Of a DNA stretch of 64,000 nt, positions 1-64,000 are shown in pieces (the stretch's first letter is position 1; the number at the start of each line of letters is the position of its first letter). Source of the stretch: Meghimatium bilineatum (lineage: Eukaryota; Mollusca; Gastropoda; Stylommatophora; Philomycidae); contig CM067316.1 in NCBI GenBank assembly GCA_034231615.1, positions 28,606,214 through 28,670,213 of the forward strand, read 5' to 3'. The position numbers and the translations under genes are program-made. The notes below the pieces were generated by a model, which saw only the letters and a program-made list of their open reading frames with translations, ran no database searches and was not told the DNA's origin.

Positions 1-720
1 TTATCAAATGACTCAGAAATAACACCATAACTGACCTTGTCTGCAGATGCATCGCAATCTTGAACACTTCTCATCAACAAACACAAGATATGATCAACAA
101 TCTATGCGTGCTCGCTGACCAGGTTAGCCTCTATGTTAACACATCTAAATAAAAAATTATGGAACTTACCAGCTAAACAAACAACCAAATATTATAAAAA
201 GTCTCCATTTTAAATTATCTTGACAGCAGAATGTTCGCTGACAGAGACTAACAAAATAATAAATACAAACATAACAGTAGCAGTGAGTACTTTCACAACA
301 TTAACAAAACATCTGGATATCCAAAGATCTAGGAAGAGACACAAAATTAAGACTTCAACTCATGTATTGTTCTAGTCTTGACCTATGAATGTGAAAGTTG
401 GAAAGTGACCCAAGCAATAGATAAAAAAATTAAATAGCTTCAAAGACAAATGTCTCAAAAAATTGTTGAACATGAAATTGAGTGACTTTGTATCAAATAG
501 TAAGAGATAAAAACACACCAAGAGTACATATCAAATATCATAAGAAAATGTAGATGTACCTACCTGGAACACATCACAGATGAAAATATGACTGAACTAA
601 TAATCGTTCATTTGGATACTGGGTGGGAAAAGAAAATGAGAAAGATCTAAAACTACTCAAAAAACCATACTCAAATTAGGGGAAAAATGGGCAGCATGCA
701 AGTCAATACAAAAACTAAAA
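1..720 (+). pseudogene. Decayed C-terminal part of a non-LTR reverse transcriptase
   Basis: Scattered frames on the + strand resemble the region after the YADD box of L2/CR1-like endonuclease/RT proteins. Around 70-150 a stretch reads like a 'MINNLCVLADQVSLYVNTSK' block. Around 400-720 the usual C-terminal 'tyGCESW' and 'GK...RGRP.KTWRR' region can be followed through stops and frameshifts. No open frame longer than about 50 codons survives. The element continues beyond the left edge of the window. It is an old, inactive copy; the family is inferred only from motif order. Confidence 0.5.
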
Positions 721-734
721 TTGCAGGTGTAGTT

Positions 735-1588
735 TTATTTATTGTCCATGTTTTACAGCCATAGGTCGCCACTATAAACAAACATGTATGTAACTAACAT
801 ACTTTCGTTCCCTTGTTTGCGCAGTGCCAAAGTTTTTTTCAGTTGTTTTAATTTGGACATCGCTATTGCTGTTCTCTTCCTGGTCTCGACTGTACATACT
901 CCAGAACTGTTTATGTTAGCTCCTAGATATTGATATTTGAAATTTGTCACTTCGTCTAAAACATTGTTCTCAATATTAATTCTAGATATTGTTTTTGTCT
1001 TTTTTATTTTTAGAGGCAGGTTTTGTTGTTCGCTAAAGCTTTGTGTTGTTCTTATTATGTTCATTAAGTCTTTCTCATTTGATGTTAATAACACTGTGTC
1101 GCATGTATATCTAATTTCTGGAATCTGTAGACCTCTGATGTTAATGGGGCTAAATTCTAGATGCATTGTTTCATGTTTCACATTTCTCATTATGTTCTCT
1201 GCATATATGTTAATCAGGTATGGCGACAATGTACACCTCTGTCACACAAGATTAAACCTTTCAATACATTTTGTACTTTAAACCACTCTGATGTTAACCC
1301 TTTCACTTTTACGGCAGATTCTTGATTTTTGTACAGCTCTGCAATTAGACGTACAATGTGATCTGAGAAATCCATGTTGTTCATTATTCCCCATAATTGG
1401 TGATGGTTCACACAGTCAAAAGCTTTAGGGTAATCTATAAATCATGCATGCAGGTCGATATTAATTCTCTGCATTTTTCTATGATCATCCTCATATTAAA
1501 TATGTGATACCTAGTGCCTCTACCGACCCTAAACCCTGCTGTGAATCTCTTCTTCCATTTTGTGTCCTATTTCTTCCTTATAATGTGT
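735..1588 (-). pseudogene. RT fragment of an L2/CR1-like element, reverse strand
   Basis: Read on the minus strand from about 1588 down to 735, the order is an RT block with 'GFRVGRGTRYHIFNMR', then 'YPKAFDCVNHHQLWGIMNNM', then 'RYTCDTVLLTS' (a degraded YADD box with CD for DD), then a 'FKYQYLGANINSSG' block typical of RT-associated C-termini. Several frameshifts separate these pieces; the longest open parts are 1411-1214 and 1229-753. The upstream edge abuts the 5' end of Jockey-like copy A1. It resembles family C (19.0-20.6 kb) in motif wording. Confidence 0.7.
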
Positions 1589-3162
1589 CCCCATTGAGGC
1601 CAGCACCGTGACGTGGTGATGGGGCTTAGTTCAGCAATCAGGGGCTGGAAACTAAGACTGGTCGGGCAGTCCCACAGTCTTACCCAAGTAAGCAATGTGC
1701 TAAAGATGGAGGCAACCAGCCAAAAGGCTCACAATTAATCAGGATACCATTCATAAAACACAATGGCAAAATGTTTATATCTATTAATAGTCATGGTGCC
1801 TGCCCTGTGGCGGACGTTCAGGCAGGGGCGGTGCCGGGCCCTATACCTCGAAAAGGCCTTACCCCAATTACTGGAAGTCCTTCTCAATTGCCTGGCTAGG
1901 AGACTAGGGAATAGAGCTACTGGACAAACAAATCAACGACCAATAAAAATAATACACTGGAATGCTGAGGTTGTCAACGGTAAAAGAGATTGATACAGCA
2001 AAAAATTGGAACTTGAAAATGTCCTAAGTGAAGAACAAGTTAATATATGCTGTATCCAAGAAACACACCTCAGCAGCGACATAGCCTTCAAAATCAGAGG
2101 CTACCAGTGCTACAGGTCTGACCGAAAGGACAGGCGAAAGGGTGGAATTCTGACACTTGTTAAAAACAATATCACTGCATGTCAGCTGGAAGTGAATATG
2201 GATGGAGCAGAATACCAGATGCTCTACCTTCTTCAGAGTTCATTCTCAAATTCCCGCTGCATTTAGCAGGATCATGGTCCTATGAGATTTCCAGCAGGAT
2301 GTAGTCCAGAGAATTGAAATGCATTGTGTCGCCGTTTTATTTGCGCCAATGGCCCGACACATCCGTCTTCGGCGGAAGATGCTCCAGCCAAAGATAGACT
2401 GTACAGAATACCATCTCCTGAACTACTACTGCTCAAGTGATAGACCATTGGCACTAGACATAATTCCAGATAAAGAGAGACTTATGGTGTGTGGTGACTT
2501 CAACGGCCACTCTCAGAGCTGGGGCTATGATCACATGGACAAGAGAGGTGAGGAACTTGAAAGCTGGCAAGATAAAATAATCTCATACTTATTAACCAGC
2601 CAGCTGACTCACCAACCTTCTGCTCGAGAGCATAGCACATCGCCTCTACACCAGACCTGGCATTCCATTCACCAGGCTTTGAATGAAACATCACACGTGT
2701 CGTTGGAAAGCAGCTTGGAGGTAGTGACCACAGACCAGTATTTTTGGAAATCCATAATGAATTTGTCATGGACAGCAGCACACTCACAAAGTGGAACTAT
2801 AATAGGGCAGACTGGAAAATGTACCAGCATTTAACCAGTGTTCCAGCTAAGGACATGGACATGGACGAAGACATCAATAAAGCAGTGAGTGAATTTAATA
2901 GATGCATACTATATGCTGCTAGTAAAACCAGACCCAGGGGGGCACGCAAGAACTACAAACCCTACTGGAATGGTGAACTGGAGAAGCTGCAAAATGAGAT
3001 GGAAACATCTAGACAGCAGGTAGAGAACAGACCTAGCCAAGAACACCACAACAAATATTAGGAAACAAAGGTTAAATTTCAAAGAGCCAAGTTACAAGCC
3101 AGATGGAGCAGCTGGAAAGAAAAAAACAGTCTCTGAACCTTGAAAGAGACTCTAGGAAATTA

Positions 3163-3594
3163 TCATCATCATCTCATGCGGCGTGCCGGCTGGCGTATGC
3201 GGTCATGGCTCTCCACAGCTCTCTGTCCACATTATTATGTATCAAGATCGTTGTTGTTTCCTTGCCGTGGCAGATTGTCTAACATTTTCTCACGTTGTCG
3301 CCCTCTGTCTCTGTTGCCTTCAAATTTGCTTGTTGTCACTATTTTCTTCAAACCTGCCTGTCTTATGAAGTGGTCAAAAAAATAAGATTGCCTTTTTTAA
3401 AAATTATATTGTTGATCAAGGTCCGTTTCGCATTTGACTCTTTCAACACCTCTACATTAGTTTTTCTGGCAGTCCATGATATTCTCAGCTTTTTTCTGTA
3501 GAATCACATTTCTGTTGCCTCTAATTTCCCACTTTTTGTTTATTGTCCAAGACCTGCACCCATATGTTAGTATAGGGGTTATATAGCACTGCAG
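3163..3594 (-). mobile_element. 5'-truncated L2/CR1-like element B1 inserted in A1
   Basis: This is a reverse-strand fragment with a CATCATCATC tail on the + strand (GAT repeats on its own sense strand). It encodes the RT C-terminus: 'ILTYGCRSWTINKK', 'DCQKN', 'FIRQAGLKKIVTTSKF', then a 'RAVESHDRIRQPARRMR' end. The same end is seen in B2 and B3. It is flanked by ATTAT at 3158-3162 and 3595-3599. Removing it and one ATTAT joins GGAAATTAT to GGAAACTGG as in uninterrupted copy A2 (about 53970). Confidence 0.85.
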
Positions 3595-5155
3595 ATTATG
3601 GAAACTGGTAAAACAACTAAATGGTGAAGATACAGGGAGAAATATGAGGATCACACTTTGCAAAGATAGAAAAATTTTAACAGGTAAACATGCAGCTGAT
3701 TACTTTGCAGAAGACAATAACGTCAAAGTTAGCCCTACAAACGACAGGAGGTTCAAGAGAACCAGTAGAACATTGGACAAGGCGAACCTATACCGGAAGT
3801 CATGGGGGCACCAATCACAATGAAAGAACTGGAGCATGCAATGTCCAAATTAAAAATAAAAAAGTCCCCAGGAGCTTATGGAGTGTCCAATGAAATGATT
3901 AAAAACCTGGGAACGGCAGCAAGAGCAAAACTACTGCAGATCTTCAATACAAGCTGGACCACAGGTAATGTTCCACAGGCATGGAGGGAAGCAATAATGA
4001 TACCACTCCTCAAATCAGGAAAAAATGGCAGCATTGTCTCCAACTACAGGTCCATCAGTCTCACAAACTGTTTATGCAAAACAATGATACGCATTATCAA
4101 TCTTAGGAGGCAGTGGTAGCTTGAAATGGAAAATCTTCTGGTATCGCAGCAGGCAGGTTTCAGACAGTGCTACTCTACTGAAGATCAGGCAACCTACCTC
4201 TCTCAAGAGATTGAGGTCGCTTTCCAAGATAAGAAACTGGTACTATCAGCATGAATAGAACTCAGGAAAGCATTTGACAAGGTTTGGAAAGAGGAACTCT
4301 TAAAGAAATTGCGAAATTGCAGGGTTAGCTCAAGAATGTACAAATGGGTAAAAGCATATCTGCATAATAGAAGAGCCAGGGTACATTTGGATGGTCACAA
4401 GAGCAAGAAAGTCCTACTGCGTCATGGGTCTCCCAGGAAGGAGTCCTGTCACCCACACTTTTCTTGGTTTACATCAATGACCTAGTTGCCGGACTACCAC
4501 ACTGGATCAAAGTGGCAATATATGCTGACGACCTGGTGATCTGGTCACGGATCCAGTCGCCACTAAACAAATACAAAGAGCTATTGATGCCTTAATGTTA
4601 TGGGCAAATAGATGGTGCGTCAGCATTAACACAGATAAGTGCAGTACTACACTCTTTACCTCTCACCATAACAAAAAGCCGGTGTTATTAAGATAGATGG
4701 AGAGATTTTCAAAGAAATCAAACAACCAACATACCTCGTAGTTACTTTTGATGATAATCTGACATGGAAGCAGCACATAAACAAAGCAAAAACAAAATCC
4801 AGGAGGTAATTAGCGATCCTGAGAAAACTAAGTGGGTGGAACCACATGAGGAGTCAGTGGGAATATACTCAGTAAAGTGTACCAGCAAGACATAAGTCCA
4901 CACCTGGAATATGGTTCAACTACGTGGTGTCCTGCATCAAACACCACATTACAAGAACTAGATAAAGTACAAAACCAGGCGTTCAGGTTAATGCTGGGAG
5001 TAATGAAATCAACACCCATAGTACAGATGCAGAAAATTGGAAGAATGCAAACTCTTGGCGAACGCAGAAACACAAAGGTGCTAATACGAGCAGAAACGTT
5101 TAAGTGCATGCCAAGTCATCCAATGAAGGAAAGATTCCAAAATCTAGCAATGGGG

Positions 5156-5749
5156 TACGCATGTGGTTGCATCTGTGGGTCTCACCAATGGCCCACTAGA
5201 CAAACCACCCATGCAACAGAAAACCTTAGCGGATGACATGCCGTTATATTGAGGTTTTTTTCTTAAAGAAGCACGTCATCTATACAATTGTGCTTTTATT
5301 TTGTTGTTGAAATGTGTTTCATGTTTACCTGAATATATATGTGGTTGGGAGGGAGCCAGAGATGTACTGTGCAACACTAGGGAGGAGGAAACTGACATCA
5401 CTGTTTTTTTTCTATGGCTTAGATCCATCATAGAGGCACTGTGACTCAGGACGTGACAATCCTTTTTTACTTGAACATTTGGCTGCATGCCTAGAGCAAT
5501 AGAGAAGCTCAGCATAACCAGTAGTCAATTGGTGGCGGGGAATAAGCACAGTGAACCCTATCTTGGCTACAGTGGCTAGGAGCAGTGCATAGGTTGAAAC
5601 CTACCTTCCTGGAGGTGTGATAGTTATTCTCTGGCTCTGTCCCGGGGTGGGCAGAAAATCCAGAGACTTCCCAGCAATATAATGCCATTTAATGGCATTA
5701 GGTCAAAGGACATGAGTCCATGGACCGCTGGATCAGCAACCAACCAACC
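5156..5749 (+). mobile_element. SINE-like repeat F1 with a LINE-type 3' tail
   Basis: F1 is a 594-bp non-coding insertion in A1 flanked by AGCAATGGGG at 5146-5155 and 5750-5759. It begins TACGCATGTGGTTGCATCTG and ends in CAACCAACCAACC. Other copies or pieces of F lie at 10990-11095, 39748-40202 (reverse), 43982-44443 and 63106-63440 (reverse). The last 58 bases (from 5691) are about 90% identical to the 3' end of Jockey-like element E (58115-58175, reverse). I see no ORF. A pol III promoter is not convincing by eye, so 'SINE' is an inference from size, duplication and tail sharing. Confidence 0.75.
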
Positions 5750-6796
5750 AGCAATGGGGCGACTGAAAATAAGCAGCTTTATCCACCAAGCTAAACGACT
5801 CCATAGACAACTTACAGAACTGCCTGAAGTTCACAGTCCCTTAAGGTCTGTACCAGAACAATACAAACCCCTTGGAGTGAAAGGCATGGAATGCCAATAT
5901 ATATTCAGACCCATGCGAAAGGAATACTAAGCTAGGACGAACAGAACAGTATGCAGCGAAGGACAGTCACCCTCTTGGATGAGGAATATCCACAAGACCT
6001 ATGTGTCAGAGTATACACAGATGGGTCAGCACAGAATGCAGTGAGGAATGGAGGTGCAGATGTTATATAGAATATCCACATAAGTCTAGAGGCAAGATCA
6101 GAACATCAACAGGGAAATTATGCAATAATTATGATGCAGAAATTCAAGTAATTAGGGTAGCAACTGAAAAACTGCTGGACTCCAATCCTGGCCAACAGCC
6201 CGTGGTATTCCTGTCAGATGCTAGGTCAGTGCTTCAAGCTCTCCAGTCTGGAAAACTAACAGACATGCAAAAACTGAAAAAAATCAACTGTCTTACCAGA
6301 ATAGGGTAACCATGCAGTGGATACCCTCTCACTGTGGAATACCAGGAAATGAAAAAGCAGACCAACTGGCTAAGGAAGGTGCTGCCGAAGACCAACCAGA
6401 TCTACTAATCCCCTATCATCAGAAAAGAACAGATGATCAAGTCAGTAAAAAAGTCACAAACACCAAAACAAGATGACTATTACATTATGAAAAGATCAGA
6501 ACAAGTTATAATTCTACGCCTCAGAACAGGACACAACTGACTCTCCAGTCACATGTACTAAAGTTCAAGATTGGTAACACTGCCATGTGTACATTTGGGC
6601 AGGCAGCACAGAGTACCAAGCATATACTTCAAGATTGTTATGAGTATGAAATGCTGTGGCAGATATATTGGCCAGAGGAAACAACACTGGAATCAAAGTT
6701 CTATGGGCGACTGTATGAACTACAAAACACAGTGAGTTTTATTAAGGAGATAGAATTACAGATATAGACATGTTTCAAGTGAACGAAAGAAGAAGA

Positions 6797-7155
6797 TATT
6801 AATTTGTAGTAATATGTTGCTGCTTGACTTATTTGTATGATTGTTGTAGTTGGAGCATAATTGCAGATATCAGCTTTTTGGTATAGGTATATATATGGAT
6901 CTTTTCCAATCACTTGGCCAGGTTTCTGTTTTCGAGTTCGTGATGCATAACTTATAATAGATGTGTTCTCCTCGCCTCCTGCTTGAATCATTTCAACTAT
7001 TTTGTTGCGCCCTGCAGTTTTTAATGAAACCGTAGCGTGTGTTATTGTTCTTTAGCACAAATTATACTAGACATTGCCATGGTTATACAAGAGCATTCAC
7101 AAATATAAACGAATTATTTTAAAGCATTCAGTGCTTTAAATGAGAACAGAAAAAA
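6797..7155. other. Unassigned interval after A1
   Basis: No gene can be supported here. A 96-codon minus-strand frame (6991-6701) runs mostly through non-coding DNA and its 3' part overlaps the A1 end. I do not recognise its product and treat it as chance. Confidence 0.4.
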
Positions 7156-7680
7156 GAAGAAGATTCATTGCTGGAGTGAAAAGACGCCTGAATATGACTA
7201 ACAACTAAACATCGCCTTCATCAACATAGGAAAGACATTCACAGAGTTGACACAAAAAAATTGTGATTAATATTGACAGACTATAGAATATATGGACAAT
7301 TATTAGACAATATAAGAGGTCACAACAGTTACTTGAACGTGAAATGCGCAGAGCTTTATACAGAAATTGCCAAAGTATAATCAGGACTACTGTGGGCACA
7401 AATGATCCATTTGATTTAAAAAACAGACATCAGACAAGGCTGTGTACTATCACCTCTTCTGTGCATAACATACATAGATATGTGCATAACTAAAGAAGCA
7501 GATCCTAGAAACGAATCCACCACAGCAGAGAAACCAAATAAAGAACACAGTTCACTAAATGAACGTTCACTAAATGAACTGCTATTTGCAGATGATCAAA
7601 GTTTAATATATGAATCTGAAGATGAATTACAGTGGCACAATTTCAACTTCACGCCATGATGATTAAAGGAACAAATGGAA
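7156..7680 (+). pseudogene. RT fragment, family D-like
   Basis: Broken frames give 'FINIGKTF', then 'IRQGCVLSPLLCITYIDMCI' near 7430-7480, then 'NELLFADDQSLIYESEDELQ' near 7575-7630. This is RT motif order through the catalytic ADD box. The wording matches the D copies at 38.0-38.2 kb ('ELLFADDQSIIANEE') and 46.2-46.4 kb reverse ('ELLLADDQNLIYND'). A short AAATGAACGTTCACT duplication precedes the ADD box. Confidence 0.65.
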
Positions 7681-7953
7681 ATGACAATGTATAGATCAAT
7701 TGTTGGATTATTTGTTCAGGATAGGGGTTGACATAATAGAATCTTTTAAAGATTGCCTTTTTTAAATTGATGTGTCATAGTGACAAGAATGTGAAATTGG
7801 ACGAATTGAGCATGAACCTGAAGGACAGACTGAGAAATATTGATAACTAGTATCTTTAAAAAGTGTTTGGACGGATTTGTGTGCTGTTGTCTCCAATGTG
7901 GTACACATGTGACCCTGACATATTATGGGTCTTAGGCCTATTATTATTATTAT

Positions 7954-8025
7954 TACAGTGGAATCCCTATATAACAAATTGGTCCGACCAATGAAAAATG
8001 TATAATATAGGCCTAAGACCTAACC
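7954..8025 (+). repeat. pogo/Tigger-like terminal sequence
   Basis: TA followed by CAGTGGAATCCCTATATAAC at 7956 resembles the ends of pogo/Tigger-type elements, which insert at TA and begin CAGT followed by a 'tataAC' motif. I could not find a matching right end nearby, so only one terminus, possibly a truncated MITE, is supported. A comparable inverted terminus ends at about 52437. The surrounding 7680-8280 otherwise shows no gene. Confidence 0.4.
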
Positions 8026-8282
8026 AAAACATGTATAGGCCCTATACAATTACATACAATAAAGAATAAACTGATTGGAGATTCTGAAAAGTGTCAAATA
8101 TAAAATTCTGTTTTTAAATTAAGTATTATTGTTGTTATAGTTATAACCAGGAAGATACAAGAGAATATACCACCATTGTGTTCCAAGTGAACTTCCATGA
8201 AAATGTTCTTTTGGAATTATTTCACTAAAGACTTGAATGTCAGACATGTTCATGTAGTACTGCATTTGTTGTTTCTAATAAG

Positions 8283-8420
8283 GGTAAAGGTTATCCTGAC
8301 AATGGAACCAGACTTCTCTTGAAACAACTGTGGTCCACTTATCAACTGCCCATATTTGTACTTGTGGATGCAGACCCTCATGGCATTGAAATCATGATTA
8401 TCTATAAATATGGATCTAAG
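8283..8420 (+). CDS. SPO11: SPO11 exon with Toprim DADPHG motif
   Basis: This 138-nt exon (46 codons, phase 0 at both ends) follows TTGTTGTTTCTAATAAG and is followed by GTAGTG. It encodes 'GKGYPDNGTRLLLKQLW', then 'YQLPIFVLVDADPHGIEI', ending 'YKYGSK'. Known SPO11/TopoVIA proteins carry a DxD metal-binding pair in the Toprim domain; here it is the DAD of VDADPHG (codons 29-31). The segment corresponds to the human region that starts GKGVPD and ends at KYGS. The donor GTAGTG is a weak match to GTRAGT but leaves the protein collinear with the family. The next upstream exon (a 'VEKDATFQ' type sequence) was looked for in 1-8282 and not found. Confidence 0.92.
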
Positions 8421-9790
8421 GTAGTGACCACTGTATCAATTCTCAGTCATCTCACCTTCTATTATTTAGCTGGTGTCATTGAGTGTTATATATAATTTTA
8501 TTTACGTATTTCCACTGAACAAACATTTAAAAGATGCTGCTAAACGGAAGTGAGAATTTATGGTTCTTTCTTAGTACGTGGGTGCCGGATCTCACACTTT
8601 TCAATATACCGACTTCGCGTTTTTAATAATTTATTCCGGTTTCTAGTTTATAACGCACCAGTTGCAACAACCTGTTGCCAACCAAAAAAACATTAGGCCT
8701 ATGTCGCAAAATTTAAACATGACCAAACTGGTTAAGTTACCTGTAGTAAAATGTAAACATTAGGCCTATCTTGCAAGTGCAACACAACATTAGTCCTATG
8801 TCGCGAGTGCGGCAAAACATTAGGACTGTAGGTAATTTGGCATTTGGGATTAGTATTGGAAAATTTTGCTTAGGCTATAAATTTATTGTGACAGGGTTTT
8901 AAATAGTGATGGCATCGTTTGTCATGTTTGAAACCAGATTTATTAAGTTCTGTAACAATTTTTCTTTTTATATAGGCCTATGTAATTTTTCAGAAAGTAA
9001 AACGATGCCCAAACCAGCAGTTAATATTTTAAAACATCAACATTATGCAAATTAGCCAAAATTTTGAATATTTATATATTCAAAATGAATATTGAATATT
9101 TTGAATAGTTGTACGTACATCTGAGAATCACAGCAATGTGATGAATAGTAGCGTTTTGTCTTTATGAATACAAAACGATATAGTTTCTGTCGTATTTTAT
9201 TATGTTTAATAGATATATAATTTATTTTCATTATAATTAGCTGCCGTTTTGAATATCAATTAGTTCTGTGTCCATCTGAAAATTCTAGAAATGTTATCAA
9301 CATAAGCGTCTTGTATTCACGAACAAAAAAATGTATAGTTTGTGTAAGCCTATTGTACGAGTATTATTGGAAATAACAAAGATAATTGAGAAATTATCAT
9401 CTTGGCTACATTTTGTGGTCACAAGTTTTATTTATATTTTCCTATATGTTTCATGTAAATTATTTTGATGTCAAATTCATTAGAAATAAATTATAATTTT
9501 TTTTCAGTATTGACATGTACAGACTTGGCTGAGGTATCATGAATTGCAATTTTCAAGGGCTATCTAACTATATTATTTGTAATTATGTAGCACTATTTTT
9601 AAAATTTTGTCAAAGTACCTAAACCAAGTGAAGTAAATTAGATTAGTTTGTGAATTTCATGTTTCGTCGCTTGATATACAGTAATACTGTGTCCTGTCAG
9701 AGTATTGGTAGCAATACTGTTATAAATAACCAAATGGTCAGAGCGTGTCCGACAAAGTGGATGGTGCCGCAGTAACCTAATGAACAAATA
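8421..9790. other. Intron 1, AT-rich, no gene seen
   Basis: Only short degenerate repeats are visible. One is a cluster of AACATTAGGCCTATGTCGC-like units at 8694-8830. Another is an imperfect duplication in which 9119-9200 resembles 9274-9355 (both start CATCTGA and share TAGCG/AAGCG and TATAGTTT). The interval 9360-9790 shows nothing recognisable. Confidence 0.5.
8694..8830 (+). repeat. Degenerate short tandem units
   Basis: Four units related to AACATTAGGCCTATGTCGC occur near 8694, 8757, 8790 and 8815. The last three are spaced about 25-33 bp apart. The core AGGCCTA also appears near 7930, 8009 and 8975, so it may be part of a wider local repeat. Confidence 0.5.
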
Positions 9791-10065
9791 GTCAAGCAAA
9801 ATGAATTAAACAGGTTACTAAAACACTTACCTTGTCTATTAATAAAAATATATTTAAAAAAGTATATATAAAAAAAACATACAATAAAACTAAACAGGAC
9901 AATTCTCCACGTATCGGCTCAAATTGAACCTTTTTCAAGAGACAAACAACAGAAAACAACAAAATAAAAAACAAAATAGATGACTAGATTTCATCAAGCC
10001 CCGTCTCCATAGCGCAGGGATGGCAACGCATCTAATTAAAGAGAAAATGCGTGCATTCATTATAA

Positions 10066-10378
10066 ACAAACCGAAAGTGGGAAATTAGAGGCACTATAGA
10101 TGTAGTTGGGATGTTTATAATGAGTGCAAGAATAAAAAGAAAAAGATAATAAAAATACCCCTTTTGTCACTTTATCAGACAGGCAGGTTTTAAGAACATA
10201 GTCACAACAGGCAAGACTGAAGGGAACAGAGACAGATGGGGACGTGAGAAAATATTCTTGTGACAACCTAGCAAGGCTTGGAAACAACGATCCTGATAAC
10301 AATACTGTGAACAGAGAACCATGGTCACCTACGCCAACCAGAATGGCATATGATAATGATAGATGAGTAATGATGAGG
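10066..10378 (+). mobile_element. L2/CR1-like fragment B4 with internal deletion
   Basis: The sequence matches B3 in order: AGTGGGAAATTAGAGGCA, then CAGACAGGCAGGTTTTAAGA, then ACGTGAGAAAAT, then the GAACAGAGAACCATGG end near a short GATGA tract. About 110 bp present in B3 (39180-39290) is missing. There is no usable reading frame. Confidence 0.65.
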
Positions 10379-10379
10379 T

Positions 10380-10988
10380 TGTGTGGTGGTGGGGTGAGTG
10401 GGTTTGGGGAAGGAAGGATACAAGAAGAATCATCATTTGAAAGCGCATGGAATGAATGTGAAACCAAATATAGACATAAACATATATATAAAACCAAACC
10501 TAAACATACATAGAAATGTATACACACACTGCTTCCTAACTCTTAATAATTTACTCGCATTCCACAGCCAGTTGTCATAATCATTGTCTACTACAACTAT
10601 TTTCCTGAAGCGTTCACCGTCTGCTATAACTAATTTCCGGCACCAGTTCTCTTCCCTTACCTTGACTTATATTGCGCTACACATTTCGTAAAAGTTCACA
10701 TAGTTTTGTTAAATTATTGGCACCTGCTTACTAGGAACGTACCGAATGGATAGAACAGTATGTCCTCCAGCTGTTATTTTCTGTCAATATTTTGGCAGCA
10801 TCGAGTAACAAAAAAAATACATGTAGCACATGTTCCTATATGCTGCTCTTTTCTAGCAACATCATATTTCACTCCCAGGTCCTGCATTCTAGCCATAGAC
10901 ATGGAAGAAGAAATACTCACCACATCATTCAACTGGTGTAACTCCTAGATTGCATTCGAAATATTAGCACCATCCATTGAACTACAAA
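10380..10988. other. Intron 1, no gene seen
   Basis: Short frames only (60 codons or fewer) without recognisable motifs. No repeats are shared with the rest of the window that I could see. Confidence 0.4.
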
Positions 10989-11095
10989 TCATGCGGTTGT
11001 ATCTGTGGGTCTCACCAATGGCACACTAGAAAAACAGCACATGCAACAGAAAACCTTAGTAGATGACATGTTGGTATAGTGAGGCTATCTTATGG
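10989..11095 (+). mobile_element. 5' fragment of SINE-like repeat F (F2)
   Basis: The sequence from CATGCGGTTGTATCTGTGGG to GACATGTTGGTATAGTGAGG matches the first about 105 bp of F1 (5158-5260). It then passes directly into G1 sequence. Truncation at this junction may be due to later G1 insertion or rearrangement. Confidence 0.65.
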
Positions 11096-13370
11096 AAGTT
11101 TTGTAGTTTGGTAATAAACGATAATATCGCTGATGAGGAACTGGTCTCGTTGAAGAATGTAAAAGATACCATAAATAAAACATCGGATGGCACACCAGGA
11201 AAAGATACCGTAAAGAAAACATCAGATGGCGCACCAAGGCCCTATGGAATACGCTACAGCCTCCTGAAAGGTATTGCAGACGACCAGCTTAAAATAACTG
11301 TTGATGATTTCAACACGTCTAAAAACAGGACGTATACCAGAAGAGTGGCTACACAGCTACCTTCTCCTCCAGGCAAAGACAGTTCCGACATCAAGAATTA
11401 TCGTATCATCACTTTACAAAATGTCTACGGCAAGGTGCTGGAGATAATAATCGCTACAAGACTGACATTCAATTTAGAAAATAGAGGTCTACTTCCTGTT
11501 ACTCTAGGTGCATACAGACCGAGGAGAGACACGACCATAAATGCGGCAGTCATCGCCTATGACATCTACGAGGGATTTCAGACAAAGAAAGAAACAATGG
11601 TCGCCACCGTCGACCTAGAAGATACTTACAACAGAGTCAGCTTTGGCCAGCTAATACATCTGCTAAACGAACGCAGCATCGACTAGTGGATAATTCGATG
11701 GATAGCAATGGTATTAATGTTCAGACCTGTTGCTCCGAGATTGGGATCCTGGACATCAGAAATCAGAACTATAGCACCGGGATTACCACAGGAATCGCCA
11801 CTATCACCTGTGCTCTTTAATGTCTACACATACAAAATAGCGCAGCTTCAAGACGCTGGGCCCGACAGGATACTAACATATGCGGATGACCTCTTGCTAT
11901 ACAATCACGGCAGAAACAGAAGAGACATGATTGAGGACGTCCAGCGTAATCTAGAAGATTTGTCGCTCTGGTGTACTAACTTCAAGGCAGTTATCAATCC
12001 CACCAAGGCAAACATCATCTGGTTCTCACTGAACAACAAAATAGTCACAGACACATTACCAGCAGTCTCCTGCATGGGCATCAACATTGACAGGGAGCAG
12101 ATTATGAAATATCTAGGCATCACTTTTAATAGAAGTCTATCTTTCGCGAAACATGTGGACAATATCATTCAGAAAGCTGGGAGTGCAGTCAAAATCATGT
12201 CATCTGCAGAGATGCCGCAATGAACCCTTTTTCAGATGATATGGCAGTGGTATTATCTGTGTTGGACTATGGTTTAGGGTTATTAACACTGTCGCAAACA
12301 CAGGTGGATAGATTGGAGAGAGTTCAAAATGAGACCATGAGAGCTGTCTTAGGATGCACAAGCGATACACCTATCGTGGCCATGAGGTTTCTCCTAGACC
12401 TACCCTAGCATCACATCAAGACATAAAATAGCCCAGGTTAAAGAATGCTTCAAGGTCGCAATAATTATGTCTTACACCAATCTCTAGACAACACAAAAGG
12501 AAAGCGAATCAAGAGAGGAAGGTCCTGGATGTCAGAAGCAGAAGATACCCTACTCAGAGTTTGTGAGCTTGAGGAAGTGGGAAGAGGCTGTGAATGGGTG
12601 ACATTTGGCAAAGAGAGAAAATTATTGTCAGCAGTGGTGATACAGTTGGGAAGAGAGTGCCGCGACTGGGCTGCCAACAGAACAGAGGAAATGATCCATG
12701 AACTCATATTGCAGCACTCGAAGCCACACGATACAATAATTTACACAGACGGCTCAGTAACGCAAGAAACAAATAGGTGTGGTTGGGGTTTCATGGCCTA
12801 CCAAAATGGCAAGACATTATGTGAGAAATCAGCTGCCTACCCCAATACAACATCGAGTATGAGAATGGAAATAGAAGCGGTGACAGCAGCTGTCACTTGG
12901 CTAGCGACGCAACCACCAACAGACTCAGTTATTCTATCGGACTCTCAAAGTATGCTGCGCAAGATAGAAAAGTGTATGATCAGAACTGAATGGGTCACTC
13001 TTCTCGACAATGCGCAGAGCATTACATAGATTTACTGTCCTGGTAATGCTGGGGTCAGGGGAAACGAAAGAGCCGATGTGTTCACTGATAAAGCTTTGGT
13101 GAATGCATCGAGATAAGAAGAGACATTATTGAATTGATTAGAGCAGTCATGGATAGCCTACGAGAAGACGAGGAGGAAGTCGAACGTGACAATGTACATA
13201 TTCAGAGAATGGTAGAAATGGGAGTGACTAGAGGTGATAGGAGAAAGTGCTCCCTCTCCGGAAAGATCAGAAGTTTAAAAATACTTATGTGGGGCATGGT
13301 ACAAAAAAGGTTGGAAAACACTGGATTAACCCTTTCAATTCCGGCCGATGAAGAAAAACTCTGGGCTTCG
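11096..13370 (+). mobile_element. I/R1-like non-LTR element G1, 5'-truncated and decayed
   Basis: This is the same family as G2 (22.6-26.3 kb), lacking the endonuclease. RT frames are at 11063-11686 ('YRIITLQNVYGKVLEIIIA', 'ATVDLEDTYNRVSF') and 11708-12223 ('PGLPQESPLSPVLFNVYT', 'LTYADDLLLYNHGR'). A connection frame lies at 12220-12408. RNase H lies at 12445-13029 ('IIYTDGSVTQETN', 'MRMEIEAVTAAV', 'ILSDSQSMLRK') and continues after a stop as 'YCPGNAGVRGNERAD' near 13035-13075. At least four stops or frameshifts disable it. A 40-bp tandem duplication lies at 11160-11238. Confidence 0.85.
11160..11238 (+). repeat. 40-bp tandem duplication inside G1 RT
   Basis: Two adjacent units (AAAAGATACC...GGCACACCAGG and AAAAGATACC...GGCGCACCAAGG) are about 90% alike and keep frame. 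They duplicate a 13-residue block reading KDTINKTSDGTPG then KDTVKKTSDGAPR. This is at the usual GPDG motif position of the RT. Confidence 0.8.
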
Positions 13371-13853
13371 CACCTAGGGCAAGGGAAATAACTCTGCAAA
13401 AATGAGGTGATTGTACAATAAAATTAATATAAATATGGAAGAGGTATTGATCAGCGAACATATCTTTGACAGTTTCATGTTAGACAAGTTTACTTGTCAT
13501 GTAACAAAAAAATAGGGTTTCTTGTCAGCTTCATTTAATTGCGTCAAAATATTTGCTAATAAATGTTCAAATGGACAGCTGAAAAACAGCTCCCCAGTAA
13601 ACAACCTCTGTTTCAAAAATAATGGAACCATCCAGGAACTAAAGCTGCAGGCGGCGGACCGTATCATATGGAGAACCAAAACCTCTGCACTATGTGTTGC
13701 TTGCAGCACGAAAGGAACAAACTAAGTGAACAACACCATTCTGTAACTTAACTACACCAAACATATAAGCCTATTCACATAAAAATAGCCCTATAATCTG
13801 ATCAAGTAAATTCTTGTTGGAAGCAAGATGATAAATTAAATATTCTTGAGACC
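13371..13853. other. Intron 1, unassigned
   Basis: It contains a 67-codon + frame (13522-13725), followed by a stop, with no recognised motif and no splice context that I can defend. Otherwise it is AT-rich DNA. Confidence 0.35.
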
Positions 13854-14095
13854 AACAGGAATTTAACCAGTCCGTTCTGATGGCACCAAATCATATGGAA
13901 ACTAAAGTAAATAGATTTTTCGGTGCTTGCGCATCTCCAAAAAAGGATGCGATTTTGTCAAGACATTCACATTGTGCACTCAAGTCACTTAGAACGGACG
14001 AATCGAGGCAATGACTATTACAACAACAACGAACATCCCGTACAATTATTGAAGTATCCTCAGTAACATATAACATCCGTATTGGAAACAACTAA
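13854..14095 (+). repeat. Repeat H, single-arm copy
   Basis: The sequence from ATTCTTGAGACCAACAGG to CAGTAACATATAACATCCG matches both arms of the inverted-repeat element at 43265-43912. Shared landmarks are AACCAGTCCGTTC, GCGCATCTCCAAAAAAGGAT and ACAACGAACATCCCGTACA. On the minus strand the end carries a degenerate tRNA T-arm-like box. No coding potential. Confidence 0.75.
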
Positions 14096-14149
14096 TCACA
14101 GTAACAAACAAATACAGAGAGATCCGAATGTGTATCTAAACGCACATGA

Positions 14150-14345
14150 AACAAATGTTATGACAACAGACGAACAAAGATCAAACCAATAATCAAAATA
14201 GACAATATAGAACTGGAATGTGTAAACAAATTTGAATACCTTGGATCAAGTATAAACAGTTCCAGGAATTGTGTGGTTGAGATCAAAAGAAAACTCACAA
14301 TTGCAGCATTCAAACTAAACACAAATGAGAAAGCTGTAGCAAAGT
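14150..14345 (+). pseudogene. Short RT C-terminal fragment
   Basis: One frame reads 'IDNIELECVNKFEYLGSSIN', then 'CVVEIKRKLTIAAFKLNT'. This is the 'FkYLGs.i...g....EI..R...A' signature that follows the RT domain in L2/CR1-like elements. No other part of the element is adjacent. Confidence 0.65.
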
Positions 14346-14529
14346 AGTAATAATGACACTAAAATAATCCTTTTAACTTTTAGAACACTGAATTAAAATG
14401 ACACAATTTCCCCTTGGGCCTGGATTCTATTCTTACAATTTGCGTTATTTTGTGTGAGTGTTTGGAAAATTCAAATTTTTAGAGATTGTGAAATAATTTT
14501 TTCACATATAAAAAAATAAGTGAATAAGC

Positions 14530-15420
14530 ATTAATGGAGTGGTTCTGTTCTCGAAGTCCACAATGGTTTGATTCAAAGCTTTCTCAATTGCTATTATCTC
14601 TTCTGTGTAGTTAGAACAGATATCTCCACATGGGCCAAACATTTTGCTTAGTATTTAGGGTCTGTGTTCGGGTATTTTCTCACAGCTCCATATCCAGCAG
14701 TTGTGGTAGCGTTTTGTGTGGATGCATCTGTGTATACATGAATTATATCTGGTGAGTATGTATGAATTGTTTCTAGGGCAATGGTTTTTAGGAATGAGGT
14801 TACAGTGTTCTAATCTGCCGAGGGGTCAGAGAGTTTGGCCCTTATGGTAGGAGTTATTACTTGTCTGCAGGGCGGTTCAATGTCTATCTTTTCCTCTTGT
14901 TCTCTGTTGGCAGATGGTGCTTTTTGCTTGCTTTTCTTGCATTATTGAGGAACGATGTTTTGAGTATTATGTGTTTTTCCTGACACTTTTCCGTCATTTT
15001 AATATTTTCTTCTGTGGTGTTAATTTTTCATGTATCTTTCAAAGGTCTCTACTACCACTTGTCCTCTTCTTATGTGCAAGGATTCTATGTCTGTGTGGAT
15101 CTCACATGCATCAGTCTGGTGGTTGTCATTGCACCGCATATGAATCGTAGTGCGTTATTTTGGACTTTTCTAATCTCTGTAGGAGGCTTTTTCTTGCTAT
15201 TGCCTGTACAGAAAGTGAGTAGTCAATTGCTGATCAGACATATCCAGTTAATAACTGACACAGAGCATGCAAATCAGTTCCCCACTTTAAGCATGAAGTG
15301 AAATGCTTTATCCTTGTGATCGTTTTCTTAATCAGATTTTCTATGTAGTGCTCCATTGTGAGCCTCTGATCAAGTTCAATTCGGAGATATCTTGGGAATT
15401 TCTCATATGCTATTATTATT
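14530..15420 (-). pseudogene. Jockey/I-like RT C-terminus and RNase H fragment (M)
   Basis: On the minus strand from 15420 the order is 'FPRYLRIELDQRLTMEHYIE', 'TRIKHFTSCLKWGTDLHAL', 'RLEKSKITHYDSYAV', a diverged linker, 'IIHVYTDASTQNATTTAGYG' (RNase H first motif) and a broken 'LTTQKR*QQLRKL' region. Several stops and frameshifts are present. Both ends are truncated and no target duplication was seen. Confidence 0.65.
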
Positions 15421-15579
15421 ATATTTTTATACTCATAATATTCAAACAAATAAAACACTAGGAAAACCAATAAACAAATAGTAAAACATAGAGTTGTCTC
15501 TTACTTAGCATGCCAATCCGGTCCGTTGAACATTAGGTTTAGAGATATTTCAATCTGACACAAATCTTATGTGCTAGGC

Positions 15580-15898
15580 TTATATGAAAGCGATGAAATG
15601 TCTGGCTCTGTTCTTTGAAAGTAGTATGCATATTATCTCAAATAGAGAACTTATTAATTGTATTAGAAGACGACAATCACAGTTCCTGGGTCATGTCATG
15701 AGAAGAGGTGGGCTGGTGAACATCGTAACACTGGAAAGATCGAGGGTAAGAGAGACAGCGGAAGACAACATAAGAAAATGTTGGATGGCTTGAAAGCCGG
15801 GCATGATGCAGAAGCACCAGAAACTATATTTAAATGTATAACAAACAGAGGACTGTGGAGAAACATGATCGGCTACGCTGGAAGGCATGGTACCAATG
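15580..15898 (+). pseudogene. 3' end of an L2/CR1-like RT element (O)
   Basis: The frame 15584-15793 includes 'NRELINCIRRRQSQFLGHVM', 'GGLVNIVTLERSRVRE' and then, after a stop, a 'DCGETW' type end. It finishes in a GAAT tetranucleotide tail (TGAATGAATGAATGAA). The final 90 bp are repeated in the second direct repeat at 17457. Confidence 0.7.
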
Positions 15899-16364
15899 AA
15901 TGAATGAATGAATATATATATATATATATATATATTTAATTATATAGTATAGTATGGAATTGTATGGTATGGTATGGCATGGCATGGCATGGCATGGCAT
16001 GGCATGGTATGGTATGGCATGGTATGGTATGGTATGGTATGGTATGGTATGGTATGGTATAAGACTTTCTACTTTTTACGTTTCTAGTGAACAAAAGTTT
16101 TACTATTACTAATAACATTTTTAGCAGTGTACATCTATAAATAAATTTTCAATATCGCATCACAAATCACAACAGGTAGAAGATAATTATCTAATTTTTG
16201 CTAAATGTAGCAGTACAATCCAAATGACCTTTTATAAATGAACTGACATGGTACTATAGACACCCACCATATAATCTGTAGACATAAAATCAACACATGA
16301 GAGATTAAAGCAAATGTGTATCTTTGATTATGCATGTCTTTGTCTACATCTACCCCTTACACTG
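15803..16364 (+). repeat. Direct repeat copy 1, 60 bp upstream of a SPO11 exon
   Basis: The sequence from ATGATGCAGAAGCACC to CTACCCCTTACACTG is repeated at 17457-19021 (the latter interrupted by a 1073-bp MITE). Unique-sequence parts are about 95% identical by eye; only the internal pentamer array differs strongly. The two copies are in the same orientation and flank the SPO11 exon at 16425-16501. Confidence 0.85.
15911..16060 (+). repeat. TA tract and TATGG/CATGG pentamer array
   Basis: A 25-bp TA tract is followed by TATAG units and then about 20 pentamers that alternate in blocks between TATGG and CATGG. The array ends at ATAAGACTTTC. The matching place in direct repeat copy 2 holds TACAG units instead. 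Confidence 0.9.
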
Positions 16365-16424
16365 TCTATTGTAATACACTGCATAAATGTAAACACAAAT
16401 AAAAACTATGATAATTTTTTTCAG

Positions 16425-16501
16425 CGTCAAGCATTTGATAACATACATTTAGCAGTTCCTGCTATTGAATGGATAGGAATTCTACCTGAAGATGTTGACA
16501 G
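16425..16501 (+). CDS. SPO11: SPO11 exon, VPAIEWIG segment
   Basis: This 77-nt exon is bounded by AATTTTTTTCAG and GTAAGC, both good splice matches. It encodes 'RQAFDNIHLAVPAIEWIG' then 'ILPEDVD', with AG left over to begin an Arg codon completed by the next exon. It aligns without gaps to the human SPO11 region 'SFEAHHLTVPAIRWLGLLP'. The previous exon ends KYGSK, so the spacing to human KYGSMSMSF is exact. Confidence 0.92.
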
Positions 16502-16888
16502 GTAAGCTTTCTGTTATTGATTAATGTCATCCTTATTAACCTTAAGCACACTTGGTTTAGTGCGTTCGACAAGGGGAGTCAAGTTTCAGAGTGCTATTGT
16601 CGCATGCACTTGCCCGTTGCAATGAAGCGTTTACAGTATGTGGCACAGTTTGATTGGTTAATGCACATAATTGGGAACATGTGCAGTTGAAGCTGGCACA
16701 TTTCCATGTCCGTCCTCTCCCTTTTGCAAAGTTCTCAGTAGCTGCAAAATGTAGAAATGTGTGTTTTCCTACCGACACCCAGGGCATCAAGTTTGTTCTA
16801 TAATGGAAACTATTTTCGTAGAAATTATAATGGTGAAAATTCTGAAGATTCAAATAGATTATATTATGATCAACAATAGATTTAGAAA
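16502..16888. other. Intron 2 start, no gene seen
   Basis: Mixed-composition DNA. A 98-codon minus frame (16853-16557) has no recognisable domain and no repeat match elsewhere in the window. Confidence 0.4.
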
Positions 16889-17456
16889 TAGTGTTTAAAA
16901 AATCACTAAAACATACCCAGGTGCAGATATCAACTCTGACAATAATCCAATGCTATGCAAAATACATGTCAAACTTAAAAAATAGTACATAGAAGAGTTC
17001 AAGAACCACAGATAGAACCACATAAGCACTAAAACAACCAGACATACAACAAAAATACCTTGTAGATATAAGGAATAGATATGAACATCTAATGATAGAG
17101 TGTATGGAACAATACAGAAGGGAAAGTCCAGAAGAGAAAATAGACAATAAATGGGACAGCCTAAGGAACAGTATTCAAACATCAAATGAAAATTTACCAA
17201 TAAGAAAAACCAATAACAAACAAACATGTATGACAGATGAAATATTAGAGAAAATGTCAGAAAGAAAGAAAGCTAAAAATACCCCAAAATACTCAATTAT
17301 AGTCAAGGAAATACGTAACATGTGCAGAACAGCGAAAAAACAATGGCTAGAAACAAAATACAGTGAAATAGAGGAGATGTACATACAACTGAAGACAAAA
17401 TTAATGCATAAGGAAATACAGCTGATCACAAATAAGAAAAATCTTATAAATGCATT
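16889..17456 (+). pseudogene. Endonuclease-RT linker of an L2/CR1-like element (C, part 1)
   Basis: The frame 17092-17460 ('IECMEQYRRESPEEKIDNKW', 'TCMTDEILEKMSERKKAKNT', 'RTAKKQWLETKYSEIEEMYI') has the basic, helical linker pattern found between endonuclease and RT in these elements. It stops at the edge of the second direct repeat. The RT of the same strand resumes at 19.06 kb, so the two may be one element split by that repeat; this is inferred from order only. Confidence 0.6.
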
Positions 17457-17582
17457 ATGATGCAGAATCATCAGAAACTATATTTAAATGTATAACAAAC
17501 AGAGGACTGTGGAGAGACATGATCGCCTACGCTGGAAGGCATGGTACCAATGAATAAATGAATATAAATATATATATTATAT

Positions 17583-17650
17583 TACAGTACAGTACAGTAC
17601 AGTACATTACAGTGCAGTACAGTAAAGTATAGTACAGTACAGTATAGTAT
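17583..17650 (+). repeat. TACAG pentamer array
   Basis: About 13 CAGTA-type pentamers end in TATAGTATAAGACTTTC. This is the homologue of the TATGG/CATGG array in copy 1. Confidence 0.9.
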
Positions 17651-17916
17651 AAGACTTTCTACTTTTTATGTTTCCAGTGAACAACAGTTTTACTATTACT
17701 AATAATATTTTTAGCAGTGTACCTCTATAAATAAATTTTGCAATATTGCATCACAAATCACAACAGGTAGAAAATAATTATCTAATTTTTGCTAAATGTA
17801 GCAGTATGACCTTTTATAAATGAACTGGCATGGTACTATAGACACCCACCATATAATCTGTAGACATAAAATCACCACATGAGAGATTAAAGCAAATGTG
17901 TATCTTTGATCATGTA

Positions 17917-18989
<1,073 letters not shown>

Positions 18990-19021
18990 TATGTTTTTGC
19001 CTACATCTACCCCTCACACTG

Positions 19022-20590
19022 CATTAAAAAGTGGGAAAAATAATATTTGATTAAACAGAAGTGCTTACAAGATGGGCAGATTATGTGAAAACTGTTTGAT
19101 GACCAATGGAAAAAAAAACAACAATACACAACAATGATGGACCAGCAATACTGAAATCAGAAGTAGAACATGCAATAAAATGTAGAAAGGTTGCAGGCTC
19201 CGACAACATAACAGCAGACATAATAAAACTCTAAATGAGTTTGGTGTAGATACTATCACATAACTTTGCAATGACATATACGAAACAGGCCATATACCTA
19301 AAGACCTAACATCATCAATATTCATACCACTACCTAAGAAGCCCAGGGCTGTGGACTGTACATAATATAGAACAATAAGTCTAATGAGCCATCTAACTAA
19401 AATATTCCTCAAGATAATACATGGAAGAATTAAGAACAAGATAGACACAAAGGTTAGTGAAGAACAATTCAGTTTTAGGAAAAACAAAGGAACCAGAGAA
19501 GCTATACTGAGTATCCGACTAGGGATAGATAAATATATAGAAGTCAAAAAAGTATCTATATTTACTTCATAGACTACAGCAATGTCTTTAACAGAGTCCA
19601 ACATGAAAAATAAATCAAATGTCTTCAAATAATAGGTACAGATGGAAAAGACATCAGACTAATTAGAAATATATATTGGGAACTAAGTGCATCAATAAGG
19701 TGTGAAAACAGCTACTCACCATACATAGAAATAAGGAGAGGGTAAGACAAGGATGCATTTTATCACCAAGCCTGTTTAATATCTACACCTAGAATATCTT
19801 TAAAAATATAGAAGAAATGCCAGGACTCAAGATCACTGGGAAAATAATAAACAACCTTAGATATGCAGATGACACTGTTCTTTTGGCGGAAAATGAACAT
19901 GAAATACAAAGACTAATAGATCAAGTCAATAAATCAAGTAATGAATATGGACTGGATACAAATATAAAAAAAAACAAAAAACCATGATAATCAGCAAAGA
20001 CACAGAAGGAGGTAAACATAAACATACAGGGAGAGAAACTACAACAAGTAAAACATTATCAATATTTTGGACACATAGTCACAAATGATGGCAGATGTCA
20101 AAGAGAAGTTAAAAGAATAGGAATGGCTAAAAGTACCTTCAATGACATGAAGAAATTATTAATTTCTAAACAAATTACAAACAAGGTGAAAATGAGAATT
20201 ATAAAATGCTACATCTATTCTATATTAATGTATGGCTCAGAAACATGGACACTAAATAAACAATTAGAAGACAAAACTGATGCCTTTGAGATGTGGGTAT
20301 ATAGAATAATATGGAGAAATCATGGAAAGAGAAGAAAACAAATAAAGAGGTGCTAAAGACACTTAATATGAAGAAAGAACTACTAAGAGAAATGAAGATC
20401 AGGCAAATATGAGAGTAAAGTCACAGGGACTCGAGCAAGAGGTAGGCAGATACAAGTAGGAGAGTAACATCACACGATGGACAGGTTACAGTCTAGCAGA
20501 GTACACCACCAAGACAAGAGACAGGAGATGTTGGAGATGCGTTGCAGCCAACCTTCAATGCGGAGACGGCACTTAATGATGATGATGAGA
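19022..20590 (+). pseudogene. RT and 3' end of L2/CR1-like element C
   Basis: Broken frames give 'LCNDIYETGHIPKDLTSSIF', 'YRTISLMSHLTKIFLKIIHG', 'KVSEEQFSFRKNKGTREAIL', a remnant 'NNLRYADDTVLLAENEHE' near 19850-19900, a post-RT block, and 'MRIIKCYIYSILMYGSETWT' at 20190-20250. The 3' end reads GTTGCAGCCAACCTTCAATG, GGAGACGGCACTTAA and then a GATGATGATGA tail. The same 3' end occurs twice, head to head, at 27209-27345. It is 5' of a piggyBac remnant. Confidence 0.8.
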
Positions 20591-21473
20591 TTCTGATGAG
20601 GAGGAAATTGTGGAATTCACAGAGGCAGACATCGCTCCATTAGATGATGTGATGTTGGAAAGAGATAATATTAGTGACACTGGTTCTGTTGGCAGTGTGA
20701 CTGACGACATTTTGAAGGATGAGATTGTTAATAATTCTCGTGCTCCTTCAGGTTATAGTCATGATTGGATTTGCGACTTCGATGAAGTTATTGGACCTAT
20801 AGGCTTAGCTGACAACGTTAGTGAGGTAGATGTGTTTCATCTGTTTATTACATATGATATTCTCGAAATTTTGGTGACTGAAACTAATCATTATGCTAAA
20901 CAGGTTAGTAAATCAAAGAAGGGACAGGGCGTGAGCAATTCATCTCGTGTGAAGCTGTGGAAGGAAGTCACAGCTAATGAGATGAGAACATTTGTTGCTT
21001 TGGTGCTCTTGGTGGGAAAAACGTTTATCCTTTGATTTGTATTGGTCAAATGATTGTCTCCTTGACATGCATGGGTTCAGGAAAGTCATGAGTAGGAACA
21101 GATTATTAGCTATTCTTTCATTCCTGCACCTTGTGGACAACATAAAAACTGTTTCACAAGAGCAACCCAGCCGCAGCAAGGCGTTCAAGATACAAGCGTC
21201 TGTAAACAAACTTCTTCCTATTTTTCAACAATATTATAGTCTCTCCATTTACTTGCGTCGATGAAAGAATGGTTGCTTTCAATGGTAGGTCTTTTGTCTT
21301 ATGCAGTACATGCCCAAGAAACCCTCAATGTGGGGTATAAACGCTTGGGCACTGACTGACTCGAAGACTAATTATCTCTGGAACTGGAAGCTGTACCTTG
21401 GGAAAGAGGACAACGTGGACCAAACCATAGAATTGGCTCACAATGTTGTGAGTCATTTGTTATTCCCCATGCA

Positions 21474-22224
21474 AAAGCTAGTGCTGTATTTGGCAGATTA
21501 CGCAACAATGTATGGGACAGAAGAGGTATAAGAACAACCACCAAACTACAAGTATATCATGCTGCTGTTATACAAACCTTACTATACGCCTGCGAAACGT
21601 GGACAGTGTATGCTAGACATGCAAGAAAGTTAAATCATTTCCATCTTACCTGCCTACGTAAATTACTAAATATCCATTGGTGGGACAAAGTACCAGACTA
21701 CGAGGTCTTGGAAAAATCAACCTCAATAAACATCCACACAATACTTATGAAGGCGCAGGCACGCTGGGCAGACCATCTTGTGCGTATGGAGAACTCGCAT
21801 TTGCCAAAACAAATATATTATGGAGAACTCAAGGCAGGATTTCGAAAAGCTGGTGGACAGAAAAAGCGTTTCAAATACACGCTCAAGTCATCCTTGAAAC
21901 ATCTTAACATTGACGTAGGCGCTTGGGAGAGCCTCACTCAGGATAGAACAGCATGGCGTTACAGCATTAGAACGGGAGCACTAGCGGCGGAAGAATTCAG
22001 ACAAGAAACTGCAAGACAGAAGTGGACACGTAGAAAAGAAAAAAACATCTCAACCTCACACAGATACCTTGTATTGTTGTCAATTCTGTAAAAGAACATT
22101 TTGTGCGCGCATTGGACTTGCTAGTCATTTAAAAACGCACTATTAACTTTATTATTTTATTATTTATTGTTATTATTATTATGGTTGAGTTTTTGGTCAT
22201 CGTCGATCACGACGGACGAACATC
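21474..22224 (+). mobile_element. 5'-truncated L2/RTE-like element K2 inside the piggyBac
   Basis: It is flanked by the 12-bp duplication ATTCCCCATGCA at 21462-21473 and 22225-22236. Removing it and one duplication restores the host frame 'VVSHLLFPMHDKGHVVYMDN'. The frame 21606-22091 encodes the RT C-terminus ('ARHARKLNHFHLTCLRKLLN', 'RWADHLVRMENSHLPKQIYY', 'WESLTQDRTAWR'). A frameshift near 22070 leads to a terminal C2H2-type finger, 'CQFCKRTFCARIGLASHLKT'. It ends in TTATTATT tracts and a GATCACGACGGACGAACATC 3' end. Confidence 0.88.
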
Positions 22225-22696
22225 ATTCCCCATGCATGATAAGGGCCATGTTGTCTACATGGACAATTTCTTTTCCTCTCCTAATCTTTTCAAGGGGCTT
22301 GCCGAGAATCAGATAGGTGCTTGTGGCACACTACATTTGAATCGCAAAGATGTCACCGCTGTGATTAAGTCTGCAAAACTCAAGACTGGTGACACATCTA
22401 TTACTGCTAGAGATGGCAACATTCTCTACATGGCATTGTATGACAAGAGGAAAGTTCATTTGATGACATCTACACACGATGCGCAGACCTTCAATAGGAA
22501 GGTCCGTTCCAAATATCATGATGGTAATGAGCGAGCGTGGTAAAACCATGTGCTACAGGTATATACCTGTCATATGGGAGGTGTTGATTGTGATGATAAG
22601 CAGCTAACATATTATTTGTTAGCCCAAATGACCTACAAGTGCGTGCATCTGAGCTGAAGTCTTCGTGAGTGTAATCGTTGTCACACTGTTTGAAAA

Positions 22697-23710
22697 ATGG
22701 CAGCCAATATCAAGCGGTCTAAACGAGGTGGCTCAAAAAGGAAAAGTCACCGGGCGGGTGCTAGAAGAACGAGATCGAAAATAGCTAGGCTAGGAATTAA
22801 AAACGTGCGTGTGCTGTTTTGGAATGTGGCCAGTGTACACAAGCGTAGAACAGAGCTAGAAAAGATGTGTTATGAGGCTGACGTCATTGCATTGCAAGAA
22901 ACACAGCTAGGTGAAAGTGGTAATATCAGGATAGCCGGATTTCAGTGTTTCTACAACAGGCGACATCTTGGACAGGCAATCTTAGTACGCGAGGGTTTTA
23001 GTGTATGCGAGGTTGATATGTCCAAGTGGGATATTGACAATATCCAGTTACAGGCAGTGAGGGTCCAGAGGGTCCAGCACCCAATCATGATTGTAAATGT
23101 GTATGCCTGCAACACGAGCATTGATCTTCAGGGTTGGAAGATCCTAGGGGAGATAATGGAACAGGAAAAGCAGATCCTCTTTTGTGGTGACTTCAATGCG
23201 AAAGGTACATCATGGGGCAATAGTGCTTCGAACAAACAGGGAAGAGAACTTGAGGAGGCCCTGACAGATACGGACCTGGTGTGCCTTAAAGATGGCCGTA
23301 TAACACGGATGGCAAGCAGGGATGGTGATGATGATAGCGCTATCGACCTGACATTGGTGTCATCAGCTGCTGTGGCTATCTGCAAATGGGACGTGCTGGG
23401 GCATCATGGCAGTGACCACCTCCCATGTGTTGTTCTCTTAAAAAATGACAAAAGTAAGCAGATAAGGCCAAAGGTAAGATCCTTTAAATATGATCGAAGA
23501 GGAGTGGATGTTGTGAGCAGAATTCGACAAGACAAACGTAAGGCTCAAGTAGTGGGAAATCTGGTGTGGGATAGGCCCTCCTGGTGGAAGAGGTTCAAAG
23601 GGCATGGAGCGAGAAACGGAAAGCAGTATCACTATGGCAAAGGGCACGGAAACGTGTTGCGGCTCAGCCCATGGAGGTCGCACAATGGAAACGGAAGAAA
23701 GATATCTTAG
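22697..23710 (+). CDS. Element G2 N-terminal endonuclease (EEP/APE type)
   Basis: The start is ATG at 22697, 55 bp inside the element. Residues 1-35 are highly basic ('KRSKRGGSKRKSHRAGARR'), perhaps nucleic-acid or nuclear-localisation sequence. The endonuclease spans about residues 37-255: 'VRVLFWNVASVHKRR' (N), 'VIALQETQLGE' (E), 'QILFCGDFNAKGTSWGN' (DxN), 'DSAIDLTLVSS' and 'LGHHGSDHLPCVVLL' (SDH). These are the metal-binding and catalytic motifs of APE-like nickases that start target-primed reverse transcription. The frame diverges from the true polyprotein after about codon 297 because of a single-base-type frameshift, so the last about 40 residues are out of frame and not meaningful. Confidence 0.88.
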   Translation: MAANIKRSKRGGSKRKSHRAGARRTRSKIARLGIKNVRVLFWNVASVHKRRTELEKMCYEADVIALQETQLGESGNIRIAGFQCFYNRRHLGQAILVREGFSVCEVDMSKWDIDNIQLQAVRVQRVQHPIMIVNVYACNTSIDLQGWKILGEIMEQEKQILFCGDFNAKGTSWGNSASNKQGRELEEALTDTDLVCLKDGRITRMASRDGDDDSAIDLTLVSSAAVAICKWDVLGHHGSDHLPCVVLLKNDKSKQIRPKVRSFKYDRRGVDVVSRIRQDKRKAQVVGNLVWDRPSWWKRFKGHGARNGKQYHYGKGHGNVLRLSPWRSHNGNGRKIS

Positions 23711-26274
23711 TCCAAACATTCAAAGATATTGCAAAGTCAGCAAAGGCGTCAAAATGGGACGAATTTTGCAAAGAGATAACACGCGAAAAGTCACTAAAAT
23801 TGTTCTGGCGGTTACACAAATCCATGAATGGTCTCACAAGACGCGTGACTATTGCCGATTTCCAGAGCGACGATACCGTCTGGCAGAAGACGGACGAGAC
23901 ACAAGGTGCGGCATTGCTGGCACACTACACCGCACAAATTGGTCAGAGAAACGTGGAGGCATATCAAGAAATCATGAAAACGCTCACAGACACGTGTAAG
24001 AACTTGAGCATGGAAAACCATATGCTAATCACAGTTGAAGAAATCAGGAAGGCACTGAAAAGTACAAAAAATACAGCACCAGGGCCAGATGGTATTAGAT
24101 ACGATGACATTAGTCGAAGAACGGATGAGGAGTTGGGAGAGTTGGCGGACATGTTCAATAATAGCCTTCTAAAGGGCACAGTGAAAGAAGACTGGTTGCA
24201 CAGCTATTTAGTTCCACTACACAAACCTGGGAAGGACCACACCAGGATACATGGCTACAGAATAATAACTATGCAGAATACGATTGGCAAGCTTTTGGAA
24301 AAAATTGTGGCCCGGAAGGTATCGTGTTATCTTGAAAGAAATAAGTGTTTACCAACATTGTTAGGAGGATATCGTCCAGGAAAGAAGACATGGCAAAATG
24401 CAGCCATATTTGCGCAGGATGTTTTTGAGGGGCTCGATTCGCGCATGGAGACATGTGCGGTCGCAATAGACCTTGAGGATGCGTACAATAGGGTGTCCTT
24501 GGATATCTTGATGCACCAGCTGTTAAATCTTGCAGTTAATCCTTTTGTCGTGCGTTGGGTTGGCGCCGCCCTGATGCACAGGGTTGTAGTTCTTAAGTGT
24601 GGTAACTGGATATCTACACCAACGGTTATTAGCCCTGGCCTGCCACAGGGATCGCCTCTATCTCCTGTACTTTTCAATGTATACACAGTACATATCGCTG
24701 GCAATCAAATCACAGGTGTTGGCAGAACGATGTCATATGCCGATGATATCCTGGTGTATAGACAGGGCAGAAATCGAGAAGAGTGCGTCGTGGAACTACA
24801 GAAGGAGCTGGACAGACTGACAAATTGGTGTCGAGATACGGGAGCAGTGGTTAATCCGTCTAAGGCATTCGTAACGTGGTTTTCCTTGAACAATCACATG
24901 GTAAAGACACCCATGCCACAAGTTTCGTTGTCCGGGAAAAGTTTAGAAAGAACTAGCACAATGAGATATCTGGGTGTGTTTTTTGACAGAAGCCTGAGTT
25001 TCAGGGAACATGTTGACCACATTATCATAAGGGCAGGCAAAGGCTTAGCAGCAATGAAGGTTATGGCTGCTGCGCAATGTGAGCAAAGATTGTTATTTCT
25101 TTTGTACCAGGGTTTGGTAGTGGCTGTGGTGGAATATGCACTGGCAATTCTGACTCTTAGCCAAACTCAGATCGAAAGACTGGATAGAGTCCAGAATGCA
25201 GCAATGCGTATCATTCTGGGATGCACAAGAGACACATCGACAAGAGCTATGCGATTCCTACTTGACTGCCCAACAGCTGAGCATAGATTACAGTATTGCC
25301 GTGCACGGGCGTACCTTCAAATACATGCAGATAAGGAACACCCGTTGCATTCCGAAATACAGAAAGTTAAAGGCAGCAGACTCAAGAGAGGAAGGTCGTG
25401 GATGGGACGTGCTGAAGATGTAATACAAAGCGTGTGCCGATTACAGGATGTGGCAGTTGGTGCGGAATGGATAGGTCTACCCACAGATTTCGAAACTTGT
25501 TTGAGAGTAGTAATATCACTTAGCAGGGAATGCAGAGAATGGTGTCCCACAGCTGTGGAGAAAGAAGTGCAGGCTTTAATCAGTGAGAATACCAAAGAGG
25601 GGGATGTGATTATATACACTGATGGATCTGTAATTAGGCATGTTCGCAGTGCTTGGGCCTTTACAGCTCAGTGCGCAGGTAAAACGATCAAGGAGGAAAG
25701 TGGTGCCTTTGCGGTCACTACGAGTAGTATGACCATGGAGACTATGGCGGTGACCAAGGCATTTGAGTGGCTACGCACACAGAAAGTAATGCAGGTCTGC
25801 ATCTTGAGTGACTCTATGAGTATGATTAAGAAGGTACAAGTGGGTCTCGTTCGCGAACAGTGGATTGAGGCCTTGAGAAATGCGAGCTTGAAAGCGGTTA
25901 CATTTATTTTCGTGCCGGGACATGTGGGCGTTCGAGGCAATGAAAGAGCGGATCAACTGGCATCGTGTGCGATTGTGGCAAAGGGCGATGGGGCAATGGA
26001 TCGCGCTGACGTTTTGAACTCCTTAAGAGATATAACACGCGAGAGTGAGACGAATGTGGATGATGATTCCTTTTCAATGGCTAGGATTAAAGATCAGGGA
26101 TTGAGATGCGGTGTTGCTAGAGGTGAACATTTTGGAGGGCGCAGAAGAATGATGGTCAACCAGCATAGGACCGGTACTGTCAGCAGAAGTGTGATGGCGG
26201 ATACACTCAAGGAGAGATCGGAGCAACTATGGATGTGTCCAGTTTGCAGTGATGATGATCCGACGACTAACTAA
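23584..26274 (+). CDS. Element G2 reverse transcriptase and RNase H
   Basis: This is an open frame of 896 codons that continues the endonuclease polyprotein after the frameshift near 23580; its ATG is probably internal. A basic linker covers residues 1-140. RT covers about 150-470: 'STKNTAPGPDGIRYDDI', 'YRIITMQNTIGKLLEK', 'AVAIDLEDAYNRVS', 'PGLPQGSPLSPVLFNVYT' and 'MSYADDILVYRQGR' (catalytic ADD). The post-RT 'RVQNAAMRIILGCTRDT' follows. RNase H is at about 675-800 with 'IIYTDGSVIRH' (D), 'SMTMETMAVTKA' (E), 'ILSDSMSMIKK' (D) and 'VPGHVGVRGNERADQLAS' (D). It ends 'QLWMCPVCSDD', a short Cys pair. All catalytic residues are present, so activity is lost mainly through the frameshift. Confidence 0.9.
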   Translation: MEEVQRAWSEKRKAVSLWQRARKRVAAQPMEVAQWKRKKDILVQTFKDIAKSAKASKWDEFCKEITREKSLKLFWRLHKSMNGLTRRVTIADFQSDDTVWQKTDETQGAALLAHYTAQIGQRNVEAYQEIMKTLTDTCKNLSMENHMLITVEEIRKALKSTKNTAPGPDGIRYDDISRRTDEELGELADMFNNSLLKGTVKEDWLHSYLVPLHKPGKDHTRIHGYRIITMQNTIGKLLEKIVARKVSCYLERNKCLPTLLGGYRPGKKTWQNAAIFAQDVFEGLDSRMETCAVAIDLEDAYNRVSLDILMHQLLNLAVNPFVVRWVGAALMHRVVVLKCGNWISTPTVISPGLPQGSPLSPVLFNVYTVHIAGNQITGVGRTMSYADDILVYRQGRNREECVVELQKELDRLTNWCRDTGAVVNPSKAFVTWFSLNNHMVKTPMPQVSLSGKSLERTSTMRYLGVFFDRSLSFREHVDHIIIRAGKGLAAMKVMAAAQCEQRLLFLLYQGLVVAVVEYALAILTLSQTQIERLDRVQNAAMRIILGCTRDTSTRAMRFLLDCPTAEHRLQYCRARAYLQIHADKEHPLHSEIQKVKGSRLKRGRSWMGRAEDVIQSVCRLQDVAVGAEWIGLPTDFETCLRVVISLSRECREWCPTAVEKEVQALISENTKEGDVIIYTDGSVIRHVRSAWAFTAQCAGKTIKEESGAFAVTTSSMTMETMAVTKAFEWLRTQKVMQVCILSDSMSMIKKVQVGLVREQWIEALRNASLKAVTFIFVPGHVGVRGNERADQLASCAIVAKGDGAMDRADVLNSLRDITRESETNVDDDSFSMARIKDQGLRCGVARGEHFGGRRRMMVNQHRTGTVSRSVMADTLKERSEQLWMCPVCSDDDPTTN

Positions 26275-26672
26275 CTAACTAACTAACCTACAAGTGATGG
26301 AAGAAAATTTTCCTTTGCTTTGGAAGCTTGCTTTGTGAATTCACGTGTCCTTTGACGGGCTAAACATCATGGCCAAGTGATGACAGAAAAATTTCGCCTG
26401 CAGATTGTTTATGGACTTCTTGAGGGTCGCCAGTCTAGGTCTTCTTCTTCCACAAGCAGAAGAAGAGCTAGCCACCATCCGGATAGGATGGCAATATGAG
26501 CACCACAATACAATGCTATCAATCCTAAACGGTTGCCCAGTAGCAAACCTGAATTTCCTGACTTTGTAGTCTGTTCAGAGCGGTCAAAGAAGTGCCACCA
26601 GGTCACTGTGCCCATATCCCTGCTTTCAGAAATACCACACATTAGTCAAATTTTAAAATTAACTATACATCA

Positions 26673-26772
26673 AAGCTGCACGGCCAGTGGGTATACTCCA
26701 GAGCTGTACGGCCAGTGGGTATACTCCAGAGCTGTACGGCCAGTGGGTATACTCCAGAGCTGTACGGCTAGT
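26673..26772 (+). repeat. 28-bp minisatellite, 3.6 units
   Basis: The unit is AGCTGTACGGCCAGTGGGTA followed by TACTCCAG-type sequence, repeated with one or two substitutions. It lies just 3' of the piggyBac coding remnant. Confidence 0.92.
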
Positions 26773-26799
26773 GGTAAGTCATTTATGTTGGTTGTTTTT

Positions 26800-27120
26800 A
26801 TGAGAATGTTTCAGAAAAAATGTCTTCACCTCTTCCTACCATCATCCGTACGACACATAAAAAAAAACACCAATTGCACACATATTTTAGGTATTCAATT
26901 TTCCATTTAAATGTGTAGAAGCTCTAATAAGAAAAAAGTTATTGATTTTTCCAAACATCTATGTCATGTTGTTTTGTTAGTTATTTGCGAAAAAAGGTCT
27001 TCACCACTTCCTCACACATCGGGTAGGACACATAAAAATATAATTTTCACACATATTTGCGGTATTCAAATCTGAATTTACAAGCGCAATAGTTATTTTA
27101 AAATCTTTAAAAACAAAAAA
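26800..27120 (+). repeat. Degenerate direct duplication, about 185 bp apart
   Basis: 26806-26930 and 26985-27105 share TCTTCACC-CTTCCT, GGACACATAAAAA, CACACATATTT and GGTATTCAA. It may be a duplicated piggyBac 3' non-coding region; I did not find its terminal repeats. Confidence 0.55.
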
Positions 27121-27208
27121 AATTATTGCGTTTCATTAACACCAACCAAAAAAATTCACATTCTACAAAAATAATCCGGGGGGGGGGGAAATTTCTTTGT
27201 TTTAGGTT

Positions 27209-27345
27209 AAGTGCCATCTCCGCAATGAAGGTTGGCTGCAACGGACCTCCAACATCCCTTGTCTCAGAGTGCATCACCAAGGCAAGTGACAAGGGATGTT
27301 GGAGGTCCATTGCAGCCAACCTTCGTTGCGGAGACTGTAATCTGT
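27209..27345. repeat. Inverted repeat made of two C-element 3' ends
   Basis: The left arm (from TTAAGTGCCATCTCCGC to CAACATCCCTTGTC) and the right arm (from GACAAGGGATGTTGG to TTCGTTGCGGAGAC) are near-perfect reverse complements with a loop of about 24 bp. Both arms match the last about 55 bp of element C (20525-20578). No GAT tail remains on either arm. Confidence 0.85.
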
Positions 27346-29316
27346 CCATCTCATGATGTTTCTCTCCCACTTGTATCTCTGCCTACCTCATGCTCGCCAA
27401 CCCTCACTTTACCCTTAAGTATGGTCTTCAACAAGGTGTCATGTCTCTTAATATGTAAAAATACTTTATTTGTTTGATCTTTATTTCTTGAATGTTTGAC
27501 CATGTGCACTGGACTCGACATCACAGCAAAAACTGGCATTAGACAAATAACATTCATTGACAGAGAACTTATGGCATTAGACAAATAACATTCATTGACA
27601 GAGAACTTATGAGGCTGAACATCGACATTGCTGTCCTGCAGGAAACTCATCTTTCTGATCAACGATCAATTACAGAAAGAAACTATATATTTTTCTGGCA
27701 GGGTTTAAACAAAGATCAATCTAGACTGGACTGTACGGGGTGGATTTCGCCGTGAAAATAGTCTTATAAACTTCATCACTACTTCAGCAACAGTGTCCGA
27801 GCGCATAATATCACTACAGCTGAGCGCAAAAAGCGGACCTATCAATATCATTAGTGCCTATACACCGATACCAAATAGGAAGTAATATAATAACAGATGG
27901 CAAGAGCAGCAAAGAAATACACAATAGATGTAGTAAAGCATACTCATCATCATCAGGTGCCATGCCGCTGGCGTAGGCGGTCATGGCTCTCCACAGCTCT
28001 CTGTCCACAGTATTATGTATCAAAGTAGTTTTTTCCTTGCCGTGCCAGGTTATCAAACTGTCTAATATTTTCTCACGTTGTCGCCCCTGCCTCTGTTGCC
28101 TTAAATTTTGCCTGTTGTGACTATGTTCTCTAAACCTGCCTGTCGCATGAAGTGGCGAAAAAAAGAAGATTGCCCTTTTCTTATATTGTTGATTAAGGTC
28201 CGTTTCGCTTTTGACTCTTTTAACATCTCTACATTAGTTTTTCTGGCGGTCCATGGTATTCTCAGCATTCTTCTGTAGAACCACATCTCTGTTGCCTCTA
28301 ATTTCCCACTTTCCAGTTTGTTTATTGTCCAAGACTCGCACCCATATGTTAGTAAAGTGGTCATATATCACTGCAGAACTCTCTTTCGCACCTCTAATGA
28401 TAAGGTCATATTACACAGTATATTTTTCATTTTTCTGAATGCTGTTTTTGCCTGTCCTATTCTTTATCTTATTTCTGTTGAACTTCTTCCATCTGCTGTA
28501 ATCATTGTACCTAAATATTTGAATTGGTGGACCTGTTTTAATACATTCACTTTGATCTTGCAAGGTGTGTTATTTTGTTTCTTTGAAATAACCATTACTT
28601 CTGTTTTCTTGATATTTAGGAAGAGGCCTTTCTCTTTACTTTCTGTGACTAGTACATTAATTAAATCTTGAAGGTCTTCCTCACTTCCTGCAATCAGAAC
28701 AGTGTCATCCGCATATCTCAAATTATTTATGTTATGTCCTCCCAATGATATTCCTGGGATATCTACTATTGCACGCAATATGTTATCACTGTATAAAGAG
28801 AACAGGTCTGGTGAAAGCACACATCCCTGTCTGACTCCTTGTTTTATTTGTTGAAAAGGGCCAAATTGATTTCCTACTCTTATTGCTGCTGTTTGTTGCC
28901 AGTACATGTTCTTGATGATTCTTAAATCCTTGCTGTCAATGTTCAAATTCTCTAGCATGTGTATAATTTCGCTATGTTTAACTTTGTCAAAAGCTTTAGT
29001 GTAATCTATAAAACAGAGGTACCTCTTTTACCTGTTATTACCTCTATAGACCTCTCTATTAGTGTTATCAATATATAAATAGCATTGTTGGTACCTTTGC
29101 CTTGTACAAAGCCACATTGTTCTGGAACTATTTCTGATTTTATTTTGTTTCTCACTCTCTTCATGATGATTCTGAGAAGTATTTTGGTTATTTTGCGCAT
29201 GAGGCTGATTGTACTGTGTTCTTCACATTCGGTGGTCCCTGGTTTATTAGGTAAGGCTATAAATATGGACCTCATGAAGTCATCGGGTATGTTTCCGCTG
29301 TTATATATGTCATTCA

Positions 29317-32300
29317 AATTACACCTCAGGACAATACCTCTCACATCATCAAATCATATTATAGTTGGAGATTTCAACAGTCATTCCCCAAGCTGGGGTT
29401 ACCCAACTATGGACTTGAGAGGAGAAGAAATAGAAGACTGGATGATAGAAAATAGGCTAATCCGTATAAATGAACATCTATCAGAGCCAACCTTTTACTC
29501 CAGACGATGGAAATCTCAGAGCACTCCAGATATGGTCATTGCAAAAGAGGACATCCAACGTGTGACAGAAAGAGTAGTGGCACAACCGCTTGGTGGGAGT
29601 GACCACAAGCCCGTAATATTAACAATAAAAGGGAACCACAAGACAGAAAAGCAACAACACAAAATCGCTAGCTGGAACTACAAAAAGGCTAACTGGGACA
29701 CTTACCAACGCCTTACAGAGGAAAAACTACTAACACATCTTACAGCAAGAAATATACGGAAAGATGCAAAATTAATAACAGGAATAATCCTGGAAGCTGC
29801 CAACAACAGTATACCTAGAGGAAGAAGACAAAACTACAAACCCTTCTGGAACAAAAAACTCCAGGCTATGCATGATGAAGCCTCCGCTGCAAGATCCAAA
29901 ATGGAAACTAGACCAGCAGAAACCAATATCATTGAACACAATAGACTGCAAGCAATTTTCAGGAGAGAAAAGCTAAACAGCATTAGATCCAGCTGGAAAG
30001 AAAAAACAGCAACACTCAACATGGAAAAAGACTCAACAAAAATGTGGAAACTTATCAAGTGTCTCAATGAAGAAAACAACCCCCAAAGTAGTATCATCAT
30101 AGAAGACAAGGGGAAGTCCTACACTGGCACACAAGCTGCAAATATTCTAGCAGACTCCTATGCTGAAGAAAGCAAAATTAAGATAACTAGAACAAGAACT
30201 GCTGAAGTAAGACGAGAGACAAAAAACCTTGTAAATAAACATCAACCGTGCCCAGGCACAATGACCTCACCTTTTCACAAATCAGAACTTAACATGGCAA
30301 TTCAAAATCTAAAAAAGAAGAAAGCCTCTGGACCCGATGAAATCACAAATGAAATGCTCCAACACCTAGGTCCTGTGGGTAGAAGCAGAATCCTAGACCT
30401 TTTTAATGAATCATGGGCGCAAGGGATCTTCCCAGAAGAATGGAAAGAGGCAGAAATAATTCCAATTGCCAAGAAAGGAAAACCAAAAACCAACAAAACA
30501 AGTTACCTGCCTATCAGTCTACTTAGTTGCTTAGGAAAGGTCATGGAAAAAATGGTGAATAACAGACTTAAACTACCTGGAGGAAAACAATCTTCTAGAT
30601 GACTGCCAATCAGGCTTCAGAAAACACAGATGCACTGAGGACCAAACAACATACCTTGCCCAGGAAATAGAAGATGCTTTCCAGAAAAAATCAAAACTCC
30701 TAGCCACCTTCTTTGACCTCACAAAGGCATTTGACCAAGTCTGGAAAGAGGGGCTATTGCTAAAACTTGCCCAGAAAGAAATCAGAGGCAAAATGTTTCA
30801 GTGGATAAAAAGCTTCCTACGAAGCAGACATGCAAGAGTCAAACTCCAGGGAATGAAAAGTAAAATGGTCAACATAACAGAAGGTGTCCCACAGGGAGGA
30901 ATTCTGTCCCCCACTCTTTATAGTTTTTATAGACGATCTGCCAAAACTATTCACACCATATGTACATAGAGCTCTCCATGCAGACGATCTTGCTATCTGG
31001 ACACAATCAGAATACATTGGAGTTGCAAAAGTTAGAATGCAGGAGGCAATAAACAAAGTTGAAGAGTGGGCAAAAACCTGGGGTGTTCAAATAAACAAAA
31101 GTAAGACCTTCACTACACTTTTCACCCTCTCCACAAAGCCTGAAAATTATGCTCTCACTCTAGACAATACCCCACTCCCAAAAGAAAACACCCCAGTCTA
31201 CCTGGGGCTAAAATTTGACAAAAGACTTACTTGGGGATCACACATTGAAGAGACAGAAAATAAAGCCACACGCAGACTACAAATAATGAAAAAACTATCT
31301 GGGACAGATTGGGGAGCCAACATAAAAACCATAAGACAAGTCTATGTAGGTCACATTCGTCCAACTCTGGAATATGGATTGACCACATATGCAACAGCAG
31401 CAAATACCAATCTTCAAAAGCTGGACAAAATTCAAAATGCAGCTCTCCGAATCATAACAGGAGGACTAAGGAGCACACCTATAACATCAATGGAAGCAAC
31501 AGCAGGATTACAAAACCTAACAGACCGCAGGGATGAGAAAATCACAATAATGACAGAAAAATTTAGACGTCTGAAACATCACCATATGCATGAAAAAACA
31601 AAAAAACTAACAAAAAACAGACTGAAAAGACCAAGCTTCAATCACCTATCAAAAAAACTTATGAAAGCCAATAAAGAAGTAACCAGCAACAATCCGGATG
31701 AATGGGAACAGCTAGAAGCATATTGCAACATCACAAACACTTCACCCATATATACTGCAAAACTTACAATACCAGGCATTGAGAGAAAAACTATGGAAAC
31801 CCCTACTGCCCTTAAGGCAAAAACACTCGATCACCTAGACACCCAATACCCTACCTCACAGTGGATTCATGTCTTCACAGATGGATCATCAGAGGGTGCA
31901 GTAAAGAAAGGAGGAGCTGGGATACTAATACTCATACCAAACACCCCAAAACTAGAACTCTCAATTGCTACTGGCAAATTATCAACAAATTACAGGGCAG
32001 AACTACAAGCAATCTTGGAAGCATCAAAGGCTCTAGAGGAACGGAGGCTCAAAGGAGCTAACATAGTCTTCTTGTGTGACTGCATGTCAGTACTCCAAAC
32101 CATCCAAAAGGAACATAAAGATCTCCTAACAAAAACAACTGTAGAACTTCTAAATCAACTATCTGCCAACAATAAAGTTGTGCTGCAGTGGATCCCTGCA
32201 CACTGTGGAATAGCAGGAAATGAAGGAGCTGACAGACTGGCAAAAGCAGGTGCAAAAAAGGAACAATTCCACCACATAATATCACTGTCTGAAGCAAAAA

Positions 32301-32697
32301 CCCTCATCAAAGGAATATACAAACATACATGGAGTCAGAGAACAGGCAGTAACTTTCCACAGGACCCTATTCTAAAGCTAAACAGGTCACAACAAACCAC
32401 AATTTTTAAGACTTCGCACAGGACACTGCAGACTACAAGCACATCTCCACAAAATTAAGGCTGCCCAAACTGACCAATGCCCATGTCAAAAGGGTCCCCA
32501 GACTCCAGAACATATTCTGCAGACATGCCCACTCTTTGATGACGTGAGAACCAAAATATGGCCTCAAGAGACAGATCTGAAGGTGAAGCTGTGGGGCAAC
32601 CGTGAGGACCTCCTGCTGACGACTGAATTCATGGAGGTGGCCAACCTTCCTGTATAGACTTATGAGCATAGGAAACTGATCGCAGAAGAAGAAGAAG
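29317..32697 (+). mobile_element. Jockey-like non-LTR element L inserted in B2
   Basis: This 3381-bp insertion has ATATGTCATTCA on both sides (29305-29316 and 32698-32709). It ends in an AAG-repeat tail (GCAGAAGAAGAAGAAG). It is 5'-truncated in the endonuclease. It is the innermost of four nested elements, so among the youngest insertions in this stretch. Confidence 0.95.
29345..32656 (+). pseudogene. Element L endonuclease-RT-RNase H, few frameshifts
   Basis: Open stretches are 29345-30602 and 30884-32458, with frameshifts near 30580, 30920 and 32410. It starts within the endonuclease at 'HIIVGDFNSHSPSWGYPTMD' and runs through 'GGSDHKPVILTI'. RT: 'KKKKASGPDEITNEMLQHLG', 'TFFDLTKAFDQVWKEG', 'EGVPQGGILSPTLY', 'HADDLAIWTQSE' (catalytic ADD near 30985). 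Post-RT: 'RPTLEYGLTTYATAANTNL'. RNase H: 'HVFTDGSSEGAVKKGGAG', 'NYRAELQAILEA', 'FLCDCMSVLQ', 'LQWIPAHCGIAGNEGADRLA'. The end carries a CxC...H...C knuckle, 'CPCQKGPQTPEHILQTCPLF'. The catalytic motifs are intact; the missing 5' end and the frameshifts make it dead. Confidence 0.9.
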
Positions 32698-34796
32698 ATA
32701 TGTCATTCAGCAATTTTGTGATTATTTTCACTCCTAAGTCATCTAAAGCTGCTAATTCTTCTAATGTGATATTGTCTGGACCTAGGGCTTTGCCATATTT
32801 CATGTGTCTTAGTGCCTCCACTACTTCTGCTGCGAGTATTGATGGACCTCGCCGTTATCCTAATAAAGCATACAAGGGCAACTTTTTGCCCTAGGGCAAA
32901 TGACACCAATATTCAGAAAAAAAATGTAGATTTAAACACCAAAATAACACTATTCAAAACGATTATTATGCCAATGCTATGCTACCAATGCCAGACATGG
33001 AAAACGACAGCACAAGACAAATATAAACTGTTAACAACTGAAATGATATGCGTATGCAGAATCCTAGGAATATTGCTAAGAGACAAAGTGAGGAATGAGG
33101 GCATTATAAAAAAAACCGACACAAACCTTGGAATAAATTAAAAACCAACAAATCAAATGGTTTGCACACATCTGCTGACTACAATCATACAGAAACTACA
33201 ACAAGCTATGCTACATAGATACTGTGAAGGCAGACCTAGATCAAGCAGATCATGAAAACGATGGACAACCAAAATAAAAGAAGCGATTAATTCCACAAAA
33301 TACACAATACACAATCTCCAGAAAACTCTTATACCCCTGACACTGAAAGGCAACAAAAGGTTTAACGAATAGCACCAACTCGTATCACCACTGCAGAAGA
33401 CAAAGACAAATTCTATGACTCTCTACAGAACATTGTGGACTCGGCAAAAGAAAAATTGTTTATACTGGGCGATCTAAATGCCATAGTGGGTACTGACAAT
33501 CTAGCATGGTCGGCCTTCTTGGGACATCATGGTACTGGTAACATAAACCAAAATGGGAAGAGACTCCTTGAATTCTGCAACTTAAACCACCTGTGCGTAA
33601 CAGTTGCTTTGCCACCAAGCCCATTCACAAAGTCTCATTGGCGTCATCCCAGATCGGGGTATTGGCACCACCTGGGCCTGATTCTCACTAGCAGGAAAGA
33701 TCTTAACTTGGAAGAATCACACTAACTCTACATAGTGCAGACTGTAATACAGACCAGACACTACACTAGTCATCAGCAAAATACAGATAAAACCAAAGAA
33801 ATTCCATGTACCATCTCAGCCAGCAAGACCCAAAATAGATGTCTCACTGGTACAAGCCCCAGAAATGAAAGAATTTTAAGTTTCCTATTTTGTAAAGAAT
33901 TCACTACACAGTTGGACATAGAAAAAGAAAACAATGCACAGAGAAAATGATAGTTCCGTATCATCGTACTTAACATACAAATTATTTAATAAAGACTGAA
34001 TTTAAGAAAATGTAACAACAATCCTCCCCTTTATAGAAATGAAAAAAGAAAGCATTCTAAAAGTTCAGAAAGAACCTGTCAAAAAGCTCACATGACCACT
34101 TCGGAAAATGGAGAATCAAGAAAATGTGCAAACAAATATTGGTAGGATCTATGCACTAAAATACAAACTGGTGTTGACATGAGATACTCGAAAATGACAT
34201 ATGAAAACATCAAAAGCAGCTCTAGGGCCGACGATCTCAAAAATTGCACCACTAACGTTCAAGGCAGATCCTATAATAGACAAAACCAAACAACTTAAAA
34301 TATTGATCAAACACTACTCAACTCGTTTTCTGAAGACAGACTTGCAGACCCACAACTAGATAAAATACTTGAGAATCAACCTCAAATAAAGGAACTGGAT
34401 GATGAACCCACAAAGGCGACCTCCAAGAGGCTATTGATAAACTAGCAAACAGCAAGGCAAAAGGAGCATAGAGATGTCCTCGTCCTCCACCTGTACCAAC
34501 TCTTGCTGGAAGGAAGAAAAATCCTCAAAGATATGCAAAATGCAAAGATAGTAACTCTCTGCATGAACAAAGGTGACTGCAGCAACTACAGAAGCATCTC
34601 CCTTCTGAGCATCGCAGGGAAAGTTTTTGCATGTATCTTTCTAAAGCGACTCCAACTGCTTGCCGAATGTCACAGTGTGGAGAATCAAAAGATCCATTAC
34701 CAACATGATTGTCAACTACAGGAAAAATGTTGTGAACAGGGAAACCCACTCTTTATGGCGTTCGTGTATCTAACTAAGGCTTTTGCCACATCCTGA

Positions 34797-35385
34797 GGTA
34801 TTTCTGACAGATGCTTCAGTGCTTCAAGCTCTCCAGTCTGGAAAATTAACAGACTTACAAAAACTACTTAATGAACTGTCTTACCAGTATAGGTAACTAT
34901 GCAATGGTTACCCTCTCACTGTGGAATACCAAGAAATGAAAAAAGCAGACCAACTGGCTAAGGAAGGTGCTGCCGAAGACCAACCAGATATACAATCACT
35001 TACCATCAGAAAAAAACAGATGATCAAGTCAATAAGAAAGCCACAAACACCAACATAAGATGACTATAACATTATGAACAGATCAGAACAAATTGTAATT
35101 CTATGCCCCAGAACGGGACACAACCGACTTCGCAATCACATGAACACAAATTCAAGATTGGCAACACGGACATGTGTACATGTGGACAGGTAGCACAGAG
35201 TGCCAAACATATACTTTAAGAGTGTTTTAAGTATGAAATGCTAAGGCAGACATATTAGCCAGAGGAAACAACACTGGAATCAAAGCTCTATGGACCACTG
35301 TGTGAACTACAAAAGACAGTGGCTTTTATTCTGGAGGCGGAATTACATTTATAGACATGTTTCAAGTGAACGAAAGAAGAACAAG
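34797..35385 (+). mobile_element. 3' fragment A3 of the Jockey-like A family, inside K1
   Basis: It starts within RNase H at a place matching 6208 of A1 (GACAGATGCTTCAGTGC). It continues 'LRKVLPKTNQI' and ends near TTTCAAGTGAACGAAAGAAG, the A family 3' end. It is badly broken. It is followed at 35386 by a 65-bp segment that repeats K1 sequence from 33741. Confidence 0.8.
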
Positions 35386-35452
35386 ACTGTAATACAGACC
35401 AGACACTAGTCGTAAGAAAAAATAAATATAAAACCAAAGAAATTTCATGTAT
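35386..35452 (+). repeat. Displaced duplicate of a K1 segment
   Basis: ACTGTAATACAGACCAGACA and the following about 45 bp repeat 33741-33812 (the end of the K1 endonuclease region) at a place about 1.6 kb downstream, right after A3. The order endonuclease, RT, piece of endonuclease, RT is not that of an intact element. Confidence 0.75.
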
Positions 35453-35884
35453 TACACTGTTAGACCAGCTCTATATAAGATTCTAAATTGTATTGGTTGT
35501 CCACCAAAGCTACTGGACTTGGTTATTTCCTTTCATGAAGACATGTGCACAAATGTATCATTCGAGGGCAATACATCGGATAGCTTTGCAGTAAAGACTG
35601 GAGTAAAGCAGGGTGCATTCTAGCCCCTGCCCTCTATGGAATCTTCTTTGCAGCGCTTCTGAAAGATGCTCTTGCAGATGCAGCAGGTGACGTTTTCATC
35701 TGCACCTGTTACAGTGGATCACTCTTCAACTTAGTGCATCTCAGAGCGAAGATGAAATCATCAGAAATACCCATCAGAGAATTTCTCTTCGCCAACCGCG
35801 CTGCACTGGTGGCACACAGTGAGTCCACCTTTATGTCCCAAATTGACAACATGATAATGTCCTGCAAGGCATAGAGAATACTCT

Positions 35885-36362
35885 ATGAAAATACATCAAG
35901 TGACATGTGCTTTCCAGAACGTTGTCTTTGTTGTGGATACTCTGAATACCTCTCTGTTCTGAGCAAGCAGGCCTGCATTGGCCAGAGACATGTGCATACA
36001 TTCTTCAATGTCTCTGGTCCATCGTCTTCTTGGTCTTGCTCTTCTTCTCTTGCATGGCACTCTGCCCTCAAGAATCAGCCTTTCAATACCATCATGTCAC
36101 TTTAAATATCCAAAATACTGTAGCTTTCTTCTTATGCTGGTATTTAGAAGCCACCCTTTGTTTAGTTTCAGTAATTTCAAAACTTCAATGTTCTTATTTT
36201 TCTCTGTCCGTGATATTCATATGATCTTTCTGTAGCACTTCATTTCAAATGAATTTATTCTTTAAAAACAAGAATTTAAATGGATATTGTCTTGTTTGAA
36301 GTCCAAGTCTCGCATCCATATGTTGCCACTGGGAAAAAAAGATCTTAAAAGGGTATGAGGAT
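35885..36362 (-). pseudogene. Reverse RT C-terminal fragment inserted in K1
   Basis: On the minus strand from 36362: 'VATYGCETWTSN', then 'KLNKGWLLNTSIRRKLQYFG', 'RRRARPRRRWTRDIEECMHM', 'AGLLAQNREVF'. This is the RT-associated C-terminus of an L2/CR1-like element, lying between K1's RT and its own C-terminus. Stops and frameshifts are present. Confidence 0.7.
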
Positions 36363-37175
36363 AAGCATCACTAAAACTGTGGAAATGTGTCAAGGATATA
36401 CAGTTCCAACAAACATACTTAAATACATACATATACATACATAAAAACATACATATAAAGCAAGTCAACAACTTTTGCTACCTAGAATCCACATTTTCAT
36501 CCACCCTTTCCCTGGACAATGAAATGAACGCACGTATAGGCACAGCGATTGCGATTTTTGGCAGACTGTCAAAGCGAGCTTGGAAAAACCTAGGCTAAAA
36601 TTGAAAACATAGATACTGTTCTGTCAAACATGTGTGCTGAGTACATTATACTATGGATCTGAAACATGGACTACCTACACCAAATATGAGGATAGACTTA
36701 ACATCTTTCATCTAAGATGTCCCAGCAAGATGTTAAACATTAAATGTCATGACAAAATCACCATCATGTAAGTATTGCGCCACAGTCAAACAGTCAACTA
36801 CATCTGCCACGGAAACACTAAATATAAATAGATTGCGTTGGCTGGGTCACGTCCGCAGAATGCCAAACTGCCACATGCCAAAACAAGTACTATTCTGGGA
36901 ACTGACTGAAGGCCATTGAGCCCATGGTAGACCAATGGTGAAGTATAAAGACATCTGCAAATCTTTAATGAAAGGCTTTCACATAGAATCCAATAACTGG
37001 GAAAACACTGCCGAAACTTGGGATGTCTGGAGGAAGAACCTGCTTGCTGGAGCAGCATTGTTCAGAAATAATATGTTTAAAGATATTGAAGAAAAAAGAG
37101 AAAGAGATAAACAAAAATGGTCCGTTGCTGTGATACGATCGCTTGAAAGTCCCCATTCCTGAAGAAATATTCAAT

Positions 37176-37622
37176 GGATTGATCTTCTTATTGGTAAATA
37201 TCTGTCTGCAAGGCGCAGAAAGTATATTCTTTACTTGAATTATTGATTTGATCTATTAGGCTTTGCAATCATTGTTCACTTTCTGTTAAAAGGACATGTG
37301 TCATCTGCATATCTCAGGTTGTTGATTATTTTTCCACTGACCTTCAATCCTCACATTCCTTCTATATGTTTAAAAGTATTCTCAGTCTTACCCCTCTTTT
37401 TGTTCTATGTATGATGAGCAGCTGTTTTCACACCTTATTGATGCAAGTTGTTCCCAATATATATATATATATATGGATCAGAATCTGTCTGAGGTCTTTT
37501 CTATCTATGCCTATTACTTGAAGACATTCAATTAATTTTTTTATGTTGAGCTCTGTCAAAGACCTTGCTGTAGTCTATGAAGCAAATATAGATACTTTAA
37601 GGACTTCTATGTATTTATCAAA
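37176..37622 (-). pseudogene. Reverse RT fragment, family C
   Basis: The minus-strand reading matches family C: 'DKYIEVLKVSIFAS', 'IECLQVIGIDRKDLR', a short TA tract in place of 'IYWE', and 'IINNLRYADDTCPF' near 37300. It is cut at both ends and abuts D1. Confidence 0.7.
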
Positions 37623-39562
37623 AGAGAATGTACACAATATAGGGCATTGCACTACTAAGCCATGTAGGCAAAATGTACGCCAAAATTATAGAATCTAGGC
37701 TAAGATCCATTATAGAAACATAGCTATCCGACGAACATATGGGATTTAGAAAAAACAGAAACTGCACAGATGCAATTTTTATTCTCAGGCAGATGGTGGA
37801 GAAAAACTTATCATACAATAAGAACCTTTTTGTAACATTTGTAGACCAGGAGAAAGCCTTCGATAGAGTAGATAGAAGCGTTCTATGGTACACACTGGCT
37901 AACTATGAAGTCAACAACCACTTATAAAAGTATGTCAAAGGTTATATGTGAACTGTGAGAGTTCGAACGAATAAAGGAACATCAAAATCATTTACAGTCA
38001 CACCGTCAAGGAGTTAGGCAAGGATGCGTTTTATCACAACTCCTGTTCATCACATATATCGATAGCATTACGAAAATGCCAAGATGCAAAATGAAAATAC
38101 CAAAAGAGTTACTCTTTGCCGACGATCAGTCTATAATAGCAAATGAAGAAATAGAACTTCAACGTCATCTAACATCCATGGACATCGAGTGCAAGAACAA
38201 CAACATGAAGATAAGTATAGATACAACAGAAAACATGGCAATAGGATGGGATACACACCATATAAATATATCAGTAGAAAATCGAGTCATTAAACAAATC
38301 AACACCTTCAAATACTTAGGCGTAACATTCTCTTCAGATGGAAAGATGGACACCGAAATAGACATTCGTTGTAGCAAAGCGAATCAAATACTGGGTCAAT
38401 TATCCCCTTTATTGCAACACAAAATGCTACCAATGGCAACAAAAAAACATCATATCCACAGTATCTTCATTCCAACCCTGTGCTACTAATGTCAAACATG
38501 GTCCTTAACAACAAAACATAAGAGACAACTGGTTACAACAGAGATGAGATGCCTAAGAAAAACCACAGGAGTGACCAGAAGGCAACAGAATTAGAGACGA
38601 TGTCATAAGAGAAAGAGTGGGTGTCATATCAATTATACAATACATATACCAACAGATACAATGGTTTGGTCATCTGGAAAGAATGTCATGTGATTCATTA
38701 GTTTATAAAGCATATATGAAGAGAGTTTTGCATGAGATGCAGATGACACTGTTCTGATTGCAAAAAGTGAGGAAGACCTTCAAGATTTAATTAATGTAGT
38801 AATCACAGAAAGTAAAGAGAAAGGCCTCTTCCTAAATATCAAGAAAACAGAAGTAATGGTTATTTCAAAGAAACAAAATAACACACCTTGCAAGATCAAA
38901 GTGAATGATATAGTATTAAAACAGGTCCACCAATTCAAATATTTAGGTACAATGATTACAGCAGATGGAAGAAGTTCAACAGAAATAAGATAAAGAATAG
39001 GACAGGCAAAAACAGCATTCAGAAAAATGAAAAATATACTGTGTAATATGACCTTGTCATTTATAGGTGAGAAAGAGAGTTCTGCAGTGCTATATAACCC
39101 TTATACTAACATATGGGTACGAGTCTTGGACAATAAACAAACTGTAAAGTGGGAAATTAGAGGCAACAGAGATGTGGTTCTACAGAAAAATGCTGAGAAT
39201 ACCATGGACTGCCAGAAAAACTAATGTAGAGGTGTTGAAAGAGCCAAATGTGAAATGGACCTTAATCAACAATATAAGAAAAAGGCAATCTTATTTTTTT
39301 TGCCACTTCATGAGACAGGCAGGTTTAAAGAACATAATCACAACAAGCCAAAATTGAAGGCAACAGAGGCAGAGGACGACAACGTGAGAAAATGTTAGAC
39401 AATCTGCCACGGCAAGGAAACAACAACGATCATGATACATAATAATGTGGACAGAGAGCTGTGGAGAGCCATGACCGCATACGCCAGCCGGCATGACACC
39501 TGATGATGATGATGATGAAGAGAGGAGAAGCAGAAAGAGGAGTCAGGGGTAGACCTAGAGCC
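37623..39562 (+). mobile_element. L2/CR1-like element D1, interrupted by B3
   Basis: RT frames: 37739-37927 ('GFRKNRNCTDAIFILRQMVE', 'TFVDQEKAFDRVDRSVLWY') and 38076-38489 ('KELLFADDQSIIANEEIELQ', 'FKYLGVTFSSDGKMDTEIDI'). It continues in broken frame to 38725 and, after B3, at 39525-39562 (GAGAAGCAGAAAGAGG). The same end region is uninterrupted in D4 at 42.5 kb. 5' and 3' ends are missing. Confidence 0.82.
38726..39514 (+). mobile_element. 5'-truncated element B3 inserted in D1
   Basis: It is flanked by ATGAAGAGAG at 38716-38725 and 39515-39524. It ends in a GATGATGATGAT tail. It encodes, with breaks, 'KKTEVMVISKKQNNTPCKIK', 'FKYLGTMITADGRSSTEIR', 'MWFYRKMLRIPWTARKTNVE' and 'FMRQAGLKNIITTSQN'. 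Removing it and one duplication gives TATATGAAGAGAGGAGAAGC, as in D4 at 42525-42545. Confidence 0.9.
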
Positions 39563-40345
39563 TTTTCAGTATCTGTAAACATTTCAGTGCTTTTTTTGTA
39601 ACATTTTCTACATGCTTCTTGAGTATAAGATGGCGGATAAGTGTGACTTCAACACATGCAGGATGTTTTTCTCTTGGCAGTTTCTGCTTATCTAACAATA
39701 GACAGATTTTATTTTGTGGCTTCTTTATGACTCTTGGTAAAGAGATAAGATTCACTGTGCAGATTCCTCGCCACCAATTGACTACTGGTTATGCCAAACT
39801 TCTCTATTGCTCCAGGCATGCAATCAAATGTTCAAGTCAAAAGGATCGCGGTCACATCCTGAGTCACTGTACTTCTATGATGGGCCTCAACCATAGGAAA
39901 AAACAGTGCTGTTTTCTCCTCTCCATTCCTGCGCAGTACATCTTGACTCCCTATCAACCACAGAGATTGCATACATATGCTAAATAATACATAATACAAA
40001 AATACATAATACAAATAACAAAAACACATTGCAACGACAAAATAAAAGCATTAGAAGCATAATTGTATAGACGTGCCATGAAGCTTCTATAAGAAGATAA
40101 CCTCAATATAATGGCATGTCATCTTAGGTTTTTCTGTTGCATGGGTGGTTTGCCTAGTGGGCCATTGGTGAGACCCACAGCCGCAACCGCATGCGTTCAA
40201 TGAACCAGTAAGTCACACATTAATCATTCTTTCTGCCAATTTGCCAGGACATTATTTTTAGTGATATGGGGCGGTAGTTTTGGGTTTATCTAGAGATTTG
40301 TTACTTTTCAGAAGACTAATAAATCAAGTTGAGAATTTGGACTAG
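39563..40345 (-). pseudogene. Reverse Jockey-like fragment, E family (E2), split by F4
   Basis: The right part, 40345-40205, matches E near 60640-60740 (GGGCGGTAGTTTTGGG, RT 'SYRPISL' region). The left part, 39747-39563, matches E near 59760-59960 ('LPRVIKKPQNKICLLLDKQK', 'VTKKALKCLQILKR'). About 700 bp of E between these points is missing, and F4 occupies the junction. Confidence 0.7.
39748..40202 (-). mobile_element. SINE-like repeat F4, reverse
   Basis: It matches F1 in reverse from CGCATGCGGTTGCGGCTGTG (right end) to the CACCAATTGACTACTGG region (left). It lacks the last about 200 bp of F1, including the E-type tail. It lies inside E2. Confidence 0.8.
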
Positions 40346-40394
40346 ATGTTAATAATTTTTTTTAAACTACCTGTATACCATATATGGAAATGTT

Positions 40395-40575
40395 TTCAGA
40401 TCGCAACGGCTCCCAGGTCGACCCAGCCTTAAATGGGTACCGGATTAATCCGGGAAGTAAAGACTGCGAGGGAGAGGAGATGGCTACCGCCCTCATTTGC
40501 AGAGCCTGTGAAATGTGAGATCGCTAACATCTCACACCCCTACGGCATTAATAAATGCTATGGGTTACTTTACTT
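40395..40575 (+). repeat. Short SINE-like repeat (P)
   Basis: A compact GC-richer block in AT-rich DNA: GGCTCCCAGGTCGACCCAGC, then GGGTACCGGATTAATCCGGG, then GAGATGGCTACCGCCCTC. It contains a palindrome (CCGGATTAATCCGG). It is unlike its flanks and I see no second copy in the window, so a dispersed family is a guess from composition. Confidence 0.4.
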
Positions 40576-40654
40576 TTACTATACCATATAATCAACGAGG
40601 AAAATATTGTAATGTCTAGTGTCGTTTCCCAGAGAAATTATGGTTGATAGTATC

Positions 40655-40850
40655 CACAGTTACTGTTAAGTGTAGGGGTTGGAGCCTCAGTTGTCATTCC
40701 AAGACCAGATATGTTGACTCAGTTGTGTTGAGTTTATGTTTGTTCAAGGTTATCTTGATGTATTCTATCCACCGTTGTCTTGGTCTACCTTGACTATTGC
40801 AGCTTTTCTCACACTTCATTTCACATGTAAAGCTTTTCCTTTACTGCGAG
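40655..40850 (-). pseudogene. Reverse 3' fragment of a D-like RT element
   Basis: The minus-strand reading 'GRPRQRWIEYIKITLNKHKL' parallels D4's 'GRPRVRYIDNIKETLHEHQI' near 42570-42620. Only this C-terminal piece is left. Confidence 0.6.
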
Positions 40851-40964
40851 ACTGTTAAAGACCATCTTTGACATTGGTGTTGATATAAAAATGGTAGATA
40901 TCTGGAAAAAGAACATCAGATATTATAACACATGCTAAACATAAAAGGTACTATATCCTGTTAG

Positions 40965-41690
40965 ACACGGTAGTATAAGAAAGTGAAAAGAAAGGCCTCA
41001 GTCTAAACAAGAAGAAAACAGAAGCAATGGTTGTTCAAAAGAAATACACACCACCAAAATGCAATATTACTATAAATGATGCAAAATTAAATCAAGCAAA
41101 TAAAGTCAAGTATCTTGGTACTATTTTAACATCAGATGGCAGGTGTTCCAATGAGATCAAGAACAAGATAGCACAGGCCAAATCAATATCTCACAAATGA
41201 GAAACATTCTATGCAATGGAGTAATATCAATGCATACGTGACCTTGAGTGCTAGGATGTTATATTGAACCAATCCCTCTTTATGGAAGCGAAGCATGAAC
41301 AGTAAATAAAAATGCCCCAAATAAGATGGATAGGCAACTGAAATGTGGTTTTTAAGAAGAATGATGAAAATTCCATGGGCAGCCACGAAAACTAATGTAG
41401 AAGTTCTCAGAGATGCTGAAGTAAAACGACAAATTATAGCAAACATTAGAAGATATTATCAAGAAGACAAGATTTTTAGGGTCTGTAATGAGGAAAGTAA
41501 CACTTGAGCATTTATTAAATAGATCATGGGAAGAGGAGACAGGGGAAGACAAAGAAAGAAATTTCTAGTTGTCATTGTGGCACAAAAGGAAGTCACCAAC
41601 TGAACCTATTTTCACCACAAGAAATAGAGTTGTGGAGAAACATGATCAGTAAAAATTACAATCTGCACATATTTCTGTAAACAGTAATTG
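40965..41690 (+). pseudogene. RT C-terminal fragment just upstream of a SPO11 exon (Q)
   Basis: Broken frames give 'SEKKGLSLNKKKTEAMVVQK', 'NKVKYLGTILTSDGRCSNEI', a stop-rich middle, and a terminal 'FSPQEIELWRNMISKNYNL'. The order is that of the B-like families. It ends about 30 bp before the tandem repeat that precedes the exon. Confidence 0.7.
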
Positions 41691-41720
41691 CAAGGTAGGC
41701 TCTAAATCGTGTACAGTTTT

Positions 41721-41836
41721 GACTTTACATGTGTGAGAATGTCTATTTTGCATATATAGACTTTACATTTGTGAGAATGTCTATTGTGCCTACATAGACT
41801 TCACATTTCTGAGAATTGTCTATTTTGTTCATGCAG
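41721..41836 (+). repeat. SPO11: 38-bp tandem repeats ending at the SPO11 exon acceptor
   Basis: Three units (41721-41758, 41759-41796, 41797-41835) each start GACTTTACAT or GACTTCACAT and end in a pyrimidine-rich TCTATTTTG/TGTGC plus CATATA, CTACATA or TTCATGCA. The fourth unit begins at 41836 with GACTTCACATTCC, where the A at 41837 is the first exon base. Each unit therefore repeats a polypyrimidine/AG acceptor and the first about 10 bp of the exon. Units 2 and 3 present ATAG|ACTTTAC and ATAG|ACTTCAC as acceptor look-alikes. Confidence 0.9.
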
Positions 41837-41948
41837 ACTTCACATTCCAGAATCAGCATTGAGCCCCATGTCATATAAAGATCTACGAAAATGTGAGTCA
41901 CTGAAGAAAAGACCATATTTTTGCCATGATGAAAGCTTACTAACAGAG
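41837..41948 (+). CDS. SPO11: SPO11 exon, RLHIPESAL segment
   Basis: This 112-nt exon lies between TTTGTTCATGCAG and GTAAGTGGG (strong donor). Its first A completes the Arg codon split by the previous intron. Then come 37 codons: 'LHIPESALSPMSYKDLRKCE' followed by 'SLKKRPYFCHDESLLTE'. It matches human 'RLNVPKDSLIPLTKRDQMKL' and 'RRPYVTCQPFWRKE' in order and spacing. Phase 0 at the end. Confidence 0.93.
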
Positions 41949-42104
41949 GTAAGTGGGGGTGCAAGCATATATAGGACATGCAACAGGAATATTTGAGGTA
42001 GTTGAAAAAAGTCTGATCAGCTAGGACAATTGATGCAATAAATCATACTAATACTCTTTGGTCGAGATAAAATTTTAATAAATCCCTGTGATATTCACAT
42101 TCAA

Positions 42105-42722
42105 GTCATTAAACAAACCAACATCTTCAAATACTTAGGCGTAACATTCTCTTCAGATGGAAAGATGGACACCGAAATAAACATTCGTTGTAGCAAAACG
42201 AATCAAATACTGGGTCAATTATCCCCTTTATTGCAACACACAATGCTACCAATGGCAACAAAAAAACGTATCCAAAGTATCTTCATTCCAACCCTGTGCT
42301 ACCAATGTCAAACATGGTCCTTAACAACAAAACATAAGAGACAACTGGTTACAACAGAGATGAGATGCCTCAGAAAAACCACAGGAGTGATCAGAAGACA
42401 CAGAATTAGAAACGATATCATAAGAGAAAGAGTGGGTGTCATCAATTCTACAATACATACAAAACCAACAGATACAATGGTTTGGTCATCTGGAAAGAAT
42501 GATGTGTGATTCATTAGTTAATAAAGCATATACGAAGTGAGGAGAAGCAGAAAGAAATGCCAAAGGTAGACCTAGAGTACGCTATATAGACAACATCAAA
42601 GAGACATTACATGAACACCAAATAAAATTATCTGAAGCTGCCAGAAAAGCGAGAACAAGAACATTACATCTACCTCGACACCCGTAAGGGGTAAAAGAGG
42701 AAGAAAAGAAGAAGAAGAAGAT
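42105..42722 (+). pseudogene. Family D 3' fragment D4
   Basis: The frame 42165-42509 ('DTEINIRCSKTNQILGQLSP', 'FIPTLCYQCQTWSLTTKHKR', 'VTTEMRCLRKTTGVIRRHRI') and its continuation ('DNIKETLHEHQIKLSEAARK') are nearly identical to D1 at 38.3-38.7 kb but without the B3 insertion. It ends in an AAG tail near AGAGGAAGAAAAGAAGAAG. It is 5'-truncated. Confidence 0.8.
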
Positions 42723-43263
42723 GTTCAAATTTTTGTATTCGCTCATGAATAACCAGCACAAAATCTGGTTGTTTTTTTTTAAACAATGGCCGACCAGATT
42801 TTAAAACACAAAATATAAATTGCAGAGTAAACTGCAGGAAAAGAAAGACAAATTGCTGCACTTTTAGATTTCAGCTCAAATGTGTTTATTTATGCACAAA
42901 ACACTTTCTCATCATATAATGGAATTTGTTCCAGTGACAAATTTCCATTCTCAAAATCCTATGTTTTACGACAGACATTATTGCTTTTCAGGAAATATGT
43001 TTTGGAGATGGTATTTTATGTTGCCAACTTCAGGTTTTTACCACAGGTGGCACATATGAATGGCTATTGCTGTGCGGGAAACTTTCATGGTATCAGAAAT
43101 ATATATGTCAGAAGCAACAGTAATGAATTGCTGCTGCAAGCTATTAAATTACAGTTTAGCTACCATCTATATTAATCAATGTTTATACATTTTATCTGCA
43201 AATAAAATCCTACTAAATGACTCTAGAATTACCAGTAGCTGTAAGGTCGATTCCCCTGTTGAC
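42723..43263. other. Intron 3, unassigned
   Basis: A 97-codon + frame (42882-43175) has several Cys/Tyr but no motif that I recognise, no splice-site support and no relation to SPO11. I treat it as non-coding. Confidence 0.35.
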
Positions 43264-43264
43264 A

Positions 43265-43984
43265 ATTCTTGAGACTAACGGGAATTGAACCAGTCCGTTC
43301 AACGGCACCAAATCGCCTATCAACTATTGAACACGCGTTCTTGCGTACTTGACTAACGCATCTCCAAAAAAAGATGCGATTTCATCAAGCCATTCAAACC
43401 GTGCACACAAAGTCACCAGACTGGACTGATCGAGACAATGGCTATTACAACAACAAACATCCCGTACAGGTATTGAAATATCCTCAGTAACAACAAACAT
43501 ATAACATAATATCCGTATTAGTTATACAAGGGCCGATAGGTCTTCTTGTAAACATGGATAACATATATAGACAATACGATTTTTGCTTCGAATAATTGTT
43601 TATACAAGTTAATATAAGTTGGAAGCCAGAGGACAATTAAAAAAAATTCTAATATGGATATTATGTTATATGTTTGTTGTTACTGAGGATATTTCAATAC
43701 CTGTACGGGATGTTTGTTGTTGTTGTAATAGTCCTTGTCTCCATCAGTCCATTCTGGTGATTTTGTGTGCACGGTTTGAATGGCTTGATGAAATCGCATC
43801 TTTTTTTTGGGAGATGCGGTTAGTCAAGTACGGAAGAACGTGTGTTCAATAGTTGCTAGGCGATTTGGTGCCGTTGAACGGATTGGTTCAATTCCTGTCA
43901 ATCTCAAGAATTTTTAAAATTGTCCTCTGGCTTCCTACTGTATTTACTTGTATAAACAATTATTCGAAGGAAAAATTGTATTGT
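43265..43984. mobile_element. Inverted-repeat (foldback) element H
   Basis: Left arm 43265-43520 and right arm 43651-43912 are long, near-perfect reverse complements (about 255 bp). A second pair, 43571-43638 and 43917-43984, is also inverted, giving the order X, spacer, Y', X', Y. A single X arm also occurs at 13854-14095. The X end reads on the minus strand as GGTTCAATTCCCGTTAGTC, like a tRNA T-arm (B box). There is no ORF. It may be two tRNA-related SINE copies in opposite orientation or a true foldback element; the sequence alone does not decide. Confidence 0.8.
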
Positions 43985-44443
43985 ACCTTAGTAGATGACA
44001 TGTCATTATATTGAGGTTATCTTCTTATAGAAGCTTAATGGCACTTCATATATACAATTGTGCTTCTCCTACTTTTATTTTTTGTTGCAGTGTATTTTAT
44101 GCTTTGTTGTTGTTTTTTTATATGTATACACCCTCTGTGGTTGGGAGGGAGTCAGAGATGTACTGCGCAGCACTGGGCATGAGGAAACTGACAGCACTAT
44201 TTTTTCCTATGGCTTAGACCCATCATAGAGGTACAGTGACTCAGGACGTGAGAATCCTTTTGACTTGAACATTTGGTTGCATGCCTAGAGCAATAGAGAA
44301 GCTCGGCATAACAAATAGTCAATTGGTGGCGGGGAATGAGCACAGTGAACCCTATCTTGGATACAGTGGCTTGGAGCAATGCATAGGTTGAAACCTACCT
44401 TCCTGGTGGCGTAATAGTTGTTCTCTGACTCTGGCCCGGAGAG
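43982..44443 (+). mobile_element. SINE-like repeat F3
   Basis: It matches F1 from ACCTTAGTAGATGACATG (F1 5224) to CTGACTCTGGCCCGG (F1 about 5645). It lacks both the first about 70 bp and the E-type tail. Confidence 0.82.
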
Positions 44444-44477
44444 GCCCCGCATATCTGAAGCCTGACTGGGCATCCAA

Positions 44478-45465
44478 GGACCAGCACATCCGTTTTTGTC
44501 ATGCTTTTATTTCGGCTAATGGGTTTCCATAATATGTGACAGTCTTCCTATCTGTCACCAGGCGATGGATGTGTGTTGACTCTTCACCGTGATAGTTTAT
44601 CACCCACTGTACCCTTGGACTTTTCAGGCCAAAACACATCCCTGAATGATAGTCAATGGAGACGGTAGTGAGGAATTTAGACGTGGGTCGACTGCACGAG
44701 GTGTTCCACTGCCATTGAACTTGTCTCGCTTCATTAAACATATTGTACCTGTGCCATCGAGTACTCAACCATTTCTCTCCGTGAGCATGATTTCGGTATA
44801 GGAAAGCAATAGAATTGGGTCTGGATTTGTTCGCCCTCTTAGCCGAGGTGTCATTCACCGACATCGCGAACACCTCGTCCAAGTCTGAGTCTACACATTT
44901 TTAGGAGCACAGAGACCTGGAAGCTTTTACTCGAGCTGAACAAACTCTCACCACCAGCATGATTCCTATATAGGATCTGTTAGGAGCACTAGGACTAGAA
45001 GTCTTTTCTCCAGCTGAATAGTACTTTAGTTCCGGTTTTGTTTTAACATTTTTCCTTTCTGTTTTACATGTAGCACTGCCCTCTGGTGCTGTGCTGCACT
45101 CTCATTGTACTCAATATGTTGTCTTTTGGATTTGCTATTCGTCATGATATCTGCTCATTTCTTGACAATTGCATTGGCCACCTCTGCAATGCTCGAGATG
45201 CACTGAGCTGCGTCAGTGTCTGTCGACCATGACATTGTATGTGTTGACACAAAGGTGTCAGAGATATTGCTTGCCTTTTGCAGTCAATTCTCATTCCATC
45301 TGCAATCTGCACGTTAGCGGACACAATTCTAAAAGTGTATACCAGAAGCAGCATGTGTCGATATACTTCTGTTTCCAGAGTGCACCATGAGGAAGTACTT
45401 TTTGAGATCTTAGTTATCTGCTAATCCTGGTTCCACAGAGCATTTAGGTATCCTTAGCACCCCAA
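44478..45465 (+). repeat. Unclassified about 1-kb repeat J1
   Basis: It shares with J2 (50300-51445) a series of landmarks in the same order: AGCACATCCG, ACGAGGTGTTCCACTG, CGCCCTCTTAGCCGAGGTGT, GCACTGCCCTCTGGTGCTG, GCATTGGCCACC and GAGATCTTAGTTATCTGC. No frame is conserved between the copies. J1 has one copy of the internal repeat that is tripled in J2. Confidence 0.75.
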
Positions 45466-45580
45466 ATCATATGTATTAGGCTGAAAGACGCAGATATTGC
45501 AACAAAGCTGTAAACTATGCCACAATATGTTCCATTCTTCGGAGTACATCAGCTCGAGCTTGCGTTCTAAGTACTATGAC
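45466..45580 (+). repeat. Fragment of SINE-like repeat I
   Basis: TATGTATTAGGCTGAAAGAC, GCAGATATTG and ATTCTTCGGAGTACATC match 62175-62290 inside G3. It directly follows J1 and precedes reverse element D3. Confidence 0.65.
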
Positions 45581-46935
45581 CGTGTCTGTTCAGGATGTCC
45601 CCAACGTTTTCTATCCATACCTTGATCTCATTTGGTTATATGGTACTGGCAACCTGTTGTGATGCATTCTCATAATGTGGCCAAACCACTTGATCTGCTG
45701 TCATAATTATTTAATATGTACAAGGCATTATACCTATTCTTTCCCTGACATCTTCATTTCGTAATCTATCGACTACATTACTCCTGTTTGTATGAATATT
45801 TCCATGATTTTCATTGGTCACTGGTTGACAACGCATCACAGTAAGCACTGAAATATTCAGTTACGCCAACTATGAATAAAATTTAACACTTGCCTACTGT
45901 AAAATTCAAAATTTGATCGTTTGTTAAGCTCTCAATGGTAATTGTTTATGTCACTGCGTTTTATTTCTGAAATCTTGATTCTATTTGTCTAGTTTCCCAT
46001 TTTCTGTAAAAAAAAACACCACTTCCTAGATATTTGAATTCTTTTGTTTGTTTCACTGCTGAATCGTCTATTGTGATATCTATTGTTGTTGGTTAACTTG
46101 CTGATTTTGATCACTTCTGTCTTTTGTATGTTGATTTTCATGTGATACTTCTTGCAAGATGTTGACAGTGCATCTATGTGGATTTACATGTTTTCTATGT
46201 CATTGTATATCAGATTTTGATCATCGGCCAACAGCAGTTCATTTATTTCACTTATGTTTTTATCTACTGAGTTGCCTGCATTGTTTATATGTTCCTCTTT
46301 TAGAATAATAGCTTCTTTTGTTATTATATCCATATAGATATTGAAAAGTAAAGGGGAAAGCACACGGCCCTGTCTTATCCCCGATTTAGTTTAAAATGTT
46401 TCAGTCGTTCCATTTGCTTTTCTCACTGCACTTATGCAATTTTGGTATAGTGCTTTTATTTTGTCTAATAGCTGACCACTGATGTTGTTCTTCTCTAATG
46501 TTTCCTAGAGAATATTCTTATCTACTCTATCAAATGCCCTTTCCTGATCTATAAATATAGTGATGACATCTTGATTGTATTCAATAGCTTTTTCACATAG
46601 TTGTCTCCGTGTGAATAGAATGTCAATGCAGCTAGTCCCTCTTCTAAAATTAAGTTGAGTGGGACTTAGTTGAGGTTCTGTTTTGTGTCGTATTCTTTTC
46701 TCTAAGATCTTTGCGTATATTTTTCCTATATGACTTAGTAGGGAGATGGATCTGTATTTTTCACAATCCTTATTGGAACAACTATTGACTTTTACCAATC
46801 TACTGGAACTGTTCTCTCTGCCCATGCTATGCTGAATAATCTTGCCAACCATAGGATCCCCGTTTCTCCGCATGCTCTTATTGCCTCATTTGGTATACAA
46901 TATTCTCCTGTGTTTTCAGAATAATTATACAAAAG
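45581..46935 (-). pseudogene. Reverse L2/CR1-like RT element, family D-like (D3)
   Basis: The minus-strand order is 'SMGRENSSSRLVKVN', 'KYRSISLLSHIGKIYAKILE', 'DILFTRRQLCEKAIEYNQDV', 'FIDQERAFDRVDKNIL', 'GIRQGRVLSPLLFNIYMDII', 'INELLLADDQNLIYNDIE' (ADD box near 46230), a post-RT stretch with frameshifts, and 'QIKWFGHIMRMHHNRLPVPY' near 45640-45700. It is complete from mid-RT to C-terminus and 5'-truncated. The longest open part is 46873-46505. Confidence 0.82.
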
Positions 46936-47024
46936 TGAATGTACAAAAGCTAAAAAACTAAAATATGGTATCTGCTATCCCTTTGTGTCTTGTTTTGATT
47001 CTGTCCATTAATATTTTTTTTTAA

Positions 47025-47105
47025 ATTTGGTAGTGCATCCTATTCAGGACATAACCGTCAACCCAGCATTTTTTGGTTGTAGTGATTTTCTAGGCAATAT
47101 AAAAC
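47025..47105 (+). repeat. Dispersed repeat N, copy 1
   Basis: TAGTGCATCCTATTCAGGAC, then TTGTAGTGATTTTCTAGGCA, recur at 51955-52035 with about 80% identity. Function unknown. Confidence 0.6.
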
Positions 47106-47449
47106 GAAAAAAGTTTGTTTTTTTGGGGGGGGGGGGGGACACACACATTATCCCGTACTGAACCAAACATAACAATGTCATGCATGTTGTAAGTAGCAAC
47201 TAAGGAGGTTTGACTTTTCTTCATAAACCTCACATTACTGGACTTTAACATTTCAAAGGTAATTCAAATCCTGGCCAGCTTTCCTTCTCAACATATCATG
47301 TGCTCAAATTTATTGAATTGACTTCAGCATATGCCTATCTGCTCTCTGGGTTTCAGTCTCTTTGTCCTCCAACTTTTGGTCTCAACAAGTGCTCCAATTT
47401 ATTAGTACTGAATTGTAATAATACATTCTTGTGTTGCTCACTTCCTCAG

Positions 47450-47566
47450 ATTGACTTGTTGGTGGAGATGAAAAAGAAGGCAGAGATTCAGTGCCTGGAT
47501 ACAATCAGTTCCAACTACCTTTGTGATGTCTATTTACCAACTCGACTCAGTCTTTTAATGCCGTAA
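47450..47566 (+). CDS. SPO11: SPO11 last coding exon
   Basis: It follows TGCTCACTTCCTCAG (acceptor). It encodes 38 residues, 'IDLLVEMKKKAEIQCLDTIS' then 'SNYLCDVYLPTRLSLLMP', and TAA. It aligns to the human C-terminus 'EIMADSKMKAEIQALTFLSS' and 'DYLSRVYLPNKL' with the same spacing. The end is a few residues shorter than human. The exon is undisturbed although an RT element lies only about 500 bp upstream. Confidence 0.93.
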   Translation: MDLLVEMKKKAEIQCLDTISSNYLCDVYLPTRLSLLMP

Positions 47567-47702
47567 GAAATCAACAGTGTTACTGGACGTCGTCTCTATA
47601 ACATGATGAAAGTATAGTTGAGAGACATGTGTAACCACAGTGCCAATCGGCCTGAACTGGCTCATATTTTATAATATCTATAATACGACACACTCTAATA
47701 AA
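47567..47702 (+). other. SPO11: SPO11 3' UTR and poly(A) signal
   Basis: AATAAA at 47697-47702 is the first canonical signal after the stop, 131 bp downstream. Cleavage would be expected about 10-30 bp beyond. A GT-rich element is not obvious. Confidence 0.6.
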
Positions 47703-50290
47703 GTTATAATCCTAAGATACATAAGAAATGTTCTAGCTTTGCTAATGTTGACTATTCTTCATGCTATAGCATCTATATATTCATTTCTATATTTACTTTA
47801 TATAAGTTCAGTTTAATGAATACCTCGAAAAAGGATGCTTGAAAAGGGAAGGTGGAGCGCATGATTCCCAACTCTACATGTTGCGGAAAAGTAAACAAGC
47901 AACAAAACCCTTAGAAGTTACCACCTCTGAATAAGAGACTTCTTCTCAAAGCACTATACACTGTTGAGAGTTGGAATCTTCTGGGTATGAAATGAAGCTC
48001 TAGAAAAACAAGCCCATTGTTTGAAGAGCTAATATCTTGCAACTCTTGCGGATTGAAACAATAACTCTAACAGTTTGGCAGATATTACATTATGCCATGA
48101 TTGTGCCCGAATGCGCATCGGAGGAGAAAGGAGGATCCTACAATACATTCGAATCCTAACACCCACCCAGCACCCCCCCCCCCTAAACTCTAAACATCTC
48201 TGTTTAGCGGAGATTGCATTATGCCACAATTTAATGCCATAATTGCACGTCGGAGGAAAAAGGATGATCGCGTATGTTTGGAACTGCTGCTGGATGATTC
48301 GATCTGCATGTTATGCACAGAGAGCCCCCAGGATTGTATTGTCAGGTTAGGCAGATCCTTCTCACTCGAAGGCTAGTTTAACATTGTAATAGTTATAGTA
48401 GCCATTTTGCTAATAGAAGTGAACCAGAAGTGTGACGTCACAAACTATTTAAAAAATGCAATCGGCAGATTACTTAAAAACTGTGATCGGTAGTAGGTAC
48501 TTGATATGGAATAGAACCAGGAGGGTTGTATGCGTGGGACTCTTAGCATTTAGCAGCAGTTATCACGACAGTAACAGACATACTACATGTTTATCGGCCG
48601 ATGTAAGCTCAACAAACATATTGTTATGTTAGTCATTTTGTATCAGCCGGCAGTAGTGATGTCACAAAATTACACAAAATTTGTGATCGGCGCAGATTTA
48701 TAATAAGTTGGATGGCATGCCCATTTACCAAACATGAACAAAAATTACTTTATAATTCATTTTTTTGTCATTGTACAAGCATGAAATGCAGGCAGGAAAA
48801 TATATTACTAATGTCAGCAGACAAATGCACTAAAATTGATAGTGACAAGAATGGTTGGTTGCTATTGAAACTAATTAAATTAGACATATAAATACTGTTA
48901 AAAGGTGTGATAAATTAATAACAGGTTTAAATAAAAAAAACAGCTCACAGCCATGGATAAGTCTATACAATTTTTAAATTAATTCCACCAATTCTATGAT
49001 AATTTACAACACTGCAAAATGTTTGCCATTCAATTTGATTTCACCAATACAGACAAACATAGTCAAAGTGGGACATCCTCATTAAAAGTGGGACATCCTC
49101 ATTAAAAGTGGGACATCCTGGTGCTAACAAAATTTAATCTAGTGATGTCATGTTCTGCACAATTGTAAAGATTATGTGTTGATCTTAATAAAATTTGGTT
49201 ATAAAAAAATTAAAACATGACAAGTGCAGGCATATAATTCAGTATTGTAGTATAATACATTTCAATTCAATTCCCGTTAGTCTCAAAAATTTTATAATAC
49301 ATTCGGAATCAGAAATAGATATAAGAATGAGATGAAATATACACACACTAGCCAAAGATAGAGCTATGGTTAGTGGATTCCTAACTTCTACATTAATGGA
49401 TTATGTCCTCTAGGTGTATATTCATGATGACTCAATCCATCAATGATGAAGAAAGCCATCAATGTGGTCTTGACATTGGACAACCTCTTGTGCCATCTTC
49501 GGTCCAAAAAACTGATTCCAACACTTTGAAAGTTTCATAATCAGTTTTCCAACAAAACAAAAACAGAAACTAATGCACACATTTTGTTCAACATTGAAGT
49601 CCATATTTTAAATGTGACGAGTACTGTGTCACCTACACTTTAGGATTCCACACAGCATATGAGTGAAGTTATTGACTTACATTTGGTACATATATATTTG
49701 TCCCTGGGTTTTATATGAACTCAGTTAACACTATCACTCTCAGCATGGTCCAGTAGCTATTGATGCATTTCCAGCCCGACCATTTACGGCGGACATCAAC
49801 AGTGATTTAAATTATTTTTCTTCTATTTACGTGAGTAAACATGCTACATTTAGTCCTCATGTGACTACCAATAATGGCAGCATCAACATTTTTCTGATCA
49901 TTTTTTGAACAGTTTGAGCTATGAATTGTTTATTACAGCCTTCAGTTTTCTTCAAACCTTGGTCAGAATTGACCTACTTACGATTCATGTGTTGTTGATA
50001 ATTTATTGGTAGAATTTTAGAACAAAAATGGTGTTCCTCCTTCACAAGCAAAGATGAGCATGTTATGAAAAACAATAAACATACCCCAGTATATAATGGA
50101 AAATGATGGAAAAGAAAACAGAACGAAAATAAATTTGACGAGAATTTAGTTCAGAATTTGGGAGATGAAAGAAGCGGCAATCTGTAGGTTTAGATGGTTT
50201 GTTTGTTTGTTTGTTTTTCATTCGCTCCATTGTAACCATCACGGATATCCGTGCGATTTCCGCCGGGAGCGTGATTACGTTGTGCCACCG
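47703..50290. other. Intergenic DNA with small repeats
   Basis: No gene is supported. It contains a 60-bp block at 48068-48128 repeated imperfectly at 48210-48270 (CATTATGCCA and CGGAGGA-AAAGGA). Three tandem copies of GTGGGACATCCTCATTAAAA lie at 49065-49125. A fragment of repeat H (TTCAATTCCCGTTAGTCTC) lies near 49268. A TTTG tetranucleotide run lies near 50195-50215. Confidence 0.6.
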
Positions 50291-50299
50291 TTATGCGCC

Positions 50300-51445
50300 T
50301 TGTAGGCCTAGCACATCCGATTTCGGCATGCCTTGACAATTCGGGTGGGCTACCCTTAGCCTGTGACAGCCTCTATATCTGTCTCCAGGCACGCGTAGTG
50401 GAGACTCTTCGCCCAGACGATTTTTTGCTCTCGTCTGTCTCGAACGAGGTGTTCCACTGTCTATGAACTTGCCTCGTGTAATTGGACGTGCTGTGCCTGT
50501 GCCCATTGGGTACTGAACCGTTTCTCATCCGTGAGCCTGGTTCCTTAAGGGGAAGAACTCAACAGAGGAGTGAGACCCTGGCTCTTTCGCCCTCTTAGCC
50601 GAGGTGTCATTCACCAACATCGTGTACCTTTTGTCCAAGTTCGAGTCTCACACCACGCGTTTGAGAGCAAGGCGTTCTCGAGCTGAGCGTCCTTGTCCCA
50701 ATAGCGCCTGAGCCCATCAGGTACTGAACCCTTTCTCTCTTCAAGTGTATTTCCGGTGTAGGAAAACCTGACAGTAGAGTTGGGCCAGGGCTAAATCGTT
50801 GTCCCTTTTGTGCCTGAGCGCATCGAGTACGGAACCCTTTCTCTTCGCGAGCATATTTCCGGTTTAGGAAGGCTCGACATTAGAGTTGGGTTAGGTCTTC
50901 TTGCTTTACCAAACGCCAATGGATGGGTCTGGGTCTCTGCTGTAAGGAACACAGGTAACTAGAAGCTCGACTCGAGCTGACGGAGCTTGTAGTTCCCCTT
51001 TCCTAGGGACTTTTCACTTTCTATTTGCAGTTCGCGCTGCCCTCTAGCGCTGTTCTGCCATTTCATTGTTTCATTGTACTCGGTATGAAATCTATTTGTC
51101 TCTCGCCATGCATCTATCTTTACGTGCATTTTACATTGGCCACCCCTCCAATGTTCGGACTGGACTGACTTGTTTCACTGTATGTCGACAGTGTCGCTAT
51201 ATATTGTGATGCTGGTGGTGTCTGAGATATTGTCTGTCTCTTGTGCAGTCAAATCTCTTTCCATCTGCTACCTCCACATTCTCGGACACGATCCCCAAAT
51301 GATTTGGCCAGAATCAGCTCGAGCTGCTGTATTTCTGTTTCCAGGGTGCACCGCGTGGAAGTACATTTGGGATCTTGGTTATCTGCTAACCCTGGGTCCG
51401 CCTAGAGCAATGCGTTCCCTTTGCACCCCGTTTAGATGGTGATGT
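50300..51445 (+). repeat. Unclassified repeat J2 with internal tandem units
   Basis: This GC-richer copy of J1 (44478-45465) has an internal unit (GCCTGAGC..CATCAGGTACTG, AACCCTTTCTCT, then TTTCCGGT-TAGGAA and GTAGAGTTGGG) at about 50495, 50705 and 50812. The last two are 107 bp apart and the first two about twice that. It contains no long ORF and no recognisable transposon ends. Confidence 0.75.
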
Positions 51446-52528
51446 GCACCCCTTTTTCTTAACTGCTACTCCTTAGTATGAAGAATAATCAAAATATCTG
51501 AGCATTGTCAATATTGACATTTTTTGATTACGTAAAATGCACCTCTTATGGAGAGGTACACTTCTTTCAACCATGGCCATCAATGAAGGTGGTAATCCAG
51601 TCATCAAGACTTCCAGGTGTTTTGCTTTTGACAACTTTTGATGAACATTGGTTTGGCTACTTAAAATGGTATTCTTATTATGAGGTACGCTTCTTTCAAC
51701 TGTTGACGTTAGTTCAATTTGCTCACATCAGAGATTTATAACTATTTTTTTTTTAATTGGAGGTTGTGGTTCTGGTAATCCAGTCACCCCGAATTAAAGT
51801 TATCTAGATCTCTAGTCATCACAAACTTCAATATTAACAAGTTTCTTGAATAATCAGGACCTGCAAATGACATTGATCCAAATTACTTTACTTTTAATTA
51901 TGCTTTAGGTGTATCATGAACTATTTCTATGAGGCATTCTTTTAGAATTTAAAAAAATTAGTAGTGTGTCCTATTTATGACATAGCCATCAGCCCATACT
52001 ATTTTGGCTGAGGTGATTTTCTAGGCAATATAAATATGTTCAGTAGTTTGCCATTGCTTTTTGAATGGTCGGATACACAATTGGTTGTGGCGAGATTTCT
52101 TTGAGGACTGCAGAGAGAAAACCTAGGTATAAGGTATATATGCTGGTACAATGGAAACGCATTAAAATGAATTGATTACGGTTAACAGAATATGTATGTA
52201 ATAACCAAATTTCGTTATAATCCCTACACAAATATTACCATAACCTACGTCCCTTGCAATTATACAGGGGAATTCCTCTATAACTCATCCTTTTATAACA
52301 AATTTCCCTATATAACATATCTTTTCAAAATCCCAAATTATATTTATCTTTTGCTTGTACTGTATATAGAAAATTTCTGTTATTACATATATATTTCATC
52401 AGTCCAAGCCATGTTGTTATGAGATTACACTGTACTATGTCCCTTGTGCAGATCAATGTTTCAGGATGTCATAACTGGGTTTCTTCTTTTGTGTTCGTTC
52501 TCAAACAACTGCATATTAGTAGGACATA
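51446..52528. other. Intergenic DNA, repeat N copy 2 and a pogo-like end
   Basis: An imperfect duplication links 51524-51580 and 51642-51700 (CTTATGGAGAGGTACACTTC versus CTTATTATGAGGTACGCTTC). Repeat N copy 2 lies at 51955-52035. From 52195 to about 52437 an AT-rich stretch with several TATAAC/TTATAA boxes ends GAGATTACACTGTA, a possible inverted pogo/Tigger-like terminus. No gene is supported. Confidence 0.45.
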
Positions 52529-54837
52529 CCCCATAGAGGCCAGCGCCGTGATGTGGTGATGGTGCTTAGTTCAGCCATCGGGGACTGAAAACTAAGACTG
52601 TTCTGGCAGTCCTACTCGAGCAGGATAATAGTCATGCCCAATAAGCAGAGTGCTGAAGACGGAGGCAACCAGCCAAAAGGCGCACAACTAATCAGCATGC
52701 CACGTATAAACCACAATGAGTACATGTTTATATCTATTAATAGTCATGGTGCCTCCCCTGTGGCGGACGTTAAGGCAGGGACGGTGCCTAGCCCTATACC
52801 TCGAAAGGGCCCAACCTCAATCACTGGAGGTCCTTCTCAATTCCCTCAAGGAGCCAGAAGGTAAGGGAATAGAGCTACTAGCCAAACAAACCAACGACCA
52901 ATAAAAATAATGCACTGGAGTGATGAGGGTGTCAACAGCAAAAGAGATGGATACAGTAAAAAATTGGAGATTGAAAGTATTCTATGTGAAAATAAGTTAA
53001 TGTATGCTGTAATAAGTTAATAAGTTATTGTAATAAGTTCACGAAACACACCTTGGCAGCGATATAACCTTTAAAATCAGAGGCTACCAGTGCTAGAGAC
53101 AGACCGAAAGGACAGATGAAAGGGTGGAATTCTGACACTTGTTAAAAATAATATCAGTGCTTGCCGGAAGTGTATATGGAAGGGGCAGAATATCAGATGC
53201 TCCACCTAAAGACAGACAGTACAAAATTTCATCTCATAAACCACTACAGCCCAAATGATAGACCATTGGCACTAGACACAATTCCAGAGAAAGAGAGACT
53301 TATGGTGCGTGGTGACTTCAACGGCCACTCCCAGAGCTGGGGCTACCATCATATCGACAAGAGAGGTGAGGAACTTGAGAGCTGGCAGAATGAAAAAAAT
53401 CTCATACATATCAATCAGCCAGAAAACTCACCAACTCGAGAGCATGTCACACCACCTCTACACCAGATCTGTCATTCCACTCACCAGGCCTTGAGTGGAA
53501 CATCACGTGTGTCTTTGGAAAGCAGCTTGGAGGTAGTGACCACAGACCAGTATTTTTGGAAATCCATAATGAATGTATTAAGGATAGCAGCACACTCACT
53601 AGGTGGAACTTTTGGCTGACTGGAAAATGTACCAGCATTTTACCAGTGTTCTAGCTAAGTACATAAATGTGGATAAAGATATCAATGGAGCAGTGACTGA
53701 ATTTAATAGATGCATACTACATGCTGCTAACAAACCCATACCCATGGGGGTACGTAAAAACTACAATTCCTACTGGAATGATGAACTGGAGAAGCTGCAA
53801 AATGAAATGGAAACATCTGGACAGCAGGCTGAGAACAGACCTAGCCAAGAACACCACAACAAATATCAGCAAGCAAAGACTAAATTTCAAAGAACCAAGT
53901 TACAAGCCATATGGAGTAGCTGGAAAGAAAAAAAACAGAGTCGCTGAACCTAGAAAGAGATACTAGGAAATTATGGAAACTTGTAAAACAACTAAATTAT
54001 GAAGGTACAGGGAGAAATACAAGGACCATACTTTATAATGATAGGAACATTTTAACAGGTAAACATGCAGCTGATTACTGTGCAGACTCCTTTGCAGAAG
54101 ATAACAACATCACAGTTAGCTCAGACAAACAACAGGAGGTTCGAGAGAACCAGCAAAACATTGGGCAACCCGAACCTATACCTGAAATCATGGAGACAAT
54201 CACAATGAAAGAACTGGAGCATGCAATATCCAAATTGAAAATGAAAAAGTCCTCAGGTGCTAATGGCGTGTCCAATGAAATGATTAAAAACCTGGGAACT
54301 GCAGCAATAGCTAAAGCTAAAGCTTATTGCAGATCTTCAATACAAGCTGGACCACAGGTAATGTTCTGCAGGCGTGGAGGGAAGCAATAATGATACCACT
54401 CATCAAATCAGGAAAAGATGGCAACACAGTCTCCAATTACAGGCCCATCAGCCTCACAAGCTGCATATGCAAAACAATGGAACTCATTGTCAATTTAAGG
54501 ATGCAGTGATACTTTGAAAGTGAAAACCTTCTGGTATCGCAGCAAGCAGGCTTCAGACAGTGCTACTCTACTGAAGATCAGGCAACCTAAGAGATTGAGG
54601 ATGCCTTCCAAGATAAGAAACTGGTACTAGCAGAATGGATAGACCTCAAGAAATCATTTGACAAAGTTTGGAAAGAAGGATTCTTAAAGAAATTGTGAAT
54701 TGCAGGGTTAACTCAAGAATGTACAAATGGGTAAAAGCATACCTGCATAATAGAAGAGCCAAGGTACAATTCGATGGTCGGAAGAACTAGAAAGTCCTAC
54801 TGCGTCATGGTGTTCTCCAGGGAGGAGTCCTCTCACC

Positions 54838-54848
54838 TAGGGTTGCCA
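54838..54848 (+). repeat. hAT left terminal inverted repeat
   Basis: TAGGGTTGCCA, the exact inverted complement of 57595-57605. Confidence 0.95.
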
Positions 54849-55495
54849 TCCGTCCCGCTTTTTCCGGATTGTCCCACTTTTTCATCAAAAATTAATTGTC
54901 CCGCCTAAGGGTCTGGGGGACAGCAATTTGTCCCGCTTTTTAATCCAGCCAAATTTTTCACCTACAAATTTTAATATTTTCTTAAATTATTTATTATTGG
55001 TTTGAGTTTTGTTACAAATGAAGCTTCTTAGTCCGAAACGTCTATTTGTAGAGTCCTGCGCTATCGCTGTTTAATAATAAAGTTTGAAGATACAACTCAT
55101 AAATTTGAGAATATCCAGCACAAAATTGTTAGTGCGGAAGGCGGTATTATTTAAAAATTTACAAAAGATGACGTCTTCGGCTTCGCGAGGCGCCGAGCCT
55201 TACTCTACCCATCTCACCGCCGCTCACGTGATCTGTGCCTACGTGACAATCTGCATGCTTTTGTCCTTGTCGTATTCCTGTAGGCGCTAATAATTCATTC
55301 AACAACATCGCGCCATCCTCACCAGCAGCAAGAAGAAATTTTGGCTTCATTCTTTCTTTATGTGTTGGAGGCTGGAGGTTGCTTCCAGGAATCCAGTCTG
55401 TTGTTACCGGTGGTTCTGAAATATTAAATTTGTTCATTTTTAATTGAGCATTCTAATTTTGTGAATTCTTTTTTTGGATTTATTTTTATTTGGAA

Positions 55496-57394
55496 ATGCC
55501 GAAGAGAAAATGTTTTTTCCAAGAAAACTATTCGGAAGAATGGTCTTTCATAAAACAAGGTAGAAGTGAGAATGAAGCAGAATGCAAAATATGTCAATGT
55601 TACATTTCTATCGCGCATGGTGGGAGAACTGACATAACAAAACATATAGGAAGTGTAAAACACAAATCTAGAATGTATTCTGCAAACACTTCACGTACTA
55701 TGGACAATTATTTTTTGACTAAATCGTCAGAGCAAGGTAAATTAGTGGCAGCGACAGAACTGACAATGTGTTATCATATTGTAAAACATCATATGTCTTT
55801 CAAGTCAATGGACTGCATAACTAAGCTAAACTCAAAACTGTTTAAAGATTCTCAAACTGCACAAAATGTGGAGCTCGGAAGAACTAAAACAACAGCAATA
55901 GTAAAGTCAGTATTAGCACCTGACACTACGAGGCAATTGTGTAATGAACTTGCTGGTGTACACTACTTTGGTATTGCTACCGACGCAAGTAATCACAATG
56001 CTGAAAAAATATTCCCATTAATTGTTCAGTATTTCACTCCAGCGAATGGTATGACTGTAAAATTACTTAAACTGTGTTCTTTACCAAATGAAACATCCTC
56101 TGAAATAAGCAAGTATTGTATCGAGGCTTTAGAAGAAAACAACATTGATAAGAACAAGTGTATTGCGTTTTGTGGCGATAATGCAAACTGTAATTTTGGT
56201 GGAATACGGCGTGCTGGCACCAACAATGTGTTCGCGAGATTGAAAAGTGAACTTAATGAAAATCTTCTTGGAATTGGATGCCCTGCTCATATGATTCATA
56301 ATTCTGTAAAGACAGCCGCCGATGTTTTGAGTGTTGATGTGGAAACAACAATAATTAAATTATTCAATTACTTCTCTATATATACTGTACGAACGAAGCG
56401 ATTAAAAGAATTTTGTGAGTTCGTGGAATTAGAGTATCATGCATTATTGTCACACACAAAAACAAGGTGGTTATCACTTTTAGCTGCAGTAGACAGAGTA
56501 TTAAAATTGTATGACGCCCTGCAATCATTCTTCTTATCTGAAGAAAAAGCACCTAAAGTTTTGCTAACATTATTTCAAAATCCGTTAAGCGTGCCATATC
56601 TATGGTTTGTCCATAGTCAGATGAGCGTGTTTGAAAGACAAATACTTAAGTTGGAAAAGACTGATATCAGTGTAATAGAGGTAGCAGTAATTTTGAAGGA
56701 TACCCTCAGGTTAATAAATGAACGTAAAGAAGAAAGATTTATCCCTATAAAGGTGAAGTCTATTCTTAAAAGAATAGAAAATGAAGTGTCTACAGATGAT
56801 ATTGAGAAACGTTATGCTGAGGTGGATGAATTTTATGAAACAGCGGCCGCTTATTTGCAAAAGTGGATGACGCATTTGAATGAATTTTCCACCATCTTTA
56901 CTTGGATGCTACTAGACTCTAAACCAGAATGGACTGCAGTTCAGGGAACATTAATGTTTCTACAAGACAAAGGTGTGTCAATAGATGATTCATTGTTGTT
57001 TGATCAGTTCACATATTTGAAAGAGTTTATTGAATTAGAACTTTGTAAAAATGGAGATAGATGGAATAGTAAATCATGTCAGGAGAAATGGACGTTTTTC
57101 TTAAGACAATGTAAATGTGCGGATCAGTATTCCCAGTTATTACATTTATGTGAATTCATCTTCAGCGTTCCAGGACACAATGCTAATGTGGAAAGAATAT
57201 TTTCTTTAATGAATGTGCAGTGGACAGATGAACGAAATCGGTTGCACGTAGCAACTGTTGAAGCAATAATGAAATGTGTGTTTAATTATAAACTTAGCTG
57301 CACCGAGTTTTATGACTACGTAATCCAGCGACAAGATCTTCTCACTCAGAGTCTGAAGTCAGACAAATATGAGATGCAGCCGACACCGACTTAA
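55496..57394 (+). CDS. hAT transposase with N-terminal BED finger
   Basis: 632 residues, uninterrupted. I start at the ATG at 55496; two codons upstream in frame begin with TTG and are not needed. A BED-type zinc finger is at residues 16-56 (W16, C30, C33, H50, H56). The RNase H-like catalytic core has D163 ('FGIATDASNH'), D228 ('CIAFCGDNANCNFGG') and the family's 'GIGCPAHMIHN' C-x2-H motif at about 260. A helical insertion domain separates it from E566 ('GHNANVERIFSLMN'), which lies in the C-terminal hAT dimerisation region ('LLHLCEFIFSVPG'). The DDE residues are all present. hAT transposases excise and reinsert DNA by hairpin-forming cut-and-paste. The closest known types are ZBED/SCAND3-like hAT proteins, judged by motifs only. 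Confidence 0.93.
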   Translation: MPKRKCFFQENYSEEWSFIKQGRSENEAECKICQCYISIAHGGRTDITKHIGSVKHKSRMYSANTSRTMDNYFLTKSSEQGKLVAATELTMCYHIVKHHMSFKSMDCITKLNSKLFKDSQTAQNVELGRTKTTAIVKSVLAPDTTRQLCNELAGVHYFGIATDASNHNAEKIFPLIVQYFTPANGMTVKLLKLCSLPNETSSEISKYCIEALEENNIDKNKCIAFCGDNANCNFGGIRRAGTNNVFARLKSELNENLLGIGCPAHMIHNSVKTAADVLSVDVETTIIKLFNYFSIYTVRTKRLKEFCEFVELEYHALLSHTKTRWLSLLAAVDRVLKLYDALQSFFLSEEKAPKVLLTLFQNPLSVPYLWFVHSQMSVFERQILKLEKTDISVIEVAVILKDTLRLINERKEERFIPIKVKSILKRIENEVSTDDIEKRYAEVDEFYETAAAYLQKWMTHLNEFSTIFTWMLLDSKPEWTAVQGTLMFLQDKGVSIDDSLLFDQFTYLKEFIELELCKNGDRWNSKSCQEKWTFFLRQCKCADQYSQLLHLCEFIFSVPGHNANVERIFSLMNVQWTDERNRLHVATVEAIMKCVFNYKLSCTEFYDYVIQRQDLLTQSLKSDKYEMQPTPT

Positions 57395-57594
57395 GAAGCT
57401 GCAAATCAAGGTAAACATGTTTTTTTATTAATTAAAAAAATTACTGGTACAGGTATTAGAATTATAATGTAATAATAATTAGTCTATGTGTGTGCTATCT
57501 CTGACTTTTCCTATGGCTATTATGCTTTACATGATGTGTCCCGCTTTCGCGTCTAAAAAAGTACCATTTGTCCCGCTTTCTGCTTCGAAGGTTC

Positions 57595-57605
57595 TGGCAA
57601 CCCTA
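57595..57605 (-). repeat. hAT right terminal inverted repeat
   Basis: TGGCAACCCTA, the inverted complement of the left end. Confidence 0.95.
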
Positions 57606-58413
57606 CTCTCACCCACACTTTTCTTGGTATCAATTACCTAGTTGCTGAACTACCACACGGGATCAAAGTGGCAATGTATGCTGACGACCTGATGATCTGG
57701 TGCACGGAGGAACATGCGACAGTGGCCACTCAAAAAAATACAAAGAGCTATCGATGTCCTAACCTTATGGGCAAATAAATGGTGCATCAGCATTAACACA
57801 GATAAGTGTAGCACAACACTCTTTACCCTCTCACCAAAACAAAATGCCGGTCATATCAAGATAGATGGAGAAATTTTGAAAGAACGCAAAAAACCCACAT
57901 ACCTCGGAGTTACCTTCGATGATAAGCTGACATGGAAGCAGCACATAAACAAAGCAACAACAAAATCCAGGTGGAAGTTAGCTATCCTGAGTAACGTTTA
58001 CCAGCAAGGCATAAGACCACACCTGGAATATGGTTCACCTGCGTAGTGTCCTTCATCAAACACCACATTACAAGGTCTAGATAAAGTGCAAAACCAGGCG
58101 CTCATGATAATGTTGGTTGGTTGCTGAACCAGCGGTCGATGGGCTCATGCCCTTTGACCCAATGCCATTGTGTGATATATGCATGTGTTTGTGAGCTGTT
58201 TTTTCTCTCAATATAATGTGTTCCATTTATCTGGCCATGGAGGAAGAATCATTTTCCTAATGCCATCTAGCGCTGGGCATTCAAAAAGGTGGTGATCAAC
58301 AGTTTCTTAGGGATGAGTGCACATTCGGCACCCTGGAGTGTGTTGTGGCTGTATTCTGCTCAGGTGATTGTTAAACTGTAAATGTTGTGTGCGCAGTCTG
58401 AAGATGATACTCT

Positions 58414-58580
58414 CAGGGCCGGTCTTAGGCCATTGCAACCTATGCTGCCGCATTGGGCGCTGCACTTCATAGGCCCATAAATTAATATTAGAATTTATTT
58501 TATTATCCTCTTCCCTACCCAGACTGGGCCCCGCACAATCCGTTTTGCATTGGGCCCCACAATTGTTAGGGCCGGCCCTG
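58414..58580. mobile_element. 167-bp hAT-type MITE inside E
   Basis: Ends are inverted: CAGGGCCGGTCTTAGGCC on the left and, complemented, CAGGGCCGGCCCTAAC on the right. It is flanked by the 8-bp duplication GATACTCT (58406-58413 and 58581-58588). No coding capacity. The CAGGGCCGG start and 8-bp target site are typical of non-autonomous hAT elements. Its ends differ from the hAT at 54.8 kb, so that transposase is probably not its mobiliser. Confidence 0.92.
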
Positions 58581-60183
58581 GATACTCTGGTCTTTCCTTG
58601 CCCGGAGGTTGATGTTGTCTTTAGGATGTGGGCTGGTCATATATTTATAGATTTCTCTCCCAGTGTTTCCCATGGCCCATCTGGTCATCCAATTTTCTTT
58701 GATCACAGATTTCAACATAATTTTAACTGTGTGAATGGTTGTTTGTGTATATGGCTGTTCTTGTTGTGCTCCCTTCTTTGCTAGTCTGTCTGCCTTGTAA
58801 TTTCCAGGTGTGTTTGAGGCCAGGAATCCACTGCATAACAATGTTGACTTCATAAGATGTAACCAGCTGGTTTGCATGGTGATATATTTCAATTATCTCA
58901 GGTTTACAATGTCCATCATATTCTAGTGCTTGAATAGCAAACATAGAGTCTGTAAAAATAACAATGTTTTGGACTTTTGATGGGAAGGCATCAAATATGG
59001 TCTTCAGGTGGTACAAGGAAATTTTTAGTGCTGTTATTTCAGCTTCATAGTTAGAACATATCTTCCCACAGGCATCAAACAACTCATCGGATGTTTTGTC
59101 TGGATATTCTATATAGACACCATAACCAGCTTTGATGATGGCTTTGAAGGCAGACCCATCAGTATATATATAAGTATATCCATCAGTATATCCATTGTTC
59201 TGGGTAGGTGTCTATTGTTTTCTGTGTTGTTTTCATAAGACTTACTGGGTCGGAACTTTTTGTTGCATTATCTCTTAATTGTGTCTTGATTTCCGATAAT
59301 TAAAACTTGCGTGTGGTGGTAAATATTTTTCTACTCTTTACAGTTCTTGTCTCTTGTCTGGGAAATGATAGCTGTCTTTTATTTCATTGACATGGCTAAG
59401 GACTGACTTTTGCTTTAATCTATAGTTTGGTTGCCAGTTTTCTACAAGTTGTTTATTTGGGTGGTCTTTGTTCTTTCTTTTGCTTCTTTCATAAGTTTCC
59501 ATTGCAGCCATATCTCCATATCTCGCATCTCAAGGGGTTCTACATTTGTATGTATTTCACATTGGTGTAGATCTCATTGCTCCACTAATAGGCATAGCGC
59601 ATTGTTCTGCACTCTTTCTAGAGATTCTACATTTGTCTAGGAACATATTGTGAGGAGTGCACTGTTGTATTCTAAAGCAGAGCCTATGTACCCAAGATAT
59701 AATCCTCTAATGGTATCCTTGTCTAATCCCCAAGATGTGCCTGTGAATCTTTTCAGTATTTGTAATCGTTTAAGTGCTTCAGTTTTGATATTTTCAAGTG
59801 ATGCTGATCAAGCGTGATTCCAAGATATGTGGGATATTCTTCTATTGCCAATTTCTGTGTCCAACCATAGACTGATATTTTCTTTGGCTACTTTATGACT
59901 TTTGGTAAAGATGGTATAGACAGTTTTCTCACAGTTTACTTTCGCTTCCATGTTTGACAATACTCGTGTAGTCTTCTTAAATGTCCAATTAGTCTTTTGG
60001 TTGCACTTTCAACATTCTCATGGCTCTGCCTTATTGTTAGGTCATCAGCATAGAGGGTTTTTTCCAGCTTTAACATGTTTGGCAAGGTCATTAATGTAAA
60101 TGAGAAATAGGGTGCAGCTCAAAGCAGAACCTTGTGGTAAGCCTTCCTCTATAACTTCTTTAGATGACATTGCATCATTTATC

Positions 60184-60407
60184 TATGTCTATGAGGAAGC
60201 ACGTTGTTCATTGATTGTACACTCTGTAAGTACAGTAGCCATTTTGTTTTTTGTGCTGCGCATGCGCAAGGTACAGCTAGCGCCATCTAGCGAACATAAA
60301 CATAAAGTTCTATGATGATATCAACTATAAACAGCTTTAGAAACCACCTACTGCATTTTCCTGCCATCCAACATCAATTTGTGACTTACTTATTGACTCC
60401 CCCTCGT
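60184..60407 (-). mobile_element. Mariner-like 5' fragment with transposase N-terminus
   Basis: An insertion in the E RT between 'LYNWI' and 'NDAMSSKEV', with ATTTATC on both sides (60177-60183 and 60408-60414). On the minus strand it begins ACGAGGGGGAGTCAATAAGT, like a mariner terminal repeat. About 145 bp later it has ATG with 'MATVLTECTINEQRA', the start of the helix-turn-helix of mariner transposases (SETMAR-like wording). The reading then stops. The rest of the transposase and the 3' terminal repeat are absent. Confidence 0.75.
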
Positions 60408-60822
60408 ATTTATCCAATTATATAGTTTTCCACAAATTCCCACCTCAATCATCTTCATCAAGAGGCCCTTTCTCCATACTCGATCATAAGCCTGTTGAAA
60501 GTCAAAGAAGATGGCTACAGTGTGTTTGTTTTCCTGGAATTCATCATGGATTTTCTGTGTCAACCTAAATAGTTTGTCTTCTGTGAAACTGCCTTTTCTG
60601 AAGCCAGCCTGTTCATGGCAGAGAATATTTGAGCTCTCGAGGAACCAGTAAAGTCGTACGTTAACCATTATTTCTGCTAGTTTCCCAAGACATGATGTTA
60701 GTGATATAGGGCGGTAGCTTTGGTGTTCATCTGGAGGTTTGTTAGTTTTCATGTAGGAAAAGATGTGAGCCTTTCTCCAGGATTTAGGCAGTCTTCCGTT
60801 TCTCCTGGTCATATTTATTCAA

Positions 60823-63000
60823 GGAGACTTTCTGAATCATATTCAGTGAATCACATGCATGGGAATAAGTTTACGATTCCAGGCAGTAAAGTTACGGTGA
60901 ATACTTTCATAGTTAGACTGCTCGTTGTTGCGTAAAGGCACAACTAGCTTCGTGTACTGTTTTCACTTTTGATCTGACAGTAAGGGCCCATGCGCATCAC
61001 TGGTGACAGATGACCGACCCGTCCGTGTAAATCATATCTGAATCATCGGCATTCTCAGACCTCGGCATCCACACTTACGTGGCTGTGTTTCCTGCACTCT
61101 CTGTTGAGTGTAATGACGGTCTTGACTCGCTCTTGAAATAACGTATGAATACATGAATAGGTATCCATTCCTCGCCATGACGCGTCTTCTGGGACGCAAA
61201 TATGTTTAACGGTATCCTCGGCCTGACCCATCCACGATTTTCCTCTCTTGAGCCAACTTCCCTTCACAAGAGGGAGCTCGCTGTGTAGTGGGTTGTCTAT
61301 GTCAGAGCTCGCTCTAAGGTATCTACTGGCACGCCACATGTCAATTCTATGAAATATGCTCGAAAAGTCAAGAAGAAATCTCATAGCCACATAGGGTGTG
61401 TCCCTTGTGCATCCAAGAATGATCCGCATCGCTTCGTTTTGAATCCTCTCCAGCCTCTCAATATGTGTGTGACTGGCGGTGATAGTAGCGCCTGTATATT
61501 CAATGACAGGGAGGACAAGAGCCTCGTATAAGACTACGAGCTGTGTTTGTTTAGTGTCAGTCGCTGTCATTACTTAAAGCTGAAAGTCCTCTGCGGGCCT
61601 TAGCGATAACATGATCAAAGTGTTCCCGGAAACACAGACTACAATCAAATCGTACGCCCAGGTATTGTAAGGATGAGGTCCTGATTATATCGTACCCTCT
61701 CATCTCCACAGTCGGTGTCACAGATCCTACGATGTGATTGTTATGAGTGAACCGTGTAACCGCAGCCTTCTCTTGGTTGATCCGTGCCCCTGAACCATCA
61801 CACCAGGAGGCGATACGGTCTAGCTCTTTCTGTAGTGATCCGACAGTTTCTGTACTTTCTCTCTCCTGTCTGTATACCAGGATATCATCCGCAAAAAGCA
61901 GTGTTCTACCTCTCCCGTCGAGCTGCTGCTGTGTGTTTGCCACAGTGTAAACATTGAATAATACGGGTGAGAGGGGAGATTCCTGTGGAAGGCGTGGGCG
62001 TATTGTTATGGGTTTAGATATCCAACCGCCCGTGTGTTGCTGGGGCCCGAAAGGGGAGCAAAGAATAGCAACACTGTTTACCTTGCACTCATGTCGCAAA
62101 AGGCGACTAAGGAGGTTATGCGATGGAGTTGGTTGTCCTATCGCATATAGGTTCAGTGACCCAAAGCCATGCTGAAGTCGGATGTGTCAGGCCGAAAGGC
62201 GCAGATATCACAGCAATGCTGTAAACCATGGCACAACGCATTCCGTTCTCCGGACTACATCCTGTTAATCTGCAGGAGTTTGAGAACGAACGCAGAAGAA
62301 GAAGATGTCCAACAACCGCACTGAGAGCCACCTTCCTCTCGAGCAACACCGCTGATATCCATCTTACGACAAAAAGGTCAACATTAAAGAGCAAGAACGT
62401 GTTGATGAGGTATTCGAACAGCACTCTATTATACGCGTACTCCATGTCAATCGCGACAGCACGTTTCCAAACCTGCATGGAAGCCCTCGAATACATCGTA
62501 GGCGAAAATAGAGGCATTGCGCCATGTTTCTTTTCGGCGTCTGTATCCCCCGAGCGTGCCCGGAAAGATGCGACACTCTTCCAGTTCTCGAGCGAGGTGC
62601 TGTGCTACAATATTCTCAATCAGCTTGCCTATGGTGTTCTGCATCGTTATGATTCGGTAGCCGCTGATCTGGGCGTGGTTTTTTTTAAGGGGGGGGGGGC
62701 TTCTTTAGTGACAATAGGTGCTATGCAGCCATTCTTCCTTGATGTTACCGTTCTTGATGCTTCCGTTAAACTCGCCAACCAGGTCGTTTATGTTACTCTC
62801 CTTAAGGATGATCTTGTGGACTGTTATACCACAGATGTTCAGTTGTAGGATGTTAAGCGAAGATTTTGTTTTATGACAATCTTGGCTCTGCTGGTTCTCC
62901 CTCCAAGATTTTCTCGGTTTAATGTTTTGGTGCTTGTGCAGGTGCTGTTACTGTGTTGTGTATTGTGCATGTCGGCGTTTGTGTTGTTTTGAATGTGTTC
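60823..63000 (-). mobile_element. I/R1-like element G3, reverse, decayed
   Basis: From about 62850 down: an endonuclease start 'LNILQLNICGI', a deletion, then 'NGNIKEEWLHS', 'YRIITMQNTIGKLIENIVAQ', 'LGGYRRRKETWRNASIFAYD', 'AIDMEYAYNRVLFEYLIN', 'FVVRWISAVLLERKVAL', repeat I, 'RPRLPQESPLSPVLFNVYT', 'LLFADDILVYRQ' (61880s), 'LQYLGVRFDCSLCFREHFDH', 'ERIQNEAMRIILGCTRDTPY', RNase H 'MIYTDGSV' (about 61030) and a degraded 'DSLNMIQKVSLNK' at about 60835. The 3' end is lost at the junction with E. It is the third G copy in the window. Confidence 0.8.
62075..62308 (+). mobile_element. SINE-like repeat I inserted in G3
   Basis: It splits the G3 RT between 'ALSAVVGH' and 'QQHTGGWISKPITI'. It starts near CTTGCACTCATGTCGCAAAA and ends in an AGAAGAAGAAG tail at about 62305. 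Part of it (62175-62290) recurs at 45466-45580. The boundaries are approximate because I could not settle the target duplication. Confidence 0.65.
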
Positions 63001-63105
63001 CAGTACTTAATTTCTCGTCCAGAGCAGCATTGTTACCGACTGCCTGCAGCGGTCATTGATAATCGAGGCGACGTCCGATCTCGTTTGTAAATATTGTCTG
63101 CTGTA

Positions 63106-63440
63106 CTGGCATTATATTGCTGGGAAGTCTAGATTTTCGGCCTACCCCGGGCCAGAGGGAGAGAATAACTATCGCACCACTAGGATGGTAGATTTCACCC
63201 TATGCACTGTTCCGAGACACTGCAGCCAATATATGGTTCAATGTGTTCATTTCCCGCCACCAATTGCCTACTGGTTACGCCGAACTTCTCTATTGCTCCA
63301 GACATGCAACCAAATGTTAAAGTCAAAAGGATTATCACATCCTCATGTCACTGTGCCTCTATGATGGGCCTCAGCCATCAAAGCAGTGCTGTCAGTTTCC
63401 AGTGCTGTGCAGTACATCTCTGGCTCCCTCCCAACCACAG
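63106..63440 (-). mobile_element. SINE-like repeat F5, reverse, without the LINE tail
   Basis: It matches F1 in reverse from GTGGTTGGGAGGGAGCCAGA (right) to CTTCCCAGCAATATAATGCC (left, equal to F1 about 5690). It stops exactly where the E-derived tail begins in F1. It sits between G3 and the resumption of A2. Confidence 0.8.
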
Positions 63441-64000
63441 AGATACGTGTACAAAATCAAAAGGCACAAAATATGGGAGTAATGAAATCAACACCCATAG
63501 TAGAGATGCAGAAAATGGGAGGATGCAAGCACTTGGGGAACACAGAGACACAAAAGTAATAATACAAGCAGAAAAGTTACAATGCATGCCAAATAATCCA
63601 ATGAAGAAGATTCCAAAATCTAGCAATGGGACGACTAAAAAGAAGCATCTTTATCCACCAAGTTAAACGGCTCCGCAGACAACTTACAGACCTACCTGAA
63701 GTTGACAGCCCCCTAAGGTCTGTATGAGAACAAACCCCCTTGGAGTGAAAGGTATGGAATACCAATATACATTCAGACCAACGTGAAAGAAGTACTAAGC
63801 GAGGACGAACAGAACAGTGTGCAGCGAAGGACAGCCACCCTCAGTTTCATGAATGAGAAATATCCACAAGATATATTGGTCAGAGTTACACACAGATGGG
63901 TCAGCACAGAATGCACTGAGGAACGAAGGTGCAGGTGTATATATATATATATAATATCCACACAAGCCTAGAGATACAATCAGAAGGCCAACAGGGATAT

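Follow-up and report, generated by a model that had tools for sequence, protein, structure and literature searches.

The four short exons in the 64,000-nucleotide stretch of DNA analysed here (the window) are almost certainly the 3'-terminal part of an SPO11 gene that is intact and, it appears, present once in a 1.6 Gb animal genome. Judged from its sequence, the gene as a whole is very probably intact, single-copy, and about 92 kb long. The SPO11 enzyme cuts chromosomes and so starts meiotic recombination. The features of the window, all on the forward (+) strand, are as follows.

1–8282 (+): SPO11 intron preceding exon A (8750 nt in full), its last 8282 nt
8283–8420 (+): SPO11 exon A, GKGYPD...DADPHG...YGSK, 46 codons, phase 0 at both ends (PF21180 match in its own genome, E 8.5e-15)
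8421–16424 (+): intron following exon A, 8004 nt, with fragments of broken LINEs (RT and RNase H) at 11063–13026
16425–16501 (+): SPO11 exon B, 77 nt (splice join, tblastn)
16502–41836 (+): intron following exon B, 25,335 nt
38282–38725 (+): LINE-derived repeat copy preceding exon C, 93% identical to 42101–42541 and in the same orientation
41721–41846 (+): 38-bp tandem repeat, the final unit of which is the exon C acceptor
41837–41948 (+): SPO11 exon C, 112 nt (splice join, tblastn)
41949–47449 (+): intron following exon C, 5501 nt
42101–42541 (+): second copy of the LINE-derived repeat, past exon C
47450–47566 (+): SPO11 exon D, the last, carrying the stop codon (splice join, tblastn)
47697–47702 (+): AATAAA, polyadenylation-signal-like, 131 nt beyond the stop

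All four exons are present in the sequence with AG acceptors and GT donors, and when joined they give a single open frame of 147 codons plus a stop, with compatible phases. This bears out the exons and the junctions (8420/16425, 16501/41837, and 41948/47450) proposed in a preliminary description of this DNA. The open frames that hold the exons are only 88, 76, 73, and 105 codons long, so it was fair to say, as that description did, that the gene would not stand out by the length of its frames. The 147-residue join matches Pfam PF21180 (TOP6A-Spo11_Toprim) with an E-value of 1.4e-44 over positions 30–170 of the 170-position profile, which excludes chance. The exons encode most of the Toprim domain, including the DxD pair and the C-terminus. 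When the window was searched by tblastn with a provisional human SPO11 sequence as query, the top four hits were the four exons (E 2e-17, 3e-5, 2e-4, and 0.004), and the next hit was a LINE frame (E 0.38). An open frame does continue 5' of exon A (...FVVSNK preceding GKG), but it was judged noncoding, since the preceding exon finishes with LIT in phase 0 and is spliced straight onto GKG.

Neither a motif scan nor tblastn found catalytic exons within positions 1–8282. In the animal's own genome (1.61 Gb), the exon with the metal-binding glutamate stops 468 bp short of the window, and the catalytic-tyrosine exon, which the preliminary description had suggested seeking upstream, lies ~17.6 kb before the window in the same orientation as the window exons (PF04406 match at C19:28588472–28588591). 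Five more exons join the window's four in frame, giving nine exons and 292 residues with both SPO11 domains: PF21180 (E 4.9e-59 over 1–170 of 170) and the winged-helix TP6A_N, PF04406 (E 1.9e-21 over 4–62 of 62). Together with the Toprim match of the window exons, this supports the original identification of the gene as SPO11. The tyrosine, within the winged-helix domain, and the glutamate both come from the upstream exons, which are in phase. All eight introns of the join carry GT and AG, and one joined exon is just 37 nt, with matching phase. The edges of the upstream exons were placed by eye to fit phase, with the acceptor of the first joined exon and the 5' end of the gene provisional, and the nine-exon model is N-terminally incomplete; a motif search did not find the stretch equivalent to human residues about 81–105.

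The catalytic residues align with those of yeast Spo11 (PDB 8urq; phmmer E 1e-17), with the RDIFY, VEK, GKG-PD, and DADP motifs common to both. RDIFY, encoded upstream of the window, pairs with yeast RDIFY (the Tyr is chain position 135), VEKDA with yeast VEKEA (233), and DADPHG with yeast DADPYG (288/290), all positions being counted by hand. We take the Glu of VEK and the DxD pair to be the metal-binding residues. A published study (PMC12203943) describes metal-binding residues as conserved. The best-scoring stretch of the yeast match takes in DADP and its surroundings and goes no further than residue 196 of the 292-residue query. Compared with human SPO11, represented throughout by a provisional sequence, 285 residues align without gaps at 52% identity, domain order is shared, and the two C-termini lie no more than a few residues apart. 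RDIFY differs from human RDIYY in that Phe replaces the first of two adjacent Tyr, as it does in yeast. Family membership is shared with the A subunit (PDB 2zbk, 1d3y, and 2q2e) of archaeal topoisomerase VI, a strand-passing topoisomerase that works with a B subunit; the match takes in most of the 292 residues (E 1.7e-27 to 6.8e-20), and similarity is lower than to the provisional human SPO11. Scores were 310 bits to the provisional human SPO11 (blastp), at most 100 to the archaeal proteins, and 68 to yeast Spo11 (both phmmer), figures that come from different programs and not from a tree. They point towards animal SPO11, and the term 'animal' as used here follows from the similarity to that human sequence. 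The window-encoded part also hits six NCBIfam topoisomerase A models, in every case far below the cut-off. Two fumarylacetoacetase sequences in the PDB search of the same part (E 0.49 and 0.53) were taken as chance.

The introns are presumably longer than those of human SPO11, and they would be long because transposons accumulated there as in the surrounding DNA. The 25,335-nt intron holds LINE-like endonuclease/RT/RNase H frames at 22694–26274, two PF13843 transposase pieces, and other LINE pieces. Transposon-protein similarity plus self-repeats cover at least 57.4% of 8421–47449, a span that includes exons B and C; with repeats identified by these two means, the figure is a minimum. The earlier description of the 39 kb of intron as almost wholly transposon was therefore overstated. 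Gauged solely against the gene's own flanks, self-repeat cover is 10–64% in the nine intervals between identified exons vs 51% and 42% in the flanks. Elsewhere in the window, a 645-aa frame (55457–57394) matched no Pfam family at E ≤ 0.01, with one weak hAT dimerisation match below the cut-off. Scans of the window against Rfam (at gathering scores) and for tRNAs gave no matches, and a scan of viral contigs with the joined protein gave no relatives and one stretch that matched a pattern.

The exon C acceptor is the final unit of the 38-bp tandem repeat, and earlier units contain decoy acceptors: AG|ACTTCACATT (exon start 41798, in frame) and AG|ACTTTACATT (41760, out of frame). It is unlikely that the in-frame decoy in the repeat is used as an alternative acceptor, which would put 13 extra residues (LHISENCLFCSCR following R) into the Toprim domain. 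The decoy AG at 41796–41797 does precede ten nucleotides identical to the start of exon C, and a start there would lengthen the exon by 39 nt with no stop and no change of frame; however, the decoy ends ACATAG vs ATGCAG at the true site, the second decoy is out of frame, and the 41837 form aligns without gaps to the provisional human SPO11, which the longer form would not. Somewhat less probable again is that this minisatellite is an acceptor ladder, in which 41837 would give the normal protein, 41798 a +13-residue Toprim isoform, and 41760 a frameshifted message, so that differences in unit number within a population could adjust the amount of active SPO11 and, with it, of meiotic breaks. The repeat-borne acceptor is a small, testable curiosity, with the same letters serving as splice site and as tandem-repeat unit.

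The preliminary description also proposed that transposon-rich introns make SPO11 prone to ectopic recombination within itself. Possible substrates exist: exon C lies between direct repeats of 447 bp (93% identity, the longest identical stretch being 67 nt) and exon B between direct repeats of 531 bp (79%, longest identical stretch 46 nt), and losing either exon shifts the frame. An inverted pair (2684 bp, 97.3%, longest identical stretch 216 nt) has one copy in the gene (window about 23613–26290) and the other upstream of the gene, with the first eight identified exons in between, and thus exchange between the copies would split the gene. Nevertheless, a special, self-damaging hotspot is very improbable. 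Intron repeat cover resembles that of the flanks, and the in-gene pair with the longest identical run (787 bp, 92%, 142 nt) consists of inverted copies in a single intron, with no exon between them. The exon C repeat family has 2038 first-look candidate places genome-wide, so many genes will carry such pairs. SPO11 cuts genome-wide, so nothing singles out the SPO11 gene itself as a target; no rearrangement was seen, and we know of no rearranged allele. Substrates bracketing exons thus stand, and a hazard special to SPO11 is unsupported, because the family of the tested repeat pair has so many candidate places. A transposon load peculiar to this gene is likewise unsupported.

Least probable of all, and only barely credible, is that this is a pseudogene or duplicated SPO11 fragment with a working gene elsewhere, as the C-terminal content of the window, the repeat-rich introns, and the part of the N-terminal region that a motif search did not locate might suggest, whereas the tyrosine and glutamate exons lie upstream in consistent order, orientation, and phase, the nine joined exons have no stop or frameshift while several (not all) intron LINE frames are broken, and no second place exceeds either family cut-off among the candidates scored. 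In the animal's own genome, PF21180 matched two places (five candidates scored), exon A and the exon just upstream of the window, with no other at E ≤ 0.001. PF04406 had one place above its cut-off, the tyrosine exon (15 candidates scored), and six weaker ones below it (E 1.3 to 8.3). An intact SPO11 elsewhere, which the preliminary description had said would, along with a lack of RNA reads across the junctions, make this a pseudogene copy, was thus not found among the candidates scored with these two families; single-copy status refers to these searches, in which the best candidates were scored and which are sensitive mainly to two or three exons.

By analogy with the family, the spliced protein would act as a dimer with a TOP6BL-type partner, its tyrosine would attack DNA with Mg2+ held by the E and DxD residues, and the product would be covalently bound meiotic double-strand breaks. 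The biology of SPO11 here is standard. The sequence is settled as the end of a full SPO11 gene, which is useful for annotation, since gene finders can overlook exons this short (one is just 37 nt) when they are spread over ~92 kb.

The SPO11 exons proposed in the preliminary description (A-D) lie at its positions on the forward strand, and their boundaries internal to the gene are AG and GT:

8283-8420 (+), exon A
16425-16501 (+), exon B
41837-41948 (+), exon C
47450-47566 (+), exon D

The introns between them have phases 0, 2, and 0, and the joined frame comprises 147 codons plus a stop, with an AATAAA starting 131 nt 3' of the stop. Among Pfam families, the joined protein matches solely PF21180 (TOP6A-Spo11_Toprim; E 1.4e-44, profile 30-170/170) at E≤1; six NCBIfam topoisomerase A models also match (best E 1e-23), all far under their cut-offs. 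A PDB search returned A chains of archaeal topoisomerase VI, reaching E 4.6e-11, together with yeast Spo11 8urq at E 0.0011; two further matches, with E about 0.5, were set aside as chance level. A provisional human SPO11 sequence shares 51% identity with the window protein over 144 residues, gapless. The four exons are part of a real gene, their original reading was correct and careful, and a SPO11 gene here is ordinary biology.

We searched the M. bilineatum genome (1,612,235,226 bases, 32 contigs), where the window occupies C19:28606214-28670213, for the rest of the gene. Of five candidates scored with PF21180, two matched at E≤0.001, namely exon A and an exon just 5' of the window that covers profile positions 1-30. 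For PF04406, 15 candidates were scored and seven matched at E≤10: one over the cut-off (C19:28588472-28588591, E 6.3e-11) and six under it (E 1.3 to 8.3). A tblastn search with the provisional human sequence against the 100 kb upstream of the window located the catalytic-tyrosine exon that had been expected there (E 5e-8), a glutamate exon (E 2e-11), and three more exons (E 3.5e-4, 4.7e-4, and 0.004). Upstream edges were set by eye.

Upstream SPO11 exons (C19, own-genome contig coordinates)
about 28561886-28562024, further exon matching residues 41-80 of the provisional human sequence
about 28583800-28583892, tblastn and by-eye edges; acceptor unsure, 28583800 or 28583826
about 28588483-28588591, tblastn and by-eye edges
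about 28596191-28596277, tblastn and by-eye edges
28600780-28600816, 37-nt exon in the required phase
about 28605636-28605745, tblastn and by-eye edges

Joined from 28583801, with provisional opening codons, the last five of these and A-D form a single 292-residue frame whose eight introns all start with GT and end with AG. This join covers the entire PF21180 profile (E 4.9e-59), matches PF04406 (E 1.9e-21), and is 52% identical to the provisional human SPO11 sequence over 285 residues without a gap. Aligned with yeast 8urq, the RDIFY, VEK, GKG, and DADP motifs coincide; the yeast residues there are 135, 233, 288, and 290 (counted along the printed chain), which we take to be the catalytic tyrosine and metal ligands. 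An in-frame ATG lies a little upstream of the further exon, and a stretch for human residues about 81-105 was looked for and not found. The gene spans about 92 kb, its 5' end being unsure.

The nine joined exons read through without a disruption, and the candidates scored in the two profile searches include no second SPO11 locus. Together, this supports a predicted working gene. Several transposon frames within its introns are broken, though one young LINE-like element there retains a frame of 899 codons.

The exon C acceptor overlaps a tandem repeat with a 38-bp unit (41721-41846, 3.3 copies) that extends into the exon; an exact second copy of the AG and the exon's ten opening bases lies 39 nt upstream. 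Of 200,000 simulated sequences (first-order Markov, based on the 120 nt upstream), 21 attained a match of 12 nt, and across the window 12/4141 AG sites match over at least 12 nt; the other three window exons have no similar repeat of the acceptor, just 2-3 nt. An exon start at 41798 would give 13 extra in-frame residues, and one at 41760 would cause a frameshift. Alternative 3' splice sites are on record for plant SPO11 (PMC4071758), as is skipping of exon 2 in mammals (PMC12203943). A single strict-term literature search for minisatellites at acceptors brought up a DDX3Y report alone.

The introns had been described as nearly all transposon. The window holds 43 frames of at least 120 codons; of 29 scanned with Pfam, 16 match reverse transcriptase, RNase H, endonuclease, or DDE transposase families (one under its cut-off). 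Together with self-repeats and the copies of these frames identified by tblastn, they account for 57.4% of 8421-47449, 73.0% of 1-8282 (itself within a SPO11 intron), 47.9% of the window 3' of the gene, and no exon bases. Over 164 kb, self-repeats alone cover 10-64% of the nine intervals between identified exons (length-weighted 43%), 50.5% of the upstream flank, and 42.4% of the downstream flank. Because both measures are lower bounds, "nearly all" is neither established nor excluded; from the self-repeat comparison, SPO11 introns resemble the surrounding DNA.

Individual elements include a 165-bp perfect AT dinucleotide run (18382-18546) and two pieces of a piggyBac-type PF13843 transposase (20589-21032 and 22133-22540, another frame between), the run lying in the intron after exon B. 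The intron after exon C holds a palindrome of ~650 bp (43264-43912; 84% identity with its reverse complement) resembling a foldback or MITE-type element, with related pieces at 13803-14076. Beyond SPO11, a 645-codon open frame (55457-57394) has only a weak hAT dimerisation match under the cut-off and may represent either a largely intact transposase of the hAT type or a transposase-derived gene; a short search found no clear terminal inverted repeats.

A LINE-like element (22694-26274, intron after exon B) has endonuclease, reverse transcriptase, and RNase H frames. Its 3' part matches a copy in inverted orientation, some 113 kb upstream, at 97.3% over 2684 bp, so the insertion is probably young. 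Another inverted pair (27944-28717 and 38734-39512; 787 bp, 92%), within one SPO11 intron, could lead to pre-mRNA folding or inversion of the intervening segment.

A hazard of ectopic recombination within the gene's own introns had also been proposed, and repeat pairs do bracket exons:

15803-16332 and 17457-17914, around exon B; 79%, identical run 46 nt
38282-38725 and 42101-42541, direct repeats (same orientation) around exon C; 93%, longest identical run 67 nt
about 23613-26290 and a copy upstream of the gene, inverted; 2684 bp, 97.3%, run 216 nt, enclosing 8/10 identified exons

Deletion of exon B or C would cause a frameshift. In yeast, break levels in or near Ty elements differ widely from element to element (PMC3757047). 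For the exon C repeat, a first look across the genome gave 2038 candidates, and all 40 scored (query included) match at ≥93%. Such exon-bracketing pairs are therefore the general state of a repeat-rich genome, and a special risk to SPO11's own gene does not follow from SPO11 function.
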